A DNA stretch of 64,000 bases, taken from Dentipellis sp. KUC8613. Lineage: Eukaryota; Basidiomycota; Agaricomycetes; Russulales; Hericiaceae. The notes beneath the pieces were generated by a model. The model made no database searches and was not told where the DNA came from. It worked only from the letters and a program-made list of their open reading frames with translations. The stretch lies in contig NSJX01000022.1 of assembly GCA_002286715.1 (NCBI GenBank), positions 43,770-107,769 of the forward strand. Reading direction: 5' to 3'. Positions 1 to 64,000 of this stretch are shown piece after piece (the stretch's first letter is position 1; the number at the start of each line of letters is the position of its first letter). Made by a program: the position numbers and the translations under genes.

Positions 1-10
1 AGAAAGTAAC

Positions 11-72
11 GAGTCGGCAGACAATGGGAATGTTGAATTCCCGAATCACTGCCACCGCAGCTTGTGGACAAA
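11..72 (-). promoter_or_regulatory. FunK1-type promoter block at left edge
   Basis: On the minus strand this carries the block found upstream of each FunK1 gene here: TTGTCCACAA, then GCGGTGGC, then a TCGGGA.TTCAAC core, then a TTGTCTGCCG box. In FunK1 copy C the block ends about 137 nt before the ATG. By that spacing a further minus-strand FunK1 gene should begin roughly 125 nt left of position 1. Confidence 0.6.
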
Positions 73-471
73 GGCGCGTGGCTGATCGTCCACGTAAATA
101 CGGCGTGTAGGGCCACAGTCAGAGACACAAAGAGACAGATTTTGTAGATTCACCTACTTCAATAGAGGGGCCACAGTGTACACGGTGAAGAGTGGAAGTT
201 ACATTGCAAGTGCATCGAAGTGCAAGTTCGACTGCCGGCAAGTTCCGTGCCACCACGTGTTTACACCCGCCATCTTGGCTCACGTCGACGGCTGTCGACG
301 GCCTTTGTCTGTTTACGATGAGCCTGTGTAAGTTGTCCAAATTCTCTCGTCGATGCGCTAGCTCGAGGACATTCGACACTCATAGAGAGAGATCACCCAT
401 TGTCTACCGAATCTCGCGTGCTTTTTCTCTCCAGGCTCATCAGTTAAATACGCGCTCTGATACAAGCACCT

Positions 472-889
472 ATGCCACCACATTCGACGCAATTCGTCGT
501 ATCGCAGCCAGGGCAGACATACACAATGCGAGGGTATGACGAACTTCAAGTTGGCACGTGCTATGGCACCTCCGACATGAACCAAGTACATATCTATTTC
601 CGGCCTCATCAGCAAACGGCGCCCGGCTGGACGGACACGACTTTGAAAGAGAGAGTACAGTAAGTGATAAGGAAGCGCATGTGAATACACCGCAGACCCT
701 CGCGGCGTGCTCACATACAGGTGTCTACCGTGGCCGATGCAGGGGCCAGACAAGCCGCTGCCTGCGATCGAAACGGGCGGTATCAACAAGATCAACCATA
801 CAATGGAAGGAACAAAGGCTCACGCCCCGACACCACATCCTCCACCAGCACCCAACCCAGTCCCCACTCTCGAGACGCCCCAGCAGTGA
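472..889 (+). CDS. Zinc-finger-family relative lacking the fingers
   Basis: Two exons, 472-659 and 721-889, join in frame to an open product of about 118 residues. Exon 1 ends with a segment like the intact C2H2 gene at 31050-32731: both have a tyrosine-phenylalanine pair, then PGW, then a basic segment ending in Q at the same phase-2 splice site. Exon 2 keeps the CL...QGP...PLP core and proline-rich linker of that gene, then stops where the zinc fingers should begin. It may be a finger-less derivative or a relic. The other arm has a matching copy with an early stop. No catalytic domain is visible. An upstream exon is possible but was not found. Confidence 0.4.
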
Positions 890-1272
890 GAGATTCCCGT
901 GGTGGTGTTACTCGGGAACAAGATATGGGACCGCGCTGCACGACGACCCGCGGTCGCACGAACGATGTTAAGCCGAATTGGAAGGTTAAGAACGCCGAGA
1001 CGAAGGTTTCTACTAGTCGTGTTGACAAATTGGCGTAGTCAAAGATTGCACGTGCGACGTCGGCGGGACCTAGTCGTGGATGGATTCTAAGTTTCTGATC
1101 CCGGGCGCGTTCAACTACAACGTCAGCTCTAATGGCGAGTTAGATTGCTAGCACACATACACGCACAAATTGATGTCGTGGTATTCAAAATGCACTATAG
1201 AGTACAGGAATTATCCAGAGGAAATACTGAGACACGTCGGGAAATCCACTCGAACGTAACTCTTCATAAGCG

Positions 1273-3830
1273 TCAGAGCCATTCATCACAGTCGCTATCC
1301 ACGGCGGATGGTACCGTCGCAGACCCACCACCCACCTCGAGGCGCTTCACAGCCCGTTCTTTCTCCCTTTTCATATCCTCAAATCCCTCGTGCACGGCAG
1401 AAGAGAGCTGCGTATTCGTGGGCTCCGCCAGCGACGTGCGCTCAAAAAGGTCTTCGGTCTTCTGCAGCTCGTCCTCTTCCCACACAATGATCGGGTTTCC
1501 CAGCTCGTCCTTGTATCGGCCGCCGTAAAGCGAGAAAACACCTTTCAGCTTGAGGTGTGTATCCATCGGCTTCGTGCCATCCTCGATTATCTCTGGAACT
1601 GGCCGCATATTGCGCATCCTGCCGCGATTAGGGCTGTACAATTGCCCGTACGAAGCCATGTCGATGGCCATGTAGTGAGGATGGTAAACATCATACAGAG
1701 CCACGAGACAATCCTGGAGAGTGGGGTAATCCGTGCTGACTTTCATCGGGGGTCTGTGAGTATGCATGTTCAGTAGTTTTCTGCTGCCGCCTATGGTAAT
1801 TCCGTCTATAAAGTCATTTTCTCCATCTCCGTAGGTTGCATCGATGATATTGGCAAGGTTATGGGTGGCATTGGTGATTTGAAACCGATAGATGCAATAA
1901 TGGTAGATATGAATGAAAGATTCAATGTCGTCAGAAACCCTGTATGGCTTGTACGGATATTGCAGTGAGAGCCCCGATCGGAAGTACCAAGTACCCTGCA
2001 GCAAAGTCGGATAAGAGACTGATCGCCTGAGGAAAAAGAGGGAAGCAGCGACCACGCACCGTCAGATTTGGCCGCCTCGGCGTCGTACTTTCATCCATCT
2101 CCTCCCTGTACTTGCACACATCCCAGTCATTCAGGATCCCTCTACGCCTGACGTTGCTTCCCTTTCCCTCTTCGAGAATCAATATATTATTGACGCTGAT
2201 ATCTCGGTGGAGGACTGCAGCCTTGCACCACGCGTCCTCGTGCGCTGAAGAGCATCGGTGAGTAAACCGTTGGTACCGGAGAATCCATGGTGGAACGCAC
2301 CGGTCATGGCATCGTAAAGAAGGGATGCAAGCTCGCGAAAATCCTTGAAGTCGATCAGCGGTCGACAGACCTCTCGGAGTAGGATGCGGTAGTGGCCGAA
2401 GGCAAGACGCGACTTGTTGTCCCCTGCGCCATGCGCCTTCGTGACCTGCCACCGACCGCGCGAATCGAGGACATCCTCGCTACCCTCGCACGTCGCGATA
2501 TTCGACACCCCATGAGCGGCAAGTCTCTTGTAGACTTCATGCTCAGCAACTGCACGCGGATGGTCCGCCCGCCAGCAATCCTTCAGGAACGACACCGTCC
2601 GTGCTTTGGGATCGTACGCAATATAGCCGCGCGTGCAGCGCCCGTACAGGGAATGAGATGACTTTATCGGGCGAGCGATGAGCAAGCTACGGCTGCCCAT
2701 TGTCACCTTGTACACAGGCCACTGCGTCGACCGCGGCGCGCCCTTCTCCGAGTCCCAGGACAGCGCACGATAGATCTGTTCCCCGATGTACTCCGTAGGT
2801 GGATCCCGGGCGTATTCAACCATCTTCTTCACCTCGTCCTCAGACGCAAGCACCGCCGAGTGATCGTAGCCCCGCTCCTCGTTCGACATGTGCACCAATC
2901 TCCAGAAAAAACGGTGGAGCGGGGTGTAGGTACCATTGTCGTATTGAAATGGCTCGGAGACGATGCAGCCAGCTCGATCGAAGTATAGGATCCGCGCCTG
3001 GTGTCGGAAGACGTAGAGTACGTAGACGTGCGTCCGGTGCTGGTGGGTGAAAACATGCCCCACATGGTGCCCAAGCAGTTCCAGGGAGTTTCTGCCGCGC
3101 TTGGTCTCAATCAGAAGGTGGTCTCGTTTGTCAGAGAATGTGAATGCAGAATAAGAGCGGTCGACATCGACCTCGATGGGGACGACGAGGTCGGCCCACG
3201 AGCAGTGTCCGACGAACCCTGTGCGCACGTCCTTGTCGGCGTCGCTGATCTTGCTCTCCTTCCTGAGTGTCGCGTCGGAAATCGCCACGAACTGCTTAGT
3301 GCGTGTGTTGACGGCATAGACGCCTCCGCTAGGTCTGTCGCCTGCCTCTCCTTCGGGCTCCGACTGCACAGATCGCGAGTCATCGACGTCCATAGCCTCC
3401 TCTGGCTTGATGCCAGGCTGCACCGGCCAACTGGACGTGTCATACGTCTTGAACAATGGCTCGGAGGGTGCGGGGCCAACACTTTGAGCTGCGTCAACGA
3501 CGGACTTGGAGATCTTGCACTGCGTCATGTCGCGCTCGTCAGTGGGCTCGCATACCAGCCGCGACGAGAACGTACAATACTGATCATGCAATGCCACTCT
3601 ACCCAAGAGGTGACTTTTGGCTGCGTCTGAACAGCTGTTGCCGCAGCAGGTTCGCCGTCCGAGTCGTTCCTTGTCTCCGTCGCACAGTCGCTTCTGCCTT
3701 CCGAATCTGGTGCGCCGCTCTCAGCCGCCATGGATGCGAACTTCGATTGCGCTTCGGGAGATGGATCGTCTCCGGGGATGTAGATTTTGAACATCTCGTC
3801 GACGGAGATTTCGATCATTTTGGCGCGCAT
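1273..3830 (-). CDS. FunK1 fungal-type protein kinase, copy A
   Basis: Four exons on the minus strand: 3576-3830, 2301-3519, 2060-2244 and 1273-1995. Together they give a closed frame of 793 residues. The N-terminal 490 residues are the FunK1-associated region. The kinase core follows: the catalytic loop HRDISVNN lies at about residues 504-511, and a DWD takes the DFG place shortly after. FunK1 proteins are a basidiomycete-expanded kinase-like family whose substrates are unknown. The start at 3830 was chosen because the sequence around it matches the start of copy B; an in-frame ATG at 3857 is possible. The last exon is a mosaic: its middle resembles copy C, its end resembles copy B. A conserved promoter block lies upstream, and a spliced 5' leader is suggested by a donor near 3990. 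Confidence 0.88.
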
Positions 3831-4054
3831 AGCGTGATTTTGAGAGTCGAGAAGCACTTTCGTTTGGGCGTTATGTTTATGCTAGGCTCCGACGCGTTGT
3901 AGACCTAAGATACAGACAGCAGGGGGAGCAAGCGATGATCAGAGACAGCAGACGCTTATGGTGGCAAAGATGTGGGAAGGGAGAGACAGACTTACACAAA
4001 TCGAAGAATGTCAACGCTGTTTGGAACGAGATGAGGTGCAAAGCAGGAAACGAG

Positions 4055-4120
4055 TTGGGAGCCGATGCGCTTGTTCAAGTTGAACTCCCGAAACACCGCC
4101 ACCACGGATTGAGGACAATG
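4055..4120 (-). promoter_or_regulatory. FunK1 promoter block, copy A
   Basis: On the minus strand this has the ATTGTCCTCAAT box, the GTGGTGGCGGTG box and the TTTCGGGAGTTCAAC core, about 225-290 nt before the FunK1 copy A start. It is nearly the same as the block before copy B. The function is inferred only from its conservation before each FunK1 gene. Confidence 0.6.
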
Positions 4121-4711
4121 GCTACAAGTTTGTAAGAACAATGGGATGTGGTCCATCGTGTTCGTGACGTAAGAAAGGCCCTAGGTGGCGAAAGCGGTCA
4201 CGATCTGCGAGTACGTGCGATCCTCGAGGCCTTGGGCAAAGCGAAATGAGAACACTTTGACCATGTCTCGAGACACGTGTATCCGAGATAATCAAGGCCC
4301 TAGGGCGCCACATTCCGCAAGTCCCAGTCCGCAGCGAAAGCATCGACGAGCAGCATTATGTATCAATATCAGAGCCCCGGAAGACGCATCAGGTCCCGGC
4401 GGGGCCCACTGCGAGTCCACCGTGCCTGATATTGGCACAACGGCTGCCTGACGTGCCGCCGCCATGCGACTGGACTACTCGTAATGTAAAAACGGAGAGT
4501 CCAAGCCTGATACGCAAAGCTCGTCTAGAGCTTCCTGATATCGAGCTTGACCTCCAGAAGTTGTACTTGGAGGGAGTGGCCAATGCAATGCATGGCAAGA
4601 CGATTCCTTAGATTAGTGAGACTCAGCCCTGAAAGTGTCATGTGCTCCCGTGTGTTTCACCTGACAATTGACTCCATTGTGGTCTTTCAAAGGCAGATAC
4701 TTGGCTAAAAC

Positions 4712-4773
4712 AGATATTTGATGCTTCCCTAAGACACTTCAGAGATATTTGATGCTTCCCTAAGACACTTCAG
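4712..4773 (+). repeat. 31-bp perfect tandem duplication
   Basis: The 31-nt unit beginning AGATATTTGATGCTTCCC occurs twice head to tail, at 4712-4742 and 4743-4773, without a mismatch. It is a recent local duplication in non-coding DNA. Confidence 0.95.
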
Positions 4774-7059
4774 AGTATTTTATATTTTCTCAAAAGTGAG
4801 TAACAATGTGCAAAACGGAGGGATTGAACCTGCAACACCCCAAGCTGATGCTTATCGACTGGACCGGGAGCTCTGATTGCTGACGATGCACGCACCTTTT
4901 CCCGCTGTGAGTGAGTCTATAATAAACGATGCCTTATCAGGAATCGTAACGCTGTTGCCCAGTGCGGAGAGCAGTCCCTGCGTGGATCAAGCATTCCCAT
5001 AAGGTATGGATGACCCAGCAGATGCCGATATGACATTGATCTGGCCTTCCAGGCTCCCGAGAACAATTCTTCGTGAGAGCGTCTGATGCGAGCGCTGTGA
5101 CCGTCGGGAAGCGAGGGCGGGCGGGCAGGAGCGAATATGGACGTTTGGGTCCATGTGAGACCGTCATGGCTCAAGGGTAACTGAGGCGCAGTCAAATAGG
5201 TACTGTAGGATGTCAATTACAGGCAGTGTGGGTCGCAGACGCACAGATCGATAGATGAAATGCACCTTTGCATATGCCCTTCCCGACCTCTTTCCACTCA
5301 GACATCGCTTCTCAGTGCGTTTAAAGACTTGATTGGGACCGAGCAGACTGCATCGCAGGCGATTAGATACATAAGTAGACGAGTATGTCACTCTCGTGGC
5401 CGAAAGGAGACTGGGGAATCGTCGAGTCGATGCTGTGGGATGTGGGTTATAGACAGGCTGCGGCCTCCGGGTCGACCCGGACTCGCAAATTTGAGGGCCC
5501 TGCGTGACGAGTGAGCAGATACGGACAGCGCCTATTCGCTCACCTATCCCCGGAGCTCGTAGCTATTGCATGTCGAGTGCAAAGAGACAACTCAGCATCG
5601 CACAACCGCCGTGTGCAGCGTGAGTGGGAAGGAGACGCGCGCATGTGTATCGATACCCGTCCCGACGAGGCATATCCCCGGTCCACGGCCGCCGGCAACG
5701 CGAGATCCGCGGGACCGGCTGCTAGTTCGTAAGTAAGTACCAAGAATCTAGAATTTGCTTCCGTCTCACTACCACTTCGACTTGACCTTATGACTTCATA
5801 AATGACCCTTTCATTTTTCAATCCGATGGGTGCAATGTCACTGAGCAGGCCCACTGGCAGCGGGAGCTTCAGGCTCGCTCGGGGTAAATTCCAAGCTGCA
5901 GTTATTCAAGTACAACGGGCAGGGAGAAAGACACTTGATTAGATCCTAAACGAAGCATTGCGCCGAAAGAGCAAAAAGAAACCCCGTCGGCGGCGTCCTG
6001 CCGGTCGATGTCCGTCACAGCCTGCACTGGCACTCGGGCGCACGCGATAGGCGAGATAAGTAAAGTACTCAATGATGCCGAAAGCGCACAATTGCCAGCG
6101 CGCGGGCAGACCCAGCAGCCCAGCACGACGAACCGCGGTGACTTGGTTATGGGAAATCAGGTTCGCTGGAGCGGGAACAGAGCGCCGAGTGCAGCTGCTG
6201 CACACGGGTACGCAGGCCCCCGGGGCGTGTCTCCGAGATCCGAAATCCCCAAGGGTTTTCCGAGTCGGATCTATTGGCATTTTTTCACAAATTTTTTGAC
6301 GTTGAGTTGAGTTGGAGGCGAGATCTGATGGGAAGCACGAAGAGGATCCGGAATGTGGAGTTGGAAGCCCGTAGTGCGACTCCCGGTTGCTGCCAGTGCT
6401 CGACACAACTGGGCCATCGAGCAGACAGGGCAGACCGTGACCGGCGCCGGCACTGCATGAGGGTCCAGCTTGTCATCTGTACAGCGACGCACACCAGAGC
6501 GCACCAGGCATTAGCCTCGGCCGGTGGGGACTAGCAGTGCTAGACTTGTGTGTGTGTGTATTCTGAGCATAAACAGCTGTTGAATTGACTCGAGCCTGAA
6601 AGATCTAGAGCAAGGTGAACAAGCGAGCACGAGCCCCAGCTCCACGTATTCCGAGCACAAACGAAGATGCGAGGGCGCCGATCCTTTCGCCCGTGCGCAC
6701 CTGGCCGACCAGCGAAACGCACAATCAGCTATCAGCTCAGTGCGTCTGCTATTGCCACAATGACAGCCGGAGGCGCCTCCGCTCGATTCGGAGCCCCTGG
6801 GCGATGGCGGCGCGAGGACGGGCCAGGGCGGTATGGCGGTCTCTGCGCGTGATACGATGGAGGTGACACTAATGACATGCGATCAGATTTCCGAACCAGT
6901 CGGCAGATGGAGCCGGGCTGAACCGACACGGCGCTCGAGGCATAGCGTGCAACAAGACGTCCTCGACGTCTAGAGCGAGGGGGTCGTAGAGCCGGACGCT
7001 TGGGAGGGGACGGCAGGTATAGACCGCCCGGTATTTTGTCGAGCGTAGACAATGACCAT

Positions 7060-7505
7060 CACAGATCCCAGGGCCGCAAGACGCACCTTTTCTTGACTGA
7101 TTCCTTGATCGCACCCCGTATTCCAAGAAACACCGTGTGCTTCCTCGACAAGAGAGCATAAGACTGCGTACGCAACGCGCGTGGTCGTAACAGGCCAGAT
7201 CCGGACTGCATTGACATCATTGGTCGACGAGCCTGAGGTGGTGCAATTCGCGAGTGTGATCCCTAGGCAGCATGACGAGGCGCAGCGCGGGCCGGGGGGG
7301 ATACATCCACGAGCTCCGGCAAGAGGAGGATGCGGATGCTGGGAGAGACCAGTGTAGACCGCTGAGAGCGGTCTCGCTAGTGCCGGAATGGCCATCGCAA
7401 GTCCCAGGTAGACAAGACGCACCTTTTCCTCACAGATTCCCTTTCGCACCCCATACTCCGAGAAGAATGACCCCCGAGTCTCCGTGCGCGTTGTCAACCA
7501 GAGAA
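7060..7505. repeat. Diverged direct repeat, two units
   Basis: Two related units near 7060-7160 and 7385-7505 share AAGACGCACCTTTTC, then GATTCC, then CGCACCCC..A.TCC in the same order. The offset is about 325 nt. A minus-strand open frame (6970-7497) runs through both units, but I see no start context, intron signals or known domain, so I do not call a gene. Confidence 0.6.
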
Positions 7506-7978
7506 TACAGGACTCCGCCGCCCGTACGGATCGTTTCTGGACTTGTGGACGCTAGGTCGCGGTCGGCTGAGCAGCGCAGTGGTAGTTGCTCACCTTGCCT
7601 CTGCAACATCGACGACGCGCGTAGGCGACGAGCAGACGTCGACGAGGGAGTCCAAGCTCAGAGACAAAACCAGCACGGACCCGGGACCGTCCGCGGGACC
7701 TGCTACTGCGAGCGGCTCCGACGGTGCCGCCACGACCACTGACATCGCTGTCCCTCCATCCTTGTCCCAGTCATTCAGGATATCCAATGCCCATGCTCGC
7801 CATCGCAGTGGCCGCTTCAAGAATCAAGATGACTCCTCTGCCGATACCGATACCGATTGGGTCCCGGTCGTGATGTTCAATTGGAATGCGTCTTATCCGG
7901 GTAAGTAGCGGTATGAGCTCTGCGTTCGACAGCTTTGCACCTCGCATTTCCTCTTCCTTCAGCTTCTGAGCGCCGAGC

Positions 7979-7985
7979 TATAAAG
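7979..7985 (+). promoter_or_regulatory. TATA box of the glycosyltransferase gene
   Basis: TATAAAG lies about 45 nt before the ATG at 8024, followed by a CT-rich initiator-like stretch. It is the best TATA candidate near this start. Confidence 0.55.
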
Positions 7986-8023
7986 CCCGCCCCATCTCTC
8001 CTTCTCCTCAGCAGCGCCGCACC

Positions 8024-9286
8024 ATGTCCTCCCCCTTCTCCTACCCCCTCCCTCCGGGTGTACACCCCATCCCCCCTTCAGAGCTCGACCTGCGCCCCGA
8101 CTCCGAAATCGACTTCATCCTCCACAACCCGCCCCCGGTCACCTCGGACAAGAACATCTGGCTCTTCTGGGCCTCCGGCCTGCCCACGCTCCCGCCGCAC
8201 CACCTGCGCACCGTGCGTACCTACCACCGGCGCTTCGCCCGCGCGGGCTGGACCGTGCGCCTCCTCGACCGCGCACCGTCCTCCCCGCTCAACATCGCGC
8301 ACTGGCTCGACGCGTCCGACGCTTCGCTCTTCCCCGCCGCCTTTTCACAGGGCACCCTCGGCGGGCGCTACGCCGCACAGCACACGTCCGACCTCGTGCG
8401 CTGGCCGCTGCTGCTCACCTACGGCGGCGCGTACGTCGACGTCGGGCTCATGCCCATCGGGGACCTCGACGCGCTCTGGAACGCCACCATCGGCGACCCC
8501 ACGAGCCCCATCGAGGTGCTCGCATACGACGGCGGCGACCCGCCCGCGTCCTCCCCACCTCACAGAACGCTGACGAACTACTTCCTCGCGGCGAAGCGCC
8601 ACAACGCGTTCTTCGCGCGCTGCCACGCGCTCTTCCTGCGTCTCTGGGCGGCGCGCACCTCGACGGACGGGATGAGCGCGGACCCGCTCCTGCGTGCGGT
8701 ACCGCACATGGACGCGGGCGCGTTGTCGTTTACGGACGAGGAGGGCCGCGTGCACGGGCCGGCGGAGGTGGGCGTGCTGCTGTCGGACTATATCGCGCAG
8801 GGGCAGGTTATGAGCCTCGTGCTTGGACTCGTCGATGCGGAGGGCGGGGAGGGGGCGGAAGGGTGGGACGGCCCGCGCTATGCGGCGGAGCGCGTGTATG
8901 CGCTCGAGTTTATGGCGGGCGCGCAGCTCGTGAACGAGCTGACCGCGTGGGACGGGCGGCGCGCGTTCGAGCTGCTCTCGCTTTCCCTCCCGCGCTCGGA
9001 CGAGGGCGAGGAGGAGGGAGGGGACCAGGCGAAGGCGCGGGAGATCGTCGAGCAGTGCCTCGCGCGCAGCTTCGCGTTCAAGCTCGCGACGGGGCTCATC
9101 ACGCGCGTGATGGGCGACACGCTCGGCTCGCTCTGGCGCGCGCACCCCGGCGCGGACGATGTGCCGGGCACGTATGCGGCGTGGCTGAGGCATGGGATGC
9201 TGTTTTGGTGTCCGGATCGCCTGCCGGCGAGGGTGGAGAGGGGCGTGGTGGGCCCGTTGAAGGTCGGGGGGCTGTTGGAGGAGTAG
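8024..9286 (+). CDS. Glycosyltransferase, capsule-synthesis/GT32-like
   Basis: A single 420-residue open frame with a good ATG and an upstream TATA box. Residues 44-80 (NIWLFWASG...) match the start of the sugar-transferase fold of capsular-polysaccharide-synthesis and GT32-like proteins. The stretch around residues 122-141 (SDLVRWPLL then YGGAYVDVG) is the nucleotide-sugar-binding region; the usual D-x-D is present only as DVG. No signal peptide or obvious membrane anchor is visible. Fungal relatives are thought to act on glycans or capsule-like polymers, but the substrate here is unknown. The gene is intronless and very GC-rich at third positions, unlike its intron-dense neighbours. It lies alone between the arms of the inverted duplication. 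Confidence 0.82.
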   Translation: MSSPFSYPLPPGVHPIPPSELDLRPDSEIDFILHNPPPVTSDKNIWLFWASGLPTLPPHHLRTVRTYHRRFARAGWTVRLLDRAPSSPLNIAHWLDASDASLFPAAFSQGTLGGRYAAQHTSDLVRWPLLLTYGGAYVDVGLMPIGDLDALWNATIGDPTSPIEVLAYDGGDPPASSPPHRTLTNYFLAAKRHNAFFARCHALFLRLWAARTSTDGMSADPLLRAVPHMDAGALSFTDEEGRVHGPAEVGVLLSDYIAQGQVMSLVLGLVDAEGGEGAEGWDGPRYAAERVYALEFMAGAQLVNELTAWDGRRAFELLSLSLPRSDEGEEEGGDQAKAREIVEQCLARSFAFKLATGLITRVMGDTLGSLWRAHPGADDVPGTYAAWLRHGMLFWCPDRLPARVERGVVGPLKVGGLLEE

Positions 9287-10546
9287 GAGTAGGAAGGGCC
9301 GGCGGGCGGGGAGGGCATGGAGATGTGGTTCGGATGTACCAGTGACTGCCGTTTCGAGATCTGTGCAACTATAACGCCTGCTAGCAAGTACGTATACGTA
9401 TACGCGTGCACCCGTGCGCTATGATACGTACATATATATGTACGCGTTTCTTCAGCGCGAAGACGCAAGTCCACCACCTCCCTAATCGATCGCATCCTCA
9501 CACCTTCCTCTTCCCACCCACCTTATATACACCCTACTTCCCTACACACCTTCCTCATCCCACCCACCTCCGCACCTCCGCACAACCCCTTCTCTCGCCC
9601 CCTTCCCTTTCCCCTTCCGAGCACGAGCCTCAGCGCAAGAAACTCGGCCTCGGCCTCACACCCGGCCATCTCGGATTTCCGCTCCACCTCCAATGACGTC
9701 ATCACCTCTCGCCCCTCGCCCCTCGCCCCTTGTCCCTCAAAACATGGTACTTACATGGGAAAGCGCGTACTTTACAGGTATATATGTACGTGCATGCATT
9801 GTATTTCTTGCGAACTCGTCGGCGCGAGCGAGCGCCTGTCCTCGTTCCTGTTCCTGTGCGAGTGCGGCGGGTCCGTCGAGTCGAGTCGAGGTGGATGTGG
9901 ATGGGTGTCAAGTTCCCAGCTGCAGCGTCTCACGGCGCGGCGCGCAGGTAAGTTATGTATGTATACGTACATGTACATGCATATGTCTGGGCATCGGACA
10001 TCCGCAATGCGAGTGGCGACCGGACCGAGCGCGAGGAACAACGCACTTCTGCAGTCGACGTGCCGCACTCAGCCTAACACGTTTGCGTTCTGCGAAACAC
10101 AAGAGCGACAGAACGTCACGTCGAGAGTCCAGAGTCCAGCGAGAGTTCGATTATTTATGTAGATACATGCGAGCGGCAGCAATAGGAGGAACAGGAGGAG
10201 ATTCGAGCGACGCCAAAAAGCCCAAAAAGCAACCTTGAAGTTGTGAACGTTTAGAAAAGGAAGATTGTAGTTGAGTGCACGTGTGAAGATGTAAGGATGT
10301 AAGGATGCAAGCGGAAAATGGAAAATGTCAGACGAAAGCGGAGAGCAGAAGGCAGGCGGGAGATAGGGTTTGAGGAGGACAGCGAGGAGGGGCGCTCTAT
10401 GTCTAGAGGGCGAAGGTAGATGACGGAGGACAGGGATGCTAGAGCTATATGTGCTGTGCTGTAGAACGCACAGATGTTATGATGCAGACATGGATATGGA
10501 AGGAAAGGAAAGGACAGCGATGGACGAGGACATGCGTCTCACAACG
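9287..10546. other. Intergenic, pyrimidine-rich in part
   Basis: No gene was recognised. About 9500-9660 is strongly CT-rich and could be a 3' or 5' flank. Short simple TA/TG runs occur near 9390-9450 and 9780-9970. Confidence 0.5.
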
Positions 10547-11260
10547 TCAATGCGAGAGCACCTCGCGTGTCCTACACCCAAGATCAGTACCCAGTAAGTC
10601 GACAAACAGACAAACGCACCGTGCAGTCGGCCGCGCCGCCCCACGCACAGGAGGCGCATACCCCGCCGCCTGCGCCTGCGCCGTCGCCTGCGCCTGCGCC
10701 TGCGCCGTCGCCTGCGTCGCGGCGCCCCACTCCTTCAAGCACCTGACAAACCCCGCATTCGGCTTCACACACGGCCTGCGCTGGCGCACCAGCGCCGCCG
10801 CCGCCTCATAGCCCATACCGCGCTTGCGGATCAAATACGCAATGACGACGGCAGGCGAGCGCGAGACGCCCTGCTGGCAGTGCACGAGGACGTTGCGGCC
10901 GGCGCGGAGCGCGGCGTCGATGTCGGCGACGGCGCCGTCGAGGTGCGGGCGCAGGTCGACGCTCTCGAGGTCGAGGATGTCCATGCGGTACGCGGTGAGC
11001 CCCGGGGGCGGCGCGGGCAGCCAGGGCACGTCGAGCACTTGGACGAGGTGCTGGATGTGGTGCTCCGCGAGCAGGGAGGGGTCGAGCACGGCGGTGACGG
11101 CGCCGAGGTAGAGTGCGCCGGTTGCGGGTGTGGGTGGGCTGCTGGTGCTGGTGCTTGGGGTGCTGGGAGAGGACGCGGAGGCGGAGGCGGGGAGGATGAG
11201 GTGCATGGGGGTGCACATAGCCTGTGCGACGTCGGGGGCGAGCCCGGCGAAGCTGATCAT
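10547..11260 (-). CDS. Dual-specificity protein phosphatase
   Basis: A 237-residue open frame on the minus strand. The signature HCQQGVSRS at residues 127-135 is the C-x5-R phosphate-binding loop of dual-specificity phosphatases. The nucleophile is Cys128 and Arg134 completes the loop. The general acid is probably Asp94 or Asp97 in the preceding MDILD segment. The N-terminus (about residues 26-46) is a Ser/Thr/Pro-rich linker. After the domain (about residues 182-197) there is an Ala-Gln-Thr repeat, encoded by GCC/GCG-rich tandem DNA. The last 35 residues look unlike coding sequence, so the true 3' end may lie in an unrecognised downstream exon. A TATA box lies about 55 nt upstream. Substrates are unknown. 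Confidence 0.82.
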   Translation of the reverse strand: MISFAGLAPDVAQAMCTPMHLILPASASASSPSTPSTSTSSPPTPATGALYLGAVTAVLDPSLLAEHHIQHLVQVLDVPWLPAPPPGLTAYRMDILDLESVDLRPHLDGAVADIDAALRAGRNVLVHCQQGVSRSPAVVIAYLIRKRGMGYEAAAALVRQRRPCVKPNAGFVRCLKEWGAATQATAQAQAQATAQAQAAGYAPPVRGAARPTARCVCLFVDLLGTDLGCRTREVLSH

Positions 11261-11313
11261 GGTCGATGGGCGTGTGGGATGTCGTGGTGGACGGCGGAGG
11301 GAGCGCGGGGCGG

Positions 11314-11321
11314 GTTATATA
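11314..11321 (-). promoter_or_regulatory. TATA box of the phosphatase gene
   Basis: On the minus strand TATATAA lies about 55 nt before the ATG at 11260, inside a GC-rich flank. Confidence 0.5.
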
Positions 11322-14300
11322 GCGTGGACGGGGCTGGGCGCGGCAGCTCTAGAGCCTCGACTCGCGCTCCACTCCACAGCAGCCCCTAACCTTAGCCTGG
11401 GGGCAGAACGCCGTGGATGGTCGCAGAACACGATAAGCCTCGCGTTGTGCCACTCGACGCTTCTATCGCCCATCGCGGCACGTATAGCTATAGCCTGCGG
11501 GTCCCTCGAATCGGGCACGCAGACCCGATCTTGCAGCACGCGTGCCCGCCCTCGATTTGCGCGTCCGGAGAGCTAGCTGCACCTGCTGACCCGCGCCGGA
11601 GCGCAGCTGATCCGCCGCGTGCGCGTCCCGTCGAATTCCCCGGCTGCAGCTAATCTCGCGAGTGTACGGTACGCAAGATGCCCCCTCGATACGAGATATG
11701 AGATCTCGCTGCTGCCTCAGGTGACCCCGCAGGAAGCACTGAAGTTGTCGTGCGCCACGGCGTGCTCGGTGAGTGCCAAACTGCCAATGGGCCTGGAAGC
11801 GGCTCTAGCCAGACTGCCGGCACACGTACAAGGCACAGCGCTCGCCGGCTTCTTACCCCGCCTCGATGCTCGATCGGGCAAGTCTCTTACCGTTTTTGGA
11901 CTTGAGCAACGACTTGGACTCGTCGCTCTCGGAGCTTGAGCCCAGTATCCCCGCGCTCTTGTATGTCTGGAATCTGGACTCTGGGCGCGTTGAGTCGAGT
12001 GGAGCTCCGAGTCGCGTTGTGCCGTTGTGATTCCGTCCTCGTGCGCATTCGTCATGCTTGCCTCGAGCCAGCACATCCGACTTGCAATTGGGCCCCTCGA
12101 ATCGCAGTCGCAGTCGCGCGTGTCCGAGTGGAGCGCCACCCTGCAGACGCAATGCCAAGTCGAAGAAGAGAATCAGAGAAGAGTCCGTGGTCTTCGAAGG
12201 CGAAGACAGCCTGTCCCTGCGTCCGATGCGGTTCGTACGTCGCGTCCGGTTCGCTCTTGTACGTGTGCTCTGACTGTGCAGATAACCGGGACCAGCGCTG
12301 GCAGCGGGCGCGCTTAGCCTCTGGAACTTCACCACTGCTCGCATGGCCGATTCCAAGTCCGAGAATGCGAAACATCTTCAACAACTCGCAGAACACCCCC
12401 CGAAGTCGAAGACAGCTGGTCTCTACTCTAGGCTCACGCTTCGGCGGCTACCAATAGTACATACATAGACTGCGCTCCGTTACGGTCGAGCCGCGTTCGC
12501 TCTTGTATGCGTGCTCAGATTTCAGACTGCACAGATGACCGGAACTAACGCTAGCGTCGGTCGCGCTTAGCCCCTGGATCTCCTCTTTGTAGCCGCAGCA
12601 CCGGTGCCGGTGAGTCGCCCGATTGCTCCAGAGCGTTTGGAGCCTGCGCGCGCCACGCATATGCATCGCGGCTCCGTGCATCCGACCCCACATCCCTCGT
12701 CCTCGTGCGCGCCGGCTGCGGGCGTCTCGGCGTTCGCGCTTTTTACTCCCGCACGTCCTCCGTTCGAGGCCCCGTCGAGCTATTTTTCAATAAAGGACGA
12801 TTCATACAACCCCCCGCGCGGATTCCGGATCTCACAGACATGCCTCGCAGCCTGCGCGTCCGTGTGCCGCACGTACGGTGCAGCTCCACCCGTACATCTA
12901 CGCTGCTTTCTCGTGAGTGGAGAGCGACTGGTCGTCGACGCAATTCGAAGACGAAGAAGAGCTGCACTCCAACCGGCGAAGCAGCCAGTGATCGATGATC
13001 GCCTACTACCTAGCTATAGTCACTAGTCACTGCGGCGAGCCGTCCCGGGTTGAGTCCGCACAGATCAGTGCACTGGTCGTGCTCTTCCAGTGCTGATCGA
13101 CATCCACACTACCAGTACTCCGCGTTATGGCTGCGGAGGTGCGTCCAACCCCACACTCCCCTTCCACGCCAGCCGCGCGCATTACTGAGGGCACAACGGG
13201 CGCTCCCGTCCTCCGTCCAAGGCCGCGCATTCATTTGACAAACAACTTGAACTGCCGATGCATGCGGGCAGCCGAGAGGATTTTGGACTTGCGACTCGGA
13301 GAGGTCCGTATGCGGGCGTTCTGCATTCGACTGCACTCGTCGCTTCTCAATTTGAACTGGCACCGTGACATGCTCAGTTGTAGATTCACACTAGTTGTAG
13401 CAGTATCACTCACGCGCTAAAGCTTTCTGGGATAGTTGACATTGGTGAGTATCTCCCCTTAGGAAGAATCTAGACGCACGCTCAGCCTCCGAGTTGTTCT
13501 CAGAAATCTCCATGGACGCCGCATCGGCGAGGTTGGACGCTGGCCACACTCACTGGCCGTGTGTCGTGTGCCGGGTGTGAGATATAAGATGTGAGATGGA
13601 TTCCAGCGGGCGTCCACCGGCCGGCGCTCCCTCCTGCGTATCGGCGCGCACGCAGCCCCATCCGAGCACGCGCAAGTGTACATCTCACGGGTACTGCCAC
13701 TGTGCTCGTCCTCGAGCACACCCTCTGCCGCGCCCTGCTCCCCCTGCGCAAGAGCTCCGATATCGGCGCTTGGCCAGGTGCCGGAGCTGATAACAGCAGG
13801 GTGCAGCCTCTGTCCAACGTCGCCTCTATCTCCATTGCTGACTCCCGAGCTCTTTCAATGTCGCACGCGCCGGCGACTCCAACCAGCCCCTGCCCGGCGC
13901 GCGCCTCCCGTCCCGTCCCGGTTTCTCTCTCAGCCTCCCCCCTCTCCGTTACTCTCCGTCCGCCGTGCACGTGGCGCCGAAGCTGGAGCACAACGAAGGA
14001 TGCAGGCACGCGCGCACCTCTGCTCCGTCGCGGTCTTGGTCTTGGATCTCTATGTTCGTTTCTCGCTTGTCTCCGAATCTTCGGCCCGCCTCGTTCCCCT
14101 CCGTGGCGCAGGATCCGGAGTATCCTACATATAAGACATCGTGCATGAGGATTCGCTAGTGGGTGCCGGGGCGAATGGCGCAGGCGGTGGCGGTGGCAGC
14201 TCGACGTCGGAATCTAGCCTGCCTCCCCGTGGTCTGCCGGCCTTAGACTAGTACGAGTTGCCCTCTGCCAGCAGAGCGCTTCAGAGAAGACCTGGCGATG

Positions 14301-15619
14301 CTACTGCCCGTGCTCAGCTTGAAGGTCTCGACGCATGCGGCCCAACACGAACACGAGCACGAGCGAGCGGCCGGAGGGTCTGGTAGCTTCCGAGTCGTGT
14401 TCGTGTTTGCCGGGCTGTCCTAGCTTCGCCATGCAGATCCGGAACGAAGACCCCGCGGCCGTGCCCGGCATGTGATGCGAGGCAGGGTTCATGGTGTTCA
14501 GGACCAGCATCGACACGACGCGGAATGCGAGTCCCTGGGGAGGAGCTCGGCTCGGAGGTTGTCGGGTGCGCTCGTTGGAGATCGCCCTTGTAAGTTGTGG
14601 TCCGAGCTGTCGTGGACGCCGAACCTGCGGGTTTCTTTTTTCTCTTTCGTAATTCATTGGTGTCCTTCTAGCAATACGTCATCTTGAATCGGGGTGTGAT
14701 AATGTTAGTACCAACCCTTCCCGCGCGCTGTACCGGTACCTACTAATGATATCGATGGAACTTGCCTGTGGAGTTCTCTCTGCCTGTACTTTTGAATTGA
14801 TACCTGACGAACCTTCCCCGCGTTGACCCGCGCTCGAGATGCATGTGAATAGTGGCTTGGAGGGATCGTTCGTAAACGGCGAGAGCTCGAGTCGAAGTCG
14901 GACGGAAGCAAATGCGAGGTTTGGTTAGTTAGGCGCGGGTCCGGCGGACCTTGCAGCCAGCCATGGACCGGGGACATAGCCTCGCGTTCAATGTTGCTTT
15001 TCGCATTCGGTGCGCGCGTCGTACGCGTGAGTGACTGTCCCGTCTTCCTCCCTCAGCCAGCGCGGCTGCGCATATGCCGAGCAGTGAGTCCCTTCGTACT
15101 CGGTCTGTATTAGAGCGGAGAGGATAGGCGAGCAGATGTTACATACACTGACAGTGTCGGGCTCTCGAATCTGCGACCATGCACTCGAGCCGCGAAAGAC
15201 GTACAGCAGATCGCGTACAACGCGTTCGTCCCGGATGAACAAGCCATCCAATATTCGAGGAGTGCTGTTTGGGCGAGAAGAGGCCGAAAAGCTCGTAGGC
15301 AGAGGTGCGTTCTTCCCACTGACGCATGCATCTGCAACGCCCATGGCCCGTAATCTCCATTCTACAGCTCCTACTTGATTGGACCTCGGAATCCTGCCAG
15401 CAGCGGCGGTCTCCCATCTCTTCGCGCGGACGGTCCCTCACTCTACTCACCTGCGCTTTCCGCTTCCCAACAGCCACGTTGCACCAGAGGGTCATCGAGG
15501 ACTTTCGTCGATGCTCTCACCACATTGCCTCGAGGACTTCACCACCCGCACCGGCCACCTCCACCAACTGCATTCTCTGACGTCACGAGCACGATCGGCC
15601 CCGCCCCATTGTTTATACT
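11322..15619. other. Long gene-poor stretch in the spacer
   Basis: About 4.3 kb of GC-rich DNA without a convincing gene. Open frames are many but overlap on both strands and show no family motif or splice pattern. A diverged direct repeat lies at 12190-12580. A spliced non-coding RNA cannot be excluded. Confidence 0.45.
12190..12580 (+). repeat. Diverged direct repeat
   Basis: Units at about 12190-12330 and 12400-12580 share GAAGACAGC, then GTTCGCTCTTGTA, then a CAGAT.ACCGG motif, then GCGCGCTTAGCC-like and CTGGA.CT blocks in the same order. The second unit has an insertion near 12430-12470. Confidence 0.6.
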
Positions 15620-15627
15620 GGCGACCA

Positions 15628-15692
15628 TTGTCCACAATCCGCGGTGGCGGTGTTTCGGGAGTTCAACTTGAACAAGCGCATTGTCTGCCGGC
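15628..15692 (+). promoter_or_regulatory. FunK1 promoter block, copy B
   Basis: Carries TTGTCCACAATCC, GCGGTGGCGGTG, TTTCGGGAGTTCAAC and CATTGTCTGCCG in that order, about 240-300 nt before the copy B start. A CTTGTAAGTCG donor about 60 nt later and an acceptor near 15880 suggest a spliced 5' leader. Confidence 0.6.
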
Positions 15693-15927
15693 TGCTTTCT
15701 TGCTTTCCACCACATTCATCTCTTCACGCAAAGCCCAGATTCATCCAGTCTTGTAAGTCGATTTCTTCTTACCGCATCCTTTCATACCAGTCCCTGATCG
15801 TCCTCTTCCTCCCTTCGCCATCTACAAAGGTCTACAACACCTCGAAGCCTGTCGTTGACGTAAAACCTCGCACAATCTAGATATCCCCACCCAAGCAAGA
15901 GCGATTCTACATTCTCAAAATCACGCT

Positions 15928-18483
15928 ATGTGCGCGAGAATCAACGAAATCTCCGTCGACGAGATCTTCGACATCTTTATCCCCGGCGACGACCCTTCTC
16001 CGGAGGCGCGATCGAAGTTCGTGTCCATTGCGACTGAGAGCGGCCCAGCCGAGTCGCAAGACAGGAGCGACTGTGCGATGGAGACTGGGAACGATCGTGA
16101 CGGCGAACCAGCGACAGCAGCAGCTCCTCAGACGAAGCCAAAAGTAAATTCTTGGGTAGAGTGGCATTGCATGATTGACATCGTACGTTCTTCCCCACGG
16201 CTGGAATGCGCACTGACTGACGAGAGCTACATGCCGCAGTGCAAGATCTCCAAGTCTGTCGTTGACGCAGCTCAAAGCGCCGGTTCCAACCCATCCGAGC
16301 CATTGTTCAAGACGTATGACACGTCCAGTTGGCCGGTGCAGCCGGGCATCAAGCTAGAGGATGCTATGGACATCGATGACTCGCATTCTGTGCTGTCGGC
16401 GCACGAGGAGCCCGAAGGAGAGGCAGGCGATAGACCAAGTGGAGGCGTCTACGCGGTCAACGCGCGCACCGAGCGGTTCGTGGCGATTTCCGACGCGACG
16501 CTCAGGGCGGAGAGCAAGATTAGCGACGCCGACAAGGACGTACGCACAGGGTCCGTCGGACACTGCTCGTGGGCGGACCTCGTCGTCCCCATCGAGGTCG
16601 AGGTCGACCGCTCCTATTCTGCTTTCACATTCTCTGACAAACAAGACCCCCTTCTGATCGACACGAAGCGCGGCAGAAACTCCCTGGACCTGCTTCTGCA
16701 CCATGTGGGGCATGTTTTCACCCACCAGCACCGGACGCACGTCTACGTGCTCTACGTCTTCCGACACCAGGCGCGCATCCTATACTTCGACCGAGCCGGC
16801 TGCATCGTCTCCGAGCCATTTCAATACGACAATGGTACCTATACCCCGCTCCACCGCTTCTTCTGGAGATTGGCACACATGTCGGACGAGGAGCGAGGCT
16901 ACGATCACTCGGCGGTGCTTGCATCTGAGAAAGAGGTGAAGAAGATGGTTGAATATGCTCGGGATGCACCTACGGAGTACATCGGGGAACAGATCTATCG
17001 CGCGCTGTCCTGGGACTCGGAGAAGGGCGCGCCGCGGTCGACGCAGTGGCCTGTGTACAAGGTGACGATGGGCAGCCGTTCCTTGCTCATCGCTCGCCCG
17101 ATAGCGTCATCTCATTCCCTGTACGGGCGCTGCACGCGCGGCTATATTGCGTACGACCCGGAAGAACGGACGGTGTCGTTCCTGAAGGATTGTTGGCGGG
17201 CGGACCATCCGCGCGCAATTGCTGAGCATGAAGTCTACAAGAGACTTGCTGCTCATGGGGTGTCGAATATCGCGACGTGCGAGGGTAGCGAGGATGTCCT
17301 TGATTCGCGCGGTCGGTGGCAGGTCACGAAGGCGCATAGCGCAGTGGGCAGCAAGTCCCGCATTGCGTTTGGCCACTACCGCATCCTACTCCGAGAGATC
17401 TGTCGGCCGCTGATCGACTTCAAGGATTTTCGCGAGCTTGCATCCCTTCTTTACGATGCTGTGACCGGTGCGTGACACGATGGATTCTCCGGTACCAACG
17501 TTTTACTCACTGATGCTCTTCAGCGCACGAGGACGCCTGGTGCAAGGCTGCGGTCCTCCACCGAGATATCAGCGTCAACAATATATTGATCTTCGAAGAG
17601 GGAAAGGGAAGCAACGTCACGCGGAGAGGGATCCTGAATGACTGGGATGCGTGCAAGTACAGGGAGGAGATGGATGAAAGTACGACGCCGAGGCGGCCAA
17701 ATCTGACGGTGCGTGTCGCTGCTTCTTTTTTCTCGCGGGTGATCAGTCTCTTATCCGACTTTGCTGCAGGGCACCTGGTACTTCCGATCGGCGCTGTCCC
17801 TGCAATGTCCGTACAAGCCCTACAGGGTCTCGGACGACATCGAATCTTTCGTCCACGTCTACCAATATTGCGTCTATCGGTTTCATATCACGGTTGACGA
17901 CCTTCCTCCTTTTATCAACGCACTGTATGGAGATATGTGCAAACAGACCATAGACGGGGTTATCATAGGTGGCCGAGGAAAACTGGGGTACATGATGAGC
18001 TCACTCCCGATGGACATTTACGAAAATTGTTCCACTCTTGACGACTGCCTCGGGGCTCTACATCAGGTCTACTATCCTCATTACAAGGCCATCGACTTCG
18101 CTTCGTACAAGCGTCTGTATTGCCCTCAGGCTGCTCATGGCACGAAGCGCGATAGGGCACCGGTTCGAGAGATCGTCGAAGACAACACAAAGGCGATGGA
18201 TACGCACACCAAGCTTAAGGACGTCTTCTTGCGTTACGGCGGCCGTGTCAAGGACGCACAGGGAAACCCGACTATTGTGTGGGAAGAGGACGAACTGCAG
18301 AAGACCGAAGACCTTTTCGCGCACACGTCGCTGGCGGAGCCGACTAATGCGCAGCTCTCTTCTGCCATGCACGAGGGATTTGAGGATATGAGGAGGGAGA
18401 AAGAACGGGCTGTGAAGCGCCTCGAGGTGGGTAGTGGGTCTGCGACGGTGCCAACCGCCATGGATAGCGACTGTGATGAATGA
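15928..18483 (+). CDS. FunK1 fungal-type protein kinase, copy B
   Basis: Four exons: 15928-16182, 16240-17467, 17524-17708 and 17770-18483. They close to 793 residues. The catalytic loop HRDISVNN starts at residue 507 and a DWD follows at about 534-536, typical of FunK1 kinases. Intron 1 is 57 nt, has no stop and keeps frame, so its retention would add 19 residues; introns 1 of copies A and C do not allow this. Introns 2 and 3 fall just before the catalytic loop and after the DWD segment, as in the other copies. The C-terminus is rich in charged residues. It lies head-to-tail with copy C and opposite to copy A. The family's substrates are unknown. Confidence 0.9.
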
Positions 18484-18872
18484 CTCTGACGCTTATGAAG
18501 AGTTACGTTCGAGTGGATTTTCCGACGTGTATCAGTATTCCCTCTGGATAATTCCTGTACTCTATAGTGCATTTTGAATACCATGACATCAATTTGTGCG
18601 TGTATGTGTGCTAGCAATCGAACTCTCTTTTGAGCTGACGTTGTACTTGAACGGGCCCGGGATCAAAGACTTAGAATCCATCTACGACCAGCTCTCGCCG
18701 ACGTCGCACGTGCAATCTTTGACTGTGCCAGTTTGTCAACACGACTAGTAGAAACCTTCGTCTCCGGCGTTCTTAACCTTCCAATTCGGCTTAACATCGT
18801 TCGTGCGACCGCAGGTCGCCGTGCAACGCGGTCCCATATCTTGTTCCCGAGTTACACCACCACGGGAATCTT

Positions 18873-19297
18873 TCACTGCTGGGGCGTCTCGAGAGTGGGG
18901 ACTGGGTTGGGTGCTGGTGGGGGATGTGGTGTCGGGGCGTGGGCCTTCGTTCCTTCCTTTGTATGGTTGGTCTTATTGATGCCGCCCGTTCCGATCGCAG
19001 GCAGCGGCTTGTCTGGCCCCTGCGTCGGCCACGGTAGACAGCTGTCTGTGAGTACGCCCGCGAGGGCCTGCGGTGTATTCACATGCGCTTCCTTATCACT
19101 TACTGTACTAGTACTCTCTCTTTCAAAGTCGTGTCCGTCCAGCCGCGCGCCGTTTGCTGATGAGGCCGGAGATAGATATGTACTTGGTTCATGTCGGAGG
19201 TGCCATAGCCCGTGCCAACTTGAAATTTGTCATGCCCACGCATTGTGTATGTCTACCCTGGCTGCGATACGACGAATTGCGTCGAATGTGGTGGCAT
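18873..19297 (-). pseudogene. Finger-less zinc-finger relative, right-arm copy
   Basis: Counterpart of the feature at 472-889, with exons 19104-19297 and 18873-19041 on the minus strand. It carries an extra 6 nt just before the intron donor (two added codons). A CAG-to-TAG change gives a stop at about codon 15 of the homologous start. A shorter product could still begin at the next ATG. The proline-rich end and its stop codon are the same as in the left arm. Confidence 0.5.
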
Positions 19298-19698
19298 AGG
19301 TGCTTGTATCAGAGCGCGTATTCAACTGATGAGCCTGGAGAGAAAAAGCACGCGAGATTAGGTAGACAATGGGTGATCTCTCATGCTATGAGTGTCTAAT
19401 GTCCTCGAGCTAGCGCATCAACGAGAGAATTTGGACAACTTACACTGGCTCATCGTAAACAGACAAAGGCCGTCGACAGCCGTCGACGTGAGCCAAGATG
19501 GCGGGTGTAAACACGTGGTGGCACGGAACTTGCCGGCAGTCGAACTTGCACTTCGATGCACTTGCAATGAACTTCCACACTTCACCGTGTACACTGTGGC
19601 CCCTCTATTGAAGTAGGTGAATCTACAAATTCTGTTTCTTTGTGTTTCTGACTGTGGCCCTACACGCCGTATTCACGTGGACGATCAGCCACGCGCCT

Positions 19699-19760
19699 TT
19701 GTCCACAAGCTGCGGTGGCAGTGACTCGGGAATTCAACATTCCCATTGTCTGCCGACTCA
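19699..19760 (+). promoter_or_regulatory. FunK1 promoter block, copy C
   Basis: TTTGTCCACAAG, GCGGTGGCAGTG, CTCGGGAATTCAAC and CATTGTCTGCCG occur in the shared order, ending about 137 nt before the ATG at 19897. Confidence 0.6.
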
Positions 19761-19896
19761 TTACTTTTTCTCACCTCGTGCTTTGCTCCCACCTCGCCCA
19801 CAATCTACATTGTGGAACAAAGGAAATCCTGCTGATATATAGCAGCGATTTCTGCTTCCTGTGAGTTAACGTTTCCCTCCACCCATCTCTGCTACC

Positions 19897-22673
19897 ATGT
19901 CTGGCTCTAATCGCCCCTCGTTTCCCTCTATCGTCCCTGATGGCGTGTTCCAGGTTTCTACCGCATCTGCTTCGGTCGACGACTCGAACAGTCTCGCAGA
20001 CAACACCCCTTCGCAATCGCCGACCGACACCAAACGTGCCCATTCACCTGCGAACGACGTGAAATCAACACCTCCGAAGTCGGGCACGAACGCGCAGAAG
20101 AACGCCGTTAATCCACCAACCGGGAAAGCGATTCGGAAGAGCCTCTCGCAGAAGGACGAGATGCCGCAACAGATGAAGGAAGTGTCGATCGACGACATGT
20201 TCAAGACTTACATCCCCGGCGACGACCCGTCCTTGGAGGTGCAGTCCAAGTTTGCATCCATCGCGCTTGAGAGCGATGCGGCCGAAGGCAACAGCAATGG
20301 ACCTGGGGACGACGGAAAGTCTGAGGACGGCGCGAAGCCGAAAGCAAAGGCCGTGTCGTGGGTAGAATGGCGTTGCATGATCGAGATCGTACGTTGTTCG
20401 CTACCACTGGCGTGAGTACCCACTGACGAGTACGACATCAGTGCAAGATCTCCAAGTCCATTGTCGAGGCAGCTCAATGCATTGATCCCAAGCCATCTGA
20501 GCCACTGTTCAAGACCTACGACACGTCGAATTGGCCTGTGCAGCCTGGCATCAAACCGAATGAGAAGCGCAAGAGGGACGAATCTACGCAGCCTGTGGAT
20601 CCTGAAGAAGGAAGGAAATGTACTAGACCGGACGGAGGTGTCTACGCAGTCAACAGTCGCACCGAGCAGTTCGTGGCGATCCCTGACGCGATATTCAAGA
20701 AGGAGAGCAGGATTAGCGACGCTAATAAGGCCGTGCGCATGGGGTTCGTCGGACACTGCTCGTGGGCCGACCTTGTGGTTCCCATCGAAGTCAAGGTCGA
20801 CCGCTCCCTCGCTGCGTTCACTTTTGACGAAGAGCGCGACCACTTCCTCCTGAACACGCTCAACGGCACCGATGGTCTGGGGCAGATTCTGGAGTACGTG
20901 GGACAGGTGTTCACCCACCAGCACCGTATCCACGTCTACGCACTCTATGTCTTCCGAAACCAGGCGCGAATTCTGTACTTCGACCGAGCCGGCTGCATCG
21001 TCTCTGAGCCGTTTCAATACGACAACGGGACCGATACGCCGCTGCATCGGTTCTTCTGGAGATTGGCGCACATGTCGAATGAGGAGCGAGGCTACGATCG
21101 GAGTGCGGTGCTCGCCTCTGAGGACGAGGTGAAGCAGATGGTCGAGTACGCTCGGGATGCGCCTACGGACTTCATCAGGGAGCGGATCTATCATGCGCTT
21201 TCATGGGACGTCAATCATGGGGCGCCGCGATCGACGCAGTGGCCCGCGTACAAGGTTACGATGGCGAATCGTACCTTGCTTATTGCTCGCCCTGTGGCGT
21301 CTTCTCATTCAATGCATGGGCGATGCACGCGCGGTTACCTTGCATACGACCCGAAGGAGAGAACGGTGTCTTTCTTGAAGGATTTCTGGCGGCCAGATCA
21401 TGAACAAATACCTGCCGAACATGAGGTCTACAAGAGACTCGCGGCTCACAAAGTCTCGAATATCGCGACATGCGAGGATAGCGAAGATGTTTGCGGCTCA
21501 GATGGTCGGTGGCAGGTGACGAAGACACATGGCGCTGTGGGTCACACATCCCACCTGGCGCACGGTCACTATCGCATTCGACTCCGGGAGTTCTGCCGGC
21601 CGCTCATAGACTTCAAAGACTTCCGCGAGCTTGCATCGCTTCTTTACGATGCTATGACCGGTGCGTGCGACGATGGATTCTTGAGTACCAATGGTTTACT
21701 TACCGATGCTCTTCAGCGCACGAGGACGCCTGGTGCAAGGCTGCGGTCCTTCACCGAGATATCAGCGTCAATAATATATTGATTCTCGAAGAGGGAAAGG
21801 GAAAAGAGATCAGCAGGAAAGGCATTCTGAATGATTGGGATCTGTGCAAGTACAAGGAGCAGATGGGCCAAGGTACGGCGCCGAGGCGACCGAATCTTAC
21901 AGTACGTGTCATGACTTTTCTCCTGACGATTGTTCTCTTATCCAACTTCATTGCAGGGCACTTGGTATTTCCGCTCAGCGCTATCCCTGCAATTCCCGTA
22001 CAAGCCTTACAGAATCTCTGACGACATCGAATCTTTCGTCCATGTCTACCACTATTGCGTCTATCGGTTTCATGACACCAAGCAAGACGATCTCGCCGTT
22101 ATCATCGATACGACCTATGGAAATGTAGGCACACGGACCGTCGACGGTGTCGTCTTGGGCGGCAGCCAAAAACTACAGAATATGAAGAATGATGAACCCC
22201 CGATGGAAGTCAGCCGGGACTACCCCACTCTCCAGGATTGTCTTGTGGCTCTTCATGAGGTCTACAATCCTCACTACATGGCGATCAACAGTGCTTCGTA
22301 CAAAGAATTATACCGTCCTAATAGCGGCAAAAAGCGCATTATGCGGCCAGTTCAAGAGATCATCGAGGATAATACGAAGCCGATGGATACGCACCTCAAG
22401 CTGAAAGGTGTTTTCTCGCTTTACGGCGGCCGAGACAAGGACGAGCTGGGCAACCCGAAAATCGTCTGGCAAGAAGAGGAACTTCAGAAGACGGAAGATC
22501 TTTTCGAGCACACGTCTTTGGTAGATCGGAAGAACAAACAGCTCTCTTCTGCCAGACGCGAGGCCTTTGAGGACGAGGAACTGCATGCAGAGAATCCCTT
22601 GAAGCGCTTGAAGATAGGAGTTAGATCTACGGCGTTACGGTCCATCAAAGAGGATCACCTCGAGGAAGAGTGA
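19897..22673 (+). CDS. FunK1 fungal-type protein kinase, copy C
   Basis: Four exons: 19897-20388, 20442-21660, 21717-21901 and 21957-22673. The frame closes to 870 residues. It is longer than copies A and B because the first exon codes for about 80 extra N-terminal residues that are Ser/Thr/Asp-rich and probably disordered. From the EVSIDDMFKTYIPGDDPS stretch onward it aligns with the other copies. The catalytic loop HRDISVNN starts near residue 583 and DWD follows in the DFG place. The C-terminal tail (last 40 residues) differs from A and B. Its mirror copy should lie left of the window. Confidence 0.9.
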
Positions 22674-22799
22674 GAGTTGTAGTGGGTCTACTAGTAGGGG
22701 CTAACCCGAGATCTATTGCCAGTGATACTTACTTTGTGTACTCTCTGTACTATACAGTGCCTTTGTAATACTAATATGCTCCTTCTCCAATATCAGTGC

Positions 22800-23180
22800 A
22801 TGCTCTCATACGTCGGTCATCGAGCCCGCAGATACGGGGCAGTGCCGCTTCGCACTCTGGCGCTGTGCGAAGCACCCATCCTCACTGTTCACAGAAGCCC
22901 CACTTTGCATTATCAATACGCACGGCCACTGCCGGGTCTGGCTGTAGCAGGCTCACGCTGAACAGCTCTTCCAGGGTCGGCGGCGGCGGCGGCGGTTTGT
23001 ATCTTTTTCGCTCTCTTCGCGTAGCCGATCTCTGGCATGCTTCGTTCGTAGGCGGCTGTGCGTCTGGACCCTGCGACATCAAGGATAGATACCCGTCTGA
23101 CGCGACGTCTGACGCGATCACAGAAAGGATCGCTGGTAACAGTAATAAGTCGTTCGTGTATTGCCCACGCACAGGCCCAT
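22800..23180 (-). pseudogene. Decayed C2H2 zinc-finger gene remnant
   Basis: On the minus strand an open stretch (22882-23172) repeats the family order: a leucine-rich segment ending QGP, a basic segment, a run of prolines, then LLQPDP and the KWGFC start of the first finger. A TGA breaks it two codons later. A frame-shifted continuation keeps an AKRH motif resembling the ATRH of intact fingers. The second finger is not recognisable. Confidence 0.5.
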
Positions 23181-23199
23181 GCTCGTGTGAGGAGCACTA

Positions 23200-25350
23200 A
23201 AATGTATGCATTTTAGCCAATGCTCTATGACATACTCCGTTAGTATTGACTTAGTGCTCTCATGCATGGTGAAGGTTTTGAAAGTTGACTCGCAAGAAAG
23301 TGTTCTGCTCCCTTCCACATTCCGTGACGAATCTACAAACCGCCATCAAACTCCGAGGTCTGAGTTACGTGGCTCTAGGTACCCTCATGGCGAGTAGGAG
23401 TGCTGGGACAGTGCTGACAGTGCGTGCTGCAAGATTCATAGCCTTGAGCTTGCTCAAGTGCTCAAGCACTGAGGAGGAGTTATTTAAACCCGAGAGTCCC
23501 GCGGACCGTCGAGACCGTCTGACCGTTTTGGTCCAGCGCCTAAACATCTGCCTCTGTTGTCAATCGATTCAATCGTCTCGAGTTCTCTCGTCATTCATCG
23601 CTTTCGCGACATAGGGGACTCTGAAGCAGACGAGCTCTTGTATCCAGATTCAACCTACTCGATGAACCATAACACATTCAGAGACGAGGTGAGCAAATAC
23701 TCGTCAGTCTATAATCATACAGGATCCAGATGGACATCGGATGCGATGTAATCGACTCCGCTCGGCCACTACCAAGCCCGCAAACATACTGTATCGGGGG
23801 TACTTGGATCACCGACAACTCACCACGATATATGATGTCCGGAGTGAGAAAAAGAAGAGACAAATTTTCAAAAAAGACATCAGTACGCTCTTATCCTCCT
23901 CACGCTGACGCCTACGATGTCCATATCCCACAGCATCACGACCCTCCACTCGACCATACTGCACTTCTTCGGCTGCAACATATCCCTTTCCCTCCATCTA
24001 TGTCCCACTCTATCCGCACGACCGCGCTTCTGGATATCGCAAGGCTCCGCCCAGGCCGTCTATACTCCCTACATCGCAATCTGATCTGCATTACACTGGA
24101 TCGTGAGGGTATCCTCATCTAGCGCCTCTCTGTCGTGCATCACCTTGAAGTGTTTCAGCGCGTTGTCGTGGCACCGACGCCACACGCTGAAGCACTCCAC
24201 ACAGACCCAGATAATCTAAGCTCTTCGCTCATGCTGCACGACACTAGGTACACGCGCAGAGGTCTCGATGAAGCTCTAGCCTAAAGTAGCGATGTAAACT
24301 ATTGATCGGTCAATGTCATGCCGTCAAGCCCTCTGCGATGTATGCGCACGTGTCAAGGCTCCCAAAACGTAAGATTCGGATGGCCTCTTTCGTGCGTATT
24401 GCGACAGTTTCCACCATTTGGACGTTCACGGGTTTCGCTGTGTCCCGGGAGTTGGCCAGCAGAAGCATATCTACTTCTGGCAAGCATGAGACGATGTTGG
24501 GAAACTCGGATACCTCATAAAGATTCATTGCCACCATTCTCATCTCACGAGTCTTTGGCCACACTCGCAAGGTTGGCGCTGCTGTCCAAGGTATGTCGAG
24601 CTCGAAGACTCATGATAATGACTAGTCAGAAGAGTCCGGCTTATCTTCGGTCTGCAGATATTCTCCTAGGAGCCATTGAGCGACCCACCCCTTTACGAGG
24701 GCCTCGTATCGCGCAATAGCGATCAGCACGCGCACCCTTGACAGAAGCGTCGAGTGATCCGGGGCACGTTATAACCTCACAATCAAATCCACGCGAGGCC
24801 TTACAAATGCCAATAGACGACCACATGATACACACAGCTATCATCCAGTCCAGCCAAACACATCAAAAATCCATGGCTTGATCAATAAAGGTACAATCGA
24901 TAATATCCAAGGTCCGAAGAGGAGAGCGATAAAAAGGGTGACAATCCAAGGTGTGTCCTACCATCCTAGTTTGGCCGCGACGTCCTCAGCTCACCCACAT
25001 CCTCTCCTACGGCAGGCCGGCTGCACATCCCCGTCTATCGCAGTTCTCACTCTATAACTCACTATACGCGCCCTAGCCGTCGTTCACCCCGCATTACACT
25101 AGGCTCGCAGAGGCGCTGATGCCACGGCATGCCGTCTTGTCACCACACACGCCAGGTCAGGGGAGGGAGTAGCGCCCCGGCACTGGCGACAGCGAGGGTG
25201 GCAGCCGGTCATTGACCGGGTGCTTCCGTTGTTGCCCGCAAGGGTCGACCCTGCCTTCTGCCCCGACCCAGTAGTCTGCTGGGCGACAGAACCGGCCGCC
25301 TCGCGTTTTCGCGTGCGCAACTCGTGATATCTGGGGATTCTCAGCGCACA
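23200..25350. other. No gene recognised
   Basis: About 2.1 kb with only short, unrelated open frames and no family motif. It lies between two zinc-finger relics and may be decayed duplicon DNA. Confidence 0.45.
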
Positions 25351-25366
25351 TCACTGTGTTTGCTAT

Positions 25367-25625
25367 TTACTCAGTCAGTGCTTTCGGGCTGGTTTGAGTC
25401 TGGATCTGTGTTAGCGGTGGAGTCTCGTAGTCGACTCCCTTGTGTGCGGCGTCGAAGGAGGTCGGATACATGTATCCGCCGGGCACGCCAGCGACGCTGA
25501 TGATCGCAGCGGGTGCGGGCACCGGTGGCATGCATACTGTACTCCCTTCTGACACCCACGGCCTCGGGGCTGACGACGAAGGTGCCGAACCGTACAGCAT
25601 CATGATCGTTCCGGGGCTTCACTGA
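25367..25625 (-). pseudogene. Relic of the proline-rich half of the zinc-finger gene
   Basis: The minus strand reads MLYGSAPSS, a proline-rich stretch and GGYMYPTSFDAAH. This parallels MSYGAAPSP and GGYNMYPSFEASH in exon 5 of the intact gene at 31050-32731. It stops early, and no zinc-finger exon follows in order. Confidence 0.5.
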
Positions 25626-25849
25626 GTCTGCTGTGGGGGTACGTCCTCGTACCGCCGGTGCTGTTGCGCGCTAGGTGATCAAGACATCCTGATTCCTAAG
25701 TAATCCATCTGGACGCACTCGACAGGCAATCGGCGACTCCAGTGGTGCGCCGAGGCTCATGGCGAACGTTATTGTCAGCGAGGAAAGCGTTGATAATCAG
25801 AGACGATTGCTCACGATTTTCTCCACGTAGTTTCCCAGGACAACTTGAC

Positions 25850-26130
25850 AAAAACCGTCCTATTCAATAGCGGGCATCTGAATCCAAATTCGTAAGTAGG
25901 ACCTGAGATCTTGCGCCCCAGCCTCAGCATCCGCATGTGAGCGGCGAGGCAAAAACGTACTTTCGCGCTGGCCGTGAAGGCGATCAAGATCTTTTACGTT
26001 GGCGCGGAGGCGGGTTGTCGATAGCAAAGCGCGGTAGGCACAAAACTGCTGAGATGCGGCCAGGAATCGGTGATTATTGTGGGCGATGCTCGAAAGGCCC
26101 AACGACGCTTCGACGCCGCGTTTCGGCACA
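25850..26130 (-). repeat. Duplicated flank of the zinc-finger genes
   Basis: This stretch resembles about 33190-33420 upstream of the intact zinc-finger gene. Shared in order are a GACAAAAA.CGTCC block, a TGTAAGTA/CGTAAGTA splice-like site, an ACGTACTTTCG block and a GACAACAAAGC/GATAGCAAAGC block with a GTAGGC tail. It marks the older duplication unit of the zinc-finger family. Confidence 0.45.
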
Positions 26131-26382
26131 TGTACAGTTGGCGCACTGACGCTCAAACTCGATGCAACGCTAGAAACAGCTTGTTCCTAATTCTCAGCTC
26201 CCCGCCCACTGTACAACACTGCGTCTATATACACGTATGCTCTTTTTTCTACCAGAATGAAAGTCCCTATGCTAAAACAATGCTACACCCAAGAAACATG
26301 CGCGACCTATTCGCAGTAGCGACGGACCATGGCAACATTGTACGGTCCATCCCGCTCCATTCTAACTCTTCGACACACCATC

Positions 26383-28078
26383 CTAAACCCTAGACCGCCC
26401 ACTGAGATCCTGCATGCGCAAAACCGTGCTTGCAGACTCATCCGTCCTGCTACTGCCGAGCATCGACCTCTCGTGCGTGGCGCGCAGGTTCAGCATGAGG
26501 CGCGAGATGGCCACTGTTGACAAACTTTTTCGTGGGCATGAGCATCGCAAATGGGGGAGGTGGAGGGGGGAGGACGTACACGTTGACGAGGATCGTGTTC
26601 GTGCCTTTTTGCACGGGCTGTGGGTCAAGGGGGTGAGGGGCCATGTTGGCGGGCGTGAGAGTAGGTGTAGTGGAATTCGACGTACGACCGCGTACTATAC
26701 GAACATCGGATCGCATCATGTCGACTATCAGCAAGACCGAGATGCGTGTTCAAAACCCAAATACGCGTACCAGATACATCAGGATGTTGGACAGGTTCGC
26801 GAGGAAGAGCAAGCTGGCGGGCGCGAGGTCAGAATCCATGCAGACACCGTGGCACAGGGAAATATGCACACATAAAATACAGAGTTCCTGAAGGCCAGCA
26901 GTTAGTATTTCCGACAAGGCCAGGTCAAGGGATCGATTGCGAGCCACGCACCATCCCGAAGAAGCACGCGGACGAGCGACCCGGGGAACTGTCGCCCTAT
27001 GCGGAAGGCTTTGGTCGCAGTGAGCACGAACACCGCGCAGTCGAACACGAGCGGGCCGCTCCATGCCACGGCAAAGCCTATCCTGCCACAAAATCCAAAA
27101 CCCAATCAACTCGTCGTACCCGATCTGTATGGACGCACGTACGAGCGCTTCTAGAGACGCCGGTGCGCGAGGTCGTAAGTCACGGTCAGTAAAGAGGCCG
27201 GGAGCGGAGAAGCATACTGAGAGGGGGAATGCAGCGGGTTGCAGCCTGGGATGTTGAAATCGAGACCGAGCATGACGGGTGAGCCTTGTTGCCATCCTGA
27301 CAGAATTCCCCACTGCGAAATGACGGCTCTTAGGTAGACGATGAAACGTATAGCTCGTGAACATACCAGGCCCAAAACGATGCATCCGAGGATAAGGAGG
27401 ACGAGGAATGCGAGGACGGGACGGTAGTGGTTGTATATTGCGGAGACTCGTATTGCGCAGATAACTATGCAAGTGAATGCATTGTGACATTCTTTATTGG
27501 AGAACCAGATGAAGCAGGGACTTACTGATTCCTAGGAGCTGGCTCAGTGCCGCGTAGAACTGGTGGAACTTGTTTATCGTCTCGCAGCTGTTCAGATCGC
27601 CTTCTGAGCAACTGCATAACGGGACGTCTAACCAAAGTATGGGCTTACAACTGGAATGAAGGTAAGGCTGAATTGAGCTGCGCATGTGGATGGCTGAAGA
27701 GAGGAACGCACCGTACGATTGGCCGGAAATATGAACACCTCAATTATGAACGGGACATGGCCGAGCAGTGCTGCATAGCGGTTGAGGAAGAATAGTATCG
27801 ATGGCCAACTCCATCGTGCTCGCCGTGAGCGAAACCAGAACAGCCGTACTTCGGCGGGAAGGGTCAGCAGGTAGTCGTAGTAGAGTATCACTGTAAACGC
27901 GAAGACGAGGTTTGAACAAGGGTTGGCGAGATGACGAGCACGCGACGCACCAAAGTATATAGTCGAAAGGTAATACGTGATTTGTCTACCCTCGACTTTC
28001 ACGTCAATAGTGCTGCTCACGAAAGGGGAATTTGAAAACTTACAATTCGCGCGCTAAGTTGATAGATATTTCTGACAT
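26383..28078 (-). CDS. DUF6533 seven-helix membrane protein, copy a
   Basis: Fourteen exons on the minus strand: 28044-28078, 27951-27985, 27712-27890, 27649-27650, 27526-27587, 27367-27464, 27218-27312, 27143-27150, 26952-27077, 26872-26887, 26771-26813, 26686-26694, 26580-26617 and 26383-26524. The sum is 888 nt, a closed 295-residue frame. The N-terminus holds the DUF6533 signature YYDYLLTLPAEVRLFW followed by FFLNRY. Alternating hydrophobic segments after it fit a multi-pass membrane protein. Members are abundant in Agaricomycetes and have no known function. The 2-nt exon is needed to keep frame. Intron phases match the three copies at 48-56 kb, which are on the other strand. Confidence 0.85.
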
Positions 28079-28129
28079 AGCGTCAAAGAAAGGAAATGAA
28101 TCGCGTAGTAGGCAAAGAGCTTCTTTCCT

Positions 28130-29139
28130 TTAAATGTATGGCGCTGTGAAGAACTGAACGAGGGTCCTGACGGCATCTTCAACTTCATCAGTAGCAGACG
28201 TGAGAGGCATCGGCGCGGCAGCGTTCATGGCAGTTTCAGAACGAATGGAAGCTACTTGCATCAGATAGCGCAGTAGTTTGGCACTGTAGACCAGCTGATT
28301 GTGCCGTGCCGTGGTGCGGTAGGCGTTAGGCGTCTTCGAGTTCCCGCGCTGACGCAATGACAGGGACCCATCTATCTATCAATGCATCAACAGTCAGTTT
28401 GTTCTCGTCAACATCAAGGTACCCTCAAGAATCTGTCAAGACGCGATCAGCTCTCAGGATGCAAGCAGGTCTGGATAAGTCGAGCCCCTACTCACGATCG
28501 CTTGTGTTCGGCCGAGCACACTTTGTAACAACTGCCAAACCTGGTCATCGACGATGCCGGTGAGTACAAACGCTAGTCTGTTGGGCGGCATTTTCAACCA
28601 GAGATGCAGACTGTAGGGCGAAAGCAACCATTGCATAACGTGCGCTGGCTCAGACTTCACAGACCCGCGGCAATTCCGACGTTATTAATAGTCATGGTAT
28701 CAGGGGATCCAACTGGGCACAGGACGTACCACTGGCAAGCGCTTCGTAGAGCGAAACGTCAGAAATGAGTAGATTGGCACTATGAAATACCCCAGTTAGC
28801 GTGGCCTCAATGAGTCAGGTCGTCATTGCAAGCGGCGAGCTGGGGGGGAGTCGTGGTCTTAGTAGGCAATTTGCATATCTGGAGATGTACAGCTCGGTTC
28901 AAAAAAAGGGCGGCAGGTACACCGCTGTGGATTCATTCCAGCCCGCGAATGAATTGAGTCCAAGTCAGAACGACGAAGTTGAGATGAAGAGGCTGTCGAC
29001 CGTTCCCGGACGTTACTGGAGTCCCGCGGACAATGGACCTCACGTGGTCCCATATTCGGTCCAGCCGGACTAATGCATAGACCTCCCAACCCACTCGGAG
29101 TTGTTGAGCCCTCTTTGCAGCCAACAACTTGCCAAACAC
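28130..29139 (-). CDS. Hypothetical gene, structure unresolved
   Basis: The minus strand shows coding-like fragments: 28933-29139, an ANLLISDVSLYEALASG exon ending at a GTACGT donor near 28730, 28540-28660, a DVDENKLTVDALIDRWVPV segment near 28340-28400, and 28130-28290 ending in FFTAPYI. Several are flanked by plausible splice sites. I recognise no family and could not join them into one frame. It may be a multi-exon gene or a relic. Confidence 0.3.
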
Positions 29140-29634
29140 AACATCGCGATTACTTACAGCTCAGCGCTCAGAGGAGGTAAGTGGTTACTTCAATGGCGAC
29201 GAATACACTATGAACAGCCCAGGAAATTGAAGACCACGAAGCTGGCGCTTCTGCACATGTGCGATGAAGCTGATGACTATCGCCCACGATGCAGTCCAGT
29301 CAACCACCACCAACTTCACATATAAATCGGGACCCATCGTCTAATCGATTATAAGTCAAACACGAAGAACAATTCAGGTGTCGGTGTGGAGCAGAGCAAT
29401 GGAAATGTAGAAAATGTCTAGGTATGTTCTCTCACCTTGATTATCATGCTGGCACAGCCTATATCCTCCAGCCCACCACGCTTGCGCCGACTCAGCTTGT
29501 CGAAACGTTTCTCACCTACCTAGCCACGTCTACACGCCCGCGTCTGCACCGTCACCCACCACAGCATTCACTACGCGTTGTCTAGCCTCTACAGCGCCAT
29601 CTCCCCCCTCGTCGCCCTGGATCTCCACGATCCA

Positions 29635-30750
29635 TTAATCAATCCCCTCTTCTATGTCGTGCATCTCCTTCACGTGCCGCCACGCATTATCATGCCGCGT
29701 GAAGCAGGCCCTGCACATCCTGCATTGCCAGGAGTCCCCATTGTGCACACTCTTATAGTGCCGCGTCGCGTCGGGCGCGTGCACGTAACTCTCTTGGCAC
29801 CCGTCGTACCAGCAGCCCCATCTTCCGTTCTCGAGACGCACGGGCGCCGAAGGGCCTGGCTGGAGCAAACTTTCACTGGACTGCCCGACTGGGGCTGGTG
29901 GCGGTGAAATTAGTTGCGCTGGTGTCTTTTTTGTTCTCCTTGTGCGAACTGTCTTCTGCTCTTGCGTGCTCTGGTTCTGGGCAGCGGTGTCTCTGGCCCT
30001 TGCAACATTGCTTGTAGACACCTTTCGGTGGAGAGCCTGCTAGTGTCTTCATGACCCAGGTAATTTACCTGGGTTCTATATGTTATGTTGGTGAGGGTCT
30101 GCCTCATCCCCTGCCTCGACCTCGCGGTCTGGCGGACAACGGGTGCGACACCCTCGCGTCGTTGAATTTGTATCTGCTTGTACCTGGATGATCGTGAACT
30201 CGTGTTCTACAGGATTTATCGTCCATTACTCACTGGCTTGTTTCTCTCAACCTTGTATGGCTCCAGCCAGGGACCATCTGGAGGCCCGGCTGGAAATAGG
30301 GATCCGTGTTTTCATTGTTGACGTGATCATACCCTGTGTCGAGTCAGCCATACCCGGGCATGGGGTAGGCTTGGTCTTGCTGCTGCGCGACGACCGGTGT
30401 CATCGGATACTGTAGCATGGGCAATGGCGGTGGAGCCTTATAGAAGGATCCGAGATGCGAGGTGTCCAACGACGGATACATATTGTATCCGACCGCAGGA
30501 TGGCTAGTCGCAGAGGGCGCGGGCGGCGGAGACGCATCCATTATGTCGCTCTTCGACACCCGGCGTGCTCTGGGAATGGAAGTGAAAAAAACAAACCATA
30601 TGGCATCGTTCCGGGACTCTACTTTGGGCATAGTGTTTCTCTGATGTGCTGCGCTGGTGGACTGCAGAGAGCACGAGGCGCATCTGCACGAAAGTGCATG
30701 TGAGGTGAGCACTACATTCCAGCTCGTGCGCAGAGACATGTCTGACAATC
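29635..30750 (-). pseudogene. C2H2 zinc-finger gene, tandem pseudogene
   Basis: Tandem copy of the intact gene at 31050-32731. Three lesions are visible against it. A GGA-to-TGA stop lies at 30344-30346 in the proline-rich exon. A single C is missing near 29955, shifting the frame before the zinc fingers. A GAA-to-TAA stop lies at 29635-29637 after the second finger. The two fingers themselves (C-x4-C-x12-H-x4-H, then C-x2-C-x12-H-x4-H) remain intact in the 29635-30021 frame. The exons upstream of 30500 have diverged beyond clear alignment. A short finger-only product is possible. Confidence 0.75.
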
Positions 30751-31049
30751 AAACGAACTCGCGCGGTTTATCGTCGGCCGACGCTCCATCGGAGTCAAAT
30801 CTTCCGATGCAATCCGCTTCGCCCCGACCGAGTTTTCGCAAAAATTAGAAGTATATTATCGTATTGATAAGACAACACTGGGGATGATCTAGAGGTAGAA
30901 AATACCGAGGTGCGTCTCACCATCCCGACGCCAAGATCGTGTCGACATACTATTTTCTCCAGCGCAGCCCACCTTGACTAATGCGCCCAGCCCTCATTTA
31001 CCCATCTGCAGCCGCACATCCCCGCCTGGTATATCACTCACCGCAGCAT

Positions 31050-32731
31050 TCATTGCGCATTCCCCAACATCTCTGGCGCCACCTCGTCCCCATCGCCCTG
31101 GATCTCCACGATCCATTCATCAATCCCCTCGTCTATGTCGTGCATCTCCTTCACGTGCCGCCACGCATTATCATGCCGTGTGAAGCTGGTCCTGCACTTC
31201 CTGCATTGCCAGTTATCCCCAGCGTGCACACTCGAGTAGTGTCGCGTCGCGTCGTGCGCGTGCGCGTAACTTTTGCCACACCCGTCGTACCAGCAGCCCC
31301 ATCTTCCATTCTCGAGATGCACGGGCGCCGAAAGGCCCGGCTGGTGCAAAGTTTCACTGGGCTGCCCGACCGGGGCTGGTGGCGGTGAAGTTACTGGGAC
31401 TGGTGTCTTTTTTGTTCTCCTTGTGCGAACTGTCTTCCTGCTCTTGCGTGCTCTGGTTCTGGGCAGCGGTGTCTCTGGCCCTTGCAACATTGCTTGTAGA
31501 CACCTTTCGGTGGAGAGCCTGCTGGTGTTTTCATGACCCAGGTCATTCGCCGGGGTTCTATGTGTTTTGTCGGCAAGGGTCTGCCTCATCTGCTGTGCCG
31601 ACCTCGCGGTCTGGCGGACAACGGGTGCGACACCCTCGCGTCTTTGTCTTTGTGTCTGCTTGTACCTGGATGATCGTGAGCTCGTGTTCTACCGGAATCT
31701 TCGTCTATTACTCACTGGCTTGTTTCTCTCAACCTCGTATGGGTCCAGCCCGGGACCATCTGTAGGCCCGGTTGGAAATAGGGATCCATGTTTTCTTTGT
31801 TGACGTGGTCATACCCAGTGTCGAGTCCGCCATACGCGGGCATGGGGTAGGCTTGGTCTTGCTGCTGGGAGATGAGCGGTGTCGTCATCGGATACTGTGG
31901 CACGGGCAACGGCGGTGGGGCCTCGGAAAAGGATCCGAGATGCGAGGCTTCGAACGACGGATACATGTTGTATCCGCCCGCAGGAGGGACGGTCGCGGCT
32001 GGCGGGGGTGGCGGGGGCGCATACCTTGTGTCGCTGCCGGGCACCCAGTACGCCCTCGGGACAGATGGAGAAGGGGCAGCGCCATAGGACATGGTCTCGG
32101 GATTCCCCTGTGGCGGGAGGAGCATGCCCCATTGGTTCAGCGCCGGCGGGGCGTAGGGAGCATGGGGCGCGTGCGCATGCTGCTGTTGGTGGCGCACGCT
32201 CTGTGAACAGAATATTCAACAAGCGCATGGAGACGTACCTGACAGTCGTGTGGCCCTGTGCGCTGAGCGTAGACATCGGGATGCCCGTTCGTGATGCTCA
32301 ATAGCTCCTGTGGCGGTTGGAGATGAACGTCCTCGTGAGGACGAAAAGCGAGCGATAGAGGCTCGTGTAGCGAGAAATTCTGGACGTTGTGTGAGCTATC
32401 ATTCTGAGTATGACAATGACTGTAGCCGAACTCACCGAGTAGGGGTCTACGTTGGCGAACGTATACCCGCCACGCGGGTCGCCTGAAGTTTGAGGCTGGG
32501 ATTGCGACTGGTGTGGCGTACGCCGCATCAGGCACATTGACCACGGTGAGTGGATGATTGGACATTACCTGATATGGCCCCGATGTCATGCCTTGCGAGA
32601 TGATGTCGTAGAACTATGCATACGCAGGAACGTGAGCATCGTGGCTGCGACGACGGCGACGAGCAGCGCAGGTGGCTTACCTCCATGAGCATGTTGTCTT
32701 GACGATGCGGTAAAGAGTCTGGTTGGTGCAT
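31050..32731 (-). CDS. C2H2 zinc-finger protein with proline-rich N-terminus
   Basis: Six exons on the minus strand: 32681-32731, 32569-32613, 32436-32507, 32239-32379, 31716-32200 and 31050-31665, closing to about 469 residues. Residues 1-105 come from four small exons. About 105-265 is rich in Pro, Gln and Tyr, like an activation or low-complexity region. A basic segment (ARKSRKTVRTRRTKKTP) precedes the fingers and may serve nuclear import. Finger 1 is C-x4-C-x12-H-x4-H and finger 2 is C-x2-C-x12-H-x4-H. A sequence-specific nuclear DNA-binding role is inferred from the fold alone. It is the only member here with an unbroken full-length frame. Confidence 0.75.
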
Positions 32732-32819
32732 TATTGATGCTGCAGAGACGAGTTGTAGCACGACAATGGGAGAGCTGGGCAGTATGGGCGAGATGTTGAA
32801 GGGAAACAAGAAGGATGGT

Positions 32820-34714
32820 GCGTCAAGTACAGGGTGATGTAGTTTAAATACAGAAATTTGACTTTCAGACTAAGCTTTCATTTGCAGGTATCCCGGCCCG
32901 TTAGCAGAAAGGACGCTTTCAGACGAAAGGAGGCGCACGAAAGCCTGGCACATGCTTGTAATCGCTCGCATAAGAGTCTCGGGCTAAGCGCGTATCGGCC
33001 CGCAACCACTGACGTTGGACATGGGCGAGTTCTAGTCTGGAAAGATACGGGTTTGTCGGATACATTTCCACCAGTGCCGAAGCTGAATCGTCCTCTTAGC
33101 TTTGATAGGGTGAGACGACCATCATCGGCGTCGTTGACGGGCGAGTAAAGCGTCTGCGGTAGGAGAAGACCACGATCGTCGTGCCTAGGCTGCTTCCCAA
33201 GACAGCTGGACAAAAAACGTCCCCGTTCAAAAAGCGAACAAGATTACCCCAAATGTGTAAGTATCATGTACCATACCTGGCTTTTCAGGCCCTGCGAGCC
33301 CGCTCTATCCGGGAGGCGAAGGACGTACTTTCGTCGGACTGAGAGGCCCGCCAAGAACGTCCGACTGCGGACGGTTCATTGACAACAAAGCACAGTAGGC
33401 GCGAACAAGGGGCGTCCAGAACTCTAATTCCTCAAATCAACTCCCCCTTGGTACCACTCGACATTCGTTCCGGGGTCCCTGATTTGCCACAATTTCCACT
33501 TTTCGACCATCGTTTTCTGCACACGACTTTCCTCTCAGTCAAAGTGGTGCACGGATGTCATATATCGTGTCTGTACGATGCACACATTGCTTCTGCTTTT
33601 TTTCAGACTGTTGCGCGGCTGCATCGGGCCTCCATAGCATATTCATTGCGCAAACGTTTGGGACTTTGTAGCAATCCAGCATCGCAAATGTTTCATTCAT
33701 TACGTCGTATACGTCAAGAGCACTAGTCATCATCGAAGACGATCACACCGGCGCCGGGCCCGTAGTCTCTCACCTCATTCCATTCCAACGCTTCAGAAAG
33801 CTCACAACTATGATTGTGCCTCTGTGGCTTCTTCATTCCATTTTATGTTGTTGTGGGCATGAATCCTTACCGCGCGCGAGCTGGCACGACGCATAGAAGA
33901 CGCGCGCGTGCTACTATACTCTGACCTGACGCTCTGCATATCACTGCGATTGTGATCGAGTGCTCGGTTGAGCAGTGGTGGTAGTGATTGCTCACGGGGT
34001 CCCGCCACCGCAATCTCCGGGGGTTGATTTTATGTCTTAAGATTTTGGACGCCCCTTGGGCGCGAAGGTGGGCTAGAATGTGGCATTGATGCAAGCAGAG
34101 GGTTGGAATAGATAGTAGTAGGGCTGTCGTTGGAGGATTATAGGATCTGTCCAGCCGAACTTGAAGAAGTTTGTATCAAACTTGAGCGGAAGCAATTTCG
34201 TACTTGCTCGAATTCGAGGCTACAAGCGCCCGTAGTCTCGCGGACCTCTCGCACGTGGCTGCGAGCGCCTAAATCCCGGTGAATCGATGCGTCTCTCGAA
34301 CCTCATGTCGACGCTAGCATCAATCGTGCAACTACTGCTCACAAAGGCTGTAATTGCGATGGATATGATGCAGAGGAAACTCGAAAGATTCTAGTTCGTG
34401 AATGACCTGTATGTGCTACCGTGACTGACTCGAAGCAGCCCTGGAAACCACAGCATGTGTTCAAGTCTGTCAGATAATCGCACGGACATCTCCTCATCGA
34501 TAAAATCACGCGAAGGGTCAGAAGCTACAAAAGAATTACTTAGAACACAGGTGCGCCGACCAAGTATCCTCCGTCCTCATCCTGATACCCACCATACCCA
34601 TCAGCCCAAAGATACTCGTACCGATGCACAGATCTCCTTGAATGCGGCATATACACTCAAATACGCTGCATCTCTCATGCATCTCTGGGTATCTCCCGCA
34701 TCTCGGATCCTCGC
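32820..34714. other. No gene recognised
   Basis: About 1.9 kb upstream of the intact zinc-finger gene. It contains the duplicated flank near 33190-33420. Remaining open frames are short and show no family motif. Confidence 0.45.
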
Positions 34715-35389
34715 CTATGCCCCTACGATTCGTATCATGACGATCTCCTCCTCACGCGGCCTTCTGGTATGCGCTCTCCTGAAATGCCGGATCGCATCAT
34801 CATATCGTACGAACCTCCTACCGCATCGCGTGCAGAGCCACACAATCCGCGTCCACACTCTGGCCTGGTGATGGTACAAGTAGTGCCTTCGAGCATCGCA
34901 TTCGCGAGCGTGGGTGCTGTGGCATCCAACCTGCGGGCAGCCGAATCTGCCGGTATTGGTCTTGATGACTGGCGGTATGTTGTATGATGGTGAAATTCTC
35001 CGGCGAATGTGCTTTCCTCGGGCTGGCGTTGAGAGCCAGGACTGGTTCTTTTTTCCTACGTTCACCTGGCTGTTGTTCCCGGCTTTGGTCATGGGCAGTA
35101 GTCTGTTTGGCCCTCGCATCAGCATTGATAGATACCCATTGGTGAACAGGCCGGGAGTTGCATCGTAACCCAGGTCATGTGTCTGGGTTCTATCTCTTTT
35201 GATCTTCAGGGTCTGCATAGCTCGCTGTTCTGACCTCATGCCACGATTGTCGATGACTGGGACCCTCTCGCATAACAGTATTCTGGAGCATGAAGACCCC
35301 GACAAACAACGAAGGTCACTCATGGTCGAAGGTGCGTTGTCTTTGAGAGCCTGAGGCAGGAAAACGTTCAATTGTCGTTGACAGCGCAT
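34715..35389 (-). CDS. Divergent C2H2 zinc-finger family member
   Basis: A 224-residue open frame on the minus strand. Its middle (ERVPVIDN...QTHDLGYDAT...LMRGP...LLPMT) follows the order of the intact gene at 31050-32731. Two fingers follow: FGCPQVGC with downstream histidines, and LCTRCGRRFVRYDDAIRHF ending RAH (C-x2-C-x12-H-x4-H). The proline-rich exons are absent. The start is uncertain; internal ATGs at the MSDLRC or MRSEQR positions are alternatives, and further 5' exons may exist. It is too diverged from the tandem pair to be a recent copy. Confidence 0.6.
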   Translation of the reverse strand: MRCQRQLNVFLPQALKDNAPSTMSDLRCLSGSSCSRILLCERVPVIDNRGMRSEQRAMQTLKIKRDRTQTHDLGYDATPGLFTNGYLSMLMRGPNRLLPMTKAGNNSQVNVGKKNQSWLSTPARGKHIRRRISPSYNIPPVIKTNTGRFGCPQVGCHSTHARECDARRHYLYHHQARVWTRIVWLCTRCGRRFVRYDDAIRHFRRAHTRRPREEEIVMIRIVGA

Positions 35390-36099
35390 TTTGATCAGGA
35401 AGCTGGGAGACAGGGGGTTGTAGAATGGTCGAGGGGAGGTAGTAGTACCGGAGAGACGCTTGTAAGGGACAAAAGGGACGGTGCGGAAAGTGAGGGTGTT
35501 CCCAGTTTAAATACCCGCAAGTGACAGGCAACCTCGGCTTTCCGATTCTAGATAGTTGGACCCGTCAATCTGGAGAACGCTTTGAACTTCATTTGGTCGG
35601 GCGAGGCGGGGAGGCAACTGCAGGCCTTGTGTGCGCGTGAGCAAAAACCTCCGCTGATCTTCCGTTGCGATCTGGGAAAGCCCTGGTGCATATCTCCGCC
35701 ACGCATCCACTACGTAGGATGTAGGCATCCTCATGTCGCGTACGTTGGCCTCCTTCATCAGTGCTGAGTCTGCATTGTCCATTTTTGTCTCAGAATCAGA
35801 GAAGATAGCGAGATTGAGATCGGCCCACGTTATCATTAGGTGCAGACGAAAAAAGCGTTGCCAACAGGGGGCGATCCTTGTTCCTCGGATGACGGCCTCC
35901 CCGGTCAATAACTTTGACGCCCAAAGCGTATAAAAGCCCCCAAGTCAGTGCGCCGCCGTAAGTCTCATCAAACGCTTTCGGCGTAAATTGATCTATCGCT
36001 TGTTTTCTCACAAGGATCACTAGCAAGCAGGCCTGCAGTATAGAGCAGAAGATTCTGAGGTAGACGTCTGTCCGAAATATGAACGCCTCAACCCGATTA

Positions 36100-38398
36100 C
36101 TACGCCTCGTCGTATGCATCAACCTTAGACATAGTACACGGGTCAATGATAGTGTTCTGAATCCACGATGAGCACGTCGATCAACCAAAGAAGCTCGACG
36201 CATACCTGCTTCAATTGGATATCTGTGGCCGATCTAGGAACTTCGGTGCTGAGCTTAATGTCAAGAGACATCGGGCTGTTTATATGATCCTTGATGATAG
36301 CGCCGTCCGTGCCAGCCTTACTCGTTATGCTCTAAAGCACCAGCGATCAGCCAGGACGCACAGCAAGGGTAGGTGGCGGAATATAGAGGACCTGTAAGGG
36401 TACAACAGCCCGGCTCCCCGCGTTCTCGGTGTTAGAGATGACCACAGAGAAATCGTGGGCAGCTTCGAATCTTGACAGAGACGTGAAGTTCTCAGAGTCT
36501 TCGCCCGCACTTCGGGTATGGTTGCGGAGGTTTACGCTGAAGACGAGGAGTTGCAGTGAGCGAGGGTTCAGGGGAGGATATAGTAGCAGCCTGATCGAGC
36601 GGACGAGGCATAGGACTCGGACAAAGTGATAGTGTAACGCACATGGCGAGAAGGGAGTTCGCATATAGGCGGCCTCCTGTGAAGAAGAAAAGAGCGAAGA
36701 TAAGCGTGTCCCTGCGTACAGCCGTCTATTTCGAAGGAGTGGATGAGCGGATGCACAATGGACGCAGAGTGCGGAAGCGAGAACCGGCGTACCGAGACCA
36801 AAGCAGCGACGCCAAACGCGGCCGTGATAAGCCCTGTGTTCAGTGAATAGATGATCTATAATACCAGTAGGGTAGTCAGCGCAGGAAGGACGCTTCGAGT
36901 ACCGACTGCGAGTTGTCGGGGAGCAAACGCGGACGCACGAGCTTGTTGATCATGTTTGTCGATTTTCGCAAGCCGCTTTTCTGCTTTTGCATGATGTATG
37001 CGAAGACGAGTGCGATGAGAATGTCGTTGTAGGCACTAATTGCATCGCAGGCAATCGCCAGGTTCTAGAAATAGAATATAAATAATCAGTCTTAGTATCA
37101 GAAAAGCCATGTAGGTTTACGCACGGCAATGGATGCTAGCTGGACGAATGTACTATCGTCGAACCTACACGACATCGTGTGCTTGTGTTAACTACGGGCA
37201 AGGTTCAGATTGTCTGGGTAATAACGCACACCAATCCCGTCCATACTATTGACCAGGCGTCGGGGCTCGTGACATAGTTTCATACGAGGGGGGAAACCGT
37301 ATAACCCACCGAATAAGCTAACTGTGGAGCTGGTAAGAATCGTGCAGGTGGCACTAAAGAATGACCAAGCTCACCGAACTGCGCAATGACGGTTGTCTCC
37401 TGTTGTGAATTCAGAAACTCGAGTGCCGCATGCATTCGACTGAACGACATACAAGGATGACAGTAATCCACACCCTCTTTCCGACTTGAAGGAATCGTTA
37501 GCAAAGATCGAAGATTAGATAGAAGATGACTGCCGACGCACACATGTATATTCTATATACCATGAAACTATGGCGAGTACCCGATTATCATTGAATCGAC
37601 GTGTCGAGGACTGTAGATCATCGGGCGAGACACACATTTGCACCAAGAATATAGAGAGATACTGATCAACAATTAGCAAAAAAAAACGAGGTAAGTCGAC
37701 TATTGGCATACGAGGGGTATGGATTGTGCCTAAGTGTGAGGTACGTTAATCGCGCAGATCCTCCCTAGCAGCAAGCACTCTCACCTTGATGCTCCTGGTA
37801 TGACGCACTATAAGAAGGCGCATCCTCAGGTACACGAGAATCTCACCAGTTGATAAGAGGAAAATAGACATCGTCCCCCCAATGTGTCACTAAATATTCG
37901 TATACTAGGATGGACTGTCAGCCGGCGATTAAGGAAGTAGGCGTCATATCATACTTGATATGCTTAAGAAAGCTTGATGGGTAGTGTCAAGGAGGCAGAC
38001 GGTAATTATCTAGTGAATACTCGTCATTTAGCAGTCGCACAACAAGTGAAAAGATTAAATATCGAATACCAGCGCTCTTAGCATCCACGTGTCCTTCTTC
38101 CAGTATATGAGGCAATAGACGTAGAACTGAACGCATAGAGCTTCGCCACAGTGTAATGCGTCAGACTCGGGAGCCCGGGCGGGTGAGATGACTCGGCCTA
38201 CCTCCCCAAAGGCTAATTGACAAGCGATGTTAACACGTGGACGACACGACACGAGTGACGCGAGCCGACTCACATCGCAGTGAGCAAATTCGCAAAGAAG
38301 AGTGCTCCAAACCTGAGGCGGAGTGGTCAAATGAGCGGCATCATAGAATTTAGGGGCATGAAAGCCTACGAGTCGCCGAACTGGATCGCTGGAGACAT
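36100..38398 (-). CDS. DUF6534 membrane protein, tandem copy 1
   Basis: Very intron-rich gene on the minus strand. Exons seen at the 5' end: 38370-38398, 38274-38312, 38202-38212 (11 nt), 38070-38140, then an exon opening IITVCLLDTTHQ. The 3' exons carry CDAISAYNDILIALVFAYI, the INKL-IIYSLNTGLITAAFGV junction and the GGRLYANSLL signature of DUF6534. The C-terminal exon ends with a stop at 36100-36102. These are multi-pass membrane proteins of unknown function, common in Agaricomycetes. Several middle junctions were placed by comparison with copy 2. I did not close the frame over the whole gene, so an inactivating change cannot be excluded. Confidence 0.6.
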
Positions 38399-39458
38399 AG
38401 CAAACGGCGTGCAGTCGAGATGCTCGAGAGGAGCCCGCTCTTGAAGCATAGGATCGGCTCCCGGCGTACCGCCAATTTGATAGGTTACGAGACTTACCAT
38501 TGAAACATGAGAAGAGATCAGTTGCCTGCCGACAAGCTCAGGTCTTCGGAGGGTTGCATCAAGACAGCTCTCCGAGGGTTTGACAGATTCTGGAGTACCA
38601 ATGATGTCAATTCTGCAATGCTCGAGCTAATAATGCATACCGTACCCGTACGTGAGGCTGCAGAAGCGAGGCCAGCCCAAACATCATTCCATTACGAAGG
38701 GTTTCCGGCCGACATGTATCGTCAAAAAACACGCCTGAGCGACTCGTGAACAAGTAACCCACGGATGTGGGAAATATCGTGCATGCCACTCAGCGAAGAT
38801 GAACCCGATGGTGGAAGGAGCCCGACGCAGCTTCCATAACTGATCTCTCAGCCAATGAAAGTCCAGAACCAAGCGAAGGGTGAGTACCGCCGGCTGAACA
38901 ATCGATGTTCTCGTCAAGTGCATATGAGCGCTCTGACCATCTGTCAAGTTGTGATCAATGCGAAGCTTCCAGAGGTACGCTGAATGGGACAAAACGCACC
39001 CATGCTGGCCTTACAAAGCGTCCGACGATGAGTATGTAGCAGCTGATGGTCTCCGAGTTACCGTAGGTTAGAATGAGTTTGGTGAAGCAGGCGCTCCATC
39101 CCCAAGACTGCGCAGGGAAACCAGCATAGTCGGTCAAGTACTCCGAAAGTGAGGTGGAAACGCGGTGCAGGCACAGGATGGCGCGCTCTAATCCGATCCC
39201 GAGAATACTCGACGGCAACATTCGCTGCTGACGTTGTAGGTATCCTTACAAAGGACGCCTATGAGCAGTTCACAGGCAGCATCGCCGAGGTCAACACCCT
39301 TATGGCATTATCTGTCATCGATATCAAATTCAGATCAACACACTATCCACAGCCGTAGCAAAAAGCGACGCACCCAAGGCTCCATATATGGAGACGTTGC
39401 CGTACCCAGGCCTCACGGTCATCGGCAGTAGCTGATCCAGCCGGCAAGATACGGAATC

Positions 39459-42002
39459 TCAATTAACTCTCAGCGAACCTTGCTCTCCGTTCTTTTGACA
39501 TTTGGGAGAGAAGAATACGGTCTGTGGTGTTAGTAGCGACGCGTGGAGAGAAAATCGCGGTCTTGTCGGTTGTGAGTTGCCTGGTAGTTTGAGGACAATG
39601 GCCTGATTGTTGTTCACCGGTCCGATCGCAATAAATATAATCGATATGTAAATACGGGCGAGCCGTAGCCTGTGAATGCCATCAATCGGTGTTGGTCGGT
39701 ACATGATGCTCGGAGACCGCATTTGCGCGAAATGCGAACAATCCTCGGATGGTCTCAGGCATCTCACACGCTGTCGCACGTCCCATCTGTGGGTACAACA
39801 TACCGCCCAGAAGCATTCTAAATATATGTTGAACATATTTGCTCGTTCTGAGAAAGTGAAACGAACCTGCGACGACTGGAAGTCTGTAGATCTGCTGACC
39901 TCAGTATCGAGTTTTATATCAACAGCCATCGGGATGTTGATATCTCCCTTCATAGCACCCTCCGAGCCGTCTTTACTCAGTATATTCTAGACAGCCAGTG
40001 GTCAGTATCAATGCGGACCAGAGATACATGACGGGGTTTAGCTGACCTCCAAGGGTATACCAGACCCGCCGCTCGCGGTGTTCTCATTATTCGAGGCACC
40101 TATAGAAGTGTGGTGGGCCGCTTGAAATCTTGACAAAGTCGTGAAGATCTGAGAATCGTCGCCCTGACGCCGAGTGTGGTCTCGGAGGTTGACACTATAA
40201 AGGCAAATGACTAAATGTTAGTACGAGTGAGAATTGCGGCAACCGCGGACAAGGTGCCAGCCTTGGGCGAAGCGGAGATAGAACACACATAGCAAGGAGC
40301 GAATTTGCATATAAACGGCCTCCGGTGAAGAAGAAAAATGCGAAAATCAGAGTATCTCTGCGCACTGCCGTCTGTTGTGATGCAGCGAATGAGAAGATGT
40401 ACATTGAACACAGACGCAACAGCCCACGTACTGATACGAGAGCACCGACGCCGAACGCGGCCGTGACGAGCCCAGTATTCAGCGAATAAATAATCTTACA
40501 AGACATTCAGCGCGGGGAGCAGCGATATGGTTTCTGGTAAGCGAACGAAAACGCACGAGCTTGTTGATCATGTTCGTCGATCTCCGGAAGCCGCTCTTCT
40601 GCTGTTGCATGATGTATGCAAATACGAGCGCGATGACGATGTCGTTGTAGGCATTGATCGCGTCGCATGCGATTGACAAGTTCTGGAAGTGAGCCCAGGG
40701 GAGGTCAGTCCGATACTCGCAAGCTGAAAACTCAGTTCGTGTGCACGTACGTCGACGGAGGCTAGTTCAACGTATGTAGCATCCTTAAGCCTACATTAAG
40801 CAATGGGTATATGTGAGCTATGCGTGCGTCTTGGATTTTACATGGCCGTCACGTACAATTGTGCTCCCCATGCTGGACAACAAGCGTCGGGGCTCGTAAG
40901 GTAGCGCTACATGAGATTACGATGAAACCTACAAAGGAAGGCAGCTGCGAGGCCAGTAAATAACGGGCGGAGGACACAAGAAAGGACGGACTCACCAAGC
41001 TCGGCAACCACGACCGTCTCCTGCAAGACGTGATTCAGAAACTTGAACGCCACATGTGTCAAATTGAACATACGAGGATAATGGCCAGCCATATCCTTCT
41101 TCCGACTTATAGAAGCCGTCAGCACAGACCGGATACTGGGCAAAAAGATGACCGTGGACGTACACATATATATTCTGTAGACCATGAAGCTATCGCGAAC
41201 GATCACGCCTTTCTCAGCCCTGGAACAGTGTGAGCTGAGCCGGACAAACTGACCTTTGTACGAAGGATATTGAGAGATACTAATCGATGGTCAGCATGAA
41301 ATCGGAGTGAATGAATAGTCGACATACAAGGGGAATTGATTGCGCCTGGGAGGAAGATATGTCAACAGCATGGTCTTTTCGCAAAAGCGCGCGCTCTCAC
41401 CTTGACGCCCCTGATTTAATGTCCGATGAGAAGGCACATTCCGCAATCCATGAGCGGCTTACCAGTTGATGAGCGTGACATAGTTATTGTCTCCCCAATG
41501 TGTCACCAGATACTCGTATACTGATGTATACAGTCAGCCAACGATGAGTGAGCAGACTGAATTCCGCACTTGAGATGCTCAAGAAAATCTGATGTGCGGT
41601 GTCGAGGAGGCAAACTGTGATAATCTGATGGATGCCAATCATTCAATAACCGCATGCTTGAAGATGGAATTGCATACCAGTGTTTTAAGCATCCATGTGT
41701 CCCTCTTCCAATATATGAGGCAATATACGTAGAACTGGACGCATAGAGCTTTATGGAAGAGGGCGTCAGACTCGGAAGCCCTAAATGCAACGATAACCGA
41801 ACTTACCTCCCCAGAGGCTAGACGGCGAGCTTGATAAACGCGCGTTCAACACGATGCGGACGTTGAGAATCAACTCACATCGCGGTGACCATGTTCGCAA
41901 TGAAGAGTGCACCAAATCTGAGTGAGTGGGTCAATACGGGCGCATCGTGGAGTCAGAAAGCGCAAAAACTCACGACTCGCCGAATTGAATCGTTGCAGGC
42001 AT
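39459..42002 (-). CDS. DUF6534 membrane protein, tandem copy 2
   Basis: Minus-strand paralogue of the gene at 36100-38398. The first twelve exons join in frame: 41974-42002, 41879-41917, 41807-41817 (11 nt), 41678-41748, 41570-41624, 41463-41520, 41401-41410 (10 nt), 41328-41345, 41254-41279, 41164-41189, 41074-41105 and 40996-41020. Read-out includes FGALFIANMVTA, CVQFYVYCLIYWKRDTW and SFMVYRIYMFGRRIW. Later exons carry CDAINAYNDIVIALVF, IIYSLNTGLVTAAFGV, GGRLYANSLLA and VNLRDHTR, all DUF6534 signatures. The junction region 40700-40990 could not be put in frame, so a frameshift there is possible. The C-terminal end is uncertain; the last frame stays open to 39459. Confidence 0.55.
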
Positions 42003-42346
42003 CGTAGGCTATTCCAGTTCGTCGCCAGCAACTCCAGAGGTGCTTACTCTTATAGCCCGAACCCAAAAGTCCCGGCTATTCGCCGATCTGCAGAGTCCTG
42101 CTATCCACCATCGAGGTTTGAACAGAGATAACAATCCACGGCGACTATCTTGAACGCCTTCGAATTCTGAGGGGCGCGTCAAAGATGGCACTTCGAATGG
42201 ATTGACAGATCCAGGAGGGACCCAGAGGTGTCAACTCCGCAGCGCTTGAGTCGATGATACGTGCCGTGCCGGTAGATCAGGTTACAGTCTATTTAGACGC
42301 GTATTCTGGGGATTCTGGTGAGAAGAGATCGTAGCAAGGCACGCCC

Positions 42347-42607
42347 GTGCGCGACGAACTCCTGCAGCAGCATATGCTCGCAGCGGAGATGAAGACCAAC
42401 ATCGAAGCAACCGAACAAGAACCTACGCAGCCAGTTCCACTTCCGGACACCACAGAAAGGTCCGAAATGAAGTCGCAAATGACTGCTGCCGGCTCGACCA
42501 CTGCAGCTGATCTTCTCGCCAAATTGCAGACGAGCGCCTTTCACCAGCTAGCTGTACACCACCAGCGGACTTCGGGGTCGTCCGAACCCTGTGACGCGGC
42601 ACCTTGA
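42347..42607 (+). CDS. Small hypothetical open frame
   Basis: An 86-residue frame rich in Glu, Thr and Gln (AAEMKTNIEATEQEPTQP and similar) with no recognised domain. Its composition is more protein-like than the shadows around it, but no splice context or relative supports it. It could be the last exon of an unrecognised gene. Confidence 0.2.
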   Translation: MRDELLQQHMLAAEMKTNIEATEQEPTQPVPLPDTTERSEMKSQMTAAGSTTAADLLAKLQTSAFHQLAVHHQRTSGSSEPCDAAP

Positions 42608-42609
42608 TG

Positions 42610-45057
42610 CAACCTCCGACCGGCCCTCGGCCGACCTCTTTCGCCATTCGCTGAGACAACCTTGGACAGGCGACCTCTCGACAACCTTGTCAAGAGGCCG
42701 GTACAGGTGCAGGAATAAATCCACTTTATTCTGAATATATTCTTTTTCGGTCTAGCAATGGGCATTTAAATCCAGTAGTTTTATTATGGATCACAGGTAG
42801 TTACTGATAGCAAGCCCGGACTAGCTGGCTAGCCGGGGGATGTACATGATGATAGATGGTCATAACTATGGAACAGGCACTGGACACTGGACACGATAAC
42901 AGGATAAATTGGTCAGAGTGAAAGCACTGGCAATGCGAGGAAGGGGAGGCAAAGCAGACAGTTGGAGAGCGCTGGGGAGGGAAGACGCAGCCGATGCACT
43001 GTAACATGTCGAGACATGAACACTGTATGACTACTGCGAAAGGACGCCTACAGCGAGGACTTGCACCATCTCAGCTTGGTTGCCTCAGATAAAAGGGAGG
43101 CGGGCTTACCCAGTAACCCGAAACTATACGATGGCAAGGTCGGCGCCCCTGCATTGGTCTCAACGGGAATGCCGAACTCGAGGGCGATGCGGAAAAAGCC
43201 AACGTGGCGAGCGGGAGTTTGGCAGACGGAAAGGCTAGATATCTTGAGGACACTGGGAGGAGTGAGATTATGAGGGAGTTAGGCGAGAGGGGAGGGGCCA
43301 GGATGAGGGCGACCGAAATCGCTGAGCAGACGTGGCGGGAGCAAAACACAAAATTTCGACAAGTCGTTCTTCCCTTGACAAACTGAAGCGACAGCCACAG
43401 TGATGTGGCTGCGACTTGGAGGCGGACGTCGCGGCCCGAGGACCCGCCAACCCTTGAGCGAGGTCGGCACCTCTCAATGTTACATCAAGGTCGATATAAG
43501 GTGGAGCCAAGGTCGTTCCCAAAGGTTACTAAAGCCCTATTTTTACCCTGGCTAGCCGTTGACGCAGGTCGCTCTCCACCTTTTTCGCCACCGGCCTGAA
43601 TCAGCCTCGGAAGCCGCCGGCCGTGTACACGTCAAGCTGTTTATCATGATCAACGCGAAACGCCCAGAGATACGCCCAACAGCGACGCCACGCACCCAAG
43701 CAGGACTTAAAAAGGTCCAGACGCGCCTTTAGCCAGCCTCGAGGTGAGAAGTCATGGCACAAGCAGATGCAGCGCAACTCAGCGCGGGCGTTCATCGTGA
43801 GCTGGTGTGTCAGCTAACGCTCAACGTTTGATAGGCTATCACGACATGGTCGCAGTCGAAGGTAAGAAGCAACCAGTGATGTGTCTACAAGAGAAAGACA
43901 GGTCAATATGCGCCACGGTCTCTAGTAACGCGTTCCTAACCCGCAGACGAACGAAGTAAATGCCAGCTTGGCGCTAACGGCGACACATTCCAAGCGCCCG
44001 CGTACACGTGGCCCGCAACCTGCCCTAAACACGCCCGCCTACATAAACCCGTCCCGCACATCCCGTTTTCCTCAGAACATACTCAGCTAGGATCTATTCT
44101 ATAGAAACTAACTCGAGTCTCGCATGTTTACACATGCCGCATCCTTCATATCCAGTCGATGACGCCCGCGCGCACTCGTTATACCGAGAACATGCTCTCC
44201 GCTTCTTTTTGAGGCGGGAGCTCGAGGACGTTGGGCGGGTCGTCTTCGGATGCCTTTGGGTGTCTGGAGAGGCTTGCCCGCGAGTTGCGCGTTTGTCTGA
44301 TGGATTATCTTGGTGCTGGTATTCTGTGGATGCGAGGGTCCTTCGGATGGGCGATGTTCGCTTTTTTATGTAGCATGTACGACGTCGAGTACAATGATAA
44401 AAATTGCTCAAATCCCTTCCGTCTGCGAAAGTAGATGTTGCGTCGCCGTCCGTTGGAGAATAGTGAATCATGCGGGTAGAAGAGATGCTCACCTGTCGTA
44501 TCCCCGTAGGAGTGTACCATGCAATACTGTGCTCGAGTCCCTTTTTCCTTTGAGATCCTTGGCATGACTGGTTGACCCTGCATCAGCGTGGTCACCACGG
44601 CAAACTTGCACCTCCACAGACCACATTGCCACGAACCCTCGACATATCCTGGTGACCACGAGCCTCACAAAGCGCATCCAAACCGGATCTATATCCGCAG
44701 CCAACACCGATACCACACAAGCATCATGAGAACTAGACCGCGAAAGATATATATAACATCAAAACGAAACACGATGGCAATGGCAATGGCGTGGCAAGGG
44801 CGTAAAATTGAAGTAAACAGGATGAAGACCGGGCTGCGTAATGTCACGGCGTGGAGCGGTGTAGAGAGAGAGCGCGTTGCGAAGAGAGTCAGACGGAGCG
44901 ATGATGCGTGGGACGGGGGTTCCGGCTGCGGCGGAGACGACGACTACTACGGACGTAAGACTAGCTGGGTATGTATCAAGGTAGAGTGTGTGCGCGCGCC
45001 GCAGGGCTCCAGCACCGCGCCGCGCCGTGTAAGTAGATTATCTCGTACACAGGCGCA
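42610..45057. other. No gene recognised
   Basis: About 2.4 kb between the DUF6534 pair and the RHO1 gene. Open frames are short and unrelated to families. The part nearest 45057 is the RHO1 3' flank. Confidence 0.45.
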
Positions 45058-45949
45058 TCAAAGCACAATGCAGTGCGAGTGCTTCTTGCCACCCTTGGGC
45101 CGGCTGAGAAGCGCCGCGCGCGTCGCGTACTGGAAGACCTCACGCACACCCTCGCCCGACTTGGCGGAGCACTCAAGATAGTGCTTGGCGCCGATCTTCT
45201 GTGCGACAGCCATACCCTGTACACATCAAGTTTAGCGTGATGCACTGCGTATGATCACATAGGGACGCACCTCCTCAGGGGTCACAGGCCGCTGACTCGT
45301 CTTCCTGAGCTCCTCAATCACACGGGGGTCGCGCCTGAGATCCTTCTTGCAGCCAACGAGGATGATGGGGAGGCCAGCGCAGAAGTGCATGACCTCAGAA
45401 ATCCACTGTTCGCCGCGTCATGAATGATGAGTCAGCGACGGTGTCACAGGCGCTGGCCAGCGGGCAGCAGGCTACGTACCTTCTCCTGGACGTTGTCTAG
45501 AGAATCAGGCGAATCGACAGCGAAGCAGATGAGGATGACGTGCGAGTCGGGGTAGCTGAGCGGGCGGAGTCGGTCGTAGTCCTCCTGACCGGCCGTATCC
45601 CATAGCGCGAGCTCGACATGCTTGCCATCAACCTCGACGTCGGCGACGTAGTTCTCGAACACGGTCGGGACATACACCTGAAAGCAGATAATATGTGAGC
45701 CACAAATGGCTTTCGCCGTGCGCCGCAACACGACGGCGCCTATGTGTATACAAAGACGCCGCGCAGCGGCGCTGCTGAAGAGAAGCACGCACCTCAGGGA
45801 ACGTGCCCTTGGAGAAGACAATCAACAGACAGGTCTGAATGTGCGGGGAAGGTTATGAGCGGGGCCAGTAGGAGACGAGAGGGGATCGTGGGCACCTTTC
45901 CGCAAGCACCATCACCGACGATAACGAGCTTCCTGCGGATTTCAGACAT
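45058..45949 (-). CDS. rho1: Rho-family small GTPase, RHO1 type
   Basis: Five exons on the minus strand: 45896-45949, 45793-45834, 45480-45677, 45271-45405 and 45058-45216. They close to 195 residues, the usual Rho1 length. The P-loop GDGACGKT is split by intron 1. The switch I effector segment [12 protein letters not shown] and the switch [20 protein letters not shown] follow. The G4 position reads GCKKDLR instead of the common TKxD, as usual in fungal Rho1. The CAAX box is CIVL, which predicts geranylgeranylation and a membrane location. Rho1 controls cell-wall glucan synthase, protein kinase C and actin polarity. It is a conserved core gene amid expanded families. Confidence 0.95.
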
Positions 45950-47914
45950 GAAGGGGGTTTGCTGAGGAGGGTATGGGAGCGAGCAGGTGCGTGAGGAGGT
46001 AAAAGACGGTGTTGGGAGGACGGAGGAGACGACGACGACGAGGGGCTGTTCGTGCTCGGGACTTGACCGCCGTGATACGCCCCGGCGGGCTCTCAAGCGG
46101 GCTTTCAAATCCCCCAAAAGCCACGCACAGCCCGCGCCGGGCCTGTGCGTGCGACCGCCCTTCCTCATCCAGCGCCGTCCTCCGTCGATCCTGTGCTCGT
46201 CCGGCCACCAGCTGTGCTGTTCTTTCACCAGGCTGTGAGTCTCTTTTCTTTCTTCCGCCCATTTATCCGCACTCTAACACCCCAAGCAGTGCTAACAGTG
46301 TCATGTAATCCAGTATGACTTGTCGCTCACGCTACTTTTCTTCGTGACTCGTGTTTGGACACGCTAGTACCTTGCGTTTTCGGGTCTCCAAGATACGGCC
46401 TGTGACGCACAGTATTGGTGTACATCTACCCACCCTGACCCGCTGCTATTCACAGAAGGCCTCATGCAGATGCAGATGCTCCACGGACCACCGTTGCGCA
46501 GCCGTTCTGATAACGAAACGATGTTGCGTTGTCGACGGGCGAAATCATATGAGCGCTTCTTCGTGACGTCCGGCGAACGCCTGCGCCGGGTCTAGCGCTT
46601 GCTACCTGGCCGTCCTTGTATCTTCCCTGCAATATACGATGACCTTGCTTTCTGCTCCTGCTAGATCAACGGTTGACGTCTCACCTCAATCTATTCACTG
46701 AGGATGTTCGTCTCAGGACTCAATACGCCGTCGCCCGGGTGCACATGTCGGTGATTGGGTGGACAGCTTTGACATTTCCAGGACCGAGCAAGCATCTTGA
46801 CAGCACGATTGTTGGGGATCTGCATACATGATGGCTCGAATGCACGGTGGATCTGTCCCTGCATTCCCTCGGTTGACGGCGCTTTCTCTTCAAGAGGACC
46901 TTCCCTCTGCCTTTCTTATGGTCACAATCTCTCCTCTCCTTGCCCTTGCACCAGCGCTGTCCCTCACAGCGGCAGTCAGTCTTCTGCATGACTGCTCGGT
47001 AGCGAATGTCTTCATTTAGAAGACGGGTTCGCACGTCCAAGTCGCACCTGCCTCGCCTATCCACCATATAGCGGCCTTCATGGCCAGCATATCGCTCTCG
47101 GAAGCCCACTTACCCTCGCCTTCGTCCTCAACCGTGTCCTCATCATCCCCCGTCTGCCTTTCGCTGCGAGCGATGGCCCGGCGCTCAGGAAGACGTTCCC
47201 GTGACATCCGTGCTGGACGGCGAGCCTCCGTGTGCGAAAGAGGATGAGGGTGGTGGAGGGGGTTTGGTATCGTCGAAGAGGGTGAAGCCGTCGGGAAGCA
47301 CGTATGCTGGTCAGTTCAAACACTCTGTTTTCTTTGAAGAATTAAAGCATGTGGCCATAGAAGTGGAAAGATGGACAGAAAATATATTGATTGATCCCGT
47401 CGTGGACTAGGACTTTATGGAAGCTTGAGGGTTTCAAGAGACTGGCTTGCATCTGAAGGGATGTTGGCGTCTACGAGCGGCGGCCATTGCCGGCGCCCTG
47501 GCTCCGCGAACGAGCGCTTCCGCGGGCAAGATCTACCTCCGAGGACGCATCCTTCGACTGAGCGTGCCTGCGCATTCTGCTACACTCTACCATCTCACTC
47601 TATATCTCGCTCTACAATGTCGCCAACTCGCCATGCTGATCCTGTGATCACGATGAGATACGCCGGTGCCCGGAGCCGTGTGCACATGCCGGTTCGTGCC
47701 AATCAGCACTTGCACACGGTGATGCTGGATGCGCATCACGCTACGCATCCACCTCCTGCAACGCTTCTTGATCTCTAGTGCTGCATTGCCCGCGTGGATC
47801 AGTGCGTTTCTGCTGATACGGCTCCGGAGAGCGTTGCTTCTCTCCCTGGTAACGCGTTATCGTGCTCGGGGCGCCGTCTGCAAAGCATGTGCTTCAAGTT
47901 CAATGTCCTCCTGC
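45950..47914. other. No gene recognised
   Basis: Upstream flank of RHO1 followed by about 1.5 kb of DNA whose open frames overlap on both strands and show no motif. Confidence 0.4.
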
Positions 47915-47921
47915 TATAAAG
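47915..47921 (+). promoter_or_regulatory. TATA box of DUF6533 copy b
   Basis: TATAAAG lies 61 nt before the ATG at 47976. Copies c and d have TATAAAG at nearly the same spacing (55 and 53 nt), which supports both the box and the chosen starts. Confidence 0.6.
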
Positions 47922-47975
47922 CGATGGAGGGCGGTGATGGAGAGGTGCCGTCCTGTGGTGGTCCATACCGGCGCT

Positions 47976-49698
47976 ATGCCAGAACTTACGATTGGCCTGG
48001 CCCGTGAACTGTAAGTCGGCATTTCTCTTCCTCGTGACAGTACTTCTAGACGAATACAGGCAGACGCATTACTATCTTTCACTCATCTATTTCGGTGCGT
48101 TCTCAATCTCATACTCGTTAGGATATCTATTGACGTTTTGGCTTTGGCGTGCAGTCATATTGTACTACGATTACCTGCTGACCTTCGGGGCCGAAGTGCA
48201 ACTATTCTGGCTTTCCGGATCCCCGCGACGCCTCAGCTGGCCTTCCATTCTTTTCCTCATCTGCCGCTACGGCGCATTACTCGGTCACATCCCGCTCATC
48301 GTTGAAGTCTTTGTTTCCCCGGTGGACAACAATGTGCGTATCCGAGTCTTTCATACCTCTTCAACCCCAGCTGACCTAGTTTGATCTTGATACTCAGTTG
48401 TAGGCTCGTCGCCATTGTCCGAAATATCGCTCTGTGCTGATAGAAATTATGCTGGGATAGCTGCTCCGTTGTGCACATATATCACCAGCTATATGCGGGC
48501 GTCCTGCAGCTCATCATAGTCGGCAAGTCTCTCCTCAGTCCATCTCACAGGATACATCTCAATATTCTATAAATGCAGTTCTCTGCGTGATCCGCGTCTC
48601 CGCCATCTACAACCACAACCGATTCGTGCTCGGGTTCCTCATATTCCTGGTCTTAGGCTGCGCTGGTTTGACAGTTGTACGTCGGTTCTTGTCTGGATGA
48701 ATGGATTGCGATCTGATGGTCTCGATCGCGCAGTGGGTCGTCTGCTCGTCGCTGAGTGAGCATGACCACGGTCTTGTCCTCCTGAATTTGGGCTCCGGCA
48801 CCACCGGCTGCAATCCGATCTACACCAAATCTCAGTATGCACCTACCCCTCATCTTCTTCTCCGTCATCATTCTAATATGACCAACATTGCAGGGGCACT
48901 CGTATGTCTATCTACCCTTGCCTAGTTTCTCTAGAAAGGTAGACTGACGGTGAACAGAGCTCGCACTGACATGGGGCAGCTTGCTCGTGTTCGATTCCTG
49001 CGTGTTCGTCCTCACGGTCTTCAAGGCTTTCCGCGTCGGACGGCGGTATCCTGGCTCGCTGGTCCACGTGCTTCTGCGCGATGGTACGCCTCTTATAATC
49101 GACTCGGCGTCACAGCGTACTCATGCATTGTTCTTTGTTTTTCCAGGAACCTTGTACTTCGTGTGCGTAGGCTCCGGTTCCGTGCTGACTATAGTGGTGT
49201 CGATGCTGACGTTTGCCCTGAATAGCCTGCTGTTCGCTGCGAATTTTTCTAATATCATGATGTATTTGGTACGTGCTGCATATCTCCCCTATAACAAACA
49301 CTCATACTGAACGCCCACCCAGTACGCGGCCGTATGTCAGATCTTGCCTCCTCCATATCCCCGAACCCTCACTCACTCTTTCCCATCGGATCAAAGCCAC
49401 CATTACGAAGCACCAACACGGTCCTCACCACCGTGTACGCACCTCTCCCAACCATCCTTTCGAATTACTGACACAGAAGCCGCGACCACGATCTAGGTTA
49501 TCCACAGTCGCAGTCTCTCGCCTCATGCTCGGCCTGCGCGCGGCCCACGACACCTCAGACCTCGCGATGGATCCGAGCGCATCGAATCCCTCCCAAGCTG
49601 TGCGGCTGTACACTGCGAACACGAGGCGCCTGAGCGGATACGAGCCGCACCACGATCGGCGTCGGAGTCGAATGTTTGGTGGGATTGTTGTAGAGTGA
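47976..49698 (+). CDS. DUF6533 seven-helix membrane protein, copy b
   Basis: Fourteen exons: 47976-48010, 48060-48094, 48155-48333, 48398-48399, 48461-48522, 48579-48676, 48734-48834, 48894-48901, 48958-49083, 49147-49162, 49226-49268, 49323-49331, 49397-49434 and 49497-49698. The total is 954 nt, exactly 317 residues plus stop. The DUF6533 signature YYDYLLTFGAEVQLFW is followed by a conserved RYGALLGH helix, a VIRVSAIYNHNR segment and the FKAFRVGRRYPGSLVHVLLR loop. The intron after exon 5 begins GCAAGT, a GC-AG intron. The C-terminal exon is the longest of the four copies (about 67 residues). The role is unknown. Confidence 0.88.
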
Positions 49699-50718
49699 TG
49701 TATTTGGGTTGAGGTTGTCTGTGCGCATACTGTACGTAGATGAGAGTTATATGATATGGTGTGTACCGGTAGATGTTTGGATTTATACCAGTGATGTGCG
49801 CATATACAGTGACGGCGATATCTTTCCCCACGTAGGTCTTGACACTCATGCAGCGTTTCCAGCGAACGCAAAAATCAATCCAATGATCATGAGCGTTTGA
49901 AGGCGTGCATTGGATGGCAGGTCAAAGATTGAATATTGAATATTGAAGAGACGAGTGAGTCGACCCCATTCGGCGTTTGCCGAGGTTGCCATCTGCTTGG
50001 CTCGGCACCACGCCAGCAATTACAGTCTTTTCTCTCTGGCGACCGCCTCTCGAATATATACTTACCTCTGAACAGATTTTGGTCCCACGGAATCTCTAGC
50101 TCCCTTCTCGACGACATTCGGCTGTTTGTTGCACGACTCGGCTCGCTCATCGCGATGGATTTGACCCGAAATTGGGTTTTCGCGGCCTGCTGGCATATAT
50201 ATAATCAAGGTAGTAGTCGTCATTGTAGCCAGTGAGGATGCCGTCAGGGGAGATTGTGAGCGTGTTTTTGGTGAGCTCAAATTTGTCTTCTCCTTTCTCT
50301 CGAATCACCTCGGTCTTGATAGTCGCTTTATGGACGGAACATGACTCTGTCACTACCATTGACACACGAGATACTCATTCTAGGAGTCATAGCATCGCAA
50401 TCGAATGTGGCTGTCAGCCCGTATCTCCATCTTCATGCTCAAACTACCAGGGCATGACTGCTTTCCTCATGCATCATATTGATCCTGAACTCTCGCGTGG
50501 CTATGTAGTCGTAGTCTCAGGCCTTCAGGGTCCGTCTCGGACATCGACGGGTTTTGGTATGTCGCTATACCTCTTCAGGTACTCCCTTAGCCTTGAAACT
50601 CATAATCATCCAACAGAAGGTCGGAAAGAACCGTTACTGACAGATGCCGATGCGACCTGCCTGATATGTTGTACGCGTTTGGTCCTATACCACGGGGCGA
50701 CGCAGGGTCGTCCTCCAG

Positions 50719-50725
50719 TATAAAG
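50719..50725 (+). promoter_or_regulatory. TATA box of DUF6533 copy c
   Basis: TATAAAG lies 55 nt before the ATG at 50774, at the spacing shared with copies b and d. Confidence 0.6.
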
Positions 50726-50773
50726 CAGATATACAATCCTCAAATATTCTCAACGCACTGGCTGCACCTTCTC

Positions 50774-52353
50774 ATGGAGCACCTAACAAGCGGGCAGGCC
50801 CGCGAATTGTAAGTATGCGATTTCCAAACTCTGTGCATGGGATCATCGTTAACAAAAGACAGACGTACAAGTCATTACCTCTCACTCATCTACTTCAGTG
50901 CGTGATTTATAACCTGCCACACTAACGTCCTGAGCTCACCTCAAATTTCGGCTATCAGCCGTACTATTCTACGATTACTTGCTGACATTCTCAGCAGAAG
51001 TACATTTTTTCTGGTCAAGACGACGAATGAGCTGGCCCTCAGTCCTCTTCTTCCTCAACCGCTATGGCGCGCTACTCGGACATATCCCGTACATGATTGG
51101 AGAATTCATGCATCCTTCGAATGAAGAGGTGCGTGGCCTATCCGTCGCCTGTTTACCCGTCATTAATGTATTCATTCGCCGGGTGGCGCACAGTTGTAAG
51201 TTTTCAATCCATGGAAGCTCTGCGTAGTTGGTATTGAGTCGATTCAATAAACAGCTGCTCCGAAATCCATCGATTTTACCAGATATATGTCGGTCTCCTA
51301 CAGCTCGTCATCTTCGGTAGGATTCACGTCTATGCACATACACAGTTTCGATGATATTCATCGCTGTCATCAATATCAAGGTTTATATGTCATCCGTGTC
51401 TCTGCAATCTACAACAATAGCAAGCTTGTCGTCGGTTACCTCGTCGTTGTTATTGTCGGAAGCATCGCTCTGTGTTGTGTATGCCTTCGAGTTATTCTCT
51501 ATCCCGCTCGCTGACGCAGCTACCGATGGTTCCACAGTGGTTCATTGCTTCGGATGCACGCCAGGGTGCGCATCTACTGCGTGGACCTGGCGTGACAGGT
51601 TGTCCTCAGGTGTACACCCACTCTCAGTACGGTTTGACCTCTTTCATGGTTAATAAAGCTCATCTTCTCGTCCCAGGGGTACTCGTACGTTCATCATAAC
51701 TAGCATATACCCGAGCAAGTTCACCCCCTTATGGCATAGGGCCCGCGCTGCCGTGGACTGGTGTACTATTATTCGATAGCTCGATATTCGTCCTCACGAC
51801 AGCCAAAGCCTTTCGCATCGGGCGGCAATACCCTCGGTCAATCATCAGCGTGCTTCTCCGCGACGGTACTCACTTGCTTCTCCCTATAACTTAGCGGAAG
51901 CGCTGACAGCCTCGATCGTTTTAGGCACCCTATGTTTCATGTAGTTCAATTTCCTTTTGTCACTTCCTTGATTAACCGTGCGTCGTTCAGCGTTCTATTT
52001 CTAGTAAACCTCGCCAACATTTTGACTTGCTTGGTACGTGGCACCTCGTTTTGCTCAGGACATCGTTCGCTTACATTGGTGCAATGTCCTAGTTTGCGGC
52101 TGTATGTCATTTTCCATCTAGATTGACGTCACCACTAATGTTATTCCTAGCCCCTGCTTAAAAGTACGAACACACTCATTACAACTGTGTAGGTCTGGCA
52201 TCTGTCGCCTTCCCATTAAATGGCTATTCTAAGTCGCCGCATTTGACACCATACAGGATGTCGAACGTCGCTATGTCACGTATGATGCTCGATCTTCGCG
52301 CGGCTGATGAAGAGCTGAAGCTCGGAGACACAGGAGAAATTGACTACGTGTGA
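50774..52353 (+). CDS. DUF6533 seven-helix membrane protein, copy c
   Basis: Fourteen exons: 50774-50808, 50863-50897, 50959-51128, 51194-51195, 51255-51316, 51381-51478, 51538-51626, 51677-51684, 51740-51865, 51925-51940, 51991-52033, 52093-52101, 52151-52188 and 52257-52353. The total is 828 nt, 275 residues plus stop. The DUF6533 signature FYDYLLTFSAEVHFFW and the FNRY-like NRYGALLGHIP helix are clear. The KAFRIGRQYPRS loop and ANILTCL helix match the other copies. Compared with copy b the final exon is cut short; sequence resembling b's tail lies about 300 nt downstream (near 52650). No function is known for the family. Confidence 0.87.
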
Positions 52354-53955
52354 TGTGTGACATCGGTACGTACTGTCGCCATAGTCTCTCTTTGGGTGGT
52401 AAACCCTCACGCTGAAGTGTCGTCATTTCTCACTACCATCCTAGGACGTGGCTGCACATCCGACTTTCTCAATTCTATGACACGTGATCCTTTTCCTTTA
52501 CTTTGTAGCCGTCACTACGACGCATGATCGTAGCGCGTATTCACGGCCGTGCGCATGCACCGTAGCTTGTTGCATTCGACCCGCTCTGAGACTAAGGCAA
52601 GCCATCTACAACCACTGTCCTGGCTTCATGCTCGGCCTTAGCGAGCGAGGAACACGTTGAACTTTGGAATGGATCCCTACGAGACAAGTCACGGTGCTTC
52701 CCAAGCTGTGCCTCCCCGCGAATGTGGGCAGCCACGCAGGTGAGCCGAATCATGACAATGGTGACAGGCATCTAAATCGGATATTTGATTATATCCTTAT
52801 GGAGTGTTTGGGCCGTAGTTGAGCTGCCATCGTGAATACATGTGAGTGTTGTGGGTGTGTTATACCCGTAATGCTGTATGTCTCACCTTTGCACTTCCGA
52901 AAATCAGTTGCCAGACACGAAACTCGCCCGCGCGAACGGGCTTCTGAGATAGAGCAACCAATTCACCGGCTCAGACTCGACAATACGCAGGCGCTCATGT
53001 GCGCACAAGAGGGTGGAATCCGATTCAGATGTGTGCCTCATACCATTCTCGTCGACTAATGGTGCGGACAAATTTACAAATTTGCCGCAGGCCTCGCATT
53101 CTCATCTGAAGTGCTCTGTTCTATCGAATTTTATGTTCGCGAAAGGCAGACTTGCTTCGATCTATTAGCCGCCATGGTCGAATGACTGGAATCCGTGCCG
53201 GTCTCCGTACACTATGTCAACCCCGAACTGCGTATAAAACTGCATAGGATCTGCTCGTCATGATGCAGACAAACTTAGGGCCCTTTCTCTCGCGACTCAC
53301 ATTCATTCGAACAGGCATATCAGTGCCACGCAAGCTATAAGTCCTATCCCGCCTAAGTCAGTTTCTTTATTGCAGAACGACTATACTATCTGTATGTAGG
53401 TCTGATTGGCAAGGTCTTAATCTATGGTCTTCCGCAAGCATGGCGGGCTTGTCCTAGCCAGCGAGCAAGCTGTCAAGCTCGAACTTGCAGTGAGTCTGTC
53501 GAAATGTCTTTTGCTTTACTTTTCTTTCTAACTGAATCATCTGCCGCACATGGATCAGCTGGTTCGACTCTGATGCGGTCAGTTACTGCTCTGTGAGGGT
53601 TTCATCCTGGGAGTTGTACATCCCGTAATCAAATTTGCACGTCCCCGTTTATACGTTCAGTTTCTTCAGGTATGCCTGCTCTTCGAATGTATCATCGTGG
53701 TTGCAAGCCTTCGCATGATGACGTGTTTGGAGTATCAGATCAACAATCATGCTCGTGGATCGCGACGGGCATCCGCTAGTTTTGGTATGTCTCTTGAGCT
53801 TTTGTCTGACTCTGCCGACTTTGAAGCTCTTAGCTATGCAACAGAAAGCCGAAAAGAACCTGTCGCTGACAGATAGGTCGATGCAGATCGTGCGATCCAC
53901 ACTGTCCTTGTGAAGTCCTGTGCGATAAGTCGATCGTGCGTTTTCCACGTATCAG
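52354..53955. other. Spacer of the tandem unit
   Basis: No independent gene. It contains the displaced tail-like segment near 52650-52760 and the upstream flank of copy d. Other open frames are short. Confidence 0.5.
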
Positions 53956-53962
53956 TATAAAG
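53956..53962 (+). promoter_or_regulatory. TATA box of DUF6533 copy d
   Basis: TATAAAG lies 53 nt before the ATG at 54009, matching the position in copies b and c. Confidence 0.6.
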
Positions 53963-54008
53963 GAGATATGCAATCGTCGAAGACTTCACGAACTGGTTTC
54001 ACCTTCTC

Positions 54009-55671
54009 ATGTCAGACCTCACCAGCGGGCAGGCCCGTGCGCTGTGAGTAGGCAATTACAGCCCTCGCTCTATGAAAGCATCGTTGACGGCAAAGCAGGC
54101 GGACAAGCTGTTACCTCTCCCTCATTTACTTCAGTGAGTCATATACTCGGTGTCCTCGTAATCCGACCTGATCTTCAGCTTCGACCCTCAGCCATACTAT
54201 ACTACGATCACCTCCTGACATTCTCGGCAGAAGTACGCCTTTTCTGGTCACGAAGACGACTGAGTTGGCCATCCGCTCTTTTCTTCATCAATCGCTACGG
54301 TGCTCTCCTCGGACATGTTCTGTGCATAATCGGAGAGTTCATGTATTCTGACAACGACGAGGTGCGTGATCTGTCTTCGCAATATCGCTTGCCACTGATG
54401 TATCCATTCACGCGGAGATGCTCAGTTGTAAGCTGTCCAGAAAATGAAAGCTCCATGCAACTGATACCAATTCGGTAAAATAGCTGCTTTACATTGCACG
54501 AATTTTATCAGTTATACGTCGGTTTCCTTCAGCTTGTCATATTTGGTAAGTTTCTTCTCATCTCTCTACACTTGCGCGAGTTAAACGTGCTATGTATTGT
54601 CACTTACACCAAGGGCTATGCATCATGCGTGTCTCTGCAATCTATAATCACAACCGGCTTGTCATCGGTTACCTTCTCGTTGTTGTCCTTGCAAGCATCG
54701 CTCTATATTGTGTATGCCTTCAAACTGTCTTTTATCTCATCTACCGACTCAGTTGCCGATGTTCCCAGTGGTTTTATGCTTCGGGACTACATCAGGGTGC
54801 ACAGCTCCTGCGCGGCCGTGACGTAGTTGGCTGTCACTTGATGTTCCCCCAATCTCAGTACGAGTTTACTTTCTTCGTCTATTGTTAATCGTGCTTATCC
54901 CTTCATCCCAGGGGTGCTCGTACGTTTTTTTTTCGTACCTGGAAAGCATCTGGACTAGTTTGACCCTTCATGTTACAGGGCTTGCAGTTCCATGGTTTGG
55001 CGTGCTGTTCTTCGATTGCTCAATCTTCGTCCTTACGACGGCCAAGGCCTTTCGCATCGGACGGCAATACCCTCTGTCAGTCGTTCGCGCGCTTCTCCGT
55101 GACGGTGATCCCTTCTATTATTCTTTACAACAGAGCGAGAATGCTGACGCCCCTCGAATCGTAAGGCACGCTATGCTTCATGTGCGTCAAAAGTCATTCA
55201 GTAACTTCTTCGATTGATCATGCATCGTATAGCGTTCTATTTCTAGCAAACTTCGCCAATATCTTGATGTGCTTGGTACGTTCCACGTCCGACTGTTCGA
55301 AAATTTTGCTTATATAGGCTGGTACAATGCCCTAGCTTGCGCCTGTACGCAATTTCTCTCCTCGGTCGATGCCATGCTTATGTTATTCCAAGCCTATACT
55401 GAAAAGCATGAACACGCTCCTTACAACTGTGTAGGCTTCATGTTCCTTCAATTGTCTGTGTATTGACCGCTCTAACTCCCCGGATTGGACACCATGCAGG
55501 ATGTCGACCATTGCCATGTCACGAATGATGCTTGACCTCCGTGCGGCCGATGCAAGGCTGAAGCTACGAAATACTCGAGAATCCAACTTCATACAGCTTG
55601 AGTCGGTACGTAATGGCAGCATCGTCTTTCTCAAGGCAGTAAGCCCTCACGCTGGAGTATCCCCGTTTTGA
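54009..55671 (+). CDS. DUF6533 seven-helix membrane protein, copy d
   Basis: Fourteen exons: 54009-54043, 54099-54133, 54192-54361, 54426-54427, 54484-54545, 54614-54711, 54769-54857, 54912-54919, 54979-55104, 55166-55181, 55233-55275, 55336-55344, 55393-55430 and 55500-55671. The total is 903 nt, 300 residues plus stop. The DUF6533 signature reads YYDHLLTFSAEVRLFW. The NRYGALLGH, SAIYNHNRLVIGY and KAFRIGRQYPLS segments follow in family order. A GTACGTA donor-like site lies in the last exon at a place also seen after copy c, so an extra 3' intron is possible and the last 19 residues are uncertain. It is the tandem sister of copy c. Confidence 0.86.
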
Positions 55672-56425
55672 AGCATCACCCGAGGGCGCGGCTGCACGTC
55701 TTACCCCCTAAAGTTCATAACACGTGACCCCTGCTTTGATTTCCCTTGTAATCATCGCTATAATGCAGTATCCAATGCCGTGCTTGCACATATAATCTCC
55801 TCAGATTCCATGAGCGCGCAACAAATTGGACTTCGGCATGCATCCTAACGAGTCAAGCTAGGGTGCCATCCAAGCTGCGCGGCCCCGCGAAGATGAGGCG
55901 GTCAAGCGGACGCGAGCCAAATCATGACGCCGGTGAGAGGCGTCAGAATCGGATGCTTGATGTTGATCGGATCCTTGTTGAATATTCGGGCTGTAGATGG
56001 ATGCAAAGATGCGACGCAGAGCTGACACGGCTCACGGATGATAGTATCCTTGTTGAAAGGCTCATTTTCAATGTGTGGCCGGACCTTATGATCAACAACC
56101 GTGGACTCCACTGCGAGCTGCGCTGGTTTTGGTACGTCTCTTCCCTTCTCGTGAAACGAGCGCATCTCTGAAACTTGTTGTATAAGGAGACATCGTCAAA
56201 TCATCAATATGTGAGACAGATGGATATGATCAATGTATGATCTAGACGTGAACCATCGGACTTAGTCGTTGCGTGTGGTGGGTTTGTATCGGGAAGGCCA
56301 CGGATTACCATTCTGCGTAAAAGAGGAGGTCCAGTCGTTAAGGCTGTACTATGGTCCCCGCTACCATGCCCGAGCCGCTTTAAAATGAGCAAAACTGCGA
56401 TCTGCCACTTCGCTGTGTTTACCAG

Positions 56426-56892
56426 GCACCTTGTATCTCATGTGCGTGGACTTCATTTCGAAGCCCTCATTCGGTTATTCAAATTGTGCCGCGGCAGCCT
56501 TCTATTCATTGCAAACCTCTGCAACATCTTGATGTGCTTGGTACGCACTACATCCCCCGTAATTGTGAACTGCATCACTAAATCGGGCCCACATTACAGT
56601 ATGCGCCTGTACATCGTTGATCTGTCTCCTTCAGCGATGCACCTCATCGCTCATGTTACTTACAGCCCTTGCTGAAGAGCACCAACGCGACCCTAACTAC
56701 TGTGTACGTCGTCACGTTCTCCCTACTTTATGAAAGAATATTTCACGAATATGCCAAAGGATTTCGACCATCGCTATGTCGCGGATGATGTTAAACCTTC
56801 GCGAGACCGACGATAGGCTGAATCATGTGGGCAGTACGTCAGCTAAAATTAACTTACAGCGGTACAGCTTCGGCCGATATGGTGCTGTATAG
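56426..56892 (+). pseudogene. DUF6533 copy e, 5' exons deleted
   Basis: Only exons 10-14 of the family remain: 56426-56441 (16 nt), 56498-56540, 56600-56608 (9 nt), 56666-56703 and 56760-56892. Splice sites and frame are intact over all five. Read-out includes ANLCNILMCL, YAP, LLKSTNATLTTV and STIAMSRMML. Exons 1-9, with the DUF6533 signature, are missing; the promoter-like flank (TATAAGG near 56181) lies only about 245 nt upstream. This fits an internal deletion of a fourth tandem copy. A short C-terminal product cannot be excluded. Confidence 0.75.
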
Positions 56893-57170
56893 CGATAGGC
56901 GGTCGAGAAGCAATAGCATATGCGATTGCATGGCTTGACGTCGTGCGAGCTGACTGAATTGAATGCTGAGCATGACCATAGGCATCCCTTGAGAACAGAT
57001 CCAGTCTTTTGACGGTGCTACTCTCTAGTAGAGCACCGCGAAGGAATTTCGCGAACGCCTAATGTTGCATTGGCGCGTCCTCTTGCGTTCCAACCGTCCC
57101 TCCACCTAGTTCGCGGTGAGGACCGTGACCACCTTGATCAGATATCTGATCAATGAACGACGCGTCTAAT

Positions 57171-57178
57171 TATAAAAG
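57171..57178 (+). promoter_or_regulatory. TATA box of the macro-domain gene
   Basis: TATAAAAG lies 210 nt before the ATG at 57381. The long leader holds an upstream ATG at 57215 in another frame. Confidence 0.5.
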
Positions 57179-57380
57179 ACTGTTGTAGAAACATTCGAAG
57201 CACTCACAACGTCTATGAGCGCCCAATTGGCCACGTTTTCGCGATCTCGATCAGCGCCCAGCGCCCGTTCCAAAATTGAAGAGGGCAATAAGCATAAGTA
57301 CAGCAAACAAACGCGCGCAAGACACGCTACCATACACCCCAACACCACTACGACTGACCCATATCCCAGCGGCATATGTC

Positions 57381-58201
57381 ATGGAGGGCATCCGCTTTAC
57401 ATTCCTGGACGTCTCGGAGGAAGTAACCGCTTTCTGGGCCCAGTCATTTGCGCAGCACGTTCCCGCAGACGTGCGTGAGCGCTTCACCATCATCTGCAGC
57501 ATGCTCAACGAGCTCAACCCACCTTTCGACCGCTTCGACTGCATTGTCTCGCCTGCTAATTCGCACGGGCTGCTGGACGGAGCGTGAGTTTCATTTCCTC
57601 TTATCCTTGTGCACGCCAACGTGATTCTGACTAGTCGACTCTACGTTGTCCTCGTCTACCTAGCTTTGACCTCGCGATATCCCGCGCGCTCTCTCCTCAC
57701 GACGTCGATGCTCCCACGCGCCTCGCCCAGGCTGTGCTTTATCGGCGCTGGCGCGGATATGCCCCACCTGGTACCTGTACGCTCATCCCACTCTCCGCGC
57801 CCGTGGACTCCTGCGTGCCGAACCCGCACGGCTGCTCGTACATTGCGCTGTGCCCGACCATGCGCATCCCGCAGGACACGCGATGGGACCGCGAGGTCGT
57901 GTACAATTGCATGTGGTCGCTGCTATGTGCCCTGCGGCTCCACAACGAAGGTGCGGGCGATGGGGAGGATGGAGGAGAGAGGGCGCAGGGGCAAGAAGAA
58001 AGCAAGAAAATCCGGAGCGTACTGATGACAGGGCTAGCCACGGGGACCGGGTTCGTGTCGCCCGAACGCTGCGCGGAGCAGATGGCACTGGCGATACGCG
58101 ATTTCGTGGAGTCCGAGAAGGATAAAGAAAAGTGGGGGCAGATGGGTTGGGTGGACGCGAGGGCCATCGCAAGAGACGTGCGGAAGACGCATGCATTCTG
58201 A
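57381..58201 (+). CDS. Macro-domain-like protein
   Basis: Two exons, 57381-57583 and 57664-58201, give 246 residues in a closed frame. The start MEGIRFTFLD and the loop IVSPANSHGLLDGAFD (about residues 55-71) match the ADP-ribose-binding loop of macro domains, where the Asn and Gly-rich turn contact the ligand. A second glycine-rich loop, VLMTGLATGTGF, near residue 190 fits the phosphate-binding side. Proteins of this type bind or process ADP-ribose derivatives; the partner here is unknown. A charged insertion rich in Glu, Gly and Gln precedes that loop. An upstream frame from 57215 overlaps the start and could lower translation. Confidence 0.8.
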
Positions 58202-58314
58202 GAGTCGAAGATAGATTGCACGTAAGATGATGCATATGGATTGACTAAACTTGTCTGGTTCTGAACTTCTGCTCCTACTCGTACAACCAAGCTATGGTAC
58301 ACGGACAAACCTAC

Positions 58315-59580
58315 TCAATCGACCTGGATGCCTCCGTCGATGATCATAGTCTGGCCTGCATATTCCACCTCGACGATGAGCCAACTTCCGGAAACTTGAG
58401 AGAGTGCTTACCATTAACGAACGAAGACTGGGACGAAGCTATGTACGCAACCCAGTTCGCAACCGATTCCTTCGGCACGGAGGTCGCGTATGGAATCTTC
58501 ATCATCTATGAATAGTTGTAAGCACGCACGAACAACGGCACACATGACCAGATCAATGGGATGATTAAGCGAACCTTCTTCAACATTGCGGTTCCACTAC
58601 CGGGAGTGAGCTCCGCTGAAGCCGTATGTTAGCGCGAGCGGCACAAAATCATCGAATGCCTATTGCAACATACCGAGAGTCGTGTCAACGACGCCGGGCG
58701 CGTAGGCGTTGACCGTGATGCCGTGTGATGCAAGCTCGAACGCTGGACACAGGGGAATATGCATCAGGCTGATTTTGGTCTAAGGAATATAGAAACGCAC
58801 CGGCCGATTGAGTCAAACCACGGACAGCAAACTTAGATGTGCTGTATGCAAGAAGGTTCTCGTTTCCTGTGCGATTGTTCAGCGCCATACAATCTCGACT
58901 GACTCCTTCTACGTCTACTGACCTTTCTTGCCGAGGACGGATGAAGCGCCTAGTCAAATACAGTCAGCGCGGTGATGGTTGACTCGCATTTCCCACCAAG
59001 TCGAAAGACAGTCTCACCAATGATACGTCCGCCATTTCCCTGCTTCACCATCTGAATCGCGGCATGCTTATAGCAGAAAAAGACGCCCTCAAGATTGACG
59101 GCAATCGTTTTGCGGAAATCCGCTGCCGTGACTGCAAAAACATCAGAAGATTAGCCAGGATTATGCGGGAGGCCTGGAACGACTTGACTGGTAAGTATAG
59201 AGTCAACAACGGCCCTGCCGGCATTTGCCACCATCTAAGTACTCGAGATATCGTCAGTCATTGCCCGTGAAGATAGTGATGCTGAAGCAACGATTCGGAC
59301 TCACGACGTCGAGACGGCCAAGTTTCTCCACGGTCGTCTGCACCATCGCCGCGACTTGCTCTTCGCTCGACACGTCCCCCGTCAACACGAGAACTTTGAC
59401 TCCTTTCTTCTCGATGCTGGCAGCAGCTTTGGCGAGGTCATCACTGTACGAAGGCAGATCATTCAGGCCAATACTGATGCCGTCATCTGCAAGACGTTGT
59501 GCGATTGCGAGGCCGATGCCGTGAGCAGCACCGGTGACGATGGCAACTTGGGGCTTGTACGTCGGGGAGGCCTGAGCCAT
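58315..59580 (-). CDS. Short-chain dehydrogenase/reductase
   Basis: Nine exons on the minus strand: 59305-59580, 59189-59234, 59018-59131, 58923-58949, 58801-58866, 58674-58742, 58575-58615, 58412-58505 and 58315-58355. The frame closes to 257 residues, the usual classical-SDR length. The Rossmann motif TGAAHGIG is at about residues 16-23, NAG follows strand 4, and the catalytic Ser (GASS), Tyr and Lys (YSTSK) are present. The end GQTMIIDGGIQVD is typical of the family. It resembles acetoin/diacetyl-reductase-like NAD(P)H enzymes, but the substrate is not clear. A TATA box lies about 50 nt upstream. It is divergently placed from nothing obvious and lies next to a P450. Confidence 0.92.
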
Positions 59581-59630
59581 GGTTGAGAGGAAGGTGGGTT
59601 TGAGGAGACGGGCAGGGCCGCAAGCGGGTG

Positions 59631-59638
59631 TATTTATA
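59631..59638 (-). promoter_or_regulatory. TATA box of the dehydrogenase gene
   Basis: TATAAATA on the minus strand, about 50 nt before the ATG at 59580. Confidence 0.6.
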
Positions 59639-60083
59639 CCCTGGCGGCTACCTTGGCGGATGTTACCCCTAACGCTCGTCGACCTAGCTAGGAACGAGTA
59701 TTGTCGAGGCCCTGGACCGCGGAGTGACGTACGGCACACTGGAAGCTTCGTGAGAAGAGGCGATGGGTTGGAAAGACGAAGCATGGGTAAAATGAGGCGG
59801 TAAGCGGGGCACACAGCGACGTTTGGATCAGATAAATGGGCCGGCGACAATAATCACGAGCTTACTTGCAGCCTATGCGCCAAGTAATAAGGGCGGTCCT
59901 CAGAGGCAAAACGTGAAAGGGACTGTCCGGATGCTACTTGAAATGCTTAACTTGATTCCGAAACTCATGACGTCATGCCCTAGCCTCACTCTGGACCTGC
60001 GGGGAACGGCGAGTGCAAGACCGGATGAAATATACACTGTGAATCGATGTATTCCTTCAAGATTCGAAAATTACAGTTAGGGG

Positions 60084-62338
60084 TTACTTGTGCTTCGCGT
60101 TTGCAGACCGCACATATTCATGATCTTCCAGCGACAACTCCTTTTCGAATGGTTCAAAAATGCTCCTTGCATTGGCAAAGTTCTGCTCGATTATCTCTGC
60201 ATGCCTTGCGCTCCGAGGCTGGATGTCGCAGGCAAATGGAATAGGAGTGAGCGTCTGGCCCTGAAATAGGGTCATCAGCGTTGCGTAGCGCGCTCGATTC
60301 ACTGAGAGGACTTACTTGCATGTAGCCGTTGACGTCTGCTACGATGGGCTTATTGCTCGCGGGGTCGATAGCATGCTTGAAGTTGAATGCCCACAGGAGA
60401 TTCATCACGTTTAGTTTCTGCATGGGTTCGCAGCGTGAGGTGATGAAGGGCAGGCGGTTCAACAAATGCTTACTAGCGAAGATTTCGCCAAAAGTATTCC
60501 AACACAGGATCTCTGGTGGGAATTCGTTGGGGGTTCAGTATACGATGCCATCTAGATGTCCAAAAGCTGTCACGGCGGAAAAGACTCACACGTCCGCAAC
60601 CGAAGGATATGTCCCAGTCAGAATCGTTCCCTGCGACTTTCATACCCGCCTTGCTCCGAAGTTCAGGGATAAAAAATCTATCAGGGTCGAAACGTTCAGG
60701 ATAATAAAACACCTCGGGATCTCGGTTCATAGCCCCTGCGAAGGTGTGAGACTTGCCGCTACGTCTAGGCGAAAGACGTACAGATGTTCATTATGATGGT
60801 GGTGTTCTTCGGGATCAGGTAACCATTCACCTTGAAGGGGAAGTCGTCAGGAAATGGAGTATCCGAATTATCTGCTATGCAGCACTTACAACTTCATCAG
60901 CGGTGCTGTAGTGCGGGACACCCATCTGAAGCGAAGGCCTCATGCGGAATACCTACCGGTAGAATGGATCAGTGCCGTAACTGTTCAAGTAAATGAACTA
61001 TTCATGTACCTCGCTCATGACCGCTTGTACGTACGGCAGCTTCTCAAAGTCTTCAAGTGCCGGTGCTCGATCTTCCCCTATGACCTCATCAATTTCGTGC
61101 TGTGCTTTCGCTTGCACTTCTGGATGGTTCAGCATCAACAGCACGAAGTGAAGTAGGTACGTTGCGGTCGTCTCCGTTCCGCCTTCCAGCAAAATCCCGC
61201 AGAGATACCTTCGGAAGAATATATTAGCGCGGGAGGCGTATGGCATAATGAATTGGACGCACGCGGCAGTTTCCCTGTCAATCCCGTACTTATCCAAGTT
61301 CACAACGAAGTCTTCGAGAAAGCTTCCATTTCGCTGATGGTTGGCGACACGCCGCTCGCAGCTCTCCATGAGGCCGAAATATAGCACACGTTGGAGCTTG
61401 CGCACATTGCGGGCGAGGGTCTTCCAGCGTGCCCAGCGCTCCGGGACGTATTTCAGGATGGGAAATACATCAACAGGTGGGTGTGCCGTCGGCTCCATCA
61501 GGTATGCCCATTGATGAACGAATTTGTTGAAGTCAACGACGATTGGACTGGTGATACGAGGCGAGCGTACGCCAGCAAGAATAGAGGTGATGACTGAACT
61601 CGTGTAGCGGGTCACATGGTCGTAGAATCGCTGGGAAGGCTCCGCTGAGATCAATGATGCCGAGAAGTAGTATCCACGCTCACGTCAGGCTGTTTTAAGA
61701 AGTCGTACATCAACTGTGTAGCTTCTGCGGTTTGGATCGGCGAATGTCTATCACATGCGTCCCTGCTGAGCATAGTATGCGCAAGACGTCTCACACGCCT
61801 GAGATCGTGCGCTGCAAGTGAAGAATGGTTTTGCAGTCAGCCTCCACCGCTCATGAACCGACGAGACACGTACAATATGGCATGAGCACCATATTCCGCG
61901 AGCCTGTGACAATCTCGCCAAAATGGCTCGGGGGTCGACTAGAAGTAGATGCGCCTTTCGCCTCCAGCAGGTCACGGGCAATTTGCCTGTCCGCGACCAC
62001 GACAATTGTTTGTGAGCTCACTTTCAGCTATATTTCCGCGGCATAAGTGCAACGAATGGACGTCAGGATGAATAGTGCGTACCGAGAAGATCCCGCCATA
62101 TTGTCGCGCCCATTCCGTGAATCTGCATGAGCATAAATTGACGATGGCGGCGAGAGGGGGGAATGATGAGCACGTACTTGAGATGAGAATAGCTCTTCGG
62201 AAATTGATGAATGTTGCCCAGGATAGGGAATGTCGGAGGGCCGGGAGGTAACCTGCGCTCTCGTCGACCGATGGACCGAGCATAAAATAAAGCAAGCAGG
62301 AAAAGGGCCAAAGAGGCGTAGAGGATGAGAGGCGACAT
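60084..62338 (-). CDS. Cytochrome P450 monooxygenase
   Basis: Eleven exons on the minus strand: 62178-62338, 62083-62122, 61874-62027, 61684-61811, 61010-61639, 60890-60952, 60782-60830, 60590-60735, 60474-60512, 60316-60417 and 60084-60260. The frame closes to 562 residues. An N-terminal anchor helix (residues 3-20) is followed by the hinge LPPGPPTFPILGNI. The I-helix oxygen-binding motif reads GGTETTAT, the K-helix EVFR, and the PERF segment is YPERFDPDRF. The haem loop FGCGRRSCVG is split by intron 8 and fits F-x-x-G-x-R-x-C-x-G. It is an endoplasmic-reticulum oxygenase of unknown substrate. Exon 5 uses a short 44-nt intron with a GGAG acceptor. A TATA box lies 35 nt upstream. Confidence 0.92.
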
Positions 62339-62370
62339 TTCGATGTGCAACGTGAGCTCAAGGTGGGGCC

Positions 62371-62378
62371 CTATATAG
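62371..62378 (-). promoter_or_regulatory. TATA box of the P450 gene
   Basis: CTATATAG, which reads the same on both strands, lies about 35 nt before the ATG at 62338. Confidence 0.55.
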
Positions 62379-63673
62379 GTGCTCTACCACCAGAGAAGAT
62401 GGGTCGTTGGCCCAGCTAGACACCTGATCTCTCCCATGCTCAAATGGATCGTGTAGACAATCCCGTCCAGGCAACGGCTGGCTAGGTCTGCCCTCCCGCT
62501 GGTAAGACATCAATGACACATGGTGCCTAAGGCCGTGCCCTGGATACCACTGGTCCATAGAATCGACTGGACACAAGCTGCCAGTGATGAACAACTGTCA
62601 GGAGACCAAGTATCACCGAATATGAAAGGCATTTCTGCCACGAACGACAAGGTACGTCTCCTGTATCTTCGATAATGCCCTGTACCGTCCTGCGGTTTTC
62701 TCTTCCGACTCTCGTGCGCCCTGGGAGTATAGCACGAGGACCACAGGTAAATTGTAGTCAAGCTAGTGTAAGTCCTTGGTACCTTGGTTAGAACAAACAC
62801 CGGTCGTGGACGCATGCGGCAGCCGGACTCTAATTTTGACAATGTAGTCAAAAGGTTGATGTAACTGATATCGCCAAGGCATTGGTTCACTCATCTGGTC
62901 CACCAGCGCGGAGAGGGAGTAAAAGGAGAAAGAAGTGAAGTCTTAGGTACTCACAGTTCCCACTCGCTGCGCATCAGTCTTCTAGTGGCTTCTGGTTTCG
63001 AAAGGCTAGCTTCGGGGTTGCTGTCATTCGTTGGGAAAATAAATCTGATTTCTATGACATCGTGTGTATCTTGCGGTGCCGGAACTATGATAAACATAGC
63101 AAACTGATGTGGAGGTGCAGTATGATTCAACAAGGACCACGCAACAATGACGAAACGAATTACTAACGTAACGCCCCCGCATGCCATTGCGCAACTCAAT
63201 CCCGAGCTTCCGTGGAAAAAGAGGACTGCATTGTCAAAGGTTATGAGCATTAGAAAACTGGAATGGAGCCCGGAGTTGTGTCAGCATATAGCCTGCAGAT
63301 AAACGAGAATCGTGAGCACACCATGTCATCATGATGGGTCAGATAGCTTGACTCCTGACCGCAACCTCTGCCAGGCGGCAGAAAAGTAAACGCCATTCTA
63401 CCAGAGCGCTAGGGCGGGAGTCGTGAACGCGTCCGCGGTCCGTACCTAGGCGAAACATTACGAGTTGAGTTCCCGATACATACGGGCTCCCAATAGTCGA
63501 ACTGCTCCTTGGAGGAGAGAATGCCGGAGTACAGCAAAGCGGGAAACCTAAGAGTGGTCAAGGTCGGGAGATAGATGGCACGACCTGACATTAGATGCAA
63601 CATTGTTCAAGTATCGGATCATGAGTGATACCTCAGAACTAATTATACTTCTCTCTCACAGATCGTGTATATC
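62379..63673. other. Intergenic between two P450 genes
   Basis: No gene recognised in about 1.3 kb. A TTGACA...-type open frame (62510-62890) and others are short and lack motifs. Copies of P450 exons were not found here. Confidence 0.45.
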
Positions 63674-64000
63674 TTATGCAAGGTCGTTTGACGCGAATTC
63701 CTCCTCGAATAGTTCATAAACACTCCTTGCGTCCACGAAATTTCGCTCGATTATCGTCGCCCGAGCGACGCCACGCGGTTGAATGTCGCAGACAAATCGC
63801 AAAGGGGTGAGTGTCGCGCCCTGGCAGAGGATGATCAGGTTTGTGCCTTTAGCTCGATGGATCGAGGCATCTTACTTGCATGTAGCCATTGATGTCAGGT
63901 AGCCTCGGCTCTTTTGTAGCAGGATCGATGGCGTGTTTAAAGTCGAATGCCCAGAGGAAATTCATCACATTCGTCTTCTGGATGAGCGGGAATCGTGAGA
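63674..64000 (-). CDS. Cytochrome P450, 3' end, runs off the window
   Basis: Two exons are visible on the minus strand: 63876-63977 and 63674-63820. They match the last two exons of the complete P450 at 60084-62338 in length (102 nt for the first), splice phase and sequence: MNFLWAFDFKHAIDP, NGYMQ, then TLTPLRFVCDIQPR. The stop is at 63674-63676. The haem-binding exon and everything 5' lie beyond 64000, so catalytic integrity cannot be judged. The two genes are tandem paralogues on the same strand. Confidence 0.85.

What the first reader, a model, noticed from the sequence alone, without database searches (positions are those of the whole stretch)
27649..54427. A 2-nt exon (TT) conserved in four DUF6533 paralogues
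Sites: 27649-27650 (minus strand), 48398-48399, 51194-51195 and 54426-54427. In each, exon 3 ends at a GTGCGT donor, then comes a C-AG, then TT, then a GTA(A/G)G donor, then a second AG before CTGC. Without the TT the next exon is out of frame in all four genes. With it each reads Phe-Cys and joins the conserved ...FYQLYVG helix, and the complete 14-exon frames close at 295, 317, 275 and 300 residues. The flanking introns are each normal in length (for copy c, 65 and 59 nt). Conservation of the AG-TT-GT core while the flanking introns have diverged argues against chance. Exons this small are near the lower limit known for spliceosomal splicing, so how it is recognised is an open question.
Basis: partly seen in the sequence, partly recalled or inferred. 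Interest (0 to 1): 0.92.

Follow-up and report, generated by a model that had tools for sequence, protein, structure and literature searches.

The report
Two-letter exon in fungal receptor-like genes
Four related membrane-protein genes in a tooth fungus each carry the letters TT between two ordinary introns, very likely a two-letter exon that is spliced into the messenger RNA; the same exon is predicted in seven to nine more family members of this genome, and the public protein models of the four genes leave it out.

Summary
With TT, the four 14-exon frames close at 295, 317, 275 and 300 aa; a direct join of exons 3 and 5 loses the frame. I reject it because (i) paralogue L037 has the same AG-TT-GTAAG core and no one-intron join within the limits tried, and the GT|GC rival is impossible in 9 of 15 related loci; (ii) a strict YAG-N2-GTRNG site is in 13 of 15 gaps, against 0.5% per locus in shuffles; (iii) the core is 96% identical over five genes, its introns 33-35%; (iv) the four rival donors score below 44 of 44 other donors; (v) Val precedes the conserved Cys in 1 of 45 transcript-like proteins of other fungi, 33 of 152 public models. 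Exon length (2, or 5 = 2+3) is kept while letters change (TT, CT, perhaps AC, AG). It probably works by one-at-a-time intron definition. The predicted fold is GPCR-like. No RNA from this fungus was seen.

The parts
48398..48399 (+). 2-nt exon TT (exon 4) of gene a
   Evidence: CAG|TT|GTAGGC; gene closes at 317 aa
48334..48397 (+). intron 3 of gene a, 64 nt, GTGCGT...CAG
48400..48460 (+). intron 4 of gene a, 61 nt, GTAGGC...TAG
47976..49698 (+). gene a, DUF6533 protein, 14 exons, 317 aa
   Evidence: Pfam hit
51194..51195 (+). 2-nt exon TT (exon 4) of gene b
   Evidence: CAG|TT|GTAAGT; gene closes at 275 aa
51129..51193 (+). intron 3 of gene b, 65 nt
51196..51254 (+). intron 4 of gene b, 59 nt
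50774..52353 (+). gene b, DUF6533 protein, 14 exons, 275 aa
   Evidence: Pfam hit
54426..54427 (+). 2-nt exon TT (exon 4) of gene c
   Evidence: CAG|TT|GTAAGC; gene closes at 300 aa
54362..54425 (+). intron 3 of gene c, 64 nt
54428..54483 (+). intron 4 of gene c, 56 nt
54009..55671 (+). gene c, DUF6533 protein, 14 exons, 300 aa
   Evidence: Pfam hit
27649..27650 (-). 2-nt exon TT (exon 4) of gene d
   Evidence: CAG|TT|GTAAGC; gene closes at 295 aa
27651..27711 (-). intron 3 of gene d, 61 nt
27588..27648 (-). intron 4 of gene d, 61 nt
26383..28078 (-). gene d, DUF6533 protein, 14 exons, 295 aa; public protein P0001 is identical but for Val at residue 84
   Evidence: Pfam hit

Best explanation
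In each of the four genes the letters TT, set between a CAG acceptor and a GTA(A/G)G donor, are very likely a separate two-nucleotide exon, predicted to give the first two letters of the Phe codon just before the cysteine that is predicted to open transmembrane helix 3. The exon lies inside one codon: a phase-0 intron before it, a phase-2 intron after it. Mechanism (inferred): the two introns (56-65 nt) are each recognised whole, as intron-defined units. The acceptor of the first and the donor of the second are too close for both to be occupied at once, so the introns would be removed one after the other, probably the upstream one first as it is transcribed first; that joins exon 3 to TT and leaves exon3-TT|GTAAG as the donor for the second step, as in recursive splicing but with two letters kept. 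What selection holds is the length (2, or 5 = 2+3), because skipping would shift the frame; the letters are freer (TT, CT, perhaps AC, AG). Shown: the sequence core, frames, paralogue pattern, statistics. Inferred: splicing in vivo, order of removal, constitutive use.
For: Exons 3 and 5 of a-d are in frame with TT between them and out of frame without. L037, a fifth gene on the same contig outside the window, closes at 287 aa over 14 exons with TT and has 0 one-intron GT/GC-AG joins within the limits (donors from 27 nt before the end of exon 3, acceptors up to 9 nt past the start of the Cys codon, introns of 40 nt or more). L009, from a separate clade (support 87/81), closes at 319 aa over 12 exons with TT. 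By my reading 13 of 47 DUF6533 hits carry a 2-nt exon at this place: TT in 10, CT in 1, AC and AG in 1 each; 2 carry 5 nt. Strict site at length 2 in 13 of 15 gaps, at lengths 0, 1, 3 and 4 in none; over all 47 loci 16 at length 2, mean 3.7 at others. Core identity over 5 genes 0.96, introns 0.33 and 0.35, exon 5 0.62. A single GT|GC intron would be 120-125 nt in a-d; the 44 others are 48-76. In 18 of 19 paralogues scanned that lack the flanking introns, one exon runs through the codon and the Cys. Transcript-like P0137 (433 aa, contig 1946 nt) matches a public Pterulicium gracile model at 424 of 433 aligned residues, reads DA-F-C at the junction, and all nine differences lie at this junction and the next. 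Val before Cys: 1 of 45 transcript-like, 33 of 152 public models.
Against: No RNA of this fungus was available. Public models of b, c and d have Val at this one residue, as the GT|GC donor would give, and whether RNA reads supported them is unknown; the public model of a replaces the 22 residues from Phe on by 5. The 'transcript-like' class is my inference from contig length and uninterrupted frame (42 of 45 on contigs under 2 kb), and the genomes of those fungi were not read, so a 2-nt exon in them is inferred. Transcript-like sequences do not always have Phe: in the first search L4 I4 F3 T2 and one each of M E Q W R G S (20 of 21, one without Cys); Val does occur once in the second. Not every splice site in the set is good: the intron-3 donors of L013 (0.9) and L041 (-1.4, a GC donor) score below the lowest of the 44 reference donors (2.2), and the intron-4 donors of L041 and L042 are near it (3.0, 3.1). 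The GT|GC rival is also in frame in L042 and L031. In gene d the skipped frame stays open to codon 273. L028 and L033 do not fit a 2-nt exon.
Confidence: 0.9

Rival explanations
1. No microexon: exon 3 ends two letters later (...GT) and one GC-AG intron of 120-125 nt runs to CTGC, giving Val-Cys.
For: In frame in all four window genes and in L042 and L031 (6 of 15 loci). Public models of b, c and d differ from mine only by Val there (b also by its start, c also cut short).
Against: Impossible in 9 of 15 loci that share the layout; L037 has no one-intron join within the limits tried. Donor scores -2.8 to -4.1 against a minimum of 2.2 in 44 other donors, one of them a GC donor (the score was made from those same 44). 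Intron longer than any of 44 others. Leaves the 96% conserved CAG-TT-GTAAG core unexplained. Val is rare in transcript-like sequences, 1 of 45, against 33 of 152 public models.
Confidence: 0.06
2. Another one-intron join, with a different acceptor or donor, makes the protein; TT is intronic.
For: In-frame one-intron joins exist in 14 of 15 loci (2 to 36 each).
Against: They differ from gene to gene and mostly add or remove residues, while 12 of the 18 unsplit exons found at this place are exactly 60 nt long; none exists for L037 within the limits tried.
Confidence: 0.02
3. Recursive splicing at a zero-nucleotide ratchet point: one long intron taken out in two steps, nothing retained.
For: Two short introns back to back with an acceptor and donor side by side resemble a ratchet point.
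Against: No strict zero-length site in any of 15 gaps, against 13 of 15 at length 2; without the two letters the frame is lost.
Confidence: 0.01
4. The genes are decayed and the frame does not matter.
For: One close relative, L054, has AA in place of the AG next to TT.
Against: Four window genes, L037 and L009 are open over 12-14 exons.
Confidence: 0.01

Closest known systems
1-nt exon of fungal CYP621A (Fusarium), PMC12940212 (passages read)
   Same: Ultra-small exon in a fungus, found because one over-long intron (139 nt) hides it, inside a conserved motif, missed by annotation; confirmed there by RNA reads and an intronless homologue.
   Different: 1 nt, one orthologue group, Ascomycota. 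Here 2 nt, many paralogues in one genome, letters and length variants, Basidiomycota, no RNA yet from the same fungus.
1-nt exon of Arabidopsis APC11, PMC4674806 (abstract and passages read), and 1-nt exons of APC11 and VPS55 in plants, PMC8831610 (passages read)
   Same: Exon of near-zero length between two introns; the Arabidopsis authors favour intron definition with one-after-another removal; widely misannotated; homologues where the introns are absent.
   Different: Plants, 1 nt, single orthologue groups; not a multi-copy receptor-like family.
Microexons of Phanerochaete P450 genes, PMC1184071 (abstract and passages read)
   Same: Agaricomycete genes with many tiny exons and frequent 45-55 bp introns.
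   Different: Shortest exon there 6 bp.
Recursive splicing ratchet points (recalled; abstract starts seen in the listing)
   Same: Adjacent acceptor and donor used one after the other.
   Different: Ratchet points keep no letters; here two are kept and are needed for the frame.
SNB1, a DUF6533 protein of Coprinopsis, PMC10949477 (one passage and section 8 read)
   Same: Same domain, seven predicted transmembrane helices.
   Different: The term 'intron' does not occur in the main text of that paper.

Membership tests
Ultra-short (1-2 nt) spliceosomal exon | Flanked by canonical acceptor and donor | tested here: met
   CAG|TT|GTA(A/G)G in 4 of 4 window genes
Ultra-short (1-2 nt) spliceosomal exon | Needed to keep the reading frame | tested here: met
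   Skipping shifts the frame in 4 of 4, though a GT|GC donor could also mend it there; L037 has no other in-frame join within the limits tried
Ultra-short (1-2 nt) spliceosomal exon | Flanking introns of normal length | tested here: met
   56-65 nt against 48-76 nt for 44 others
Ultra-short (1-2 nt) spliceosomal exon | Conserved across homologues beyond chance | tested here: met
Ultra-short (1-2 nt) spliceosomal exon | Present in mRNA of the same gene | not testable with these tools
   No RNA of this fungus; transcript-like proteins of other fungi agree
GC-AG intron (GT|GC rival) | Donor close to the AG|GCAAGT consensus (consensus recalled) | tested here: not met
   GT|GCGTNN, score -2.8 to -4.1, below 44 of 44 other donors
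Zero-nucleotide recursive splice site | AG|GT with nothing retained | tested here: not met
   0 of 15 gaps have a strict length-0 site
DUF6533 (PF20151) | Score over the Pfam cut-off | tested here: met
   C86 hits 71532, 91920, 94727 and 97960, all over cut-off
GPCR-like seven-helix fold | Seven transmembrane helices in the GPCR arrangement | tested here: met
GPCR-like seven-helix fold | Cys at start of helix 3 paired with Cys in the hairpin after helix 4 (pairing recalled from class A GPCRs) | tested here: inconclusive
   Cys in its column in 44 of 45 transcript-like proteins; C161 at least 90% in 64 chosen rows; positions fit; the bond was not measured
G-protein-coupled receptor | Couples to a G protein | not testable with these tools
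   fold does not show function

The most novel reading that the evidence does not exclude
A two-letter exon has been kept since before the deep split of a mushroom-wide family of GPCR-like receptors, with its length under selection and its letters free (TT, CT, AC, AG; 5 letters in one branch), so every such gene is spliced by obligatory one-at-a-time, near-recursive splicing, and many DUF6533 models in public databases are wrong at the residue before the helix-3 cysteine; inclusion could even serve as a frameshift switch for the receptor.
Probability: 0.5. Interest if true: 0.82.

Novelty: new member of a known kind. Interest (0 to 1): 0.7.

Why it matters
Exons of one or two nucleotides test the limit of exon recognition, and the 1-nt cases that I saw in print are single orthologue groups (passages). 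Here one genome offers 11 clear natural variants of the same junction, with different donors and introns, plus 5-nt forms and relatives without the introns: a ready set for finding out what the spliceosome needs. It also points to a repeated error in public models of this family: Val inserted, or the cysteine lost, at one junction. The listings of three searches for such exons (the first two capped at 20 of 61 and 30 of 50 papers) and of one on Agaricomycetes show no 2-nt exon in a basidiomycete; DUF6533 occurs in 2 papers of the library, one seen as a passage and one section, the other only in the listing.

Tried and rejected
A first hope, that public protein P0001 (295 aa, 100% in the table) confirmed the TT exon, was wrong: it differs at residue 84, Val for Phe. 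I then treated the GT|GC donor as the main rival. L028 and L033 were tried as 2-nt cases; they fit only longer exons (17 and 23 nt, both 2 mod 3) with introns of 38 and 37 nt, left open. The change of donor score after removal of intron 3 (better in 8 of 15, equal in 7) was not used as evidence on order, because the G of AG is a poor letter at that place anyway. The script found the continuous exon in 18 of 19 loci; L032 was missed by its pattern. The tree rests on 51 columns and has only 6 of 33 inner branches starred. The 64 rows were picked from the 120 listed and leave out most rows without the Cys, so I do not use its 'invariant' C85. Transcript-like V counts are significant in each search apart (p 0.02 and 6e-4), but the sequences are related. 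One of three protein searches and one of two structure jobs were not used.
Full report
What is there. The window lies in a 34-Mb genome. The public protein closest to gene d is identical over 294 of 295 residues and comes from Dentipellis sp. KUC8613, Russulales; the public contig is 417,588 nt and ours 410,832, so the assembly may differ. I read the four sites and built the four genes exon by exon. Labels here: a = 47976-49698, b = 50774-52353, c = 54009-55671, d = 28078-26383 (minus). The TT exon is exon 4 in each; exon 3 ends in phase 0 and exon 5 starts in phase 2, so TT and the C of exon 5 make one Phe codon before Cys.

The strongest objection. The public models do not contain TT. For b, c and d they differ from mine by Val in place of Phe (b also starts 36 residues earlier, c ends at residue 244), which is what exon 3 ending in GT and an intron starting GC would give; for a, 22 residues from the Phe on are replaced by 5. 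Whether it had RNA support is not known. In the messenger the two readings differ by one base.

Paralogues decide. A Pfam search of the genome gave 47 DUF6533 hits. I fetched all 47 and read the DNA downstream. Account of the 47: 13 have a 2-nt exon at this place (TT in the four window genes, L037, L009, L013, L021, L031, L036; CT in L039; AG in L041 and AC in L042, both tentative), 2 have 5 nt (L040, L043), 1 is a near copy of L036 with AA for AG (L054), 2 are unresolved (L028, L033), 19 were read as lacking the flanking introns, 9 (L044, L046-L053) are built otherwise and 1 (L055) is too diverged. For the 15 with 2 or 5 nt I listed every in-frame one-intron join with GT or GC donors, from 27 nt before the end of exon 3 to 9 nt past the start of the Cys codon and with introns of 40 nt or more. 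The GT|GC rival exists in 6 (a, b, c, d, L042, L031) and not in 9. L037 has no such join of any kind, yet closes at 287 aa over 14 exons with TT. L009 closes at 319 aa over 12 exons and lies in a separate clade (87/81, few columns).

Chance. In the 15 gaps a strict site (YAG, k letters, GTRNG, 45 nt of intron on each side) is found in 13 at k = 2, in none at k = 0, 1, 3 or 4, and in 1 each at k = 5 and 20; shuffles give 0.49% per locus, or 9.6% for a bare AG-NN-GT. As those loci were chosen by eye, I repeated the count on all 47 without choice: k = 2 in 16 loci, other lengths 3.7 on average, SD 3.1, with 15 at k = 33 as the next; three of the 16 (L046, L050, L053) are not the site described here. 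Between five close genes the ten-letter core is 96% identical, introns 3 and 4 are 33% and 35%, and exon 5 is 62%. The rival donors score far below 44 ordinary donors of the same genes; the microexon's own donors in a-d (6.2-8.5) lie within their range (minimum 2.2, mean 8.2). Outside the window two intron-3 donors, of L013 and L041, are weaker than that minimum. The rival intron would be 120-125 nt in a-d; 44 others are 48-76 nt.

Other fungi. The first protein search listed 120 of 144 relatives, the second 77. I divided these 197 by source tag: 45 with only jgi or lgn tags, 42 of them on contigs under 2 kb, where a gene with a dozen introns can give an unbroken frame only as spliced RNA (inferred); and 152 from NCBI, UniRef or nr. 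Residue before the conserved Cys: Val in 0 of 21 and 1 of 24 transcript-like, in 16 of 99 and 17 of 53 public models; the Cys is missing from its column in 1 of 45 against 39 of 152. Fisher tests give p 7e-5 for Val (1 of 44 against 33 of 113, rows without Cys left out) and 2e-4 for the lost Cys, on sequences that are not independent. In the second family branch the transcript-like residue is Phe in 13 of 24 and Tyr in 4; public models there have Phe in 11 of 53. Close pairs are telling. P0137 against the Pterulicium gracile model: 424 of 433 aligned residues identical, the nine differences and two inserts all at this junction and the next. P0026 (contig 2625 nt, long enough that splicing is not proved by length) has one residue, Leu, between NLP and Cys; of eight public Lactarius models of that branch printed, three have Val, four have inserts or altered residues and one skips the region.

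How it probably works. All 52 introns of these four genes are short (48-76 nt), so recognition across introns is the natural model (inference). With two letters between them, the acceptor of intron 3 and the donor of intron 4 cannot be held by two complexes at once, so removal must be stepwise (inference). I favour intron 3 first because it is made first; the one precedent I saw quoted, a 9-nt potato exon, removes the second intron first (PMC4674806), so the order is open. The 5-nt forms and the unsplit relatives suggest that the place is fixed by frame, not by its letters.

Novelty. Exons of 1 nt are known in plants and in one fungal P450 (PMC4674806, PMC8831610, PMC12940212; passages read). 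The last of these also cites 2-5 bp exons in Arabidopsis, fly and human from older work that I did not read. So the kind is known; a 2-nt exon kept across a multi-copy basidiomycete family did not turn up in the listings of my searches.

Noticed in passing
48894-48901, 49323-49331, 49147-49162 and the matching exons of b, c, d: Each gene has three more very small exons of 8, 9 and 16 nt (exons 8, 12, 10), of the same lengths in all four and in L037.
   Followed up: partly
48523: Exon 5 of gene a ends at a GC donor (GCAAGT), close to the usual GC-AG pattern (recalled), unlike the rival at exon 3.
   Followed up: no
L040, L043: The exon is 5 nt (CTTCT, TACCA) at this place; GT|GC rival not possible there.
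   Followed up: partly
L028, L033: Intron 3 acceptor followed by TACG; the joins that I found to keep the frame need longer exons (17, 23 nt) with 37-38 nt introns.
   Followed up: partly
L054: Near copy of L036 with a shortened domain and AA in place of the AG before TT; looks like a decaying duplicate.
   Followed up: no
[quoted passage not shown]
   Followed up: no
26383-28078: Without TT gene d keeps an open wrong frame to codon 273, much longer than in a, b and c.
   Followed up: no
public proteins P0004, P0007, P0121: Public models of gene a, L037 and L009 skip or damage the helix-3 region, beyond the Val of b, c and d.
   Followed up: partly
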